Translations under genes and position numbers: made by a program
DNA from: a virus
Virus record (IMG/VR): IMGVR_UViG_3300021602_000011
Location: 1 to 45,392 of that record
DNA: 45,392 bases
Reading direction: 5' to 3' (one strand)
The notes under the pieces: model-generated
Databases searched by the model: none
What the model was told of the DNA's origin: nothing
The model's input: the letters and a program-made list of their open reading frames with translations, nothing else
Shown: positions 1-45,392 of the stretch, one piece after another
How positions within the stretch are numbered: the first letter of the stretch is position 1
How the letters are laid out: each line of letters opens with the position of its first letter

Positions 1-126
1 GAAGTACTAAGCGAAAGAAGTAAGTTATGCCATTTGGACTACAAGACGAAGTTTTAGCTTCTTCACAAGGGTTTGGAGCGAGTGATGAAGTGTTGGTTCC
101 ATCGGCGGGAGGGCCTAGTGCTGTTC
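1..126. repeat. Left copy of the 126-bp terminal redundancy
   Basis: Bases 1-126 are identical to 45244-45369. The redundancy falls inside coding sequence (end of one ejection-protein gene and start of the giant gene), as expected when a circular or circularly permuted genome is written as a linear contig. It is too short for a typical podovirus terminal repeat and is more likely assembly overlap. The copies diverge at base 127, inside the first dispersed palindrome. Confidence 0.9.
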
Positions 127-3100
127 AATCTTTGAACAAGACTTCTCCGCTGAATCCTAAAGGGTTGACTCAGGAGCAACTTGACGCTGAGATTAGTAGA
201 GTGTTTGCTCCAGGGTCGGAGAAGAGTCCGAGCTATTTGCAGTATATGGCTCAACCGGATAATGTCAACAATCCGTTGAACTATCCGGGGATGTTGGTGC
301 GTGGAGTAGGAAAGGGGTTGTCGAAGATTCTTGGAACTCCTGAAGGTGCACCAATGCTTCCTGATTTAAGTCAGTTGAATCCAGTACAGGATGCCGCACC
401 GGGAGCAGTTCAGGATTGGTTGAAGTATCAAGGGAAGACTATTGATACCATAAAGGGGTTTATGCCTGATGCAGTTAGACAGGCAACAGGAGGAGTGACT
501 AGTAGTGCGGCAAGACAGTTGTCTGAGTTATCCACTCCTGAGAATGTAGCTCTTGCTGGGTTAACTGCAGGAGCTGGAGTGGCTGGAGAAGGTGCAGCAC
601 ATGCTGTGTCTAAAGCAATTATTTCGTATTTCCTTCCGAAGATAGTTGGAGAGCAGATTCCACAGACACTAGGAGATATAAGTGGAAGAGGGAATCAACC
701 AGTGGAAGAACCTGTACGAACTGCGTTTAAGGATATTACTGATGTGGTTGGGCCAGTTGTGTTTAGCGAAATGATGCGTAGGGGGTTAGGTGATAAACCA
801 GTTCAAGGAAGCGGGTTGACTAGGCAGGACCTTATTCAACCTAGGTCGATTGCGGATTTACCAATTCCAAAGTCGGAAGCACCAGTTAGACATCCCTTGG
901 ATTTATCAGGTCAACCTCTTCTGCTTCCCCAGTTTGCAGGTGAGACTGTTCCTAGACAAACAAGATTTGTTGCTCCTAGTGATCATCCTCCAGTTGATTT
1001 GAGTCAGCTTAGTCCAATGGAACAGGCGGAGTTGCGGAGGAGTGTGTTTAAGTACACTCCTAGAGAGACTAGACCAATGCAGCAGCCGCCGGTGATTCTA
1101 GGACAGCAGCCAGATGTAGCACAACAGGTGCTCACTCCTGAGATGGTTAATCCGATGACTAGGACTGAGCCTGCTTCGTTGGTTGTACCTGAGTTGGCAA
1201 GTAAACCAATACTTAATCCTGAAGGTGGGAAGATTAGTTTTAGTTCACCAGCAGAAGCCAAGGCTATTCCGAACGCGCTACAATCGGCGGTTGAACCGAA
1301 GATTCAGACTTATCACAGTGGCGCGCCTATTAACCCTGAGGACCTTAGTGCAGCGTGGGAAGGTGCTAAGGAAGTTGCGAGGAGTTTAGGACTAGAAGCA
1401 AAGGTGTTTCCTGTTTCAGTTCCGGGACAAGGTGAACATTGGCAGTTCACAGATAAAGATGGAAGGACTTTTTACACCAAAGCTGGAGCAAATCCAGTAG
1501 AAGTGCAAGATGCGTATGGTAAAAAGCTAGACGCGTTTAAACAAGGAGAAGGAGAACAAAATGCAAGAAGTAATGTCAAAGACCAGTCAAAAGTTCCAGT
1601 CCAAGAAGGACAAGAAGGGGAAGGCAAGGTATTCCAAGGGGCAAGCGGACAAGATGAGCAAGGTGCTGCACAAGGGAATGGGGTGCAAGTGCAAGGAGTG
1701 TCAGAAGGACAAGGATCAGGACGAGATGTAGACTATACAAAGTTAAGCCCAGAACAGAAGCAGGAGTACGGAAAGCTCAACTCTAGACTTTTTGAGACAC
1801 GCGAACGTCAATGGAAAAATCCAAGTGATGAAGCAAATAATAAGTTGATTGACGCGGAGTTGGCTATGCGGAAGTTTGAGAAGAGTGTGAATAGTCCTAC
1901 TCAACACTACTTCTCCGGTCCAGGTCTTCTTCCTGAAGATTCTGCTAAGGTTCTTGAGATGGCTAAGAAACTTGCAGGAGATGCAAAGGACTTATCTCCG
2001 TTTCTGGACGAAGCAAGGAGAGTTGTAGGAGTGGCAAATAGGGAGAAGGAACTTCGGGGAGATACGTTTGCATTGTCTGGACCTAGGATTGCTATGAGTG
2101 AAAGTGGGTTTAAGAATATAGGACAGAAGGTAGATGCAAAGCAGCTTAGTGGTAGGATTCAGAATGTGTTGAAGCAAAGAGCACCTGCGGAACAGAAGAT
2201 TTATGAGGATGCGGGAGTGTGGAAACAGATTGAAGGGATGGGGAAGGTTAGTCCAGAGGAAGTTGCGAGGGTGATGCAGGAGGCTGGACCGCAGACGAAG
2301 GTGGAGACGTATGGCATGGAAGGGAAGGTGAGTGAGGCGAGGAGGGAGTATGATAAGATGACGCATGAGTGGAACGAGCAACAACCCATAGCAATACGTC
2401 AGTATATCAAAGATGCAATCGATGGAACAAGGACTATAGATGAACTAGAAAACTACATAAAAAACCATCCCTCAAAGGGGACTATGTATACTAACAGGGC
2501 GACGCCTGAGTGGCTGGCTGAAGCTAGAAAGTACGTAGAACTGGGACGTAAAGCAGTAATGGAAAAACACACTGGAGCTGGCCCCCGCGCTACCTCTGCC
2601 TACTCCGACAAAGGTAGTAGAGTAGCTGCCCTCTCATCAGAAGAACCAATGCCTGAGTGGACGACGTCGAAGAGTGGTAAGAATGTGCAGAGAGTGGATG
2701 TGGTGATACCAGAAAAGATAAATAAAGACTGGACACTAAAGAATGGTGCATGGGTAAATGAAAAAACTGGAGAAGTAAGAACTGGCAGGCAGTATAACCA
2801 AGATCAGCAAATAACTAAACCACTCTGGCAACCCGACAAACTCCACGAAAACCTCCCCAACACTCTCGGATGGGCGATGATACAGTATAAAACTGGACCG
2901 AAGGGTGAGAAGATAGCGGTGATAGCAGAGGCACAGAGTAGGTGGGGGCAGGAACATCGTAAGCAACTAGACCAAATCAAGGTAGAAAATAAACCTGCAA
3001 CCTTCGGGGATGAAACTAAACCGTGGGCAGTCTCTCACCAAAATCGAACTGGCTTCGGCGGTAGCGGTGAACGCGCAACCTCACGCTTCGCAACAGAACA

Positions 3101-6100
3101 AGAAGCGCAACAGTATGCGAATACGCTCAGACAAAAAATGAGTGACGCTACTGGCCACCCCCTCCTCCGCGACTACAACCGTCTCATCCTCAAAGCCGCA
3201 ATAGAACAAGCACGCAAAGAAGGTGCGACGCGTATCGTGGTGAGTGATGCAGAGACAGCGATGATGACGGAGGGGCATGATGTACGAGCAGCTAACCCTG
3301 CGACCATAAAGTATGAAGAACTATCTAACGGTAAGATAAAAGCTACTGATGACGCCACGGGTGAAACTAAAATCTTCGACTCATACGAAGCTGCCGATGA
3401 GTGGAAACCACGTATATCCCAAGAACCCGGTATGCGTCTCAACTACGACACCATCCTGCCCAAAATAGCAGAAGAACTCACAGGGAGTAAGGGTGAGAGG
3501 GTGAGTCTTGGGGAGCATAAGAATACGTTTAGCGATATACAAACAAGGTATGACGAAGCCGGTGATACGATACCTGGTCAGCGTGAACCGCGTTCCAACC
3601 TCATCTTCCGCAACCCTAATGGTACTCCCAAGACCGACGTCTCTGGTCTAATGTACAAACTTCCCTCTCGCGACCAAGCTGCGAGTTTATTCGAGAAAGA
3701 CAAGAAAACCCCTGAAGGAAAATCACAGATTCAATATCGTTTCAGTGGTGCTGGACCTCTCCCAGAAGATGTGAGTAAACTCAAAGACACTCTCGACAAA
3801 GCCTATAAAGACGCACGAGAAGGTGCAAGTGGACTTGTTGACAAAGTCTTTAACTACGGAGTTAAGCAATCTGGTGACGAACGTGGTCGAACCTTCCTGG
3901 CCAAACAACAAGGTTGGTCAGTTCCAAGGCATGTCACTGTCGCGGAGGAAACTGGCAATAAGCTTGTTCGTTTTGCGTCAGCAAGTGAAGCTGCTCCTGA
4001 GTTAGCCGATGCACTAGCTAGTGAAGTTCTTGGTAAGAAAGGGAATGATGTTGAGTTTGGGGAGAAGCTTGGTAAAACCCTAATCGAGAACCGCCTTCGT
4101 GCTTTGCAGGACTCGCATCTTAAAAAGGGTGAGATTGAACTCGCGGATAAAGTAACTCATGTTCTATCTGATGCAGACTATCGTAAGAACATGAGTGACC
4201 CTGAGATCAAAGCTGCACTCGATCAGCATAAAGCTCCAGGTGGAGTACAGGAGACTGCTGAGAAACAACATGCTGCGCTTGGTGGTACTATGGCAGCAAA
4301 AGGTGAGAATCAGTTGTTTGCGAATCTTACTGCAATCACCAAAGGGAAGAATTTTGAACAAGCGCGTGATTGGGTTTATGGAAAGGGGAATGTTAATACT
4401 CAGTCTATTCTTCGCGGTTCAACGTTTGAGCATAAAGCACTTGGAGTAGCTGAGGATTATGTGTCGAACTATCGAGACATTGCCAAAAGGATGATTACTG
4501 GGAATTATAAGCGTAACGCTCTTCGGGATTGGTTGGATCAAGGGGTGAAGGATGGGGTTTACCAGTGGGCAAAACGTGGAGAGGACGCTCCAGTAATGCG
4601 TGGACAACCTATGGTGAGATTTCCAGTTGAGGTTAAAGCAACTCCTTGGGGGTCGAAAGCGGTGAAGGATGTGTGGGTTAGAAAGGACCTTGCTCCTGAG
4701 TTTGAACAAGCACTGAATGGCGGAGGAAAGGTGGCAAAGGCAGGAGCGCAGTTGTTGTTGGATGCTGCAACAGAGTTGCAGTTGGTGGGTCCAACCGATT
4801 TCGTATTCCACACTGGCAATATGCTTGGGTCAATCATGGGGAGTCTTGGAGCTAAGTCGTTCACTCGTGATCTCGTTAGAAAAGTTGCTGGAGTTAAACA
4901 GTTGGACACTATCAATAGGGTTGGGTATCAACTCTATCGCACGATTGTTAACTCTCCTGAGGTGCAAAAGGAATTAGCAAGTCTTGCACAGATTGGGGCG
5001 ATGCGTCCACGGGCAAGCCATTCGTCGTTGCTTGGAAAGGCCACAGGAGGAGTGCTGGATACAGGCAAGTGGATTAGAACTTTGGATAGAGCAGGGCGTT
5101 TAGCTCGCAATGACATGTTTGATAATTTAGTCGAACGTGGACTAGTCGAGGATAATGAACTCAACCGCCGTGAGTTTGTAAACAAGATGGGACAGTACAA
5201 CGCTAAACTCATGTCCAGATTTCAAGACACGATGCAGAAGTATACTTCGCAGTTTGTAGTTGCTGGAAGAACGTTTAATCGAAACGCGTTTCAGAGACTT
5301 CTAATGTCGAATGAAGTGCGCGCAAGTAACCCTGAAGCCTATTGGAAGATGAAGTTTTTGAACATGGCTGGAGTTACGTCGACGTTGTTGGCTGTGCCTG
5401 TGCTTGTGAATCTATCGTTAACTGGAAAGCCTTTTGGAAGAGATGGGACTAAGCTTGGGTATATTGACACTGGTAAGGATACAAAGGATGGACGTCCTAT
5501 TGTGATTGACCCTGCTCAGTCTGAACTTCTACGGCGGGGGCTTAGAGCTACTGGTGCAGAAGCCGCATTTAGTGGTGCGCAAAATGGTGATAGTCTTGGA
5601 AAGACTGCTGCTTCAATGGCGGGTGCAATCATCAAGGGACAGATACATCCTTGGGCTGGACCTCCTTTGAAGATTGCTCAGACGTATATTGAAAAACAAG
5701 CTGAAACACATAATCCAGTTGAGGCGTTAAAGGCTGCTACTCTTGCAGTGAATCCAAGTGTTGCTGCGTATTTTGAAAAGGATGAGAGTGGTAATAAGGC
5801 TGGAGTGAAGGGAGTGTTTACTAGTCTTGGTGCAGTTTTAGGAGTTAAGAAAGGTGCGCCTTTAACACACCAGCAACGAGTGGAAGCGACTGCGAAGACT
5901 TATGGGTTGAATATGCAGAACTATGGGCAGAGACTAGACGCTGAAGAGAAGTATCGAGCAGCACGTCCGGCTATGACTAGGGAGGATGAGACTCGCGCAG
6001 CACAGTCGGCTATTCGTAGGAATGCTGATAGAGGAATTGCGTTACAGAAGTCTCTTCCCAGTGAGATGCAGTCTTGGCTGGATAAGAATAGTTTGAAACT

Positions 6101-6353
6101 TCCAGCGCATTCTGATCGTATCTCAGATGCAGGACAAACGCTCACTCTTACCAAGGAAGAACTTCCTCGTTTTGAGGAGCTTCTCAAGAAGGAATACCTC
6201 TCGGAGATTAAAGGTCTTCAAGGAGCGTGGTTCGACTCTATGGAGCAACGTGAGAAGGAAAAGATGTTCAAAGAAACTCTTGCACACGCAGCTAAGGAAG
6301 CGCGTATGGATATGAGTGATGAACTATACTCCAAAGGAAAGAAGAAGAAATAA
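27..6353 (+). CDS. Giant polyvalent / ejection (internal virion) protein, 2108 aa
   Basis: This probably is the large internal virion protein that enters the host with the DNA. It is the last gene of the late operon, directly after three small ejection-protein genes across the circle junction. Visible parts: a hydrophobic Ala/Gly segment near residues 175-215; Pro/Gln-rich linkers to about 400; a Gln/Gly-rich stretch near 505-570; two copies of a motif like YFSGPGLLPED, near 628 and 1237, each followed by an alpha-helical segment; a domain starting near 947 (GWAMIQYK, AEAQSRWGQEHRKQ, then IVVSDAETAMMTEG near 1075) that resembles the domain of large phage polyvalent proteins; and hydrophobic helices near 1583 and 1780. 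The C-terminus is Lys-rich. Residues about 33-40 (VQSLNKTS) are encoded by a dispersed palindrome. Codons around nucleotides 2400-3700 are richer in C than the flanks, suggesting a mosaic. No catalytic triad is evident. Confidence 0.8.
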   Translation: MPFGLQDEVLASSQGFGASDEVLVPSAGGPSAVQSLNKTSPLNPKGLTQEQLDAEISRVFAPGSEKSPSYLQYMAQPDNVNNPLNYPGMLVRGVGKGLSKILGTPEGAPMLPDLSQLNPVQDAAPGAVQDWLKYQGKTIDTIKGFMPDAVRQATGGVTSSAARQLSELSTPENVALAGLTAGAGVAGEGAAHAVSKAIISYFLPKIVGEQIPQTLGDISGRGNQPVEEPVRTAFKDITDVVGPVVFSEMMRRGLGDKPVQGSGLTRQDLIQPRSIADLPIPKSEAPVRHPLDLSGQPLLLPQFAGETVPRQTRFVAPSDHPPVDLSQLSPMEQAELRRSVFKYTPRETRPMQQPPVILGQQPDVAQQVLTPEMVNPMTRTEPASLVVPELASKPILNPEGGKISFSSPAEAKAIPNALQSAVEPKIQTYHSGAPINPEDLSAAWEGAKEVARSLGLEAKVFPVSVPGQGEHWQFTDKDGRTFYTKAGANPVEVQDAYGKKLDAFKQGEGEQNARSNVKDQSKVPVQEGQEGEGKVFQGASGQDEQGAAQGNGVQVQGVSEGQGSGRDVDYTKLSPEQKQEYGKLNSRLFETRERQWKNPSDEANNKLIDAELAMRKFEKSVNSPTQHYFSGPGLLPEDSAKVLEMAKKLAGDAKDLSPFLDEARRVVGVANREKELRGDTFALSGPRIAMSESGFKNIGQKVDAKQLSGRIQNVLKQRAPAEQKIYEDAGVWKQIEGMGKVSPEEVARVMQEAGPQTKVETYGMEGKVSEARREYDKMTHEWNEQQPIAIRQYIKDAIDGTRTIDELENYIKNHPSKGTMYTNRATPEWLAEARKYVELGRKAVMEKHTGAGPRATSAYSDKGSRVAALSSEEPMPEWTTSKSGKNVQRVDVVIPEKINKDWTLKNGAWVNEKTGEVRTGRQYNQDQQITKPLWQPDKLHENLPNTLGWAMIQYKTGPKGEKIAVIAEAQSRWGQEHRKQLDQIKVENKPATFGDETKPWAVSHQNRTGFGGSGERATSRFATEQEAQQYANTLRQKMSDATGHPLLRDYNRLILKAAIEQARKEGATRIVVSDAETAMMTEGHDVRAANPATIKYEELSNGKIKATDDATGETKIFDSYEAADEWKPRISQEPGMRLNYDTILPKIAEELTGSKGERVSLGEHKNTFSDIQTRYDEAGDTIPGQREPRSNLIFRNPNGTPKTDVSGLMYKLPSRDQAASLFEKDKKTPEGKSQIQYRFSGAGPLPEDVSKLKDTLDKAYKDAREGASGLVDKVFNYGVKQSGDERGRTFLAKQQGWSVPRHVTVAEETGNKLVRFASASEAAPELADALASEVLGKKGNDVEFGEKLGKTLIENRLRALQDSHLKKGEIELADKVTHVLSDADYRKNMSDPEIKAALDQHKAPGGVQETAEKQHAALGGTMAAKGENQLFANLTAITKGKNFEQARDWVYGKGNVNTQSILRGSTFEHKALGVAEDYVSNYRDIAKRMITGNYKRNALRDWLDQGVKDGVYQWAKRGEDAPVMRGQPMVRFPVEVKATPWGSKAVKDVWVRKDLAPEFEQALNGGGKVAKAGAQLLLDAATELQLVGPTDFVFHTGNMLGSIMGSLGAKSFTRDLVRKVAGVKQLDTINRVGYQLYRTIVNSPEVQKELASLAQIGAMRPRASHSSLLGKATGGVLDTGKWIRTLDRAGRLARNDMFDNLVERGLVEDNELNRREFVNKMGQYNAKLMSRFQDTMQKYTSQFVVAGRTFNRNAFQRLLMSNEVRASNPEAYWKMKFLNMAGVTSTLLAVPVLVNLSLTGKPFGRDGTKLGYIDTGKDTKDGRPIVIDPAQSELLRRGLRATGAEAAFSGAQNGDSLGKTAASMAGAIIKGQIHPWAGPPLKIAQTYIEKQAETHNPVEALKAATLAVNPSVAAYFEKDESGNKAGVKGVFTSLGAVLGVKKGAPLTHQQRVEATAKTYGLNMQNYGQRLDAEEKYRAARPAMTREDETRAAQSAIRRNADRGIALQKSLPSEMQSWLDKNSLKLPAHSDRISDAGQTLTLTKEELPRFEELLKKEYLSEIKGLQGAWFDSMEQREKEKMFKETLAHAAKEARMDMSDELYSKGKKKK
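118..142 (+). repeat. Dispersed palindrome copy 1 (intragenic)
   Basis: Arms GTGCT / AAGAC around the core GTTCAATCTTTGAAC (123-137). It lies in frame near the 5' end of the giant gene and encodes VQSLNKT. The right-hand end of the window diverges from this copy after its GTTC. Confidence 0.9.
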
Positions 6354-6378
6354 GTGGTGTTCAATAGTTGAACAAGAC
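6354..6378 (+). repeat. Dispersed palindrome copy 2 between convergent genes
   Basis: Arms GTGGT / AAGAC, core GTTCAATAGTTGAAC (6359-6373). It starts immediately after the TAA of the giant gene and its last base overlaps the stop codon of the minus-strand ATPase gene. It therefore is the entire gap between the two converging transcription arms, where a bidirectional terminator would be expected. Confidence 0.9.
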
Positions 6379-7598
6379 TATTTCTTCTTGGCTTGGATTT
6401 TACCTTCTTTAATCATTCGAGTGAATGTTTCCGCATTAGCTATACAAAGTTCAACTGCACCATTCAGCGCGTATTGAACCTCGAAGATTTGATCAGTCTC
6501 TTTGAAGAAACGTCTCGCGTTTGCGTATTCCATTTCTGATAGGTTCTTTCCAGCCTCTCTGTGCCACTTCTTCTCAGAGATTATACCTCCAGCTTCAATT
6601 AGGTGATCCATTAGTTGTTGTTGCGGGATTGCGAGTTCGTTGCGCCCTGCTGCGACAGTGAGCTTGGGAAGGTTGTCTTCGTTAGCTTCGAGAAAGGCTA
6701 TAGCTAGTTCAAGGAGTTCGGTGGTAAAGACTAGCTTAGGCTCTTCCTGTCCAACTGCAAGTAGCATGGCGATTTTCTGTGCGAGTATGTCCTTAGCTTC
6801 GTAGTATCCTTCGAGGATTTCGTCGTCTTGGTGAGGAAGTGCTTTGAACCATTGGTCTAGGAACTCACGGGCGGAAGGTTCCCATTGCATAGGGCCGACT
6901 AAGTCCTTTATCTTTTTAAGGTGTTCTTTGCACCAGAGTTCAGAAGCACGTGAGTCGTGGGATTTGTGTGGGAAGGTGATACGGTTGGGGCGTTCAGTTT
7001 CGTAAGCGTAGATCATACGACGGCTGAATCCCCCCGCGATAATGTTCATTTTGAGTTTCTCGATAAGCCACTTAGGAGTCTCACAGGCAAGGATGTTAAC
7101 GCAAGGGTGCAGGATAGGCTGGAGACCGTGTTTGATGGTATCTGCGTTGAATGCTTTGACGTCGTATATGTCCGTGAGGAAGTCCACCATACCCGAAGGA
7201 TTGATTGACATGAAGTTCTTTAATTCGTTGATGAAGAACGCTGTGGGTTTGAACTCGATCATGTTGCCGTTCTCGTCTTGGAATGCCCGAAGGCAGTCAT
7301 CGGAGCAGAGTCGTCCTACGATTTGTTCTCGGGACATCACAGATGCTCCGACAGGATAGTCAGGAAATACTTCCAAAAGCATATCCTTAGCGTTGTTCAT
7401 CGCAGAGGTCTTGCGAATACCTTGGCGACCAACTAAGGTTATATAAAGCATTGGATGGACGCGGAAATATGAATGGTCGACATAGATTCGCCTCCCCATT
7501 GTGCAGGACAACACCATCAACGCGCACCAACGATGGTAGCGTTTAGGTGACATGTTGCCTTGGTTATAGATTAGGTACTCTGTGATAAAGTCTTTCAT
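6378..7598 (-). CDS. DUF3987-like replication ATPase/helicase, 406 aa
   Basis: A P-loop ATPase, last gene of the early arm and directly downstream of the polymerase and homing-endonuclease genes. The Walker A site is LVGRQGIRKTSAM near residue 55, a GxxGxxKT/S form seen in DUF3987/primase-helicase-like phage proteins. A Walker B candidate is TAFFINELKNF near residue 118, and an arginine-finger candidate is GGFSRRMIY near 190. The all-helical C-terminal part may contain a winged helix (IEAGGIISEKKWHREA). The start ATG overlaps the upstream TGA (ATGA). The polymerase needs a replicative helicase and this is the best candidate; there is no recognisable primase motif. The family assignment is inferred from motifs only. 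Confidence 0.7.
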   Translation of the reverse strand: MKDFITEYLIYNQGNMSPKRYHRWCALMVLSCTMGRRIYVDHSYFRVHPMLYITLVGRQGIRKTSAMNNAKDMLLEVFPDYPVGASVMSREQIVGRLCSDDCLRAFQDENGNMIEFKPTAFFINELKNFMSINPSGMVDFLTDIYDVKAFNADTIKHGLQPILHPCVNILACETPKWLIEKLKMNIIAGGFSRRMIYAYETERPNRITFPHKSHDSRASELWCKEHLKKIKDLVGPMQWEPSAREFLDQWFKALPHQDDEILEGYYEAKDILAQKIAMLLAVGQEEPKLVFTTELLELAIAFLEANEDNLPKLTVAAGRNELAIPQQQLMDHLIEAGGIISEKKWHREAGKNLSEMEYANARRFFKETDQIFEVQYALNGAVELCIANAETFTRMIKEGKIQAKKK

Positions 7599-8071
7599 TG
7601 AGAGTCTTTATCAGGAAAGTTTAGAAACGCAAAATCACCAAACGCCTCTTTAGCTTTTTTATCGTAAACTAAAGCGGCTTCTTCTGCTGTAGTGTATAAA
7701 CCTAAATGAAACTTTGTTCCGTCTTTTTTGTTATAGGCTGCGTATTTATTTAGAATTTGATTAAAACTTACACCTTTATAACCTGTTGTATTGTTCGTCT
7801 GCCTTCTTCTGTTTGCGCAGTTTTCAGAACGCAAACATACTCTTAAATTGCTCTTTTGATTGTTCAATGGATTATGGTCTATGTGATCTATTTCCATTCC
7901 ATCTGGACACTCTAACAATAACCAGTGTATTTTTATTGACCTTATGCCTGTAACAGCATGTCCTCCATGAATTTGTAAGCGCCAGGATTTATAACGCATT
8001 ACATGATTATAGTCTTCATCATCGACTAAAGCGAAAATGTTATACTGATTTTTTAGTGGTATTTGTTTCAT
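7595..8071 (-). CDS. HNH homing endonuclease with AP2-type DNA-binding domain, 158 aa
   Basis: A free-standing homing endonuclease. Residues about 40-90 carry the HNH core (KIHWLLLE then MEIDHIDHNPLNNQKSNLRVC); residues about 95-150 match an AP2-like domain (TTGYKGVSFN, KFHLGLYTTAEEAALVYDKKAKEAFG). The gene is visibly more AT-rich than its neighbours and sits between polymerase and ATPase with 4-bp ATGA overlaps on both sides, so translation of the flanking genes stays coupled. Such endonucleases usually spread themselves by cutting homologous loci lacking the insert; they are not needed by the phage. Confidence 0.92.
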   Translation of the reverse strand: MKQIPLKNQYNIFALVDDEDYNHVMRYKSWRLQIHGGHAVTGIRSIKIHWLLLECPDGMEIDHIDHNPLNNQKSNLRVCLRSENCANRRRQTNNTTGYKGVSFNQILNKYAAYNKKDGTKFHLGLYTTAEEAALVYDKKAKEAFGDFAFLNFPDKDSQ

Positions 8072-10905
8072 ATACTTCCAACTCTACTACCTTCTCCCAT
8101 TGCCCAATCTGTTCCATAGTTTCCATCAAAAGGTATAACTAACTGCTGATTCGCAATTAGTATTGTATTATTAAACCATTGACGAATCTTAATCTTTGCC
8201 CATTCAGTGTCAACAATCTTGAATTGAACTAGTAATTCGTCGTGAACCTGGTGAAGCGGCTCCACTCGTAGTTTACACGCAGTATCGCTAACTCGTATTC
8301 GGTTCTCTTTATCAGTCCATAAATTGTAAGCGGCTTTATTGGTGGCGTACGTTGTATAGACCTGCGGTAAATGCGCGAGAGCCTCACCAAGGATCTCAGT
8401 CTTTCTTCCGTAAAACTTACGAGTGAATCCGTTGGACGCAGTAAGCCTCGCGGGATAGGTTTGAGACTCAAGGTGACGTTGCATCCATTTGTGCCATAGA
8501 GTGACACGGTAGCGCACTTGAATACAAGCTTGAAACTCTTTCGCTTGTTTTTCGGACATATTAACCTTTCCTTCGGATTCGATGAAAACACGCTCTGCGA
8601 GTTTGCGGGGTCCCATGGTGTAGCAAGTCCCCCAGATACCTTGTTTCGAGACGAAGTATTCCCAGTCGTCTTTTTTAATTTCTTTACACATTTCTTTGAT
8701 TTCATGTCTGTTCTTTCCAAGAGTTGGACCTGCACCGTGTTTTAGGATGTAGGCTACGACTTGTGCGGGTTTGATTCCAAATCGTAGGTCGTCTAGCATA
8801 GTAGGGTCACCAAGCATAGCCATAAAGGAACCAACGGTCCAACCATCAGCGCCCTTTAGGTCACACTTAGCAAGATAGCAGCCGTCGTCAGCTAGGAGTA
8901 AGTCACGCATTCCTTGAGTGAGAGGGTTGTCCTCGTCTTCTAAGTCCCAGTCATCAGGGACGGTTTGCATATTTGCACCGACTCTGCCTTCAGTAGTATG
9001 TAGTGCACTCTTCGAACTACTCACCCTTCCTGTTTCAGAACCAACCAGATTAAGACTACAGTGCATACGACCGTGGTAAGGGATAATAGCAAGCATCTGT
9101 GCACGGGTGCGTAGGCGGCTAAGTTCAAGAGCGTGAGTGAGAACAGGATGGCCAGCACTTTTGGAGAGTTTAAGGAGTGCTTCATAGTCAGTGGTTCGTT
9201 TTAGCTCTTTGGTTTTTAAGTCTTTCTTCCATTGAGTAGGAAGACCGCAGGTGCTGTAAAGGAAGTCTTTGAACTTAGTGGATTTGGTGTTCATTGTGGT
9301 TTTAGTCACAATGGATATTTGTCCACGCTCTTGGTCAGAGAGAGAGTCAGGGAACTGGAGACGACGATAGATGTCCCAGTAGCCGAGGTCAACGAAGGCT
9401 GCTTTAGGCTTGGAGCGGTCTTTGACATAGCCACAGATGTTTTGCACTTGAGATAGTATTTCGGGATTGGACCGTGTGAAATCCAGTCGATCTATTGCAC
9501 CTTTTTCTGCTGCGATGATGTCTAGCTTCTCTTGGGCGGAATAGACGTGGCCTTTCATCTCAGCTAAACGGGAACGAGCTAGAGGTTCGTTATACCGTAT
9601 ACCTCGAAGCTCCATGTAGAGGAGTGGGTTGAGAAGGGTGTTGTTGAATTTATAGTGAGCACGTTGTTCGGGAGTTAACAACTTCTCCATCTTCTCGTTT
9701 ATCTCAAAGGTGCAAGCAGAGTCTTTACAGCAGTAGGTGAAGAAGACGTCTTGAGAGTCTGACTTGCGCTCGAATTTGTAGTAGGGTTCTTTAGTTAGAA
9801 CAGAACACTGGAAGCCTAGGTCCTTCTCCATCTCGCACCATAGTTCCCAGAACTTTAGAAGAGTGTCGTCTTGGTTGTTGCAGACAACAATATTATGGGA
9901 GTGGTGAAGAACGAAGCGGTCGTAGAGACCATTTTGCCAGATCTTTGGAATGCGTGGGTCGGAAAGGATTCGGATGAGACGTTGCCAAATTAAAAGCTCT
10001 TCGGTCTCGGTAGCCCAGTAGCTCCCACCGTCTATCTTAGCGAAAGGGACAATGAAAGACTTTGATGCAGCCGTCGAGATAGAGATACATGGCATGTCCG
10101 AAACTCCACCTTCAATATCACATGAGCAGTTAGTTGGATTGCTTAGAACCTTTTCCATTTCGTACATTAGATGGTCGAATGACTGACTGATCTTTAGATC
10201 ACGTATTGGTGGGTGAAACTCAGGACTAGTTGCTTCCGCCATAGCTTTCTTAACATCCATCATTAGAAGAGGAAGAAAGTCGTATTGGCGCAGACATGCT
10301 GCTGGGTGGTAAGCAGCAATGCATTTAACTTGTGGTGGAAGAAACTCACCTTGAGGTTCTATTAGTCTATCGCTAAGAAACACACTCCCTCTCCAGTTCC
10401 CAATCTTCCAGTCACCTTTAGCTGCCCAGAGTGCAGTCTTGCCTAGCAAGATGACGATATTTGGACGAAAAGTTGTGAGGTCCTTACGGAGCTGTGCCAA
10501 CCCTTCAAGAATTTCAGAGTTCGTGACTTTGAATTTGCTAATGTCATTTCCTGGAGGTCGGTATTGACAAACATTTCCGACAAAGCAAGCTGGTCTTGCA
10601 ATACCAGTCTTCGCAAGGACTTGGTCGAGTAGCCGTCCTGACTGACCGACAAATGGTCGACCAAGTTTCTCTTCGTCCTCACCGGGAGCTTCTCCAACAA
10701 TCGCAATGCGATAGTTAAGTTGTGTGCTAGGGAAGTCGTTAGGGACAAGACGTCCTCTCTCGAAAGGAGCTGGGGTGTCGATTTCATTGGCGGGAGTATT
10801 AAAGAGGTCTAGTTGAGGAGAGTTGTGTTTAGGAGCACGAGGAGTCTTTGATTGGGGCATTAGGTCTAGGTCGAACTGAGAGAAGACGGAAGGTTTCTTT
10901 GCCAT
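8068..10905 (-). CDS. Uracil-DNA glycosylase / family A DNA polymerase fusion, 945 aa
   Basis: The replicative polymerase with an N-terminal repair-type domain. Residues about 65-235 form a family 4/5-like uracil-DNA glycosylase (GEAPGEDEEKLGRPFVGQSG, NVCQYRPPGND, LLGKTALW, YHPAACLRQ). A DEDDy 3'-5' exonuclease follows: Exo I CDIEGG near 260, Exo II QNGLYDRFVL near 325, Exo III FFTYCCKDSA near 397. The polymerase comes last: motif A DLKGADGWTV near 679, O-helix region KQGIWGTCYTMGPRKLAE near 758, motif C QVHDELLVQ near 887. Motif A lacks the common SQIE version but keeps the Asp. The FeS cysteines of classical family 4 glycosylases are not obvious, so glycosylase activity is uncertain and the domain may instead recognise uracil or act structurally. 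It overlaps the next gene by ATGA. Confidence 0.92.
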   Translation of the reverse strand: MAKKPSVFSQFDLDLMPQSKTPRAPKHNSPQLDLFNTPANEIDTPAPFERGRLVPNDFPSTQLNYRIAIVGEAPGEDEEKLGRPFVGQSGRLLDQVLAKTGIARPACFVGNVCQYRPPGNDISKFKVTNSEILEGLAQLRKDLTTFRPNIVILLGKTALWAAKGDWKIGNWRGSVFLSDRLIEPQGEFLPPQVKCIAAYHPAACLRQYDFLPLLMMDVKKAMAEATSPEFHPPIRDLKISQSFDHLMYEMEKVLSNPTNCSCDIEGGVSDMPCISISTAASKSFIVPFAKIDGGSYWATETEELLIWQRLIRILSDPRIPKIWQNGLYDRFVLHHSHNIVVCNNQDDTLLKFWELWCEMEKDLGFQCSVLTKEPYYKFERKSDSQDVFFTYCCKDSACTFEINEKMEKLLTPEQRAHYKFNNTLLNPLLYMELRGIRYNEPLARSRLAEMKGHVYSAQEKLDIIAAEKGAIDRLDFTRSNPEILSQVQNICGYVKDRSKPKAAFVDLGYWDIYRRLQFPDSLSDQERGQISIVTKTTMNTKSTKFKDFLYSTCGLPTQWKKDLKTKELKRTTDYEALLKLSKSAGHPVLTHALELSRLRTRAQMLAIIPYHGRMHCSLNLVGSETGRVSSSKSALHTTEGRVGANMQTVPDDWDLEDEDNPLTQGMRDLLLADDGCYLAKCDLKGADGWTVGSFMAMLGDPTMLDDLRFGIKPAQVVAYILKHGAGPTLGKNRHEIKEMCKEIKKDDWEYFVSKQGIWGTCYTMGPRKLAERVFIESEGKVNMSEKQAKEFQACIQVRYRVTLWHKWMQRHLESQTYPARLTASNGFTRKFYGRKTEILGEALAHLPQVYTTYATNKAAYNLWTDKENRIRVSDTACKLRVEPLHQVHDELLVQFKIVDTEWAKIKIRQWFNNTILIANQQLVIPFDGNYGTDWAMGEGSRVGSI

Positions 10906-10911
10906 AATAAG

Positions 10912-11184
10912 TCATCTTGGATTTATCGCAGTTACAAAATCAGTGCATAAAAAGTGTGGAGGAAGTCCACCTAAAACCGATAAGTAGATACTTCCACCAA
11001 GCATTAGGATATTTAGTTCTTCTTGTGATGGTTTCCAAGCAACAACTATTACATTAGCACCATCAACACAATCTTGATTATTTACAGAACCTAGATAAGC
11101 AGGTATAGTCATACACTGCGATTCTTCTAAGTCTACAGGTGGACCAAATCTGGTATTCGCTTCGGGAAAGTTTACTGGTGTCAT
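10912..11184 (-). CDS. Hypothetical protein, 90 aa
   Basis: I do not recognise a named family, though the layout (FPEANTRFGPP at the start, then a Trp-Lys-Pro segment VVAWKPSQEELNILMLGG and GGLPPHFL) resembles small proteins that recur in podovirus replication regions. There is no membrane segment or catalytic motif. It lies 6 bp upstream of the polymerase gene and its ATG overlaps the TGA of the gene before it, so it is part of the replication operon. Confidence 0.75.
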   Translation of the reverse strand: MTPVNFPEANTRFGPPVDLEESQCMTIPAYLGSVNNQDCVDGANVIVVAWKPSQEELNILMLGGSIYLSVLGGLPPHFLCTDFVTAINPR

Positions 11185-11363
11185 TTGAAGTTCTCCAATA
11201 CTCTCTGTATGATTTCACTTTGAACCTGCTCGGGTAGTTCATCAAACTCTAGTTCTTTGTAGTAACCATCTTGAGAGTGCTTGGTGACTTTCTTCACCAA
11301 GGTTCCGTTGACTTCAACTTCGTATAGGTCAGCGAGAAAGTAGATATGTAGGGTGGAGGACAT
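11181..11363 (-). CDS. Hypothetical protein, 60 aa
   Basis: A small acidic protein. The first half looks like a short beta sheet (MSSTLHIYFLADLYEVEVNG), the second half a helix (LPEQVQSEIIQRVLENF). No family is recognised. It is tightly packed: 3 bp after the ParB-methyltransferase gene and with an ATGA overlap to the next gene, which supports it being real. Confidence 0.7.
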   Translation of the reverse strand: MSSTLHIYFLADLYEVEVNGTLVKKVTKHSQDGYYKELEFDELPEQVQSEIIQRVLENFK

Positions 11364-11366
11364 AAG

Positions 11367-12959
11367 TTAGTGGAACTCAAAGTCTGAGTTGAGTTTAAGG
11401 TAGTGCAAGATTTTAACATTCTCAAGCGCAGCATTGTAGTGAGATTTGTCTAGTTCAACTCCAATGACGTTGCGCTCAATACCAAGCATGGAGATGACAC
11501 CACTACCACGACCCATAAAAGGTTCAAGGATGAGTTGGCCTTTCATGGAAACTGCATTAGCGAGAAAGGTCCAAATCTCACGGGGTTTAGCAAAGGGGTG
11601 CCCAACGTCATTACAGAGTTGGTCTCGGCCACAGGTGATGACTGAGGTTTGTGGATTTTGCACTAGAGTTGCACCTTTCTTTCGACAGACAATAGCTATT
11701 TCGGTGTCTTTAGTGGTGTTGTATTGTGCACATTGGTTCATGCAAGAGGAAGTCTTGACCCAAGTGATCGGCCAACGTTGAACGGCAAACCCAGCTTTGA
11801 TGGCGCAGTCGTACATAAACTGCCAGAGCATTTGGTCTGCCCATGTGATGACAAAGGCCGAGGGTTTTGTGCATTTGAAAGCAGCAGGGAAGAAGTCTGA
11901 GATTAGTTGACGGTTGTACTCGACGTCGTGGAGGTCTTCGACGGTGTCAATATTCTTCATACCTCCATGTGGGTTTTGCTGATTCAGCCTACCCATGTCA
12001 ATCCCATAAGGAATATCCGTGATGACATGGTCGAATCTTCCTTGGTTCTCAAGTCGGTTCATAAACTCAATCGAATCCCCTTGGAAGAGTCTATTAGAAA
12101 GCATCACAACTTCCTTCTTTGAGACGAGTTCAACTTGTTCTTTCCAGTATTTATCAAAGTCTGCTTCTGTTCCTTTACCAGCGTTGAGAAAGTGTTGCAT
12201 GACTCGAAGATAAAGATGTGGGAACTCGGCAACCTCTAGGACATACTTCTTTCTTCCAAAGTACTGAAGTAGGTCACGAAGTTGTTGGTCGTAAGTTGCT
12301 TCTATCTCGGAGTCGGTTGGAAGAGTTGTGATAGTAGACTGCTCTTCAGTTACTTCCAGCACTGCATCAAACGTTGCCTCTGCTTGTCGAGAAGCTAGCG
12401 CTGCCATCAGTTCATCCTCACGATCACGAAGAAGAAGTTTCCACGCAGCGGTGAGGGAATCTTGTGACCAGAAGCGTGCGTTCTCTCTAGGAAGACCTGT
12501 TAGGATGTTGATTTCCGTTGAGAGCTTGCCAGCAACTTGTAGGTTGAAGTTGATATTTCCTACTGAGACTCCAAGCATTGCACCAGTCTCCCTTTGTCCC
12601 CATGACTTTGAATCTAGTGCGTTGGTTTTAACTTTAAGCCGGTGGATGGTTGCGATGTGGAGACATTTTTCCTGCCACGTCTCGTCTTTCCTTTGGACAT
12701 TCTCTTCGAGTTCGAGGATATGCAACTCGTCTTCAGACATAGTCTCTCGATATACAACGTCGATACTAATCCAACCAAGTGAACTTGCCGCAGCATAGCG
12801 ACGACCTCCGGCGATAAGTCGTTTGTCTTGGTTGATAACAATAGGCTGTATGAGGCCATTTGTTTTAAGCGATTGTGCAAGTTCAGCAATGTCTCCATTG
12901 TCGAGACGCTGACGATTGGTGACTTGGATTTCATTTAGAGGAAGAGTTTGACGATTCAT
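11367..12959 (-). CDS. ParB-N domain / DNA methyltransferase fusion, 530 aa
   Basis: Residues about 5-110 are a ParB/Srx-like N-terminal domain (LPLNEIQVTNRQRLDNGDI, GLIQPIVINQDKRLIAGGRR, DELHILELEENVQRKDETW), followed by a helical HTH-like segment near 130 (GQRETGAMLGVSVGNINF). The C-terminal half (about 290-525) is an amino-methyltransferase: catalytic motif IV VITDIPYG near 315 and SAM motif I LEPFMGRGSGVISML near 482, in the circularly ordered arrangement common in beta-class N4/N6 enzymes. This architecture is known from phages and plasmids. It may protect DNA from restriction; the ParB part could also guide it to specific sites, possibly the dispersed palindromes (inference). No partner restriction gene is nearby. 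Confidence 0.9.
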   Translation of the reverse strand: MNRQTLPLNEIQVTNRQRLDNGDIAELAQSLKTNGLIQPIVINQDKRLIAGGRRYAAASSLGWISIDVVYRETMSEDELHILELEENVQRKDETWQEKCLHIATIHRLKVKTNALDSKSWGQRETGAMLGVSVGNINFNLQVAGKLSTEINILTGLPRENARFWSQDSLTAAWKLLLRDREDELMAALASRQAEATFDAVLEVTEEQSTITTLPTDSEIEATYDQQLRDLLQYFGRKKYVLEVAEFPHLYLRVMQHFLNAGKGTEADFDKYWKEQVELVSKKEVVMLSNRLFQGDSIEFMNRLENQGRFDHVITDIPYGIDMGRLNQQNPHGGMKNIDTVEDLHDVEYNRQLISDFFPAAFKCTKPSAFVITWADQMLWQFMYDCAIKAGFAVQRWPITWVKTSSCMNQCAQYNTTKDTEIAIVCRKKGATLVQNPQTSVITCGRDQLCNDVGHPFAKPREIWTFLANAVSMKGQLILEPFMGRGSGVISMLGIERNVIGVELDKSHYNAALENVKILHYLKLNSDFEFH

Positions 12960-13333
12960 GGTTGTTTGTCTTTGCGTAGTTGAGCAGCTTCGTTGGAGTA
13001 TTTTTCACCATAGCGTTTGGTCAGCTTAGCGATGTTGTGGTCTAGACATTGTTGGCGGGAAACCCCTAGACCTTGTCGAAGACCTTCGAGGTAGAATTCG
13101 ATGTCACCAAGTTCTTCGATGACGTTAGGTAGGTCGATTTCCTTTCGGTAGATTACTGCTTTCTTGATTGCGTCGAGTAATTCGCCAGCTTCACCAGAGA
13201 TACCAAGTATCATGTGGAGTAAGTGGCAGTCTACAAAGGTGAGAGAGTCTCTAATCTCCTGTCCGTCTTTACAGAGGGAAGTGACTAGACTAGGATGTGA
13301 GATGGGTGGGGTTTCAATCATAAGGGTGTTCAT
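12956..13333 (-). CDS. MazG-like nucleotide pyrophosphohydrolase, 125 aa
   Basis: The all-alpha NTP pyrophosphatase fold is indicated by GISGEAGELLDAIKKAVIY (residues about 44-62, an ExxE-type metal site) and VIEELGDIEFYLEGLRQGLG (about 70-90, E/ExxD-type site). Such enzymes hydrolyse non-canonical or excess NTPs, or in some phages affect ppGpp levels. The gene overlaps the ParB-methyltransferase start by ATGA and follows the DUF1599-like gene by 1 bp, suggesting a nucleotide-pool module feeding the polymerase. The substrate cannot be told from sequence. Confidence 0.85.
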   Translation of the reverse strand: MNTLMIETPPISHPSLVTSLCKDGQEIRDSLTFVDCHLLHMILGISGEAGELLDAIKKAVIYRKEIDLPNVIEELGDIEFYLEGLRQGLGVSRQQCLDHNIAKLTKRYGEKYSNEAAQLRKDKQP

Positions 13334-13334
13334 T

Positions 13335-13718
13335 CTATTCTTGTGGCCATTTTCCAGTCTCTAGCATCTCGGCTATGACTGCGTAGTTCGCTATGTCTTT
13401 GAACGAGTCTCGGATGGATTCGTTGGCGGCCCGACGACGTCGACCAGAATTGAAGAGGTTCTTGATGCGCTCGAATTTGTCGTTCATGCGGACGACGACT
13501 CCGAAGATACCAAAACCTGAGATGTTTCGAGAGCCGTAGTCTAGTTGCTTCTGGTCGAGAAGTTTGATGTTCTCCAAGGTGATACGAAGTGCTTCTCGAC
13601 CAGCGATGGTTTTGATTTGAAGAGCAGTGCACATTTCCTCGAAGTAAGTTACAACTCTACCTCTATCTTTCTCCGACTCGGAGATTACGTAAAAGGTTTC
13701 AGGAACTAATTGTTTCAT
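13335..13718 (-). CDS. DUF1599-like protein (possible nucleotide-metabolism role), 127 aa
   Basis: The C-terminal two thirds match my memory of the DUF1599 pattern: LLDQKQLDYGSRNISGFG near 55-70, VVRMNDKFERIKNLF near 75-90, then ESIRDSFKDIANYAVIAEML near 100-120. Members occur in phages beside nucleotide or DNA-modification genes; the exact reaction is not established to my knowledge. Here it directly precedes a MazG-like gene, which supports a nucleotide-pool role. The start overlaps the upstream stop by ATGA. Confidence 0.8.
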   Translation of the reverse strand: MKQLVPETFYVISESEKDRGRVVTYFEEMCTALQIKTIAGREALRITLENIKLLDQKQLDYGSRNISGFGIFGVVVRMNDKFERIKNLFNSGRRRRAANESIRDSFKDIANYAVIAEMLETGKWPQE

Positions 13719-13939
13719 AAATATTTTGACTTTCTTCCTTTAACTGTGAGGCTTTTCTTGGGTTTATAGGTTCTTAAATGATACTCTTGTTTCCACTTCC
13801 GACAAACTGAGCAATACTTATGTCCAACCTCTGATGGCAGTTTTCCGCATCTAGGACATAAACCATCTTCGGTTTTACGAAAGTAGAATCTAGCTTGCTT
13901 GTTTGGAATTCGACTAAATTTGTCATGGATGGCTTTCAT
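13715..13939 (-). CDS. Small zinc-ribbon protein, 74 aa
   Basis: A basic protein with one zinc site: CPRC near residue 29, then HKYCSVC about 14 residues later. Basic flanks (YKPKKSLTVKGRKSKYL) suggest nucleic-acid binding. It looks like the zinc part of a small HNH or ribbon protein, but no HNH residues are visible. It begins 9 bp downstream of dispersed palindrome copy 3, whose minus-strand reading leads straight into the start codon (ATGAAAGCC). Confidence 0.65.
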   Translation of the reverse strand: MKAIHDKFSRIPNKQARFYFRKTEDGLCPRCGKLPSEVGHKYCSVCRKWKQEYHLRTYKPKKSLTVKGRKSKYL

Positions 13940-13947
13940 GGAGATTA

Positions 13948-13972
13948 GTCTTGTTCAATAATTGAACAGCAC
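13948..13972 (-). repeat. Dispersed palindrome copy 3
   Basis: Read on the minus strand the arms are GTGCT / AAGAC around core GTTCAATTATTGAAC. It lies between an early gene pair, just past a hairpin, and its outer arm forms part of that hairpin's base. Confidence 0.9.
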
Positions 13973-14014
13973 TTCGGGAGCAGGTGGTTTCTAGTCCTAC
14001 TCCCGAAGGCTGCT
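13968..14014 (-). terminator. Hairpin downstream of the possible ssDNA-binding protein gene
   Basis: A 9-bp perfect stem (13972-13980 with 14000-14008, CTTCGGGAG / CTCCCGAAG), extended by AGCA/TGCT, with a loop of 19 bases. It follows the stop of the gene ending at 14027. There is no clear U-tract on the minus strand, so it could be a processed or attenuating hairpin instead of a classical terminator. Confidence 0.55.
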
Positions 14015-14026
14015 CTTTTCTGTGTC

Positions 14027-14524
14027 CTAATAGCCAGGAATCACAAACGAACTGATCTTATTGCTCTCCGGGTAACCGTCCTTGGCTTTCTGCAAACCAA
14101 CCTTGACGTCCACGATTTGGTCCTTGAAGACCTCTTCGGTTTTGTCAATGGCATCGCGAACAGTCAGACTACCCTTACCAACTGCCTTGAGGACCAACGC
14201 AACATCCCGTTTGATCGCATTAGCGTCACGATCCTTTGTCACCACCACTCCAATCCGGTGAAAGATTGGAAACCCAGGATGGACTGTCTTTCCGTCCGTG
14301 TCCAGCTCTTCCTTCGTGGTGGACATCTTGAGCACGATCATGTCGTTCCCAGTTTCCTTCGCTTGGGTCTTCTCCGCTGAGACAATACACATTCGGTAGA
14401 TACGATCTGGTTGCAGACGAGGGAAGCGGGTGTCCACTTCACTTGCCGGCATTGCGAACGGGTCAGCTTCAGGAGCAGTTCCAACTGCGTCAGGGAACAT
14501 CAGGATATGAGTTTCGATTTTCAT
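14027..14524 (-). CDS. Possible phage ssDNA-binding protein (DUF669-like), 165 aa
   Basis: The start is set at ATG 14524 (MKIETHILMFPDAVG), which follows a long A/C-rich leader; an upstream in-frame extension has no support. The core RIYRMCIVSAEKTQAKETGNDMI then VLKMSTT resembles DUF669-type proteins that bind ssDNA and accompany Sak4-like ATPases, one of which is encoded two genes upstream. The remainder is Lys/Asp-rich (VALVLKAVGKGSL, DQIVDVKVGL). Codons are much richer in C-ending forms than those of neighbours, and the gene has its own leader and downstream hairpin, all suggesting strong expression. The function is inferred from context. Confidence 0.6.
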   Translation of the reverse strand: MKIETHILMFPDAVGTAPEADPFAMPASEVDTRFPRLQPDRIYRMCIVSAEKTQAKETGNDMIVLKMSTTKEELDTDGKTVHPGFPIFHRIGVVVTKDRDANAIKRDVALVLKAVGKGSLTVRDAIDKTEEVFKDQIVDVKVGLQKAKDGYPESNKISSFVIPGY

Positions 14525-14558
14525 TTTCTTTTCTTTTGTTTTGTTGTTGTTTCTGTCT

Positions 14559-14578
14559 ATGGGTAGTGCTCCACCCAT
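14559..14578 (-). promoter_or_regulatory. Hairpin and A/C-rich leader before the gene starting at 14524
   Basis: ATGGGT and ACCCAT form a 6-bp stem with 8-nt loop. On the minus strand it is followed by an almost pure A/C/G leader (14525-14556 in complement) up to the start codon. The arrangement suggests a transcript start or processing site with SD-independent initiation. Confidence 0.4.
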
Positions 14579-14585
14579 GGGGAGT

Positions 14586-14981
14586 TTAGACCCACTCCTT
14601 GACGGAGAGGTCTGAAAGGATACAGGTCATGAGAAGGTGGAGTTCGTCCTTGGAGTATTTAGAAAGCAGGTCGAGGTATCGACGTTGTGCTTCGTCTTTG
14701 AAAGTTGCACGGTCAAGGATGAGACCACCAGCTTTGTGAGTGTTGTAGATTGCGCCAAGGTGTGCGTTGACTGAAGAGATGTGGGATTTTAGTCCGAGGA
14801 TTAGCTTCTCAACGTCAGCGGAGTCTTTAACTGGAAACTCTTCTTTGAGTTTCTTCATGAAGTTTTCAACAACTTGTCGCTCGTTGTGCGTGCGAAAGCG
14901 ATTGATTGGACAAGAGTCGTCTGAGCGTGGTCCTTGGTTTATCATATTAGTGTGTTCTCCAATATCGGTATGTTCCGTCAT
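14586..14981 (-). CDS. Hypothetical helical protein, 131 aa
   Basis: A mostly alpha-helical, soluble protein. The N-terminus is polar and disordered; the middle (NERQVVENFMKKLKEEFPVKD, then VEKLILGLKSHISSVNAHLGAIY) and C-terminus (RRYLDLLSKYSKDELHLLMTCIL) form helices. No known family is recognised. It overlaps the start region of the preceding small gene by 35 bp and lies between the helicase gene and the possible ssDNA-binding protein gene. Confidence 0.65.
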   Translation of the reverse strand: MTEHTDIGEHTNMINQGPRSDDSCPINRFRTHNERQVVENFMKKLKEEFPVKDSADVEKLILGLKSHISSVNAHLGAIYNTHKAGGLILDRATFKDEAQRRYLDLLSKYSKDELHLLMTCILSDLSVKEWV

Positions 14982-15177
14982 AGTTATCGTGACGTTTTAG
15001 TTTAATTTCATTTCCAAGTCGAGTATGGCAGTAGCTGGCTATATTAGCGTTAATGGAGACGAACGAGTCTCCAATCGCTAAGCGAAGTAGAAAAGGCTTC
15101 CAGTTAGTGCGAAAGACACGTTGACGAATGGTTGGCGGGATAGGCACTCCCTTTTCGATGGTTGGATAGGTTGTCAT
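14947..15177 (-). CDS. Hypothetical basic protein, 76 aa
   Basis: Start chosen at ATG 15177, which overlaps the helicase stop by ATGA; a longer upstream reading would run deep into the helicase gene. The protein is basic and beta-rich (IRQRVFRTNWKPFLLRLAIG, then DSFVSINANIASYCHTRLGN). The C-terminus reads KRHDNYDGTYRYWRTH. No family assigned. Its translation is probably coupled to the helicase. Confidence 0.65.
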   Translation of the reverse strand: MTTYPTIEKGVPIPPTIRQRVFRTNWKPFLLRLAIGDSFVSINANIASYCHTRLGNEIKLKRHDNYDGTYRYWRTH

Positions 15178-16283
15178 AAGCAGTAGGTTAGTTCCTTCGC
15201 AGCACGAGTGATTGCGGTGTAAGACCACCGTTTATTATCCCAAATTGAGTGATGCATCCATTCAAACCAGACAAGAACCTTATCCCATTCTGACCCTTGG
15301 GATTTGTGACAGGTGATACAGTATCCCCAATCAGCGTAGACGAGTTGTTGGTTGCGTAGTTTAGGTATGGTGAAGTTTTTGGGAAGGGGTTTGGTGAAAG
15401 GTTCGTTCCAAACCAACAGATTAGAGAACTTCCTACCAATCTCGTCATGAGCGTCGATCTTAGTGTAAAGAGTGGTGTGCTCTAAGACTAGGTCGACAAA
15501 TAAGATCATGCCGTTGAAGACACCAAAGGACATATTATTGCGTAGCACAATAATCTTGTCTCCTAGCTGTAGTTTGTCTACTGGCTTCTCCAGATACCGT
15601 CTAAAGCGCATGTTAATATCCGTGCGAGTTTTATTCCTCGCACAAATGACTTGGTCGAATGTAGCCGCGAGTGGAATGTCAAAGCCGACTTTAGACCGGA
15701 TGCAAAGTCCTGGCTCAGTCTTCTCCTTGGCGGGAACTCCTTGTCGGGTCTCGGATGCAAAGCGTATGATGGGGCTGGACTCAGCTTGTCGGTGGATTTT
15801 AGATAGAACGAAGTCAGGTCGCGCCATGAGATTAGGGTTATCACCAATCGGCTCTAGTTGTCCCGGGTCACCTACAAACAAAAGTGGGATGTTGAAACTT
15901 CTAAGGTCTGTGTAGAGTTCAGAAGAAATCATACTAGCTTCGTCGATGATGATTAGTTTAGGATTCCCTTCAAGCCTAGACTTAAGGTAGAACTCAAAGT
16001 TGCCATCCTTTTGTGGGACACAATCGTAGATTGTTGAGTGGATAGTAGCAGCATCGTGGAGTTCCTTACGCTGAAGGACGTTGACAGCCTTTCCAGTGAA
16101 CGCACAGATGGTAGATCGAGTTCCTAGGATGTCTAAGTCCTCTCGAACTACCTTCTGAATGGTTGTCTTACCCGTTCCAGCATAACCACCTAAACGGAAT
16201 TCTAAACGTTGTCCAGATTTGTGCCAGACCTTTATCCTAGTAACCGCTTCGAGTTGCTCCTCGGTGAGTTGGATGGTAGTCAT
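15174..16283 (-). CDS. SF1B helicase, Dda/RecD-like, 369 aa
   Basis: All main SF1 motifs are visible: Q-like N-terminus (LTEEQLEAVTRI), Walker A GGYAGTGKTT near 32, Ia-type AFTGKAVNVLQRK near 62, Walker B IIIDEASMI near 112, motif III VGDPGQLEPIG near 136, motif IV-like HRQAE, motif V YCITCHKSQGSEWDKV near 320 and motif VI RWSYTAITRAAKEL near 353. Its short length fits a compact phage Dda-type 5'-3' helicase rather than full RecD. It likely assists origin opening or recombination together with the Sak4-like ATPase, whose stop it overlaps by 4 bp. Confidence 0.92.
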   Translation of the reverse strand: MTTIQLTEEQLEAVTRIKVWHKSGQRLEFRLGGYAGTGKTTIQKVVREDLDILGTRSTICAFTGKAVNVLQRKELHDAATIHSTIYDCVPQKDGNFEFYLKSRLEGNPKLIIIDEASMISSELYTDLRSFNIPLLFVGDPGQLEPIGDNPNLMARPDFVLSKIHRQAESSPIIRFASETRQGVPAKEKTEPGLCIRSKVGFDIPLAATFDQVICARNKTRTDINMRFRRYLEKPVDKLQLGDKIIVLRNNMSFGVFNGMILFVDLVLEHTTLYTKIDAHDEIGRKFSNLLVWNEPFTKPLPKNFTIPKLRNQQLVYADWGYCITCHKSQGSEWDKVLVWFEWMHHSIWDNKRWSYTAITRAAKELTYCL

Positions 16284-17029
16284 AAAGGTAAATGCTGTTT
16301 AATTTTCTCATAGGTTGGATTCACGATTTCACTAGGCAACCCGATTGTGTTCTTCAACTCATCGTATTGCGTTCTTGCACTCAACAGCACAACTTCCATC
16401 TTTCCTCCCGGTGCGGGTCTAGCTTCCATCCTCCACATGTCGGTGAAAAGCCCTCCTAGTTGTTCGTTAATCCCTCCTTGAATGTATGGTCGGCGTGAGA
16501 CTAATACCTTCTGCATCACATTCTTAGAGTCAGCCCTTTCTATATCTGTCTCATGCGCGGTGACTATGGTAGTCTTACCCATATCTCGGAGACGTCCAAC
16601 GAGAAGTTTATAGAGTTCACTTTTGAAAGGCTGCCAGTGTCGTGCTTCCATTTCAGTCTTTGACTGTGCTTTGAGAACCTTTTGGATGACATACTCATTG
16701 ATAAGGGTGAGGGAGTCGACGACAACGGTCTGAATCGCAGGTTCGTTCTTTGCAAGCAGGAGTTTGTCCATGAGACGATCAAAGCACGAGTGGATGGGAA
16801 CAGGTTTCCCGTCATCGTCATAACGAATGGTGTCATAGGAGTATTGCAGGTTGAGCTTGTGGGTGAGGCGATTGAAACGCTCTGGGCCGTCGAGGTTTGA
16901 ATCACAGTCAGCTATGTAGCAATTTGGAAACTGCATAGCGAAGGTGGTCTTTCCTGAACCTGGTGCGCCGACTATTAGGATGGCTTTAGGTTCAGGAACT
17001 TTGGGGGAAGTTGCTGAGGATGTTTTCAT
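16280..17029 (-). CDS. Sak4-like RecA-fold recombination ATPase, 249 aa
   Basis: Walker A is LIVGAPGSGKTTFAM near residue 20 and Walker B IQTVVVDSLTLINEYV near 103; a histidine sensor-like IVTAHETDIE follows near 157. The ATPase core is in the AAA_24/Sak4 style with no separate RecA DNA-binding lobe. These proteins anneal or pair single strands with a cognate SSB. Neighbours on both sides (Cas4-like nuclease, helicase, possible SSB) make a recombination module. The start codon overlaps the stop of the next upstream gene by 4 bp. Confidence 0.85.
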   Translation of the reverse strand: MKTSSATSPKVPEPKAILIVGAPGSGKTTFAMQFPNCYIADCDSNLDGPERFNRLTHKLNLQYSYDTIRYDDDGKPVPIHSCFDRLMDKLLLAKNEPAIQTVVVDSLTLINEYVIQKVLKAQSKTEMEARHWQPFKSELYKLLVGRLRDMGKTTIVTAHETDIERADSKNVMQKVLVSRRPYIQGGINEQLGGLFTDMWRMEARPAPGGKMEVVLLSARTQYDELKNTIGLPSEIVNPTYEKIKQHLPL

Positions 17030-17193
17030 TTTGGGTGTTTAGTTAGGTAGAAGGGTGGATATAGTGCGATGGTTAGGATTAAAAGGTAACTCCACCAAGG
17101 GTAGTCGTTCTTGGTGAAGTATACAAAGCAACAGCATAGAGTCCAGAACCAGAGTTGGGCAAGGAGAACTATGACTAGATATCGAAAGGTCAT
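17026..17193 (-). CDS. Small membrane protein, 55 aa
   Basis: Start set at ATG 17193; the longer reading overlaps the nuclease gene heavily. Two hydrophobic helices are clear: YLVIVLLAQLWFWTLCCCFVY and YPWWSYLLILTIALYPPFYL, joined by a short polar turn (FTKNDYP). The C-terminus is basic. No family known. A bitopic hairpin early membrane protein in a recombination operon is unusual; superinfection exclusion or membrane anchoring are guesses. Confidence 0.65.
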   Translation of the reverse strand: MTFRYLVIVLLAQLWFWTLCCCFVYFTKNDYPWWSYLLILTIALYPPFYLTKHPK

Positions 17194-17194
17194 G

Positions 17195-18376
17195 TTATCC
17201 TTGTTGTTTGCTTTGACTAGGCTCGATAAGAGGTGTCCATTTGTTCTCTTGGAAGTTACCAGAGTGAAGTAGGATTCCACGTTGTTCAGATGGGAAGAGG
17301 CTACAGACATCGTAGTATGTGCACTTCCCGTATTTGGATACGCACCAACTAGTCTTCTTAGGGAAGTAGTCATTTTGGTAGTGCCAAAAGAACTCTTTGA
17401 TCAGCCCGATGGTGTTGCGATGCCATTCGTTTAGTTCCCCATCCGAGAGAAGATACTTTTCTCGTTGCAAACTCTCATCCCACCAACTTTCAGCAGTGGT
17501 AACCTTCCCAGTGCGACTAGAGGCTTTGCCTTCAGTGACATATTTAGGTGGTTCTTTGACGCGAATAGTGTTGACTTGGTATCCACGAACTTTTTGTCCA
17601 GTGAGCTGCTCAAATGACCAACAGTAGCCTTTTTGCTGTGCGGACATACGCATTTGTTCGTAAAATCCGTTACCAAGCATAGAGGTGGTCTTATGATCCA
17701 TCACAAAGAGTGAGCCGTCTAGGATGTGAGGAAGGTCGATTCGACCACAGTAGAGAACACGAATCTGCACCTTAGCAAAGCCGTCTCCTGAGTAGAAAAT
17801 CTGCTCGGCGGGAAAACCTTCCGCTAGTGCAGCTGTCGGAACTATCCCTTCCCACCAAAATAGATCAACTGTAAACGGAAGCTCCACCATCATCTTGCTT
17901 TGTCCAGTTTCTTCACAGAAGAAACATGGCTTGGATTCCTCTTCTCCAGTCTCGTTCAACTTTTGAACAGCACCTTTTCCTTTGCATTGGTGGCAAGGTT
18001 GGGGAGAGGTGTATTCAAGAACCTTGAAGTCCTCCTGCTGATATTTGTTATTATATCGACGGATGACTTCTAGTGCCCAGTTGTAGTTGCGGTAGTCTTC
18101 TACTGGACAAGGGTGAGTGGTGAAGTGGTCTTGGAGTAGCTCTGCGACATTGGACATATAAAGAGGGTCAGTTGGTCCATTGCCACAGGTTTTATACCGT
18201 AGCTCCATCGCAAGGTGGATTGCAGAGCCGAAGTTAAGACTTGGACTCTCCGAGGAACTAATCCTACGATGGAGTTTGTTGTATTCAAGTTGTCTAGGGC
18301 AGGTTGTGAGCAGCTCTAGCATCGAGTTGTCGACTAGAAGTGCACCGTCAATGAGGGGGAGGGGTGGTAGGTTCAT
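17195..18376 (-). CDS. PD-(D/E)XK nuclease, Cas4/RecB-like, with embedded zinc hairpin, 393 aa
   Basis: Motifs of the family are in order: LTTCPRQLEY near 28, FGSAIHLAMELRY near 50 (GxxxH type), GRIDLPHILDGSLFVMDHKTT near 211-230 (catalytic D...DxK), and a C-terminal Cys motif KYGKCTYYDVC near 350. These suggest an exonuclease, possibly with an FeS or Zn site, that makes ssDNA for the Sak4-like ATPase. Between residues about 127 and 160 lies a DnaJ-like zinc hairpin CHQCKGKG ... CFFCEETG; its loop is encoded by dispersed palindrome copy 4 (AVQKLNET). The A/C leader ACAAAAACAAATGAACC is shared with the gene starting at 19443. Confidence 0.85.
   Translation of the reverse strand: MNLPPLPLIDGALLVDNSMLELLTTCPRQLEYNKLHRRISSSESPSLNFGSAIHLAMELRYKTCGNGPTDPLYMSNVAELLQDHFTTHPCPVEDYRNYNWALEVIRRYNNKYQQEDFKVLEYTSPQPCHQCKGKGAVQKLNETGEEESKPCFFCEETGQSKMMVELPFTVDLFWWEGIVPTAALAEGFPAEQIFYSGDGFAKVQIRVLYCGRIDLPHILDGSLFVMDHKTTSMLGNGFYEQMRMSAQQKGYCWSFEQLTGQKVRGYQVNTIRVKEPPKYVTEGKASSRTGKVTTAESWWDESLQREKYLLSDGELNEWHRNTIGLIKEFFWHYQNDYFPKKTSWCVSKYGKCTYYDVCSLFPSEQRGILLHSGNFQENKWTPLIEPSQSKQQG
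17949..17973 (-). repeat. Dispersed palindrome copy 4 (intragenic)
   Basis: On the minus strand: arms GTGCT / GAGAC around core GTTCAAAAGTTGAAC. It is in frame inside the nuclease gene, exactly between the two CxxC pairs of the zinc hairpin. One arm base departs from consensus. Confidence 0.88.
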
Positions 18377-18557
18377 TTGTTTTTGTTATGTAGTTGAGGA
18401 TTTGTTTTCGTTGAAAAGGGTCTTCGTTGTAGAAGGATGTGATAAAGTGTATGCAGCAGGTTGAGCAGAGAATTAGCTCATAGTTTACAGTGTGAATTGA
18501 GAAGTAGTGTAGACACAACTGCTTACACCTTGTGCATATCTTAGGGTCAGAGTTCAT
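18348..18557 (-). CDS. Small cysteine-rich (zinc-binding) protein, 69 aa
   Basis: Start set at ATG 18557, with a GTG at 18569 as an alternative. Two metal-binding pairs, CTRC and CSTC, lie near residues 8 and 32 with more Cys/His between them (CLHYFSIH). It overlaps the start of the nuclease gene by 29 bp and the end of the preceding gene by a few bases if the GTG is used. No named family; probably a zinc ribbon. Confidence 0.6.
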   Translation of the reverse strand: MNSDPKICTRCKQLCLHYFSIHTVNYELILCSTCCIHFITSFYNEDPFQRKQILNYITKTNEPTTPPPH

Positions 18558-18561
18558 TGGG

Positions 18562-18822
18562 TCACTCACGTAGATCAGTCACTCCAATAATACGATCCAA
18601 GATTGTCGAGACATCAAGGAACTTCTGATCAGCCACTGCTGCTGAGGAAAATTCCACAAACTGACCTGATGCAGTTCCACTAGAATTGTGAAAGAACATC
18701 AACCCTTCTTTGAAGGTTGTCTTGGTCATGGTGCGAGCTACCTTGATGACGTAGTTTAGATTGATAAGAGTATTAGCGTCTAGTCGAATCCAGACTCCGC
18801 TAGGAGAGTTAGTTTTATCCAT
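18562..18822 (-). CDS. Hypothetical protein, 86 aa
   Basis: A small soluble protein with alternating beta strands (VWIRLDANTLINLNYVIKVAR, GLMFFHNSSG, GQFVEFSS) and a final helix (FLDVSTILDRII). The pattern resembles small phage proteins that read like a beta-barrel single-domain fold, but no family is assigned. It is 8 bp from the neighbour upstream and probably co-transcribed. Confidence 0.65.
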   Translation of the reverse strand: MDKTNSPSGVWIRLDANTLINLNYVIKVARTMTKTTFKEGLMFFHNSSGTASGQFVEFSSAAVADQKFLDVSTILDRIIGVTDLRE

Positions 18823-18830
18823 AGGTTTTA

Positions 18831-19121
18831 TTAAAATTGATCAAATGTTGCACTCTTACTTTCCTCTGGTTGTCCTTCGACTGACTCCCTTACTGCCGCC
18901 TGAAAGGTCTGACTGCTTTGGCGAAGTTGTCGGAGTTGCTGAACTTGTTGTCGGAGTTGCTCCTCGGACATCTCGTTCGCTGGGGTGGCTAAGAGACCGC
19001 GTAGGGGTGCTTCGAGTGAGGTCTGCCATGTCTCCTGATGTGCTACTTCCACTGATGGGAGTTGCTGGGGTTGCTGCTGGGGTTGCTGTTGCTGCTCCGT
19101 TTGAGTTTGGTTTTGTTGCAT
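18831..19121 (-). CDS. Gln-rich helical protein overprinted on the gene before it, 96 aa
   Basis: Start set at ATG 19121 (MQQNQTQTEQQQQ), preceded by GGAG about 8 bases upstream. After a poly-Gln stretch comes a helical C-terminal part (MSEEQLRQQVQQLRQLRQSS, QTFQAAVRES) that looks like a genuine conserved phage segment. It lies in a different frame inside the gene at 18856-19443, overlapping it by 266 bp. Function unknown; the helical part might mediate oligomerisation. Confidence 0.6.
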   Translation of the reverse strand: MQQNQTQTEQQQQPQQQPQQLPSVEVAHQETWQTSLEAPLRGLLATPANEMSEEQLRQQVQQLRQLRQSSQTFQAAVRESVEGQPEESKSATFDQF

Positions 19122-19443
19122 ATTGTTTCTCCAATGTTCCATTTAGTTCACTTGGCATTGCAATCACACAATGCGCGATGAAGTGTTCGTAGTCTTTCTT
19201 TTTGGTTATGTCCGTAATCCCTCGACGCTTGCATTCAAGAACGAGTTTGTGAAAGAGGGTGTTGACTGAGATGACGACAGTTCCTTTGGTGGGACGAAGA
19301 AGTTTGATGAACTCGTATTCAGTCTGGTCGACATCGACATTAAATCGAGTGGGTTCAGAGTTAGATTTATGGCAACCTTCGTATGGGTTCGAGAAGGTTG
19401 GTTCGGTGGAAGAGGGAGCAGTTGGACTAGGAGTTGGGTTCAT
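18856..19443 (-). CDS. Hypothetical early protein with overprinted 3' half, 195 aa
   Basis: Residues about 30-110 look well ordered: RFNVDVDQTEYEFIKLLRPT, KGTVVISVNTLFHKLVLECK, RRGITDITKKKDYEHFIAHC. After about residue 120 the sequence becomes a Thr/Pro/Ser-rich string, typical of a reading frame constrained by another gene; that other gene starts at 19121. A +1 shift near the overlap would join the two into one protein, but no slippery heptamer stands out. The leader is A/C-rich and repeated before the nuclease gene. Confidence 0.6.
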   Translation of the reverse strand: MNPTPSPTAPSSTEPTFSNPYEGCHKSNSEPTRFNVDVDQTEYEFIKLLRPTKGTVVISVNTLFHKLVLECKRRGITDITKKKDYEHFIAHCVIAMPSELNGTLEKQYATKPNSNGAATATPAATPATPISGSSTSGDMADLTRSTPTRSLSHPSERDVRGATPTTSSATPTTSPKQSDLSGGSKGVSRRTTRGK

Positions 19444-19606
19444 TTGTTTTTGTAGTTTTTGTTATAGTTGGATGTTGGTCCAACCAAGTGTTAATATCGC
19501 CGAGAAGGACAGCTTCACGAAAGCAGTAATCAGGATGAACGTCTTCAACAATTTCGGTGAGCATTACTCGTGCTCGAAGAAGCATATCAACAAGGTCTTT
19601 GTTCAT
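19427..19606 (-). CDS. Small hypothetical protein, 59 aa
   Basis: A short gene found by reading the gap: MNKDLVDMLLRARVMLTEIV is an amphipathic helix, followed by EDVHPDYCFREAVLLGDI and NTWLDQHPTI. It ends at TAG 19427, overlapping the next gene's start by 17 bp. Dense packing and the helical N-terminus support it. No family known. Confidence 0.5.
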   Translation of the reverse strand: MNKDLVDMLLRARVMLTEIVEDVHPDYCFREAVLLGDINTWLDQHPTITKTTKTNEPNS

Positions 19607-19622
19607 GGTTGTTTTCTTTCTT

Positions 19623-19736
19623 TTACGTGCGGCAGTGAGTTGTAGGCGAAGTCGGCAGAGACAACATAGCGTCTGTTAACAAAAGACCCGCAATCACTTG
19701 TTCGAGTTGGGTGTCGGTGTAGTTAGTTACTTGCAT
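19623..19736 (-). CDS. Very small hypothetical protein, 37 aa
   Basis: Reads MQVTNYTDTQLEQVIAGLLL then TDAMLSLPTSPTTHCRT. GGAG lies about 9 bases before the ATG, and the start overlaps the end of the upstream gene by 14 bp, a normal arrangement for coupled phage genes. The helix DTQLEQVIAGLLL is plausible. Kept with modest confidence because of its length. Confidence 0.4.
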   Translation of the reverse strand: MQVTNYTDTQLEQVIAGLLLTDAMLSLPTSPTTHCRT

Positions 19737-20061
19737 AGTAAAAAGCTCCATCTGGATAATCGTAATAGTCAGAGAGAAACACAAAATCATCTTGGAAAAT
19801 ACCGTTAACTGCTGTGAAAGCTAGTTTCTTTTGTAAGTCAACGACAATACAGCGACCATAGAACACATCCCAACCACACCAATAACGACTATCAATAATG
19901 AATGCTTGCATTACCCACCACTCTTTAGTTGTGTTGTCTTCGTATGTCAGTTTTTCGCGTTCCTTTGCTGTAATTAAACGCGCTTTGAAGTCTTTGTCTG
20001 AGCACTTAATTAGTATATTAAGTGCATCACGCGATTGTTCAGCTGTTGGTTGTTGTTTCAT
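19723..20061 (-). CDS. Hypothetical protein, 112 aa
   Basis: Start set at ATG 20061 (MKQQPTAEQSRDALNIL); an extension by 11 residues is possible. The N-terminal helix is followed by an aromatic beta-rich part (EWWVMQAFIIDSRYWCGWDV, FYGRCIVVDLQKKLAFTAV, DDFVFLSDYYDYPDGAFYY). No known family. The upstream 120 bp hold no gene and could carry its promoter. Confidence 0.65.
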   Translation of the reverse strand: MKQQPTAEQSRDALNILIKCSDKDFKARLITAKEREKLTYEDNTTKEWWVMQAFIIDSRYWCGWDVFYGRCIVVDLQKKLAFTAVNGIFQDDFVFLSDYYDYPDGAFYYASN

Positions 20062-20184
20062 ATTGTTTGTAATCGAAAGGGTTGGTCTCGCCAAGATTCG
20101 ATACTTGGATGGTGGTTGTGTCTCACACCTTATAATGCTACTGCATTCATTAGCGTCTTATCTTCCGCCACGAGACTGTGAATT

Positions 20185-20391
20185 CTAAACCACTCCGGCT
20201 TCTCTACATCTTGGACAGGTGGATAGTTGCGATTTCTGTGTTTTGTCCTCAATATCTCCAAGACCACCACATCGAGGACAGGTTAATTCATCAAGGTTTT
20301 CGTCACAATCACAGCTTCCTTGTGAACGTTCAATATCAGCAAGAGAAACTCCCGGGGGAAGCTCCCAACCAAAAGGGTGGCGTGTACTCAT
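20185..20391 (-). CDS. Small zinc-ribbon protein, 68 aa
   Basis: Start set at ATG 20391 (MSTRHPFGWELPPGVSLADI). The opening HPFGWELPPGV is a recurrent theme in small phage proteins. It is followed by CDCDEN, then two CPRC knuckles separated by about 20 residues, with DnaJ-like CPRCGGLG. Likely zinc-binding; partner unknown. It is 1 bp from the upstream gene. Confidence 0.65.
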   Translation of the reverse strand: MSTRHPFGWELPPGVSLADIERSQGSCDCDENLDELTCPRCGGLGDIEDKTQKSQLSTCPRCREAGVV

Positions 20392-20392
20392 A

Positions 20393-20614
20393 TTAAAACC
20401 TTTCAAAAACCTTCATAGTCTGCTTAAGACTCTTTTTACGACTAATACGTCGTTTGATACTCACAGCAGCGCGAACGAAGGAGTTGGTTGTGAGTCGTCC
20501 TTCTTTTTGGTATTGTGCAATGCGACGATTCGTGAGTGGACCGTAGAATTGATTGGTCCAAACAGAGGATTGGGTGACGTAATTTGCACGAGGTTTCATT
20601 GAGATCGTGGGCAT
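20393..20614 (-). CDS. Hypothetical basic protein, 73 aa
   Basis: A very basic protein (RANYVTQSSVWTNQFYGPLT, NRRIAQYQKEGRLTTNSFVR, SIKRRISRKKSLKQTM), likely to bind nucleic acid. The ATG overlaps the TAA of the gene before it (TAATG), which sets the start, although an in-frame ATG lies five codons later. No family known. Confidence 0.6.
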   Translation of the reverse strand: MPTISMKPRANYVTQSSVWTNQFYGPLTNRRIAQYQKEGRLTTNSFVRAAVSIKRRISRKKSLKQTMKVFERF

Positions 20615-21177
20615 TAAAAGGTCTCCTTGTCTTTGACGATTAAGTCACTGGTGACTGGGTCAATTGGAATGGTGAGAGAGTTGCCTGAGAGTTCAAGAGT
20701 CGTCGGCGGTTGAACCTCGACACTAGATGATTCAGCCGTCGAATCTGGTACTAGCACTTCTTCTTTTGGACAAACAATCCTCTTCCTTTTTTCTACTCTA
20801 GCAGGGACTAGAACTTCTTCTTCGACAATCCGGCAACTTGGTGGAGGTGGGACTTGTGCTGCAATGATTTTGAAGCCAGTTCTAAAGTTTTCTGGAATTG
20901 CAATCTCTTGTTCGTATCGAATTTTGTCAGGATAAAAGTCTTCAACCTTTTTATCCCATTTTCCACCAAAGATTTGAATGAAGACCATAAGTTTATCTCG
21001 GTCAAGATTACGTGCGATAATTTGGTCTATGTCGACCTCGACATCAATCTCAGCTTCATGTAAAGCGTTTAATTCAGCTTCAAACTTCGCACAAAGCCAA
21101 CCTATGCGAAATCCGTCACGTTCTAGGTAAGAAACGTCGCAATTTCTGTCTTTTGGATAGTATTCAGATGCTTTCAT
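20614..21177 (-). CDS. Hypothetical acidic protein, 187 aa
   Basis: The N-terminal 110 residues look folded (DGFRIGWLCAKFEAELNALH, DVDIDQIIARNLDRDKLMVF, IQIFGGKWDKKVEDFYPD). The rest is extended and contains two EEVLVP repeats (near 120 and 140) around a basic patch KRKRIVCPK. The start follows dispersed palindrome copy 5 by a few bases. No family recognised. Confidence 0.65.
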   Translation of the reverse strand: MKASEYYPKDRNCDVSYLERDGFRIGWLCAKFEAELNALHEAEIDVEVDIDQIIARNLDRDKLMVFIQIFGGKWDKKVEDFYPDKIRYEQEIAIPENFRTGFKIIAAQVPPPPSCRIVEEEVLVPARVEKRKRIVCPKEEVLVPDSTAESSSVEVQPPTTLELSGNSLTIPIDPVTSDLIVKDKETF

Positions 21178-21185
21178 ATTCTTAG

Positions 21186-21210
21186 GTTCTGTTCAATCTT
21201 TGAACAAGAC
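21186..21210. repeat. Dispersed palindrome copy 5
   Basis: Plus-strand arms GTTCT / AAGAC around core GTTCAATCTTTGAAC (21191-21205), the same core as copy 1. It lies 4 bp past the stop of the gene ending at 21215 and 8 bp before the start of the gene at 21177. Confidence 0.9.
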
Positions 21211-21214
21211 TAAT

Positions 21215-21409
21215 TTATCCGAAGATAACTTTGGACATTGCAACTTCTCCCCACATCGAAGAGTTGGATTCAGCTTGTCGAGATGCACAGGCTTGTTTAT
21301 TAGTCTGCCAACGAATCCACCTACCGTTGATGGCGTCTTTGACGACAAGATGTGTGTGGGTCGATGAGAGACGTGTGATATTTTCGCATGTTCCAACTTG
21401 ATTTTTCAT
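21215..21409 (-). CDS. Hypothetical protein, 64 aa
   Basis: Start set at ATG 21409 (MKNQVGTCENITRLSS), which follows an A/C-only leader; a longer reading through that leader (lysine, glutamine and asparagine only) is unlikely. The middle THTHLVVKDAINGRWIRWQT is beta-like and might be a small DNA-binding or nuclease-inhibitor fold, but I cannot assign it. It is preceded by a strong hairpin ending the gene before it. Confidence 0.55.
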   Translation of the reverse strand: MKNQVGTCENITRLSSTHTHLVVKDAINGRWIRWQTNKQACASRQAESNSSMWGEVAMSKVIFG

Positions 21410-21458
21410 TGTTTTGTTTTTGTTTTGTTTAGTTTGTTTTTGTTTAGTCAACCGAAAG

Positions 21459-21487
21459 GGTGGGAGAGGACACTTTCCTCTCCCACC
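21459..21487 (-). terminator. Strong hairpin terminator after the gene at 21507-22193
   Basis: A perfect 12-bp GC-rich stem (GGTGGGAGAGGA with TCCTCTCCCACC) and a 5-nt loop, 19 bp past the stop codon. On the minus strand it is followed by CTTTCGGTT, a weak U-tract. It is the strongest hairpin in the window. Confidence 0.75.
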
Positions 21488-21506
21488 GTGTTCGACCGAC
21501 TACTTC

Positions 21507-22193
21507 TTACCCAACCTTACTGAACGCATCCTGCGCAGCTTCGAACTCCTTGCAGAGCCAACCCAAGACTTCGACGTTCTTCTCGTCTGTCACAGGAACA
21601 CCCGCAACTGGAACGAACTGCTTCCCACTGAGGTCCTTGGCGAGTGCCTTCTGGAGTTTATCCAGATTGCGCTTCCCAGTGAGGAACGCAGCCGCAATGT
21701 CCTTGTACTTCTGCGCGAGCTTACGAGGACCAGCAGGTTTCTTCTCCGTGGCACTGGCGTCAAAGACCAACGCAGCAGCAACAGCGTCAGCTTGTGCTTG
21801 GAAGTCCTCGACCTTCTTGTTGGCCGCAGCGAGGATCCGTTTGAAGTACTTCGCTTCCGAGTCTTCTGGGTCGTAGATCGTGACAGGACTGCCATCACGA
21901 ATCACTGGTTTGCCATCCTTCAGAACTGGCAACTCCTTACGGGCGATCCCGGTGATGTCATCAACACCCTTGAGAGCGGTGACGATAACCTTCCCATTCG
22001 CGTCCTTCTCTTCGAGTCGTCCGTGCAGGAAGATGTCACGGAATTCTGCGAGACTTCCACGATAGACGATGTTGTTGATGGCTTCAGCGAGACACGCACC
22101 AACCTTCTTTGCGTTCTTGTCGAATTCATCGACGGTTTCAGGAACGCTCAGGTTGACGGTCAGTCCGAGTGAACTGTATTCAACTTTTTTCAT
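21507..22193 (-). CDS. Probably abundant early protein of unknown function, 228 aa
   Basis: Start set at ATG 22193 (MKKVEYSSLGLTVNLSVPET), after an A/C-rich leader. The protein is soluble, Ala/Lys-rich and helical: EFDKNAKKVGACLAEAINNI, EFRDIFLHGRLEEKD, KVEDFQAQADAVAAALVFDA, LAQKYKDIAAAFLTGKRNLD. Codon use is strongly skewed to C-ending codons, as in the possible SSB gene, and the gene has its own leader palindromes and a 12-bp stem terminator, all signs of high expression. It could be a host-takeover or nucleoid-type protein, but no family is recognised. Confidence 0.75.
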   Translation of the reverse strand: MKKVEYSSLGLTVNLSVPETVDEFDKNAKKVGACLAEAINNIVYRGSLAEFRDIFLHGRLEEKDANGKVIVTALKGVDDITGIARKELPVLKDGKPVIRDGSPVTIYDPEDSEAKYFKRILAAANKKVEDFQAQADAVAAALVFDASATEKKPAGPRKLAQKYKDIAAAFLTGKRNLDKLQKALAKDLSGKQFVPVAGVPVTDEKNVEVLGWLCKEFEAAQDAFSKVG

Positions 22194-22220
22194 TAGCTTT
22201 GGTTTTCTTTGTTTAGTTTT

Positions 22221-22246
22221 GAATGATAGTTGTTCAGGAATCATTC
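22221..22246. promoter_or_regulatory. Inverted repeat upstream of the gene starting at 22193
   Basis: GAATGAT (22221-22227) and ATCATTC (22240-22246), a 7-bp inverted repeat spaced by 12, about 28 bp upstream of the start codon. The size and spacing would fit a dimeric operator or a leader hairpin. Confidence 0.4.
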
Positions 22247-22293
22247 ACTCCTGTTTAGGTGGAATGTGCTACCAGCCGCCTAGTCTGGTTTCT

Positions 22294-22307
22294 CTCCGAC
22301 GTCGGAG
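22294..22307. promoter_or_regulatory. Perfect 14-bp palindrome
   Basis: CTCCGACGTCGGAG with no spacer, 100 bp upstream of the gene at 22193, in the 150-bp gap before it. A hairpin would have no proper loop, so a protein-binding site is more likely than a terminator. Confidence 0.45.
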
Positions 22308-22343
22308 GAAATTGTTTTAGGAAAGTAAAGGAAAGGAAAGGAG

Positions 22344-22664
22344 TCATACAACGAAGTTGTCGAAAATCTTCTGGGTTTTAGAACTGGAGCGACTTGATGT
22401 CTGGACGCTATCGGCGGAAATGTCGAACTCAGTCTCCTTGTCAGGAAGAAAGAAGTCTAGGTGTCCGAAGAATATGCTCATACCGCCACGATGGATGATA
22501 CAGATGATACCATCAGTTGCGAGTAGGAGTCCACGAGAAGATGGGATACCTTGGATTTCTCCTTGGAGAGGTTCAGTTAAACGCCAACCTGAAGCGAGAC
22601 GGCTTTGTGGAATGCGTAGAGACTCGCAGAGTTGGGAGACGGAAGAGTAGGGTTGAAGTGGCAT
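22344..22664 (-). CDS. Hypothetical protein, 106 aa
   Basis: Begins MPLQPYSSVSQLCESLRIPQ, which may be a short DNA-binding helix pair. The middle is beta-rich (GLLLATDGIICIIHRGGMSI, FFGHLDFFLPDKE), and the tail is a Ser-rich linker. No family is recognised. It is an isolated unit between two regulatory gaps. Confidence 0.6.
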   Translation of the reverse strand: MPLQPYSSVSQLCESLRIPQSRLASGWRLTEPLQGEIQGIPSSRGLLLATDGIICIIHRGGMSIFFGHLDFFLPDKETEFDISADSVQTSSRSSSKTQKIFDNFVV

Positions 22665-22667
22665 ATT

Positions 22668-22772
22668 CTAGTTCTCCTTGCAGTCTTTGATATACAGGAA
22701 AGTCATAGCACACGCAATGTCAACTGCAAGCCACATCAGACAACGGACAAATGTGAGTTTAAGTAAGAGCAT
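22668..22772 (-). CDS. Possible tiny membrane peptide, 34 aa
   Basis: Reads MLLLKLTFVRCLMWLAVDIA then CAMTFLYIKDCKEN. A single hydrophobic segment with a polar tail would fit a small membrane protein. No ribosome-binding site is seen, and the start is unsure because the more natural ATG at 22830 is in a different frame. Confidence 0.3.
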   Translation of the reverse strand: MLLLKLTFVRCLMWLAVDIACAMTFLYIKDCKEN

Positions 22773-22854
22773 TGCGATTTGAAAGATAGTGAAGGAGAGA
22801 AAGACGAGTGAATAGGAGAGAGGTTTCATTTGGTTTATTTTTAGTGTTTTTTTT

Positions 22855-23238
22855 TTACTTTACTTCAAAAGCACTCTCCACCACGATAGAACCGTCTGCG
22901 TGTAGCCCTAACTGACCGACAACTTTATTCTGCCAACTATTCGAGTAGCATACCATGACGTTATTTGCATTCACCAAGTCCTTTATCAGGTTGCTCAGTG
23001 CTTTTTTAACGTAGTGCTTTTCTCGTCCCAAAGGAAGGGGCAAGGTTGTTGTCGTATCTATGGTGGTGGAGAGGAAATTGGAGAGGAAATTTATGGAAAC
23101 TGGAAAGGAAACTGGAAAGGAAACTGGAGAGAAAGTGATAGGTGCGAAATACGCACTTGCTCGCAATCGCGCGTCGCTAGCTTGGCCGATTGCCAAGCTA
23201 GGCGATTGCCTCAAATGATGGGAAGATTCGCCTTTCAT
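22855..23238 (-). CDS. Uncertain small gene crossing a tandem repeat, 127 aa
   Basis: The last 60 residues (HYVKKALSNLIKDLVNANNV, MVCYSNSWQNKVVGQLGL) look protein-like. The first half translates the 12-bp tandem array (SFPVSFPVS) and GC-rich hairpin DNA and may not be coding. A shorter start inside is possible, but none is clearly supported. Treat the 5' half with caution. Confidence 0.4.
   Translation of the reverse strand: MKGESSHHLRQSPSLAIGQASDARLRASAYFAPITFSPVSFPVSFPVSINFLSNFLSTTIDTTTTLPLPLGREKHYVKKALSNLIKDLVNANNVMVCYSNSWQNKVVGQLGLHADGSIVVESAFEVK
23073..23130. repeat. 12-bp tandem repeat array (GGAAACTGGAAA type)
   Basis: Units: GGAAATTGGAGA, a 10-base GGAAATTTAT, then GGAAACTGGAAA twice and GGAAACTGGAGA. 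All are purine-rich on the plus strand. It lies in the gene-poor control region and could be an iteron, a protein-binding array or a replication slip product. Confidence 0.85.
23177..23201. repeat. 10-bp stem inverted repeat in the control region
   Basis: CTAGCTTGGC and GCCAAGCTAG with loop CGATT. It is flanked by further GCGATTGC words. It could be a terminator-like or single-strand-initiation hairpin near the possible origin. Confidence 0.7.
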
Positions 23239-23375
23239 CTAGAGATAGCTTCTCACAAGGCCTTCTAAAGCGCAAGGAGAGATTATAGATTTAATTCGCA
23301 TCAAAGGAGCCAATTGGCATGGCGATTGCTTCGGAAGGCTTGGCATAAAACTTGCTACTACTTAATCAGTTCCAA
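23239..23375. other. Gene-free spacer next to palindrome copy 6
   Basis: About 140 bases with no supported gene. It holds GCATCAAAGG, a GGCGATTGC word and TTGGCAT repeats, all variants of words frequent in the 24-26 kb non-coding region. Confidence 0.5.
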
Positions 23376-23400
23376 GTCTTGTTCAACTATTGAACAAGAC
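23376..23400. repeat. Dispersed palindrome copy 6 (fully symmetric)
   Basis: The only copy with perfect outer arms, GTCTT / AAGAC, around core GTTCAACTATTGAAC. Two more pairing bases on each side make a 13-bp stem (23374-23402), followed on the plus strand by TTTCTTC, so this copy could act as a rho-independent terminator. It lies 7 bp past the stop of the gene at 23408. Confidence 0.92.
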
Positions 23401-23407
23401 TTTTTCT

Positions 23408-23989
23408 TCAATCTTTGTAAATCCACACTTGCATCTTAGCATTAGGACTCCAGTCAACATCATCGTCTTTGATGTCAGGACGGACTTGCTTGATGAGTTT
23501 ACTAATCTCTTCCCGCTGAGTGTCTAGGTCATACGCAATTCCAACCTTACTCCCATCCTTAGTTGCATAATCAAAGTCCAACAAAAACTGAATCAACTTA
23601 CCTTTATTATTACTATGCGGAACTGTTTCCTTTTCCATCTGCTGAACTGTTGCAGCAACCATGTTCGAGACGAGCACTTTTCCTCCTGCAAGTTCCTGTA
23701 CCTTGATAACTTTGAGGTCATACCCACGAGGAATTAGTTCACTAGGATATTTGTATCTACGAAAACCCAACAAAGCGTCTTCAAATCTCAGCTTAAAGGT
23801 TCTACTATTCATCCCACTTCCACCAATGACCTCTGCGATGTTTTCCATGTTCAAGACAAGACTTGGATTCTTAATCGCATGACCTATTAGTTTCTCAAAC
23901 CTTCTACACTGAGGTTCTCTAAGCTCAAACCTTGGTAGGGTTTCAAGATTGCTATTGCTATTGCTGAACTCTGTTGTGACTTCACTCAT
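23408..23989 (-). CDS. Hypothetical early protein, 193 aa
   Basis: After a Ser/Asn-rich start (EFSNSNSNLETLPR) the protein seems folded: FELREPQCRRFEKLIGHAIK, TFKLRFEDALLGFRRYKYPS, YDLKVIKVQELAGGKVLVSN, then KGKLIQFLLDFDYATKDGSK. The layout resembles a small DNA-binding or regulatory protein, but no HTH can be pinned. Its place as the first full-size gene beyond the repeat-rich control region makes an early regulator attractive (inference). Confidence 0.65.
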   Translation of the reverse strand: MSEVTTEFSNSNSNLETLPRFELREPQCRRFEKLIGHAIKNPSLVLNMENIAEVIGGSGMNSRTFKLRFEDALLGFRRYKYPSELIPRGYDLKVIKVQELAGGKVLVSNMVAATVQQMEKETVPHSNNKGKLIQFLLDFDYATKDGSKVGIAYDLDTQREEISKLIKQVRPDIKDDDVDWSPNAKMQVWIYKD

Positions 23990-24470
23990 ATATGTCTAGC
24001 TTTCGTTGGCGGGAAAGCTCAATTGGGTTTTAGCCATCAAGCCATCAAAGCATCAAAGCTGCTTTCCATCCTTCTAAAGAATAGCATAACCCACTCCTTG
24101 TCGTCAATGCCCATCAAATGATTCTTCTTTGCTAGGCTAACCTTTCTTCGCAATTCCATCATTCTTCTATGGGTGGGTGGGTTAGACATGTATAGCCTAA
24201 CTCACGGTCCCCCCTATGCCTAGCCTATCCTAGCCTATTCGACTCCATCATTTGATGCTTTCGCTTGACTATAACGTTTTAAATTTTTTTTTTTTTACAA
24301 GGTATAGGAGAGAGAGTCTAGGTGTGCTGACAAGGGCATCAAATGCGCCTAGAGAGAATAGAGGCCTAGAGAATAGGCGGGCAGGGGGGACTATGTGAGT
24401 TATACCACCTATGCACAACGCATCCACGATGCTAGGGGAAGCTAGGGGAATGATGCTTTTGCTTCTAGGA

Positions 24471-24495
24471 GTCTTGTTCAACTATTGAACCGCAC
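24471..24495 (-). repeat. Dispersed palindrome copy 7
   Basis: On the minus strand: arms GTGCG / AAGAC around core GTTCAATAGTTGAAC. It lies just past the terminator-like hairpin that follows the gene ending at 24557, like copy 3. Confidence 0.9.
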
Positions 24496-24501
24496 GCAAA
24501 G

Positions 24502-24540
24502 AAGCCTAGCAAAGCGGAAGTGCTCCACCTTGCTAGGCTT
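24502..24540 (-). terminator. Hairpin after the gene at 24557
   Basis: An 11-bp perfect stem, AAGCCTAGCAA with TTGCTAGGCTT, and a loop of 17 bases. On the minus strand it is followed by CTTTGCG. A likely terminator or stability hairpin, 16 bp past the stop codon. Confidence 0.6.
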
Positions 24541-24556
24541 GTGTTAGACTTAAACC

Positions 24557-24811
24557 TTACGGGATTGGTCTCATGTGAGTAGGCCAACTCTTAAAGATTG
24601 GTTCAAGCGCCTCATACATCTTCTCGAACCCTTCCGGTTCGCCGTCTTCGTGCAGATTGAACTGCACAACATAACTAAGCTGCAAAGCGGTTAATTCTTC
24701 CACTCTTGCTTGCTTGGTGAATACATCAGTGAAGCTAACGGTCCACGTCTTGCCGTCACCCGACTTTGCGTTGAACGCCATATCCTCGAATTCTCCTATT
24801 ATAATAAACAT
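24557..24811 (-). CDS. Small hypothetical protein, 84 aa (or 74 aa)
   Basis: The longer start is MFIIIGEFED; the shorter start MAFNAKSGDGKTW (ATG 24781) follows GAGG and is plausible. The sequence TWTVSFTDVFTKQARVEELT is beta-rich, and the C-terminus is acidic (FNLHEDGEPEGFEKMYEALE). TATAAT on the minus strand at 24792-24797 would fit a -10 element if the short start is used. No family is known. Confidence 0.6.
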   Translation of the reverse strand: MFIIIGEFEDMAFNAKSGDGKTWTVSFTDVFTKQARVEELTALQLSYVVQFNLHEDGEPEGFEKMYEALEPIFKSWPTHMRPIP

Positions 24812-24860
24812 ACCACTTTTCTCTTTCTATTTTTTCCAGACCCTTAATTGAGCCTAGACC

Positions 24861-24889
24861 CAAAGGTGGTTAGTCCCTTCCCACCTTTG
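24861..24889. promoter_or_regulatory. Hairpin between two early genes
   Basis: CAAAGGTGG (24861-24869) and CCACCTTTG (24881-24889), a 9-bp stem with 11-nt loop, in the 149-bp gap downstream of the gene ending at 24961. It has no U-tract on the minus strand, so it may be a terminator or an RNA-processing hairpin. Confidence 0.5.
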
Positions 24890-24960
24890 CGTTCTAATCT
24901 CTATGGTTGGAACTCCGCAAACACATCCTTCGACCCTAGCCTCTCTCCTTTGCCTAGACC

Positions 24961-25245
24961 TCAGACATTGAACTCATCAAACACCTCTTCCGTCTTCCCC
25001 TTAAGCCCATACGCCGCCATCGCCGCGCTTGCATTGCTTGCGAACCATCCCGGAGAGGATTCAAAGACGACCCACGCTTCTTTCCTAAGCTCCGCGTCTT
25101 TGACGTCCAGAATATCACACACCACCCTGAACGTCGCTAACCTCATGGCTTTCGCGCTGCACAATGAAACCTTTCTATCTTCACTTGCTTTGGTCAAATA
25201 TCCCTTGACCGCCGCTTTCGTCAACTCAATTTGCATTGCTTTCAT
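24961..25245 (-). CDS. Hypothetical early protein, 94 aa
   Basis: The first gene of the early arm after the divergence region. It is a helical, Ala/Lys-rich protein (MQIELTKAAVKGYLTKASED, RKVSLCSAKAMRLATFRVVC, DAELRKEAWVVFESSPGWFA). Codons are C- and G-rich and different from the AT-rich DNA upstream. No family is recognised. It could be a small early host-interaction protein (inference from position). Confidence 0.65.
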   Translation of the reverse strand: MKAMQIELTKAAVKGYLTKASEDRKVSLCSAKAMRLATFRVVCDILDVKDAELRKEAWVVFESSPGWFASNASAAMAAYGLKGKTEEVFDEFNV

Positions 25246-25906
25246 TCTATTTACTTTCTCTTTTGCAAGGCTAGCAACTTCCTTGCTATTTTCAATTTCC
25301 AGCTTGCTAGGCTGGTTTGGCTCAATCGCCTTTATCTGCCATCATCCTAGCAGAGCCATCTTTTGATGCAATCTAAAAATCTAGGTTTAATTGCTTGCTC
25401 TCGCGCTTATTGGCATAGAGATTGCTTGCTCTGACAGCTCTAGCATGGAATATGCCAGAAAGGTCCCCACCCTCTCAAAATTTCACAAAAATTTCAAATG
25501 CAATTTATGGCACGTTAGGTGCTAGGGTAGAGTGGAGCAAGCTAGGGTAGGCTCTCGGCTAGGCTAGGGTAGGCACTAGGAGCAAGCTAGGGTAGGAGCA
25601 AGCTGACGCCCGGCATTGCTTGTCTAGCAAACCAGTAGACATTCAATCGCAATCGGCCTAGTCGACTATATCCTAGCCTAATACCACTCTATCATCCAGC
25701 CTAATAGCAGACTAGGCTAGTCGCTCCCCTTGCAATGATGCTATCCAATGGCTGACCGGCATCCCCCACTTTTCGTGCGCACGCGCTAAAAGGACGGGTC
25801 CCATCTCTACAAACCACATCACTTTTTAGAATCTACCAGGTGTAGGAAGAATAGCATCAAATGAAAGATTTAGGAGTTAGAGGTGGGGTGTGATATAGTA
25901 GGGGTA
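25246..25906. other. Divergence region without genes; candidate replication origin / early promoter region
   Basis: 661 bases between the outward-facing early and late arms. It holds several small hairpins (such as GCAAGG ... CCTTGC near 25266-25287), many CTAG words, the GCTAGGGTAG iterons (25521-25595) and CATCAAATG (25855-25863). Late promoter candidates upstream of 25907 are weak (TATAGT near 25894 has no good -35). I see nothing coding. Confidence 0.7.
25521..25595. repeat. Four iterons of GCTAGGGTAG
   Basis: Exact copies start at 25521, 25541, 25563 and 25586, that is spacings of 20, 22 and 23 bases, about two helical turns, so the copies face the same side of DNA. Two share a longer form, AGCAAGCTAGGGTAGG. 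This is the arrangement of replication-initiator iterons. Confidence 0.85.
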
Positions 25907-26098
25907 ATGAGTGAAAGTGCATATGAGGTAAACGCAGTAGCCCCATTGGATGGGAATGGGAGGGAGAGTAGTCAACTGGAGAGGTTGATTAGCGCACAAC
26001 CGTTGGGGGAGGGAAGGGGTGTAGGGTTTAGGGTGTGGACTGGGAAAGAGAAAGAGAAAGAGAACGAGAAAGTGGAGGGAGGAGTTGTATGCCAGTAG
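25907..26098 (+). CDS. Hypothetical small protein before the terminase, 63 aa
   Basis: Start set at ATG 25907 (MSESAYEVNAVAPLDGN), preceded by AGGGG. The end is a Lys/Glu repeat (KEKEKENEKVEGG) made by purine-rich DNA. It overlaps the terminase small-subunit start by 10 bp, an overlap typical of phage late operons. Function unknown; it could also be an artefact of the leader. Confidence 0.45.
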   Translation: MSESAYEVNAVAPLDGNGRESSQLERLISAQPLGEGRGVGFRVWTGKEKEKENEKVEGGVVCQ

Positions 26099-26760
26099 GA
26101 GGGTTTGACATACGGGAGTTGGTGGAGAAGGCGAAGAGTGGGCTTGCGGAGGTGGGACAAGTGGCCTTCGTTCCTAAGACCCCAGAGGAAGCTGGGCTAG
26201 AGCAGTTCTGTTCAAACATTGAACAAGACCCCAGCGAGCCTGCGATGCCCTCAGTGGAGGAGGATTCGACGGCTGCGTTTCCGGACACTGAAGCTTTCTT
26301 TGGACAAAGAAGTCCATCGTATCTGCTACAAGAGGAAAAACCCCAACACAGAGTGATTTGTTATCTAGCCGCTGAGGGGAATACTCGGAATGAGATTGCA
26401 GAGAAGACTGGGTTTAGTGCAGTTCAAGTCGGGTATGTGTTGAAACAACCTTGGGCGACTAAGAGGATTGCGGATTTGATTCGACAACATGGTGGGGATC
26501 AGGTGGAGTACGCGTTGAAGGGCGCAGTATTGGATTGTGCGCAATTCCTTATTAGGACAGTTCGGGATCCTCAGTGTGATGTGAAGGTGAGAAGCTCTAA
26601 CGCTAAGGAGATTTTGGATCGAGTTTATGGACGGGCGCAGCAGGTTATGACACATCTCAACCTCAGCGCGGAAGACCTTTCAGATGGTGAGCTAGCCAAA
26701 GCAGTCCGAGGCTCTATGGTGGGAGCAGTGCAGAGCGAGACTGCTTCAGGTACAAACTAG
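26089..26760 (+). CDS. terS: Terminase small subunit, 223 aa
   Basis: Start set at ATG 26089 with a strong GGAGGGAGGAG site a few bases upstream. Residues 1-80 are linker-like and include dispersed palindrome copy 8 near residues 40-47 (SNIEQDP). A helix-turn-helix follows (NTRNEIAEKTGFSAVQVGYV near residue 100), then a helical oligomerisation part (FLIRTVRDPQCDVKVRSSNA, KEILDRVYGRAQQVMTHLNL). It binds the packaging site and hands DNA to the large subunit encoded next. The function is inferred from HTH and neighbour. Confidence 0.8.
   Translation: MPVGGFDIRELVEKAKSGLAEVGQVAFVPKTPEEAGLEQFCSNIEQDPSEPAMPSVEEDSTAAFPDTEAFFGQRSPSYLLQEEKPQHRVICYLAAEGNTRNEIAEKTGFSAVQVGYVLKQPWATKRIADLIRQHGGDQVEYALKGAVLDCAQFLIRTVRDPQCDVKVRSSNAKEILDRVYGRAQQVMTHLNLSAEDLSDGELAKAVRGSMVGAVQSETASGTN
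26205..26229 (+). repeat. Dispersed palindrome copy 8 (intragenic)
   Basis: Arms GTTCT / AAGAC around core GTTCAAACATTGAAC (26210-26224). It lies inside the terminase small-subunit gene in a different reading frame from the other intragenic copies, giving CSNIEQD. Confidence 0.9.
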
Positions 26761-26796
26761 GAAAACAATCACTTACTTCTTTACTTCCTTCCTAGT

Positions 26797-28422
26797 ATGC
26801 CTAATCTGAATCCAACCATAGCAGCGCAGGAGTTGCTTAGGCGTCGTCAGATTCGGGGGAGTTTGAAAGAGTGGTCGACTTACCGCCGAGAGAAGTTTAA
26901 CCAGAAGCCAGCTCTGCATCATCTGGTGTTGCTAGAGCTAGTCCAACGTGCAATAGATGGGACTCTCGTCCATCCTGTCACTGGAAACCCCTGCGCCAAC
27001 CTAATGGTTCTTATGCCCCCGGGTGCCGCTAAGTCAACATACATATCAATGGATACTCCACCATGGTACTTGCAACGCAAACCCGGGAGCAGAATTTTGG
27101 CTTGTTCGTATGCGGCAGAGTTGGTTGAAGGGTTTAGCAGGGACTGTAGGAATACAGTTCTTGCGGAAGGAAAGGTTCTTGGGTATAGTCTTACTGCGGA
27201 TAGTAGGTCGGTGCAAGAGTGGATGACAACCAATGGAGGGGCTTATCGTTGTGTGGGTATCGGCGGCGGGATTTCGGGTAGGAGAGGTGATTTGGGTTAC
27301 ATCGACGACTACATTGGCACAGAAGAGGACGCGGATTCTAAGACCATTAGGGATAAACAATGGACTTGGTACAATGGGGATTTCTGGCCTAGGTTGAAAC
27401 CCGATGCAGTTACAGTGATTGTAGCAAATCGTCGACACGAAGATGATCTTGTGGGAAGAATCCTAGACCGAGAAGAGAGTAGTTGGGTTGTGGTGAAAAT
27501 ACCTTTCTTCGCACGAGAAGGTGATCCTCTTGGTCGTCCAGTTGCGAATAAGTCGTCCATCGGTCACCTAGACATTAACTCCATGACCGCCGAGGAGATT
27601 GTGCAAGACCCTAAGGCGCAGGTCTACCTTGATAGTAGAATTTGGCCGGAGTATATGACTAGACTCCAAGCTGCTAAGGTTCTTCAACTTCCAGCTAGAA
27701 CCCAAGCTGGGTTGTATAACCAAGACCCTAGTCCAGAAGAAGGTGATTACTTCAAGAAGGAGTGGATGCTGGAGTATAGTCGTGCAGAGTACGACGCTTT
27801 GATGTTGACTAAACCTCGCATTTACGGTGCTGGAGATTGGGCTGTTTCAGAACATAAGGATGCGAATAGGACGTGCTTTGGGGGAGTTGCGGTTGATAGT
27901 ACTGGGATGATATATGTTCTCCCGGATATCTTCTGGAAAGTTGCTGGTCCAAAGGAAGTTGTCACCTCGTTCGTGGATTTTTGCCGCCGTAGGAATCCAG
28001 ACATCTTCTGGTCTGAGAAAGGTCACATCTCACAGGCCTGGGGTCCGTTCATTAAAGAGATGATGCAGGATGAACGTATCTACAACTACATCGAAGAGCA
28101 CTCTCCAGCTAAGGGTAAAGACGTTCGTGCTCGCTCCATCCAAGGTCGCATGAGTATGCTTAGGGTTAAATTCCCAAAGTTCGCTTCATGGTGGCCGGAT
28201 GCCGAGCACGAACTTCTTCACTTCCCAGGAGGTAAGACTGATGACTTCTGTGACTTTCTCGCACATATCGGGTTAGGGTTGAGTCGTCTAATCCGCACAG
28301 CAGTTCCGACTAAGAAAGAAGACGAGATTCTGGATGCTCCTTTTCGTCCAACTCTAAGTTGGCTCAAACAACTTGATAAAGAACGTCGTGCTAAGTTACT
28401 ACCCAAATACGAAGGCCGTTAA
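26797..28422 (+). CDS. terL: Terminase large subunit, 541 aa
   Basis: The packaging motor. Walker A is LMPPGAAKSTYIS near residue 73 (AAKS-type deviant), followed by the adenine-contact region (SRILACSYAAELVEGFSRDC), a Walker B region (GDLGYIDDYIGTEEDADS near 170) and the coupling motif VTVIVANRRHEDDL near 205. The C-terminal RNase H-fold nuclease has its acidic residues in YGAGDWAVSEHKDAN near 345, DIFWSEKGH near 402 and KTDDFCDFLAHI near 485. Length is normal for podoviruses. It is 37 bp after terS; the portal gene follows by 2 bp. Confidence 0.95.
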   Translation: MPNLNPTIAAQELLRRRQIRGSLKEWSTYRREKFNQKPALHHLVLLELVQRAIDGTLVHPVTGNPCANLMVLMPPGAAKSTYISMDTPPWYLQRKPGSRILACSYAAELVEGFSRDCRNTVLAEGKVLGYSLTADSRSVQEWMTTNGGAYRCVGIGGGISGRRGDLGYIDDYIGTEEDADSKTIRDKQWTWYNGDFWPRLKPDAVTVIVANRRHEDDLVGRILDREESSWVVVKIPFFAREGDPLGRPVANKSSIGHLDINSMTAEEIVQDPKAQVYLDSRIWPEYMTRLQAAKVLQLPARTQAGLYNQDPSPEEGDYFKKEWMLEYSRAEYDALMLTKPRIYGAGDWAVSEHKDANRTCFGGVAVDSTGMIYVLPDIFWKVAGPKEVVTSFVDFCRRRNPDIFWSEKGHISQAWGPFIKEMMQDERIYNYIEEHSPAKGKDVRARSIQGRMSMLRVKFPKFASWWPDAEHELLHFPGGKTDDFCDFLAHIGLGLSRLIRTAVPTKKEDEILDAPFRPTLSWLKQLDKERRAKLLPKYEGR

Positions 28423-28424
28423 AA

Positions 28425-30593
28425 GTGAATAACGTTGCACAAGATACACAAGACCTAGCTGGGAATCCGTCTAAGCCGGAGGCACCAGTGCAGCAAGCTG
28501 ACTCTGCTGGACAGAGTGAGATTAAACTGTGGCTAGGTAGAATCAAACGGTCTAAACAGAAGTTTGATTCAGACTTTAAGCGGATGCGTAGGAATATGGA
28601 GTTTGCGACAGGACTACAGTGGCAAAGTCAGGTTGAGATGGATGATGAGAGGTATACGAATAACATCGTCCTACGCATGGTGAATCAGAAAGTTGCTACA
28701 CTTTATGCTAAGAATCCCACGGCGGTTGCACAGAGGAATAAACGGATGGAGTATCAGGTGTGGGATGGCTCGATGGAGAGTTTGATGCATGGGATGCAAG
28801 TTGCACAGGAGATGGTGAGCCAAGGCGGACAGCTTCCCCCAGAGATTGGTGCACTTTTTGCTGATTACCAAAATGGAAAAACCAAAGAAAAGCTTGTTGA
28901 TAAGGTATGCGAGACCCTTGAAAAGAACTATACCTATCAAATTAACACCCAACGACCTGAGTTCAAAGAGCAGGTCAAGCAAGCGGTTAGAAGGGTTATC
29001 ACATGCGGTGTGGCCTACGCACGACCTATCTTTGTGCGGGAAGGGGAGCAGAGCCAGCCAAGTTCAGTCGATGCGGGTAGTAGCGTTACCGATAGAATTG
29101 CTAGACTTAAAGGAATTGTGCAACGACTGGAAGATGGAAAGATTGATGAGACCAGTTCGGAAGTGTCTACATTGCGAAGTTTGGCCATGAGCCTTGGGGC
29201 GAGTAGTGAAGGGTATGAGCCAGTTAAGTTGCAAGAGAGATTGGAGTTTGACTTCCCTCCTGCGACGAGTGTGATACCGGATAGTAATTGTAGGAACTTG
29301 AAAGAGTGGGTTGCTGCGAAGTGGGTGGCACAGGAATTTATCCTTCCAGTGGAAGATGTGAATGCAGTGTTTGGAGTGAAGGTGCAGACTGGAAGTGGTC
29401 CAGGAAGTGCAAGTGAGTTTAAGCAACCACAGGATTTGACGAAGGGACAGGCAGATTATGGTGAGAGGGAGAGTGATCCGTTTGCTAGACAGCAAGTTTC
29501 GTTGTATGAAGTGTTTGATTATACAACGAAGACAAGGTTCTTTGTTTGTGATGGCTATGAGGAGTATGTGATGGAGCCGGAACCGGTGTTGCCAATAGCA
29601 GGGTTCTGGCATCATTTTGCGTTGACATTCAATGACGTTGAGGTTGAGGCTGGGCAGAAGGGGAGTATATTCCCGCCAAGCGATGTACAACTACTGAAGA
29701 GTGCGCAGAAGGAGTGGAATAGAACCCGAGAAGCTCTTCGTGATCAACGAAATGCTAATGCTCCTAAGTATCTTGCACGGAAGAACCTGATGACCGAGGC
29801 CGATAAGGAGAAGCTTCGTAACGCTCTTCCGAATTCTATTGTCGAGTTAGAGGGTATTCCTCCTGAGATGGAACCTGCAAGGTTCATTCAGGTAATGCAG
29901 GTGGCTCAGATTGACCCAGCGGTGTATGATACTCGCCCATTGAGTGAAGACATGATGATGGGAGTTGGGATGCAGGAGGCTAATATTGGACCAGCTCAGC
30001 CTAATGTAACTGCCACAGTAGGGACGATTGCCGAGCAGAGTAGGTTGACGGTTTCTGCTAGTAATATCGACGATCTGGACTCTTGGCTTAGTCGCATTGC
30101 ACAAGCTGGAGGTGAGATTCTTCTTCGTGAGATGAGTCAGGAGACTGTCAAACGCATTGTTGGTCCAGGTGCAGTCTGGCCTAGCATCAACCGTGACGAT
30201 TTTGTCAATGAAATTTACCTTCAGATCAAGGCTGCTTCAAGTGGGAGACCCAATAAAGCTATTGGAGTTGCGAATTTTCAACAAATCGCCCCGATACTTC
30301 TTCAAGCGGGTGCAAACCCTATTGCGGTGATTGAAGAAGGTGTGAAGAGGTTTGATGACAATCTTGATGTGAGTAAGTTCTTTCCTGTGAACATACCGAT
30401 GGGCATGGGTGGTCCGTCGAATGGGTCTATGTCACAGGCGCCACAGCCGTCGCAGTCGATGCAACCGGGCATAGGCGGTGCTCAGGTTTCAGCATCCACC
30501 TTGCCCGGGGACTTAGGTGCTCCTGAGGCGGCTGTGGGTCGAATGTCGGGACTTCCTTCTAGGGTGGATGTTCCTGAGTTGAACCCAACCTAG
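28425..30593 (+). CDS. Portal protein, P22-like, 722 aa
   Basis: Starts with GTG at 28425, 2 bp after the terminase stop. A soluble, helical protein with a stem-like region: WLGRIKRSKQKFDSDFKRMR and TNNIVLRMVNQKVATLYAKN near 75-100, then the wing and crown (FDFPPATSVIPDSNC, EWVAAKWVAQEFILPVEDV, LKSAQKEWNRTREALRDQRN). The C-terminus is a Gln/Gly/Ser-rich tail like the barrel extension of P22-type portals. Length (722) is close to P22's 725. Placement between terminase and scaffold supports it. Confidence 0.88.
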   Translation: MNNVAQDTQDLAGNPSKPEAPVQQADSAGQSEIKLWLGRIKRSKQKFDSDFKRMRRNMEFATGLQWQSQVEMDDERYTNNIVLRMVNQKVATLYAKNPTAVAQRNKRMEYQVWDGSMESLMHGMQVAQEMVSQGGQLPPEIGALFADYQNGKTKEKLVDKVCETLEKNYTYQINTQRPEFKEQVKQAVRRVITCGVAYARPIFVREGEQSQPSSVDAGSSVTDRIARLKGIVQRLEDGKIDETSSEVSTLRSLAMSLGASSEGYEPVKLQERLEFDFPPATSVIPDSNCRNLKEWVAAKWVAQEFILPVEDVNAVFGVKVQTGSGPGSASEFKQPQDLTKGQADYGERESDPFARQQVSLYEVFDYTTKTRFFVCDGYEEYVMEPEPVLPIAGFWHHFALTFNDVEVEAGQKGSIFPPSDVQLLKSAQKEWNRTREALRDQRNANAPKYLARKNLMTEADKEKLRNALPNSIVELEGIPPEMEPARFIQVMQVAQIDPAVYDTRPLSEDMMMGVGMQEANIGPAQPNVTATVGTIAEQSRLTVSASNIDDLDSWLSRIAQAGGEILLREMSQETVKRIVGPGAVWPSINRDDFVNEIYLQIKAASSGRPNKAIGVANFQQIAPILLQAGANPIAVIEEGVKRFDDNLDVSKFFPVNIPMGMGGPSNGSMSQAPQPSQSMQPGIGGAQVSASTLPGDLGAPEAAVGRMSGLPSRVDVPELNPT

Positions 30594-30617
30594 AGAGTAG
30601 TAGAAACCAAAGAAACC
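30592..30617 (+). promoter_or_regulatory. Repeated leader element, copy 1 (before the scaffold gene)
   Basis: AGAGAGTAG then TAGAAACCAAAGAAACC, ending 7 bases before the ATG of the scaffold gene. It matches 33543-33568 with one mismatch. There is no Shine-Dalgarno site, so the element may be a leader for SD-independent initiation. Confidence 0.6.
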
Positions 30618-30624
30618 AAACGTT

Positions 30625-31731
30625 ATGCCAAGTGCAACCGAATCTGACGAAATAGTGGAGTCGTCAACCACAGGAGAAGTAGACGTTAACAAAGAAGCAG
30701 TTTCGTCAACTGCGGAAGAAGGGAAAAGTGCTGCTGCGTCTAAGGTGACGAAAACCCTTGAAGATGTCGTACAGAGTGTCTTCAAATCGCAATCGTCCGG
30801 CGAGAAAGAGGAAGCAGAGAGTGGTGTTCAAAGTTTGAACAAGACCTCAGAAAAGAAAGAAGGAGAAGAGACTAAGGAGGAAGAAGTGGATGCCTCGGAG
30901 TCTCAGGATAAGAAGGGTGAAAAGGTTGAGGAAGAGAAGAAGAAGGAAGAGGACAAAGGTCCAATTCCTTATGCAAGGTTCGAAGAGGTTAACAAGGTTA
31001 AGGTGGAGCTAGAACAGCAGTTCGAACAGCTCAAGCCACTTCTTGAAGCACAGCAGAGCGTTATTGACCATTGCACAAAGCATAATATATCCGAACAGCA
31101 GTTCTACTACTGGATGGATGTTGCTGCGATGGTTAATAGTGATCCTGCCAAGGCGATGGAAACGCTTAAGCCGATTCTGGGCCAGTTGCAAGGTTTCTCG
31201 GGGGACATTCTCCCGCAAGATTTGCAAGAGTTAGTGGACAATAACGAGATTCCACTTGCTGTTGCGAAGAGACTAGTCGCTGCTGAGAGTCGCGAGAAGT
31301 TTGGACAAGGCAAAGCTAAGATGACTGAGCAGCAGATGCAGGCTCAACGTCATCAGCAGTTTGTGTCTGAGTTAACTAATTCGATGAACTCTTGGCTTGG
31401 AAGTCAAAAGACTTCTGATCCAGACTTTCAGCCTAAGAAAGGTGAAAGTGAACCAGATGGAAAGTTTGAATTCTTCTTGCATAAGTTTAAGGCTGAGGCA
31501 GAGGTGGTTAAACCAAAAAACGCTCAGGAGCTTGTTGCTCTTGCGGATAAGGTTAAGACTAGTCTTGGTTCAGCCTTCGAACGAATGTTTCCCAAAGCCA
31601 AAGCTACCCGGACTATTCACTCCAGTCGATCAACCACAAGTGGGAATGGTGCTCCCAAGACATTGGAAGAAGCAATCGAACAACAAGCCGCTAAGAACGG
31701 TATTGCTTTTACCGCACCAAAAAGGAAGTAA
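30625..31731 (+). CDS. Capsid scaffolding protein, 368 aa
   Basis: Placed between portal and coat, it has the composition of scaffolds: a Glu/Ser/Thr/Lys-rich disordered N-terminus (to about 120), then coiled-coil helices (RFEEVNKVKVELEQQFEQLK near 125-145, and AKMTEQQMQAQRHQQFVSEL near 225) and a basic Ser/Lys-rich C-terminus that may bind coat. Dispersed palindrome copy 9 falls in the disordered part (VQSLNKTS near residue 70). The assignment rests on position and composition, since scaffolds have little sequence conservation. Confidence 0.78.
   Translation: MPSATESDEIVESSTTGEVDVNKEAVSSTAEEGKSAAASKVTKTLEDVVQSVFKSQSSGEKEEAESGVQSLNKTSEKKEGEETKEEEVDASESQDKKGEKVEEEKKKEEDKGPIPYARFEEVNKVKVELEQQFEQLKPLLEAQQSVIDHCTKHNISEQQFYYWMDVAAMVNSDPAKAMETLKPILGQLQGFSGDILPQDLQELVDNNEIPLAVAKRLVAAESREKFGQGKAKMTEQQMQAQRHQQFVSELTNSMNSWLGSQKTSDPDFQPKKGESEPDGKFEFFLHKFKAEAEVVKPKNAQELVALADKVKTSLGSAFERMFPKAKATRTIHSSRSTTSGNGAPKTLEEAIEQQAAKNGIAFTAPKRK
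30821..30845 (+). repeat. Dispersed palindrome copy 9 (intragenic)
   Basis: Arms GTGGT / AAGAC around core GTTCAAAGTTTGAAC (30826-30840). In frame inside the scaffold gene, encoding VQSLNKTS as in the giant gene. Confidence 0.9.
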
Positions 31732-31739
31732 ATAAGTTT

Positions 31740-32783
31740 ATGCCAGCACTAGGACTAGCAGTTGCTACGGATATCGCCTCCGCTGCACTTGATTTTCACG
31801 TTCGAGGCGATGCACTGTTGCAGACGCAACAAAAACGGCCTCTTCTTGCGTTTCTTGAAGAGGGAAAAGAGACGTTCCCGGGTGGGAAGCAGTATATCAC
31901 GGAACCAGTTCAGGGTGCTGTGATGAATGATACGGCTGGTTTCTTTGCGGGGTATTCGCAGGATGACCAGTTGGCTTTCACACAAGCAAGCAATTTGTTG
32001 CGTGCACAGGTTCCATGGAGGGAATGTCATGCAGGGTTCATTATCACTCACACCGAGTTGAAGCAGGATGGGATTACGGTGACGGATGGGGAGAGCAAGA
32101 CTTCAGATCATAGTGATGTAGCTCTGACTCGGCTCACTGCGATTCTGAAAAACCGCTTGAATGACTTTAGTGAGTCATGGGCGCGTGCAAAGAACTCGAT
32201 GTTGTGGGCGGATGGAAGTCAGGATGCCAAGCAGATTCCTGGAGTGCAGAGTCTTCTGATGGATGATCCGACAGCCGGGAATACTGTTGCGAGTCTGAGC
32301 CAGAACACGTATACTTGGTGGCGTAATCGTGCCAAGATTGATCTGGGTTTTTCAGCGGAGAATCAGACTCTCACGAAGTTCCTGCGTAACGAGATCATTC
32401 AGTTGACCCGTTTCGGTGGTCAACCGAATAAGATTCTGTGTGGAAGTCTCTTCTGGGACGCCATCATGCAGGAGGTTGAGAAGAAAGGGTTGTATACGAT
32501 GACAGGGTTTAATGGAAAGACTGACATTGGAATGCAACGGATCGCCATTGCGGGTATTGGTGAATTCGCGTATGATCCTAGTTTGGACAACCTTGGTCGC
32601 TCTAAGTTCGCGTATGTGTTCGACTCTCGTCGGTTGAAGCTCATGCCGATGGATGGTGAAGAGAATAAGACCTTGGAACCTGCTCGTCCGTATCAGTATA
32701 TGGTTATGCTTAAGAGCATGACGTATACGGGTGGTATGGTTATCACTCAGCCCAATGCGATGGGTGTGTACGCGATTGCGTAA
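31740..32783 (+). CDS. Major capsid protein, HK97-fold candidate, 347 aa
   Basis: The likely coat protein by position after the scaffold gene and by composition: helix-beta alternation, low Cys, Gly-rich loops (FLEEGKETFPGGKQYITEPV near 40-60; NDTAGFFAGYSQDDQL). Trp/Ala-rich RAQVPWRECHAGFIITHTEL, ARAKNSMLWADGSQDA near 145-160 and LGRSKFAYVFDSRRLKLMPM near 290 resemble coat-like segments of this type of virus. It starts 8 bp past the scaffold stop without a clear SD, yet the gene should be the most expressed late gene. Confidence 0.8.
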   Translation: MPALGLAVATDIASAALDFHVRGDALLQTQQKRPLLAFLEEGKETFPGGKQYITEPVQGAVMNDTAGFFAGYSQDDQLAFTQASNLLRAQVPWRECHAGFIITHTELKQDGITVTDGESKTSDHSDVALTRLTAILKNRLNDFSESWARAKNSMLWADGSQDAKQIPGVQSLLMDDPTAGNTVASLSQNTYTWWRNRAKIDLGFSAENQTLTKFLRNEIIQLTRFGGQPNKILCGSLFWDAIMQEVEKKGLYTMTGFNGKTDIGMQRIAIAGIGEFAYDPSLDNLGRSKFAYVFDSRRLKLMPMDGEENKTLEPARPYQYMVMLKSMTYTGGMVITQPNAMGVYAIA

Positions 32784-32817
32784 GGAACAAATCAAAGAAG
32801 AAAAGGAAAGAACGATA

Positions 32818-33483
32818 ATGAAAAAACTTCTTGTAAGTGTTTGGGTAATGGTGGGCTTGCTCACCGCTACGGCACAGAATTTCGAGTCACAGAATTTGCT
32901 TTCTGTGAGTTCGATTTGCGTGTCCAATACAATCAATGTGACGAACATTCTCAGCGCGAGTGTTGGGGCTGGGACGAACGTTGATGGGACGATCTGGACG
33001 AACTTGGCTGGAGTGCGCGTGATTGCGGCTACGACCACATCCACGAACTCCATCTCGGGTGTGATCACAACCAATGCAAGTAAGGTGAATTTGTTCAAAG
33101 ACATTTCACTGGCTGCGTTGGTTGATCGTGAAGGTCGTTTCCCTGCGCTGGCGTGGGCAGCAACGAATACCTTGCAAAATTGGCAGCAAAGTCCTGCGAG
33201 TTTGTTTGTGAAACTCAACGGGCAGAGTGGTGCTAACTCGGCAGTGACGTTTGTGCTGACTCCGGTTCCGGACGGGGTGAATGAGAGTACAGCGGCTGCG
33301 GATTTGTGGTCATTCTCGGTGACGGCGACCACAACAACGCCTGTGACGCTTCTTACAAATCTTCCGTTGTATAAATGGATGGGGTGTAAGACGCTTCGGT
33401 TGCGGTCAGTGACCAATGGGGATACTGATGCTACGAGTCGAGTGGACATTCTGGCTTTGAGTGTGAACTCAAACGTTCCATAA
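32818..33483 (+). CDS. Signal-peptide-bearing putative head decoration protein, 221 aa
   Basis: Start set at ATG 32818 after a purine-rich AAGGAAAG. The N-terminus is a clear Sec signal (MKKLLVSVWVMVGLLTATAQ; cleavage likely after ATA). The mature part is Thr/Ser/Asn-rich and beta-sheet-like (SISGVITTNASKVNLFKDIS, SAVTFVLTPVPDGVNESTAA), ending in LSVNSNVP. Its place next to the coat gene suggests a decoration protein; the signal peptide is then unexplained. It is directly followed by a terminator-like hairpin. Confidence 0.7.
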   Translation: MKKLLVSVWVMVGLLTATAQNFESQNLLSVSSICVSNTINVTNILSASVGAGTNVDGTIWTNLAGVRVIAATTTSTNSISGVITTNASKVNLFKDISLAALVDREGRFPALAWAATNTLQNWQQSPASLFVKLNGQSGANSAVTFVLTPVPDGVNESTAAADLWSFSVTATTTTPVTLLTNLPLYKWMGCKTLRLRSVTNGDTDATSRVDILALSVNSNVP

Positions 33484-33503
33484 AGGAGGAGTGATCTGAA
33501 TGC

Positions 33504-33531
33504 GCCGTAGGGGAGTAATATCCCCTACGGC
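33504..33531 (+). terminator. Hairpin after the coat/decoration genes
   Basis: A perfect 11-bp stem (GCCGTAGGGGA / TCCCCTACGGC) with a 6-nt loop, 20 bp past the stop of the gene at 33483. No U-tract, so it may be partial: it could limit read-through so that coat is made in excess of later genes. Confidence 0.7.
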
Positions 33532-33542
33532 TTGCCTCAGTG

Positions 33543-33568
33543 AGAGAGCAGTAGAAACCAAAGAAACC
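33543..33568 (+). promoter_or_regulatory. Repeated leader element, copy 2
   Basis: AGAGAGCAG then TAGAAACCAAAGAAACC, 12 bp before ATG 33581. It matches 30592-30617 at 25 of 26 positions. Its position just after a hairpin may mean it also contains a promoter. Confidence 0.6.
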
Positions 33569-33580
33569 GAAAGATTATTT

Positions 33581-34042
33581 ATGAGTGAAAGCAATGACGG
33601 GATTCCAACAGTTCAGGTGAAGTTGAAGACAGATAAACTTGGGAATAGTATCATTCTCAAGGGAGTGACTCCAGCGGAGTTGATGTTTTTGGTAGCGGAT
33701 AATCACCAGCAAGCTGGTGGAGACCCAGTGGTTGAGCTGGTAAGGGAAAAGAAGAAGGTTGTGGGTGAGGTGGTGAATAGGGACGGAGAAGGACGTCCTA
33801 TTTTGGACGCACAGGAAAACCCTGTGATGGTGAAAGGATGGGTTGACTCGGAAGAAGAGAACTTCCTCAAGATTAGTGCAAAGCAAGAACGTGATCGTCT
33901 TGCTAGGAAGTATGGAAGTAAACGCATTTCAAAGTTTTACCCAGGACCGATTCCGACCTTTCCCACTTCATTTGAAGAAGCTAGGGAAAATGGTATTGGA
34001 CAAGTCACCCCTTCTGAGCGTCTATTAGAAGTTGGCGGTTGA
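33581..34042 (+). CDS. Hypothetical structural-region protein, 153 aa
   Basis: Start set at ATG 33581 (MSESNDGIPTVQVKLKTDKL). A small soluble protein: beta-rich N-terminus (GNSIILKGVTPAELMFLVAD), a charged middle (DPVVELVREKKKVVGEVVN; AKQERDRLARKYG), and a Pro-rich tail (KFYPGPIPTFPTSFEEAREN). Between the decoration and adaptor genes; may join the head or be an assembly factor. No family is recognised. Confidence 0.7.
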   Translation: MSESNDGIPTVQVKLKTDKLGNSIILKGVTPAELMFLVADNHQQAGGDPVVELVREKKKVVGEVVNRDGEGRPILDAQENPVMVKGWVDSEEENFLKISAKQERDRLARKYGSKRISKFYPGPIPTFPTSFEEARENGIGQVTPSERLLEVGG

Positions 34043-34063
34043 ACTCTTGACTAAGGTAAATCT

Positions 34064-34798
34064 ATGGCCAGAGGAACGACATTAGCAAATATCAGAGCAC
34101 TTCTGAAGAGTGAAGTGGGTGATGCTCAGGAGACGAATGACTTTGCAGATGCAGAGTATAATAGACTGCTGAGCACTAAGCAGAAGGATTTTGCTAATGC
34201 GTTTGACTGGCCATTTCTTCAACACCGTTGGGATTTGAGTTGTCCTAGTGGGACGCGGTTTGTAGGGTTTCCAAGCACGGATATTTTGGGATTGACGAAT
34301 CAGGTTATCAATGTGGAGAGGCCTGTGTTGGTTGAAAGGTTCTTTAACACGAAGTATTGGAAGTTGGATTATGGGATTGCCTCGATTCAGTATAACTGGA
34401 GAAACAGCGATAATGATGAGAGGTTAGACCCTATTCAGCGTTGGCAGATTGTGTCCAACGTGAATGAAAGTGGACAAGCTAATAAGCTGGAGGTTTGGCC
34501 TATTCCAGTTACGAACCAAGTGGTGAGGTTCACTGGACAAAGAGTTGTGCAGACGCTATCTGCGGATAGTGACACTGCCGATCTTGATGATTTGCTTTTG
34601 GTCTATTTCGTGGCGGCTGAACGCCTAATGTTGAGGGACCAAAAGAGTGCTATGTATAAGCTAAATCAAGCCAAAGAACATCTTGTTAAGCTTCGTGCTG
34701 GGTATCCGACTAGCGAAGAGCCTATTGTGCTGGGGAGAAAGAGCACATACGAAAGAGACCTTAGAAGAATCACACCATTAGTTATAGTTCATGGCTAA
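34064..34798 (+). CDS. Head-to-tail adaptor (gp4-like), 244 aa
   Basis: A helical adaptor that would bind beneath the portal. Early helices (LANIRALLKSEVGDAQETND, FADAEYNRLLSTKQKDFANA), then a beta core (WDLSCPSGTRFVGFP, ERFFNTKYWKLDYG), and a C-terminal helical part (LVYFVAAERLMLRDQKSAMY) match the usual podovirus adaptor outline (compare P22 gp4 and SU10-type adaptors). Length and position also fit. The stop TAA is directly joined to palindrome copy 10. Confidence 0.75.
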   Translation: MARGTTLANIRALLKSEVGDAQETNDFADAEYNRLLSTKQKDFANAFDWPFLQHRWDLSCPSGTRFVGFPSTDILGLTNQVINVERPVLVERFFNTKYWKLDYGIASIQYNWRNSDNDERLDPIQRWQIVSNVNESGQANKLEVWPIPVTNQVVRFTGQRVVQTLSADSDTADLDDLLLVYFVAAERLMLRDQKSAMYKLNQAKEHLVKLRAGYPTSEEPIVLGRKSTYERDLRRITPLVIVHG

Positions 34799-34823
34799 GT
34801 GGTGTTCAATAATTGAACAAAAC
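34799..34823 (+). repeat. Dispersed palindrome copy 10
   Basis: Arms GTGGT / AAAAC around core GTTCAATAATTGAAC (34804-34818). Begins on the base after a stop codon, exactly as copy 2 does (TAA followed by GTGGTGTTCAATA). Confidence 0.9.
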
Positions 34824-34849
34824 CAATAGGAGAAAGAAGGAAAATAGTT

Positions 34850-35566
34850 ATGCAACCAGTTAGTTACTTTTCGAAAACTTCACAACAGGTGAGTAAACAT
34901 CCTGTTGGATTGGTGAAGTTGGAGTCGACAGCGAATACCGGTGCGACTGCAACTTTATTTGTACAGATTCATGATAGTAGTGTGGTGCCTGCGGAGGGGA
35001 GTGTACCAGTGAAGAGTTGGCCGATTGCGGAGTGCGGGTATAAGGAGTTTAAGAAAGGTGAGTTGAGGTTGACGCAAGGGTTGTATGTGTGTTTAAGCTC
35101 AACGAGGACGACGAAGACTCTTGCAGTGGGAGGGAGTGATTTGCTGGATGTGCTGAGCTTGGAGCTGTTTGACCCTGAGAAGCCAACTGGAACAACGATT
35201 GCTGGGGATGAGACAACCGCCGTGGCCAGTAGGACTCCTTGGGTGACTGCAAGTGGCCCTAAGAGACTTATTGAGGTTGTGGTGAATGATAGTGCTAACG
35301 CACTTACAACTGAGACCACTGCCGCTCCCGTGTATCTTCTTGGCTTTGCACGAGACGCTGCTCCTGCAACTGAAGTTTATCCAGTGTTTTCACGCTTGGT
35401 GAAGTTTGGAGTGAGGAATGTGTTTCAGTTTGGGAATGACGGGTTTGAGATGCGGCATAGGCAGGTGGGAGTTGACTACATTGGGTGTAAGTTAATTCTC
35501 TCGACTACTCAACTTAGCTCGGGAACACTCACAACTGGTTGCCCTATTAAGGTCGAGTATAAGTAA
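34850..35566 (+). CDS. Hypothetical virion protein, 238 aa
   Basis: Beta-rich throughout (LVKLESTANTGATATLFVQI, ELRLTQGLYVCLSSTRTTKT, VRNVFQFGNDGFEMRHRQVG), with the Thr/Ser/Gly bias of tail or spike components. An AGGAG site lies upstream (AGGAGAAAGAAGG). The two following genes encode spike/fibre-like proteins, so it may be a tail hub or baseplate-type component. No family recognised. Confidence 0.7.
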   Translation: MQPVSYFSKTSQQVSKHPVGLVKLESTANTGATATLFVQIHDSSVVPAEGSVPVKSWPIAECGYKEFKKGELRLTQGLYVCLSSTRTTKTLAVGGSDLLDVLSLELFDPEKPTGTTIAGDETTAVASRTPWVTASGPKRLIEVVVNDSANALTTETTAAPVYLLGFARDAAPATEVYPVFSRLVKFGVRNVFQFGNDGFEMRHRQVGVDYIGCKLILSTTQLSSGTLTTGCPIKVEYK

Positions 35567-35570
35567 GAAT

Positions 35571-36824
35571 ATGAAAAAACTATTGAGTTTAGTAGGAATG
35601 TTTGCACTTGGAGTAAGTGCACAGGTTAGTCCACCACCTGCAAGCCAAGCTGAGGTGAATGCTGGGGTTGTGCCGAATAAGTATGTGAGTCCATTAACGT
35701 TGGCTGGAGGAGTTAACAGTGTTATTCTTTACGTGTCACCATCAGGTAATGATTCGACAGCGGTCAGGAATGACGGCTCGCATCCGTGGAAGAAAATTGA
35801 AGTGGCATCTGCTGCTGCAAAGGTGGGCGATTGGATTTATGTGACTGCTGGGGCTTACAACGTTTCCAATCGCATCACCGTGCCAGCATTCGGGGGAATC
35901 TTTGGTGCGGGGAATAATCAGTCCATGCTGACGAACTGGTGTTATCTGACCAATGGCGATGTGTGCATCACGCCGAATACCAACTCGCTTATCTCCGATC
36001 TCTACATTCGAGACGGGCATAAGGGATCGTTTGTGTATCAGGGGGGGATTGGCTGTAAGTCTTACTCAACCGTGCCGGTGAATGCGACCATTCGACGGGT
36101 CTTTCTGGATGGAGCGAGCGACGGGTTTTATTGGAACAATGCAGTCAACGATGCGCCGTCGGTATTGGTGGAAGATTGCCGGGTGGAGTCGGCTTGGGAT
36201 TGCTCGGTCATTGAAACGATAGTTGCTGGACAGTTTTCTCCCGGGAGTTACACCTACAAGGACTGTCATTTTGTGGGCAATCTGGCAGTGGCGTACGGAG
36301 CACAGAGTTCGTATGGCAGTTACAATGGAGCAGCAGGTTCTACAGTGGCATGGATTCGTGGATCAATCTACATGACCAACAATGGTGGAGCAACAGGCAT
36401 CCCGCTTCATGGTGGTAATGCAGTAAACACCAACATAGTTGACGGGACAATACTTTACTCAGTCAAAAGTGGTGTGCGCCAGAATGATGGTTCGTTTGAT
36501 GCTGGACTTGGGGACAGCATTGTGTCAATCTATGGGCCTTTTAATTACACTGGATTAGCGGGAACGGAAACGGTTTATCCGTGGGTGAATCTTGTGCCAA
36601 ACTCAGTGGTTGCCAACGGCATCGCCACCCTCTCCCACGGCACAAACAAAGTCGCTACCGTCTGGGCCAACGCGACGAACATCTTGTCGCTAACTTATTA
36701 CTCGATTGACTCCTCGCAAGCGGTGGTGGGGGTGACGAATATCACGGCCAACGTTTCCTTCTTCATCAAGTCGGAGAACCCAAACGACACCAACAAGGTG
36801 TTCTGGCAGATCGTTAAACCTTAA
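35571..36824 (+). CDS. Putative tailspike with parallel beta-helix, 417 aa
   Basis: N-terminal signal peptide MKKLLSLVGMFALGVSAQVS, then a phage-tail linker (PASQAEVNAGVVPNKYVSPL). From about residue 55 it shows a right-handed beta-helix pattern (LYVSPSGNDSTA, HPWKKIEVASAAAKVGDWIY, VTAGAYNVSNRI, GGIFGAGNNQSMLTNWCYLT, CRVESAWDC), like pectate-lyase-fold or DUF1565 proteins. Such spikes often bind or cut host surface glycans. C-rich codons differ from the upstream genes, suggesting recent transfer. Confidence 0.75.
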   Translation: MKKLLSLVGMFALGVSAQVSPPPASQAEVNAGVVPNKYVSPLTLAGGVNSVILYVSPSGNDSTAVRNDGSHPWKKIEVASAAAKVGDWIYVTAGAYNVSNRITVPAFGGIFGAGNNQSMLTNWCYLTNGDVCITPNTNSLISDLYIRDGHKGSFVYQGGIGCKSYSTVPVNATIRRVFLDGASDGFYWNNAVNDAPSVLVEDCRVESAWDCSVIETIVAGQFSPGSYTYKDCHFVGNLAVAYGAQSSYGSYNGAAGSTVAWIRGSIYMTNNGGATGIPLHGGNAVNTNIVDGTILYSVKSGVRQNDGSFDAGLGDSIVSIYGPFNYTGLAGTETVYPWVNLVPNSVVANGIATLSHGTNKVATVWANATNILSLTYYSIDSSQAVVGVTNITANVSFFIKSENPNDTNKVFWQIVKP

Positions 36825-36831
36825 TTTACCC

Positions 36832-38580
36832 ATGAAACGCTTAATTCTATTTCTCGGATTGACAATGGTTTGTGGGTTGTCTGTTCACGCTGTGCTCATT
36901 ACTGGTAGCGCACAGTTTGGCGATCAGACAACGAGTGTACAGATTGACAACACGGGCAATTACAAGCAGACCAATCCCGTCACTCACGCAAATCTCACGT
37001 TGGGCACGAATGCTCACATCTTTACCACTGACCAGTATAGCAACAAGTTCAAGGTCTTTACTAACTGGTATGGCTATGTTCGCACGAATGGGCAGTATGG
37101 GTATTGGTCGAATGGAGGTTGGTATTCCTCAGACATTTACCATCAACAAGCGCAAGGAGGACCAACCGGGTGGTTTGGCTACACGAACGATCTTTCGTTG
37201 CTATCATCTTATTGGAGTTTTTCAGACACGATCTATGGTCGGTTTGCAGGCAATGGTAATGCACTAACGAATCTCAATCTGGCGAGTTCTGTAAGCACGA
37301 TTGGCGACGTGCTGACGAACAACCGCGTCGGCAATGTGGCGCTGCTGGGGACGTTGACGAATACGGGCGCGGTCAATCTGGGCGGCAGCTTGGCGGTGAA
37401 TGGAAGCCAAACCAACTTTGGTCGCTATAATCAAATGGGTAAGTTCGGAACCGTTGGATGGTTTGGTGCGCTTTACGACACCAACACCGGAGTGTTTAGT
37501 TTTTCCAGATCGTCAGATGGCTCTTCGCAGGTGAGCATTGCTCCAACCATCGTGAGCGCCAATACCGCTATGCGCACGTCGGGAGCTTTCGACAATTACG
37601 GGCAGACGGTGTCTTTGAACGTGGGCACTGCAAACCATGCTAAAATTCTCGTCGGCGCATCGCTATCCACAACGGTGGCAGACTTCACGACGAACGCCAT
37701 AAACTTCCTGACCAACGTATTTGCTACATCCCTCACCGCGACGAATGGCAATATCTTCCCAGCCATAGGCACAAACACCTTTGCCATGATCGGTAGCCAG
37801 ACAAACGTAGCCTTCGCTTATGGAGCAAGCACGAATGATGCTGGCACGGCTTACACGACTCCTACGGTTCGATTGAAAGCGTATGGCTCGACCACCAACC
37901 TGATTGATGCCGATCTCACGGCAGGCAACGCCACCATCGGCGGGGCGTTGACGGTGACAGGTGGGCAGACTAATGCGGCCAATATCCAATCCGCCACGCT
38001 TAACACAACTGGCGCTGCCAGAGTCGGAGGAACGTTTTTTGGAGCTACTGATATTAATAGCGCGATATATTACGGCCAGACATTTTACTTCACCGATGGC
38101 GGCAACAACATTTGGCTTTTTAATAAAAACCAAGGCATTGTCTTGTCGTCTAACACTCCGATTCGATGGGCGCGTAGCGCAACAACGTGGAATACACCGG
38201 ACACGCGATTGGTTAATGTGACTACCCCTACAGCGGCCATCGTAACACTAGCCACCAGTGATGGTCTGCCTGCTAATTTTGTCGCCGCCACCATCACCGC
38301 GACGAACGGCATCTCCGGCCTGTGCTCCAATTTACTCGCTTCCACCAGCATCACGTTTCCGGCAACGACGGTCAATTGGACGAATCCATTGCCAGTTAGC
38401 ATCCTGCTCTACATTGTCAATACTGGAGTAACGGGAACAGTGCTCAAGAAAAACGGCAGTCAGATTTCAAGCACCCTGACGACAACGGGCATGACAACGC
38501 TGGGATTGCAGGTGGGGGAATACTTCTCGGAGACTTACACTGTTGGAACACCGACCGCCACTTATCATCCGTTCCCGTGA
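36832..38580 (+). CDS. Putative tail fibre, Asn/Thr-rich, 582 aa
   Basis: Signal-like N-terminus MKRLILFLGLTMVCGLSVHA, then long beta-structured repeats with words such as ATNG, TNTF, GGALTV and LTN (LTGSAQ-like start, LTVTGGQTNAANI near 375, SLTATNG near 300, TITATNGISGLCSNLLAST near 480). It ends in a beta domain (ILLYIVNTGVTGTVLKKNGS, FSETYTVGTPTATYHPFP). The style is that of metagenomic tail fibres linked to Verrucomicrobia-like hosts (impression only). Codons are C-rich and almost free of the ACTAG words common in the backbone. Confidence 0.72.
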   Translation: MKRLILFLGLTMVCGLSVHAVLITGSAQFGDQTTSVQIDNTGNYKQTNPVTHANLTLGTNAHIFTTDQYSNKFKVFTNWYGYVRTNGQYGYWSNGGWYSSDIYHQQAQGGPTGWFGYTNDLSLLSSYWSFSDTIYGRFAGNGNALTNLNLASSVSTIGDVLTNNRVGNVALLGTLTNTGAVNLGGSLAVNGSQTNFGRYNQMGKFGTVGWFGALYDTNTGVFSFSRSSDGSSQVSIAPTIVSANTAMRTSGAFDNYGQTVSLNVGTANHAKILVGASLSTTVADFTTNAINFLTNVFATSLTATNGNIFPAIGTNTFAMIGSQTNVAFAYGASTNDAGTAYTTPTVRLKAYGSTTNLIDADLTAGNATIGGALTVTGGQTNAANIQSATLNTTGAARVGGTFFGATDINSAIYYGQTFYFTDGGNNIWLFNKNQGIVLSSNTPIRWARSATTWNTPDTRLVNVTTPTAAIVTLATSDGLPANFVAATITATNGISGLCSNLLASTSITFPATTVNWTNPLPVSILLYIVNTGVTGTVLKKNGSQISSTLTTTGMTTLGLQVGEYFSETYTVGTPTATYHPFP

Positions 38581-38647
38581 AATTCCCCTTCACTATTGCC
38601 AACATAGAACTAGTAGTCTGGGCTATACGCTGTGGACTTATAAAAAT

Positions 38648-38869
38648 ATGAAAAACGTTCGCTATGAACCAGTCATCACCCTAGGTACTATGATCACACT
38701 TATCACAATGATGATGAGTGTAGGAAGTTTTGTTATGTATAATGAGCATCGTCTTGGTCTTCATGAGGCTATGTTGGCAATGCATGAATATAAGATTCAT
38801 CAACTCCAACTGTCTATAGCCATACACGAAGGTATCTCATTCGAGTCTTTAGTAAAAGCTTCAAACTAA
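38648..38869 (+). CDS. Small membrane protein, 73 aa (lysis cluster)
   Basis: Start set at ATG 38648. One hydrophobic helix (VITLGTMITLITMMMSVGSF) near residues 9-30, followed by a helical, His/Met-rich cytoplasmic or periplasmic part (GLHEAMLAMHEYKIHQLQLS). First of four small membrane/lipoprotein genes; an i-spanin- or antiholin-like role is conceivable. The following gene begins 2 bp later. Confidence 0.6.
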   Translation: MKNVRYEPVITLGTMITLITMMMSVGSFVMYNEHRLGLHEAMLAMHEYKIHQLQLSIAIHEGISFESLVKASN

Positions 38870-38871
38870 TT

Positions 38872-39183
38872 ATGACATTCAAATGGATTACAAACATGGT
38901 TGATAGCTTCAAGTCATTGCTTGGTGTGCCAGCAATGATTATTGATGGATTGTTGTATGCGTTTGTTGCGTTGTTTAGTGCACTTGCTGCTTCTTTTGGA
39001 ACAGACGAAGCAGCAAAGTATCTTGACCCTATTAATCTTTTTTGGCTCAGAACTATCTGCACCGCATCTGGTGCAACTGCTCTTGCGCTTAAAATGTTTC
39101 GTTCAACTTCCTATGCTGATCACCAGAAGACGAGTTCGACTGATGATATAATGTTAATCCAGAAATCAATAGAAAGTAAATAA
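38872..39183 (+). CDS. Holin-like membrane protein, 103 aa
   Basis: Two hydrophobic segments: MIIDGLLYAFVALFSALAAS near 20-40 and NLFWLRTICTASGATALALK near 55-75, with a polar tail (ADHQKTSSTDDIMLIQKSIE). The size and topology resemble class II holins, and the motif ALKMFRS recurs in small podovirus proteins I have seen in this position. No endolysin accompanies it. The role as a holin is an inference from topology. Confidence 0.55.
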   Translation: MTFKWITNMVDSFKSLLGVPAMIIDGLLYAFVALFSALAASFGTDEAAKYLDPINLFWLRTICTASGATALALKMFRSTSYADHQKTSSTDDIMLIQKSIESK

Positions 39184-39185
39184 GA

Positions 39186-39584
39186 ATGAAAAAACAAATC
39201 ATCGGTGCACTTCTAGTAGCTGTGCTTTGTGGTTGCGCGGCATTGCAACCTGGAGCAGACCCTATAGTTGTGCGAACAGAGCAGACAATTAGTGTAGCTT
39301 ATGGTACGTTTGACACCTTCACGAAACTCGATAACGATAATCGTGACTTGTTCAAAACTAAAATTCCAGCAGTGCATCAATTCGCAGAATGGCTTCGGGT
39401 TAAGGTTGGACAACCACCAACGCCGCGAGGTATTAGCTTGATCGAATCTGCTAATCGAGTCAAGGTTGCCTACAAGTCTAATCGCACTCCAGAAAACAAG
39501 GCTAATCTAGTAACAGCACTAGCTAGTCTTGAAAGTATTGTTGCTGAAACACAAAAACAGTTAGTTAACGCACACAACCCGTAA
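39186..39584 (+). CDS. Putative lipoprotein (o-spanin-like position), 132 aa
   Basis: A lipoprotein signal: MKKQIIGALLVAVLCGCAAL, with a lipobox-like LCGC and a Cys at residue 18 as lipid anchor. The mature part is helical (VRTEQTISVAYGTFDTFTKL; ANLVTALASLESIVAETQKQ). In the small membrane-protein cluster this could be an outer-membrane spanin, but it lacks the Pro-rich short form of classical o-spanins. It starts 2 bp after the holin-like gene. Confidence 0.65.
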   Translation: MKKQIIGALLVAVLCGCAALQPGADPIVVRTEQTISVAYGTFDTFTKLDNDNRDLFKTKIPAVHQFAEWLRVKVGQPPTPRGISLIESANRVKVAYKSNRTPENKANLVTALASLESIVAETQKQLVNAHNP

Positions 39585-39589
39585 ACCAT

Positions 39590-39775
39590 ATGGCTGCTAT
39601 TCTTTTACTACTTCCGTCGATAATCAAAGCTGGCACTGACATTTACTCTTACATTGCTAGTGTTCGGACTATCGCACAGCAATCTGGTGAATGGACTGCT
39701 GAATACGAAGCACAATTCCAAGCCATGTTGAACACAGCTAAGACTGCCCCACAATGGCAACCTGATGCTCCATAG
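39590..39775 (+). CDS. Small hypothetical membrane-associated protein, 61 aa
   Basis: A hydrophobic N-terminus (AAILLLLPSIIKAGTDIYSY), then a helix with the pattern SVRTIAQQSGEWTAEYEAQF ending in APQWQPDAP, a theme common in small podovirus proteins after lipoprotein genes. Function unknown. Palindrome copy 11 begins 2 bp past its stop. Confidence 0.6.
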   Translation: MAAILLLLPSIIKAGTDIYSYIASVRTIAQQSGEWTAEYEAQFQAMLNTAKTAPQWQPDAP

Positions 39776-39777
39776 AA

Positions 39778-39802
39778 GTCTTGTTTAATATTTGAACAGA
39801 AC
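39778..39802. repeat. Dispersed palindrome copy 11 (one core mismatch)
   Basis: Plus-strand arms GTCTT / AGAAC around core GTTTAATATTTGAAC (39783-39797). One core base differs. It ends 2 bp before the ATG of the nozzle gene; the copy-5 arrangement before its minus-strand gene is the same in reverse (AGAACC then ATGAAAGC). Confidence 0.85.
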
Positions 39803-39804
39803 CA

Positions 39805-41154
39805 ATGAAAGCCTTCTCGATTAAAAGTTTCAAATACGGGCTTGACGCGCGTAGAGAGCTTCTTGCGCGTCAGCCCGGAACGTTGGTGGTGTGTGAAAAT
39901 GCACATATCACACAAGGTGGAGAAGTTCAGAAACGTAAAGCGTTTGTGCGATTGGGTAAGATTGAGGCGTCAAATGACTCGTTTGGGTTGGAGGTGACTA
40001 AAGCAGGTGTGACTGTTTTTGGCGGAAGCGATCCTAGTGGACTTGGGTTGTTAGCTGGAGTGACGTATGTTAGGTTGACCCACCCAGCGGTGTTGGAAGG
40101 GATTGCGTATGATCAAGCGTATCATCAGATTTCGACTGTAAAAAGTAGTACTAGTTTTGGGGGAAAGTCAGTAGTAGCTGTAACGTTTACTGATGGAAAT
40201 ACCTTTTTATATTCTGATGATGGAGTGTTGGTACAGCAGAGTAGAAACGGAATGGTGCTTAGGTCGTTGGAGAGTTTGACGAATTTAGCGAATGAGCTAG
40301 GTGGTCAGATAAATTCTCTTCCGTTTTGGAGTGCCCTTGCTAATGTCGACCAAAGTGGGAATGCTCTGTTGGGTGCAGTGATTGTGAAGAGTCCTCCTTT
40401 GGTGCAGTTTACTCCAGAGGTGGCGTCTAGTTCAACTGATGGTCAACTAGGGGTTGTGACAGTTGACGCAAATAATGTGGGGACGATTGAAACAAGAGCT
40501 TCTGCTGGGTTTCAAGTTGCTGGAGCAGCAGGAACTACCTATATTCTAACTGCTCCAGCTAATCGTGACGGAAGTGGTACAGTGAATCTTTGTGGAGGAA
40601 CTGTTGTCGCATTGGCTACGACAACTTTAACTGCGGTAGCTATTGTCGCTGCGGTGAATGACTTTACTATCTTGCATGGATATACTGCAATTAAGAACGC
40701 CACTGACTCGTTGTATATCTATGCTCCAGTTGGTTGGGGAACTTCTGCAAATGGTTTTTTATTGACTGTGACTGGAACAGGTAATATTCATCCTGGCGGG
40801 GGATATGGCACTTCTCTTGCGGCTAGTATTTCACCTTGGCCAATAGTTTTTTCCAAACGAAATGCTGGAGATAACAGACAAGAAACTTTAGCTGGAGTTG
40901 CTAGTATAACTCCAACAGGAGGAACTCCTCCTTATACATATCTTTGGGGTGAGGCCTTTCCAGCAACAGGAAGTGGAAATGGGATTTCTGTTTTCTACCC
41001 CACTCAATCTAGTGCCACGTTTGCCGCATCTATCACTCCTCAACCTGGTGCTACATATCCAATCTCAGTCAATGGAGGGTTTAAGTGTGTAGTCACAGAC
41101 GCATCTGCTACTGTGCTAACTATGTATTTTAATGTGTCTTTGCGGTTGACCTAA
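39805..41154 (+). CDS. Tail nozzle / gp10-like protein, N-terminal half, 449 aa
   Basis: The start (GLDARRELLARQPGTLVVCE, NAHITQGGEVQKRKAFVRLG) is typical of the first blades of podovirus tail-nozzle or DNA-stabilisation proteins (T7 gp12 / P22 gp10 type). The middle is beta-rich. The C-terminus looks like an added Ig/PKD-like domain (SITPTGGTPPYTYLWGEAFP, then CVVTDASATVLTMYFNVSLR). It ends at TAA 41152-41154. The next gene continues in the same frame after three codons, so the two may derive from a single gene broken by this stop. Confidence 0.78.
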   Translation: MKAFSIKSFKYGLDARRELLARQPGTLVVCENAHITQGGEVQKRKAFVRLGKIEASNDSFGLEVTKAGVTVFGGSDPSGLGLLAGVTYVRLTHPAVLEGIAYDQAYHQISTVKSSTSFGGKSVVAVTFTDGNTFLYSDDGVLVQQSRNGMVLRSLESLTNLANELGGQINSLPFWSALANVDQSGNALLGAVIVKSPPLVQFTPEVASSSTDGQLGVVTVDANNVGTIETRASAGFQVAGAAGTTYILTAPANRDGSGTVNLCGGTVVALATTTLTAVAIVAAVNDFTILHGYTAIKNATDSLYIYAPVGWGTSANGFLLTVTGTGNIHPGGGYGTSLAASISPWPIVFSKRNAGDNRQETLAGVASITPTGGTPPYTYLWGEAFPATGSGNGISVFYPTQSSATFAASITPQPGATYPISVNGGFKCVVTDASATVLTMYFNVSLRLT

Positions 41155-41163
41155 ACAATTTCT

Positions 41164-42582
41164 ATGGCTATTGCTTTTGTTGGTGGTGTTAATGCAGTCT
41201 CTGGTTGGGGTATAAGGGACAGGTTTAGGTTTATAAATACCTGGATAGCTGGAGATAAGTGGCAAGCAAAGTTCACTACAACTAGTGGAGATTTCACTCT
41301 TGGATATGGAAACTTAGATGGAAGTTCCTTTCAGTTTCTTTACACCTATGGAGATAGAGTCTATCTTGCTAGTGGCTCGCGTTGGAACTTCTCCTCAATT
41401 GGAAGTGCTGATGGATGGGAAGAACAGGACATTGGAGCAGGTGAGATTGACTTGCAAACCAGCTTTGGATTTGTAGATCAAGTAGCTTCATTTGGGATAA
41501 TACAAGGCCGACTTGCAGTGTTTGGAAGAAGGAATATACAAGTCTGGAATATCGACGCAAATCCCGATTTGTTTAGTAGAGTGCAGACCTTGCAAAATGT
41601 CGGAACAGTTGCGTCGTTGAGTGTGCAGAGCATTGGTGAGTTGGATTTGTTGTTCTTGGATGACACTGGGATTAGGAGTTTAAGAACTAAAGAGGTGTCT
41701 CTTAATGCGTATGTGACTGATTTAGGAAGCTCGATTGATACGATTATACAAGGAGTGCTACAAGGACTAAGCAATTCACAAAAAGCCGTTGCGTGTGGGA
41801 TTGTGGAACCGGAGTCTAAACGGTATTGGTTGCATCTGAATGGGACGTTGTATGTGCTAAGCAATTTCCCAGCTAGTGAAATTCTAGCGTGGTCGACGTA
41901 TCTTCCTAGCTATGGAAAGACTTTCATTCCTTCCACTGGAGTTAACTATGATGGGGCAGGACACGCTACTATCACTGGGTTGACGATTGGTGCGAAGTAT
42001 GAGTGGACTGCTCTTGCAAACGACTATTCGATAACTACTGCCGGAGGAGTAACACTAACTAGTAGTGGCGAGTTTACCCCCACTGCAACAACTGCAACTG
42101 TGACAGGAAAAGCTAGTGACTCCTATACCGGAACGTTGAAAGGACAAGTTTTGTTTACACCTGAAAAGATGGTGGTGTATAACGGGCAGGTGTATATAAG
42201 GTCTACTGATGGGGATTTGTTGGTCTATGGTGGGACTAATAACTCAACCTATGATTGTTGTATTCCAGAAGCAAAACTTCCTTGGTTGGATATGGAAAGC
42301 CCAACAGAGATTAAGCAAGGACTTGGGTTGGATATTGCACAAAAAGGTAAGTGGCATTGCTATGCTAGTATGAATCCTAGAGCAAGTGCTCCTATTGAGG
42401 TGATTAACCGAGGAAGTGCAACTACTCCAGATGTGCTTTCGGATTCAACCTTTGATGTTGGGCATTTTCCTTATAGTGCACAAGGAACGCATTTGCAGTT
42501 AAGGTTTGTAGGAGACGCTAGTTCAGTCGAACAGAAGATTTCAAAGTTAGCGTTTTTGTACAATTCGGGCAATCAGAAATAG
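41164..42582 (+). CDS. Tail nozzle / gp10-like protein, C-terminal half, 472 aa
   Basis: Contains the landmark of this family near residues 115-150 (GIIQGRLAVFGRRNIQVWNI; then LQNVGTVASLSVQSIGELDL), beta-propeller strands, and a C-terminal sheet (STFDVGHFPYSAQGTHLQLR, ISKLAFLYNSGNQ). There is a possible extra beta domain near 260-320 (YDGAGHATITGLTIGAKYEW). P22 gp10 is also 472 residues. It is in the same frame as the gene before it, which stops 9 bases earlier; no SD site precedes this ATG, so expression would need re-initiation or read-through. Confidence 0.8.
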   Translation: MAIAFVGGVNAVSGWGIRDRFRFINTWIAGDKWQAKFTTTSGDFTLGYGNLDGSSFQFLYTYGDRVYLASGSRWNFSSIGSADGWEEQDIGAGEIDLQTSFGFVDQVASFGIIQGRLAVFGRRNIQVWNIDANPDLFSRVQTLQNVGTVASLSVQSIGELDLLFLDDTGIRSLRTKEVSLNAYVTDLGSSIDTIIQGVLQGLSNSQKAVACGIVEPESKRYWLHLNGTLYVLSNFPASEILAWSTYLPSYGKTFIPSTGVNYDGAGHATITGLTIGAKYEWTALANDYSITTAGGVTLTSSGEFTPTATTATVTGKASDSYTGTLKGQVLFTPEKMVVYNGQVYIRSTDGDLLVYGGTNNSTYDCCIPEAKLPWLDMESPTEIKQGLGLDIAQKGKWHCYASMNPRASAPIEVINRGSATTPDVLSDSTFDVGHFPYSAQGTHLQLRFVGDASSVEQKISKLAFLYNSGNQK

Positions 42583-42583
42583 T

Positions 42584-43057
42584 ATGATAATCTTTAGAAA
42601 AGGAAGAGAGTTTGTAGAGTTGGTCAGGTTGACCAAGGAGACTGGGAGTCTAGAGACCTGTGGCGGGAAAACCGAAGAGGATTTGTATATTGCACAAAGA
42701 GTGTTAGAACGTAATGATAAGGCGTTCACTGTAGTCGCAGTTGAAGAAGGAAGAGTAGTCGCCGCATTTATGTTGTTGCAGTATGATGGAAATGACTATG
42801 ACGGCCATATGGTTTTTGACAAAGATCATCGAGGAGAAACCTCAGTGCAGATTTCAAAAGACGTATTGAGGTTTCTGTTTGAAAACACAACAGTGCAAAG
42901 ACTTGTTGGGCATTGCCCTAAGTCTAACCCTAAGGTGCTTGAGTATTCCAAACGAATTGGAATGCGACTAGTTGCAGAGAAGGAAGATGTGACACTTATG
43001 GAGATTACAAAACAAATGGTGAACAATCAACAACAGGAGGAGTTATGCCTTGGATAA
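42584..43057 (+). CDS. GNAT-fold protein, P22 gp14-like (DUF2824), 157 aa
   Basis: GNAT-type pattern: FTVVAVEEGRVVAAFMLLQY near 45-65, then HRGETSVQISKDVLRFLFEN near 87-107 and RLVGHCPKSNPKVLEYSKRI with GMRLV near 110-140. This is what I recall of the DUF2824 family that contains P22 gp14, and the gene lies exactly after the gp10-like gene as in P22. It may aid ejection-protein assembly. Its end overlaps the next start by 13 bp. Confidence 0.75.
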   Translation: MIIFRKGREFVELVRLTKETGSLETCGGKTEEDLYIAQRVLERNDKAFTVVAVEEGRVVAAFMLLQYDGNDYDGHMVFDKDHRGETSVQISKDVLRFLFENTTVQRLVGHCPKSNPKVLEYSKRIGMRLVAEKEDVTLMEITKQMVNNQQQEELCLG

Positions 43058-43710
43058 TACCTTTGATAGCCATTGGAACTAGTATAGCAGGAGCTGCGTC
43101 CCAACCAAATTATGGTAAAATGGCTGCTGACGCGGAAGAAAAGAAGCAGAAGAACATTGACGAAGGGATGAAAGGTATCAATGAGACTTTTGCAGGATAT
43201 ACTCCTAAGTTCTATAAACAACGTGAGGATGCATATTTGAAGTACGCTCTTCCTCAGGAGTCTAGTCAGTTTAGAGATGCTCAGAAGGGGTTGACGTTTA
43301 GTCTTGCAAACCGAGGAGTTAGGAATAGTTCGATTGCAAATACCAATTGGTCAACTTTGAATCGAGCACATGCAGGAGCACAACAGCAAGTGGCAGATCA
43401 AGCGGTTAATACTGCTAATGATCTTAAGTCTAAAGTTGAAAGTGGTAAGCAGAATGTGATTGACTCGTTGTATCAGAGTGCTGATCCTTTACAAGCTAAG
43501 GCTAAGGCTATTTCAATAGCGTCACAGTTTCAGAATCCAGACCCATTTGCTCCGCTAAGTAATATGTTTGGAAATCTGACTAACCAATGGACGACGAATT
43601 CGTTGTTGAGTAGTTATCAAAAGGGACAGAACTTTGCAGGTGGAGGAAGTAGTAGTGGGTCTATTCTTCCATTAGCTCCACTTGGACCTACGTATTCACT
43701 TGGTAAATAA
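43045..43710 (+). CDS. Ejection protein (gp7-like position), 221 aa
   Basis: A strong AGGAGG site precedes ATG 43045. A short hydrophobic N-terminus (MPWIIPLIAIGTSIAGAASQ) is followed by Gln/Lys-rich helices (DAEEKKQKNIDEGMKGINET, AHAGAQQQVADQAVNTANDL, LQAKAKAISIASQFQ) and a Gly/Ser tail. This is the composition of internal virion proteins that leave with the DNA. The assignment depends on order, first of three similar genes. Confidence 0.7.
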   Translation: MPWIIPLIAIGTSIAGAASQPNYGKMAADAEEKKQKNIDEGMKGINETFAGYTPKFYKQREDAYLKYALPQESSQFRDAQKGLTFSLANRGVRNSSIANTNWSTLNRAHAGAQQQVADQAVNTANDLKSKVESGKQNVIDSLYQSADPLQAKAKAISIASQFQNPDPFAPLSNMFGNLTNQWTTNSLLSSYQKGQNFAGGGSSSGSILPLAPLGPTYSLGK

Positions 43711-43719
43711 TTAAACTTT

Positions 43720-44328
43720 ATGTCGAACTTTGGCACTGGAATGGGGATGGGGATGGGTGGAATAAGTGGAGTTATCAACTCAATCGCTGGGTTGATGTCT
43801 CAACAAGCTATGACAGGTGCGATTAGGAATCAACTTGCACAGCAAGGGAAGTTTCAAGACCAGTCAATGGGAGTGTTTAGTAGTGCACTTCCAAACTGGA
43901 GTGCACAGACTGCGCAGGAACAAACTGCTGCGGGAAGTCAACATAGGCAAGAGGTTTATGGGATGGTTAATGCCATGCCTAGTAGTGTGAACTCAGGAGC
44001 AAGAGGACCTACTGGAAGAGACCAAGCTGCAACTCGGATGGCAGGTGAGAGGATGGCTGGGAATAGTGGGTATTCTGATTGGCAGTTGGAACAGATGATC
44101 AATAAGTTTAAGATGCAAGATGAGTTGAATAGGATTGCAAGTAGGGCAGAAGGGCAACTTGGATTGTTTCCGTATCAGATGCAAAGTGCTCAACATAGTG
44201 GGGATTGGCTTGGGATGATTGGTGGGTTGATGCAAGGTATGGGAAATGGTTTCACTGGAATGGGGGGACTTTCGAAACCTAAGACAGGTGGAAATGGGTT
44301 TGCAACTGGACTTAGTTACACCGATTAA
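43720..44328 (+). CDS. Ejection protein (gp20-like position), 202 aa
   Basis: Gly/Met-rich hydrophobic N-terminus (MSNFGTGMGMGMGGISGVIN; SIAGLMSQQAMTGAIRNQLA), a Gln/Ala/Ser-rich helical middle, and a Gly/Met-rich C-terminus (DWLGMIGGLMQGMGNGFTGM). Likely a membrane-interacting ejection protein. It sits between two other ejection-type genes with 9 and 5 bp gaps. Confidence 0.7.
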   Translation: MSNFGTGMGMGMGGISGVINSIAGLMSQQAMTGAIRNQLAQQGKFQDQSMGVFSSALPNWSAQTAQEQTAAGSQHRQEVYGMVNAMPSSVNSGARGPTGRDQAATRMAGERMAGNSGYSDWQLEQMINKFKMQDELNRIASRAEGQLGLFPYQMQSAQHSGDWLGMIGGLMQGMGNGFTGMGGLSKPKTGGNGFATGLSYTD

Positions 44329-44333
44329 AAACT

Positions 44334-45266
44334 ATGAGTGATTACACTTCTCCGTGGCAGAGCGCAGGTAATGCGCTAAGTGGAATGGGAAACAATTTTA
44401 ATCAGGCGATTTTGAAGATCGCACAGATTAAGATGTTGCAGGAACAACGTGCACAAGAGATGGCGTTGAGGCGACAAGAGCTGGAACAGCAAGGAGCGAT
44501 GTATAGGAGTCATATGGGGTTGTATGACGCACAGGCTGCTGAGATGGGTGCGAGGAAAGCTAAGGAACAAGCAGTGGTGGATAGCGCTAAGATGTTTGGT
44601 CAGTCGGCGAGACAGAGTTTAGCCTCTACTATGCCACCAACCGACATGAGTCCAACAGTTGATAGTGCAAGAACACTGCAAGGACAGCAAGGCCAACTTG
44701 GACAAGAGGAGATGGCTGCAGTGATTAGCGCGCTTAATGGTAATCCTCAGAGGTTTGGACAGTATCAACAAAGTGCTATGGTGAATAGAGCACTTGGACC
44801 TTATCTTGATCCAGCAGTAGCTAGAGCTAAGTTTCTAGGTGAGAAGAGTATGACAGTGCCTCATCAGGGTGGAGTGTACGATCCAACTACGCAGCTGATC
44901 ACTGCGGTGATGCCCCAGGTGTTAGCAGCAGGTGCAACACAGCTTCCTGGAACAACTGGAGAAGAGAAGTTTACAAGTCCAAATAAACCTCTAGTCAGTC
45001 AGAATGATCTTGGACATTGGGGGAATATACTTAGAGCGGTGATGACTAGTGGTAGACCTCCAAGAGAGGATAGCCCATCGTATTCTGTTTTTACAAACGC
45101 GATTCAGAGGATTATTGGTATGGCACAGAGCCCACAGGGGCAGCCGCCAGCAGGAGCAGGTGCAGTTTCTACGCACCCTCAACCTAAGAGTCAAGCAGAA
45201 TATGACTTGTTGCCTAGTGGGACAGTTTACCAAGACACCGATGGAAGTACTAAGCGAAAGAAGTAA
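44334..45266 (+). CDS. Ejection protein (gp16-like position), 310 aa
   Basis: Long Gln/Arg/Ala-rich helices near the start (FNQAILKIAQIKMLQEQRAQ, EMALRRQELEQQGAMYRSHM, AQAAEMGARKAKEQAVVDSA), then a mixed part (EEMAAVISALNGNPQRFGQY) and a Pro/Gln-rich C-terminus. It is the last small ejection gene before the giant protein, whose start codon lies 3 bp past its stop. Confidence 0.7.
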   Translation: MSDYTSPWQSAGNALSGMGNNFNQAILKIAQIKMLQEQRAQEMALRRQELEQQGAMYRSHMGLYDAQAAEMGARKAKEQAVVDSAKMFGQSARQSLASTMPPTDMSPTVDSARTLQGQQGQLGQEEMAAVISALNGNPQRFGQYQQSAMVNRALGPYLDPAVARAKFLGEKSMTVPHQGGVYDPTTQLITAVMPQVLAAGATQLPGTTGEEKFTSPNKPLVSQNDLGHWGNILRAVMTSGRPPREDSPSYSVFTNAIQRIIGMAQSPQGQPPAGAGAVSTHPQPKSQAEYDLLPSGTVYQDTDGSTKRKK

Positions 45267-45369
45267 GTTATGCCATTTGGACTACAAGACGAAGTTTTAG
45301 CTTCTTCACAAGGGTTTGGAGCGAGTGATGAAGTGTTGGTTCCATCGGCGGGAGGGCCTAGTGCTGTTC
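45244..45369. repeat. Right copy of the 126-bp terminal redundancy
   Basis: Identical to 1-126, so the genome unit is 45,243 bp. The redundancy stops inside palindrome copy 1: left continues AATCTTTGAAC, right continues CTCCTTTATGGAAC. Confidence 0.9.
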
Positions 45370-45389
45370 CTCCTTTATGGAACGTTTAG
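45270..45389 (+). pseudogene. Duplicate 5' end of the giant gene with a variant, truncated ending
   Basis: The same 33 N-terminal residues as the gene starting at 27, then PPLWNV and a TAG stop instead of QSLNKTS. It is probably a second allele or an assembly end artefact and not a separate gene. The variant itself contains the inverted repeat GTTCC ... GGAAC. Confidence 0.6.
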
Positions 45390-45392
45390 TTC

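Follow-up and report, generated by a model that had tools for sequence, protein, structure and literature searches.

Results

Palindromic sites and a ParB fusion gene in a phage genome

We have studied a palindromic sequence that recurs within the genome of a phage. The DNA analysed, which we call the window, is the whole of the record IMGVR_UViG_3300021602_000011, 45,392 bases in length. It contains 11 near-perfect palindromes of 25-26 bp, with the consensus GTNNTGTTCAA-N3-TTGAACANNAC, together with a gene encoding a ParB-type region fused to a DNA methyltransferase domain (Table 1). If up to three mismatches are allowed, the 17-bp core TGTTCAANNNTTGAACA has 18 matches in the window compared with 4.0 expected, and none of 100 shuffled sequences reached 18. 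Four of the 11 palindromes lie within genes and seven between them, the junctions often being filled to within a few bases. The seven intergenic copies had been overlooked in an earlier, sequence-only reading of this DNA. Agreement among the copies spans ~26 bp only; there is no common flank, and no longer element surrounding them. The giant protein of 2108 aa that contains the first copy gave no Pfam match whatever.

Table 1. Positions of the palindromes and of the domains of the ParB fusion protein in the window
Feature	Position	Strand	Setting	Remarks
Palindrome copy 1	117-142		inside giant protein gene (27-6353, +), residues 32-38	counterparts in G013, G045 and G047
Palindrome copy 2	6353-6378		fills convergent junction of giant protein and primase genes	G045 and G046 have counterparts close to these gene ends
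Palindrome copy 3	13947-13972		between 14027-14578 (-) and 13715-13939 (-)	counterparts in G013, G045, G046 and G047
Palindrome copy 4	17948-17973		inside exonuclease gene (17195-18376, -), residues 136-142	in loop missing from G045 homologue
Palindrome copy 5	21185-21210		junction upstream of 20614-21177 (-)	
Palindrome copy 6	23375-23400		junction adjoining 23408-23989 (-)	perfect 26-bp palindrome except centre
Palindrome copy 7	24470-24495		between small minus-strand ORFs	
Palindrome copy 8	26204-26229		inside small terminase gene (26035-26760, +), residues 59-64	G045 and G046 terminases have counterparts encoding different peptides
Palindrome copy 9	30820-30845		inside scaffold gene (30625-31731, +), residues 67-73	counterparts in G045 and G047 scaffolds
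Palindrome copy 10	34798-34823		junction of 34064-34798 (+) and 34850-35566 (+)	
Palindrome copy 11	39777-39802		6 bp upstream of gene 39805-41154 (+)	G013 copy likewise 6 bp upstream of homologous gene
ParB-HTH-methyltransferase fusion, 530 aa	11367-12959	-		proposed palindrome reader
ParB N-terminal CTPase-fold domain	12693-12923	-	residues 13-89	boxes GLIQPIVI, AGGRR and EENVQRK
Helical region with ParB-type HTH	12510-12677	-	~residues 95-150	from Noc/ParB profile alignment, predicted helices and half-site covariation
N6/N4 DNA methyltransferase domain	11412-12092	-	~residues 290-516	motif IV DIPY

Peptides encoded by the intragenic copies

The four intragenic copies are present in the window translations with the peptides that the sequence-only reading had given for them, namely AVQSLNK in the giant protein, GVQSLNK in the scaffold, AVQKLNE in the exonuclease and CSNIEQ in the small terminase (numbered from a start taken at 26035). 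That reading drew attention to the entry of the palindrome into unrelated proteins in the same frame. Three of the four copies do indeed share a frame, but this is no more than expected by chance (P = 0.63), and the coincidence was dropped as evidence. The shared frame is unsurprising because the third frame of the core reads a TGA stop; two usable frames are left, and the probability of at least three of four copies falling into one of them is 10/16. Over nine phages having the same core, the VQxLN frame was used 17 times, the other frame three times and the TGA frame never. These counts include orthologous sites and short ORFs, so we give the bias little weight, and we read the preference for the VQxLN frame as amino-acid tolerance.

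The proposal that the copies occupy variable segments tolerated by the proteins was borne out. A gap had also been predicted at each site on alignment with homologous proteins, and this was found for the exonuclease: 13 residues, in a loop between two CxxC pairs, are missing at precisely this point from the homologue in G045 (44% identity). In the giant protein, the scaffold and the small terminase the site falls within unalignable N-terminal sequence or at its margin, so that no clean gap can be read. A local indel is likely to have occurred at the exonuclease site, but such an event is no reason to class the site as mobile.

The sites are kept in position while their sequence changes

In diverged relatives the same genes have a site at the same place, written in the phage's own sequence (GATTCAA, GGTTACA or TGCCCAA) and encoding other peptides, sometimes in other frames. 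At the orthologous place in the scaffold the peptide is DSKIES in G045 and GLQKVT in G047; in the small terminase it is DSIVES in G045 and HAQNMGD in G046; and in the giant protein it is PVQKLNK in G013, GIQTLNP in G045 and PLQNIT in G047. Different frames are used at the same place between phages in both the scaffold and the terminase. The sequence-only reading had asked whether homologues keep the peptide in the absence of the palindrome, and the opposite is seen: the site is kept while the peptide changes. Moreover, the gene-end positions common to the window and its relatives exceed those expected from circular shifts for each of four relatives (p = 0.019 to 0.047). Since position persists with other letters, another peptide and another frame, it is the DNA site that is kept, and not the protein or an inserted copy. 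The palindromes are DNA sites, conserved at the same gene ends across long divergence.

This bears directly on the suggestion, made from the sequence alone, that the palindrome is a mobile repeat. Rickettsia palindromic elements (RPEs) are mobile, much longer than 26 bp and inserted in frame, and like the phage sites they are palindromes lying within protein genes. An element of this type inserting into genes in frame could account for the 13 residues by which the exonuclease exceeds its G045 homologue at the site, and for the location of the intragenic copies in tolerant segments. Yet the phage sites are short, without a common flank, and mostly intergenic; they occupy positions common to diverged phages while their sequence differs in concert within each phage, and at corresponding places in the scaffold, and again in the terminase, the frame differs between phages. 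We consider it extremely improbable that the palindromes are elements of the RPE type.

Repeated palindromes accompany a ParB-methyltransferase fusion

A scan of IMG/VR for the exact core gave many records, including several full phages with 5 to 15 dispersed copies, each with its own flanks. The core-bearing phages share a replication module comprising a primase, a family A polymerase, an exonuclease, a Sak4-like ATPase, a DUF669 protein and a ParB-N6/N4 methyltransferase protein. Nine copies of GCTATGTCCCAA-N-TTGGGACATAGC are present in Desulfofustis phage OP947158, whose annotation includes a ParB-like gene. A search by similarity of large terminase or capsid gave distant phages, which had no sites.

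ParB-methyltransferase loci were gathered regardless of palindromes, and the full contigs were searched for any repeated palindrome against first-order Markov nulls. We set our own threshold, calling a palindrome positive if its count was at least the null maximum plus 2. Most of these contigs contain a phage-specific palindrome in 5 to 23 copies, mostly with an odd centre; the motifs include GATTCAA, TGCCCAA, GGTTACA, CGATCAA, TGTCCCA, TGGTTAA, GATTAAA, GTTTAAA and CGTAAAA, among others. A profile search found the full ParB-HTH region in every palindrome-bearing contig of this set. A palindrome was present in 23 of 28 records with ParB and HTH (and methyltransferase), compared with two of 13 that lacked these or had a divergent form (Fisher p = 8e-5). 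The phage G074 had been chosen as a control lacking ParB; it has 14 palindromes, and was later found to encode a ParB-HTH protein. From GTDB contigs, four loci reached 20 kb and had a full ParB-HTH profile match; repeated palindromes were present in all four.

For every phage with a compiled dispersed palindrome and coverage of the ParB gene region (28/28), we found an orphan ParB (CTPase fold plus HTH) fused to an N6/N4 methyltransferase. The fusion is present in G048, G049, G053 and G054, where no palindrome was detected either in the general search or in one confined to intergenic DNA; in G057, also with the fusion, the palindrome is borderline. G021 has a repeated palindrome without ParB. 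Phages with related replication genes and without ParB, among them PaP2 and Kuura, gave no palindromes in the repeat search.

The fusion protein

Sequence profiles matched the N-terminal part of the window protein to Noc (1.5e-21) and ParB (1.8e-21), spanning both the CTPase fold and the HTH, and weakly, through the CTPase fold, to KorB. There was also a match to PF02195 (1.8e-12), and one above cut-off to TIGR00180. In an AlphaFold2 model (mean pLDDT 84) ParB-type helices at residues 95-115, 122-129 and 133-148 are followed by a methyltransferase fold, and Foldseek related the methyltransferase part to M1.HpyAVI and CcrM, and the ParB part to Noc.

The nucleotide boxes are intact in the window protein. 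In the window, G013 and G045, motif IV of the methyltransferase reads DIPY, where most relatives have DPPY. In G045, box III is degenerate. Loss of catalysis or of nucleotide use is therefore possible there. The canonical C-terminal dimerisation domain of ParB is absent, with the methyltransferase in its place, and dimerisation would have to involve other parts of the fusion protein. No match to PF13614, for a ParA-type ATPase, was found in the window record. Relatives of the ParB-CTPase fold bind CTP, ATP or GTP, according to the available text of PMC12704722.

The palindrome covaries with the helix-turn-helix region

Among 28 genomes the distance between motifs correlates with that between HTH regions (r = 0.46). 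With the methyltransferase held constant the partial Mantel correlation is r = 0.35 (p = 0.0005), whereas the motif has no such relation to the methyltransferase when the HTH is held constant (r = 0.009, p = 0.45). A smaller part of the covariation belongs independently to the CTPase domain (partial r = 0.23, p = 0.01). These Mantel tests rest on related phages, and the correlations are modest. Given the HTH, nothing was added by the polymerase, the exonuclease, the Sak4-like protein or either terminase; the small terminase was rejected as a candidate reader on this ground. Of the families tested, only the ParB fusion, the polymerase and the exonuclease are common to all 28 genomes. A 129-aa family covaries better than the HTH in the 16 genomes that have it, and was also rejected; the clade comprising the window, G013 and G045-G048 lacks it, and the window and several others of this clade have sites.

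The segment inserted before the HTH also varies with the outer bases of the palindrome. PDAxG goes with CT and PGP with AG, and the clade of the window has outer GT. As these groups are phylogenetic groups too, the pattern is only suggestive of covariation. Taking the comparisons together, we strongly infer that the ParB/HTH part of the fusion reads the palindrome, the predicted site and its reader changing together between phages.

Covariation with the HTH also bears on the possibility that the fused methyltransferase methylates the palindrome itself, making each site an epigenetic switch. Such a role could explain the fusion of the methyltransferase to the reader, and the closeness of sites to gene starts. 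However, the methyltransferase domain does not explain the motif distance once the HTH is taken into account, the motif varies widely among phages with similar methyltransferase domains, and the solved relatives of the domain, M1.HpyAVI and CcrM, recognise short sequences. We regard this as improbable.

Could the sites be operators or stoperators for some unrelated repressor or activator of the phage? Their number and their dispersal among short junctions recall the cluster A mycobacteriophages, where stoperators are bound by the immunity repressor. Those stoperators are asymmetric and lie in one orientation with transcription; the site of the window is near-palindromic. No other family tested fits, the two further families found in all 28 genomes adding no covariation, and Pfam revealed no HTH regulator among nine unknown small proteins scanned. 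In addition, PaP2 and Kuura have the related replication genes without either ParB or the palindromes. An unrelated regulator therefore seems very improbable.

Two further candidates were considered and set aside. One was the host SOS box, but the motif varies from phage to phage, which is not what a host factor would lead one to expect. The 3-nt centre prompted comparison with the hairpin promoters of N4-type phage RNA polymerase, but the giant protein has no Pfam match, the centre is not conserved and the start codons are too close to the sites.

Distribution of the sites over the genomes

Sites occur at a density of about one per 4 kb, and in most genomes they are spaced more evenly than random (in the window CV = 0.48 vs 0.88), with a combined p = 3e-16 for records that are related and not independent. 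Of 271 sites, 81 are wholly within ORFs of at least 70 aa, compared with 243 expected, and 190 are not inside such ORFs, compared with 28 expected. The junctions with a site are co-directional (80 and 67), convergent (19) and divergent (20), in the same proportions as the background.

Palindromes close to the starts and ends of genes, flanked in several relatives by a Shine-Dalgarno-like sequence, might act in RNA, as hairpins for termination, protection of mRNA ends or control of translation. At the conserved arm positions, however, we counted 165 one-sided changes against one that keeps the pair, so compensatory pairing has not been kept; sites are also found within genes and in convergent junctions. 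Even spacing, the use of all junction types and the one-sided changes thus indicate DNA sites and not RNA hairpins, a function in RNA being hardly credible. An Rfam search gave no match.

The main rival explanation is the control of transcription by the same ParB protein, reading the sites as a KorB-like regulator with the methyltransferase secondary or inactive. The KorB clamp silences promoters up to 1.5 kb from dispersed operators (PMC11790492), many of the phage sites lie ~10-15 bp upstream of start codons in junctions, and motif IV is altered in some members. A promoter operator should nevertheless favour divergent junctions and avoid convergent ones, whereas a device for coverage should be indifferent, and convergent junctions with a site are as frequent as divergent ones, each at its background proportion. 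Sites also lie within genes and operons, evenly spaced, and an unsystematic look found no KorA-like partner. We judge a KorB-like function to be rather unlikely. The even coverage suggests an activity required throughout the genome, and the domain that would be delivered is the methyltransferase.

Discussion

The palindromes are probably parS-like nucleation sites for a ParA-less fusion of ParB to a DNA methyltransferase encoded by the phage. A dimer of the fusion would load at the palindrome, as in ParB, Noc and KorB, close on a nucleotide (CTP or another NTP) and slide away along the DNA. From a dozen sites, the fused methyltransferase could in this way reach all parts of the phage genome. 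The sliding and the methylation are inferred. The likely use would be the marking or protection of phage DNA, perhaps with some control of transcription or organisation of DNA in addition. The four intragenic copies would exist for want of a junction within range in long genes, and would sit in tolerant segments of the proteins. We would also raise, tentatively, the possibility that in a large group of phages sliding ParB clamps are the carriers of a DNA methyltransferase, taking it along the phage's own genome from some dozen self-specific loading sites at even intervals. This would amount to a code for self-recognition, each lineage having its own site alphabet and modifying, in cis, only DNA that bears it.

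The phage system shares CTPase boxes, an HTH and a palindromic site with chromosomal ParB/parS. The parS sequence is TGTTTCACGTGAAACA, and has the ends TGTT...AACA in common with the phage palindrome. However, parS sites are clustered near the origin and ParB has a ParA partner and a C-terminal dimerisation domain, none of which applies to the phage system. At 60 kb, plasmid RK2 is a replicon similar in size to the phage, and its operators are likewise dispersed. Its KorB protein is a ParB-family CTPase that acts at a distance from the OB operators by sliding (PMC11790492), but it works as a repressor, partnered by KorA and lacking a methyltransferase, and its sequence match to the window protein is weaker. 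Among solved relatives of the reader, Noc gives the best match by sequence profile, and it is also the best ParB-type fold match. Its 16-bp sites (NBS) are scattered over the genome, and the clamp nucleates there and spreads (PMC8429893). In Bacillus and Geobacillus, however, Noc lacks a methyltransferase and tethers DNA of the host chromosome to the membrane, whereas the window protein belongs to a phage and has the methyltransferase.

Fusions of the ParB-CTPase fold to an N6/N4 methyltransferase are enriched in phages and prophages, according to the available text of Kaljevic et al. (2025; PMC12704722), which leaves their function open. These have the same pairing of domains as the window protein; DNA sites are not described in that text, from which the string 'palindrom' is absent. 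We found no paper on the DNA sites of such fusions in the open-access literature, preprints excluded. Candidate sites are now supplied for fusions that, in the available text of the 2025 catalogue, had no known DNA sites or function. Each of the 28 phages has a predicted cognate site, together with a binding code that can be read from the sequence; binding, clamp loading and cis-directed methylation are therefore directly testable. A puzzling repeat that a simple reading would class as a mobile element is also accounted for, with the warning that a short repeat within a phage gene can be a site for protein binding, preserved at the cost of the peptide encoded. If delivery in cis is true, a virus would have a novel means of distinguishing its own DNA from that of its host.

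Palindrome Positions

In the exonuclease gene, the palindrome of the window occupies the loop of a CxxC-CxxC zinc-ribbon, the length of which is highly variable among relatives. At the 5′ end of the primase gene a palindrome is present in the related phages G013, G045 and G047, and there is none in the window; at this place in the window, the primase-polymerase junction, lies an HNH endonuclease gene. The giant gene contains a weak additional match, GGTTCAACGTTTGAGCA, with two mismatches and lacking the GT/AC flanks. This was excluded from the 11 palindrome copies, yet included in the 12 used for the motif.

The terminal repeats of the window are 98% identical. The right-hand copy diverges within palindrome copy 1, reading TGTTC and then CTCCTTTATGGAACGTTTAGTTC, and the tail beyond this point has no other occurrence in the window. 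The divergence would reflect either an assembly end or a strain variant at the palindrome site.

Coordinates of features
Feature	Position	Strand
Left terminal repeat	1-133	
Weak match, giant gene	4416-4432	
HNH endonuclease gene	7595-8071	-
Methyltransferase domain	11412-12092	-
DUF1599 protein	13335-13718	-
Exonuclease	17195-18376	-
Right terminal repeat	45244-45392	
129-aa protein	L167:3945-4334	

Other Phages

A phage without the ParB fusion, G021 (L162-L163), carries 12 copies of GGATCCA-N3-TGGATCC, representing a different phenomenon or a different reader. Vibrio phage VS-ABTNL-3 (L169) and MW202489 (L170) encode divergent ParB_N-methyltransferases and have a few palindromes with an even centre (CAATCG-N6, GGTTTAC-N6), which may be the sites of these proteins. 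A 129-aa family of unknown function (in L167, with homologues in about 27 records) diverges in closer accord with palindrome sequence than does the HTH; the family is missing from the window's clade.

Methyltransferase Domain

Motif IV of the methyltransferase has the form DIPY in three phages, namely the window, G013 and G045. The Desulfofustis phage has DFPY at this motif, and the others have DPPY. Activity may differ among them. The DUF1599 protein (nucleotide modification associated domain 1), encoded near the ParB-methyltransferase, hints at base modification.
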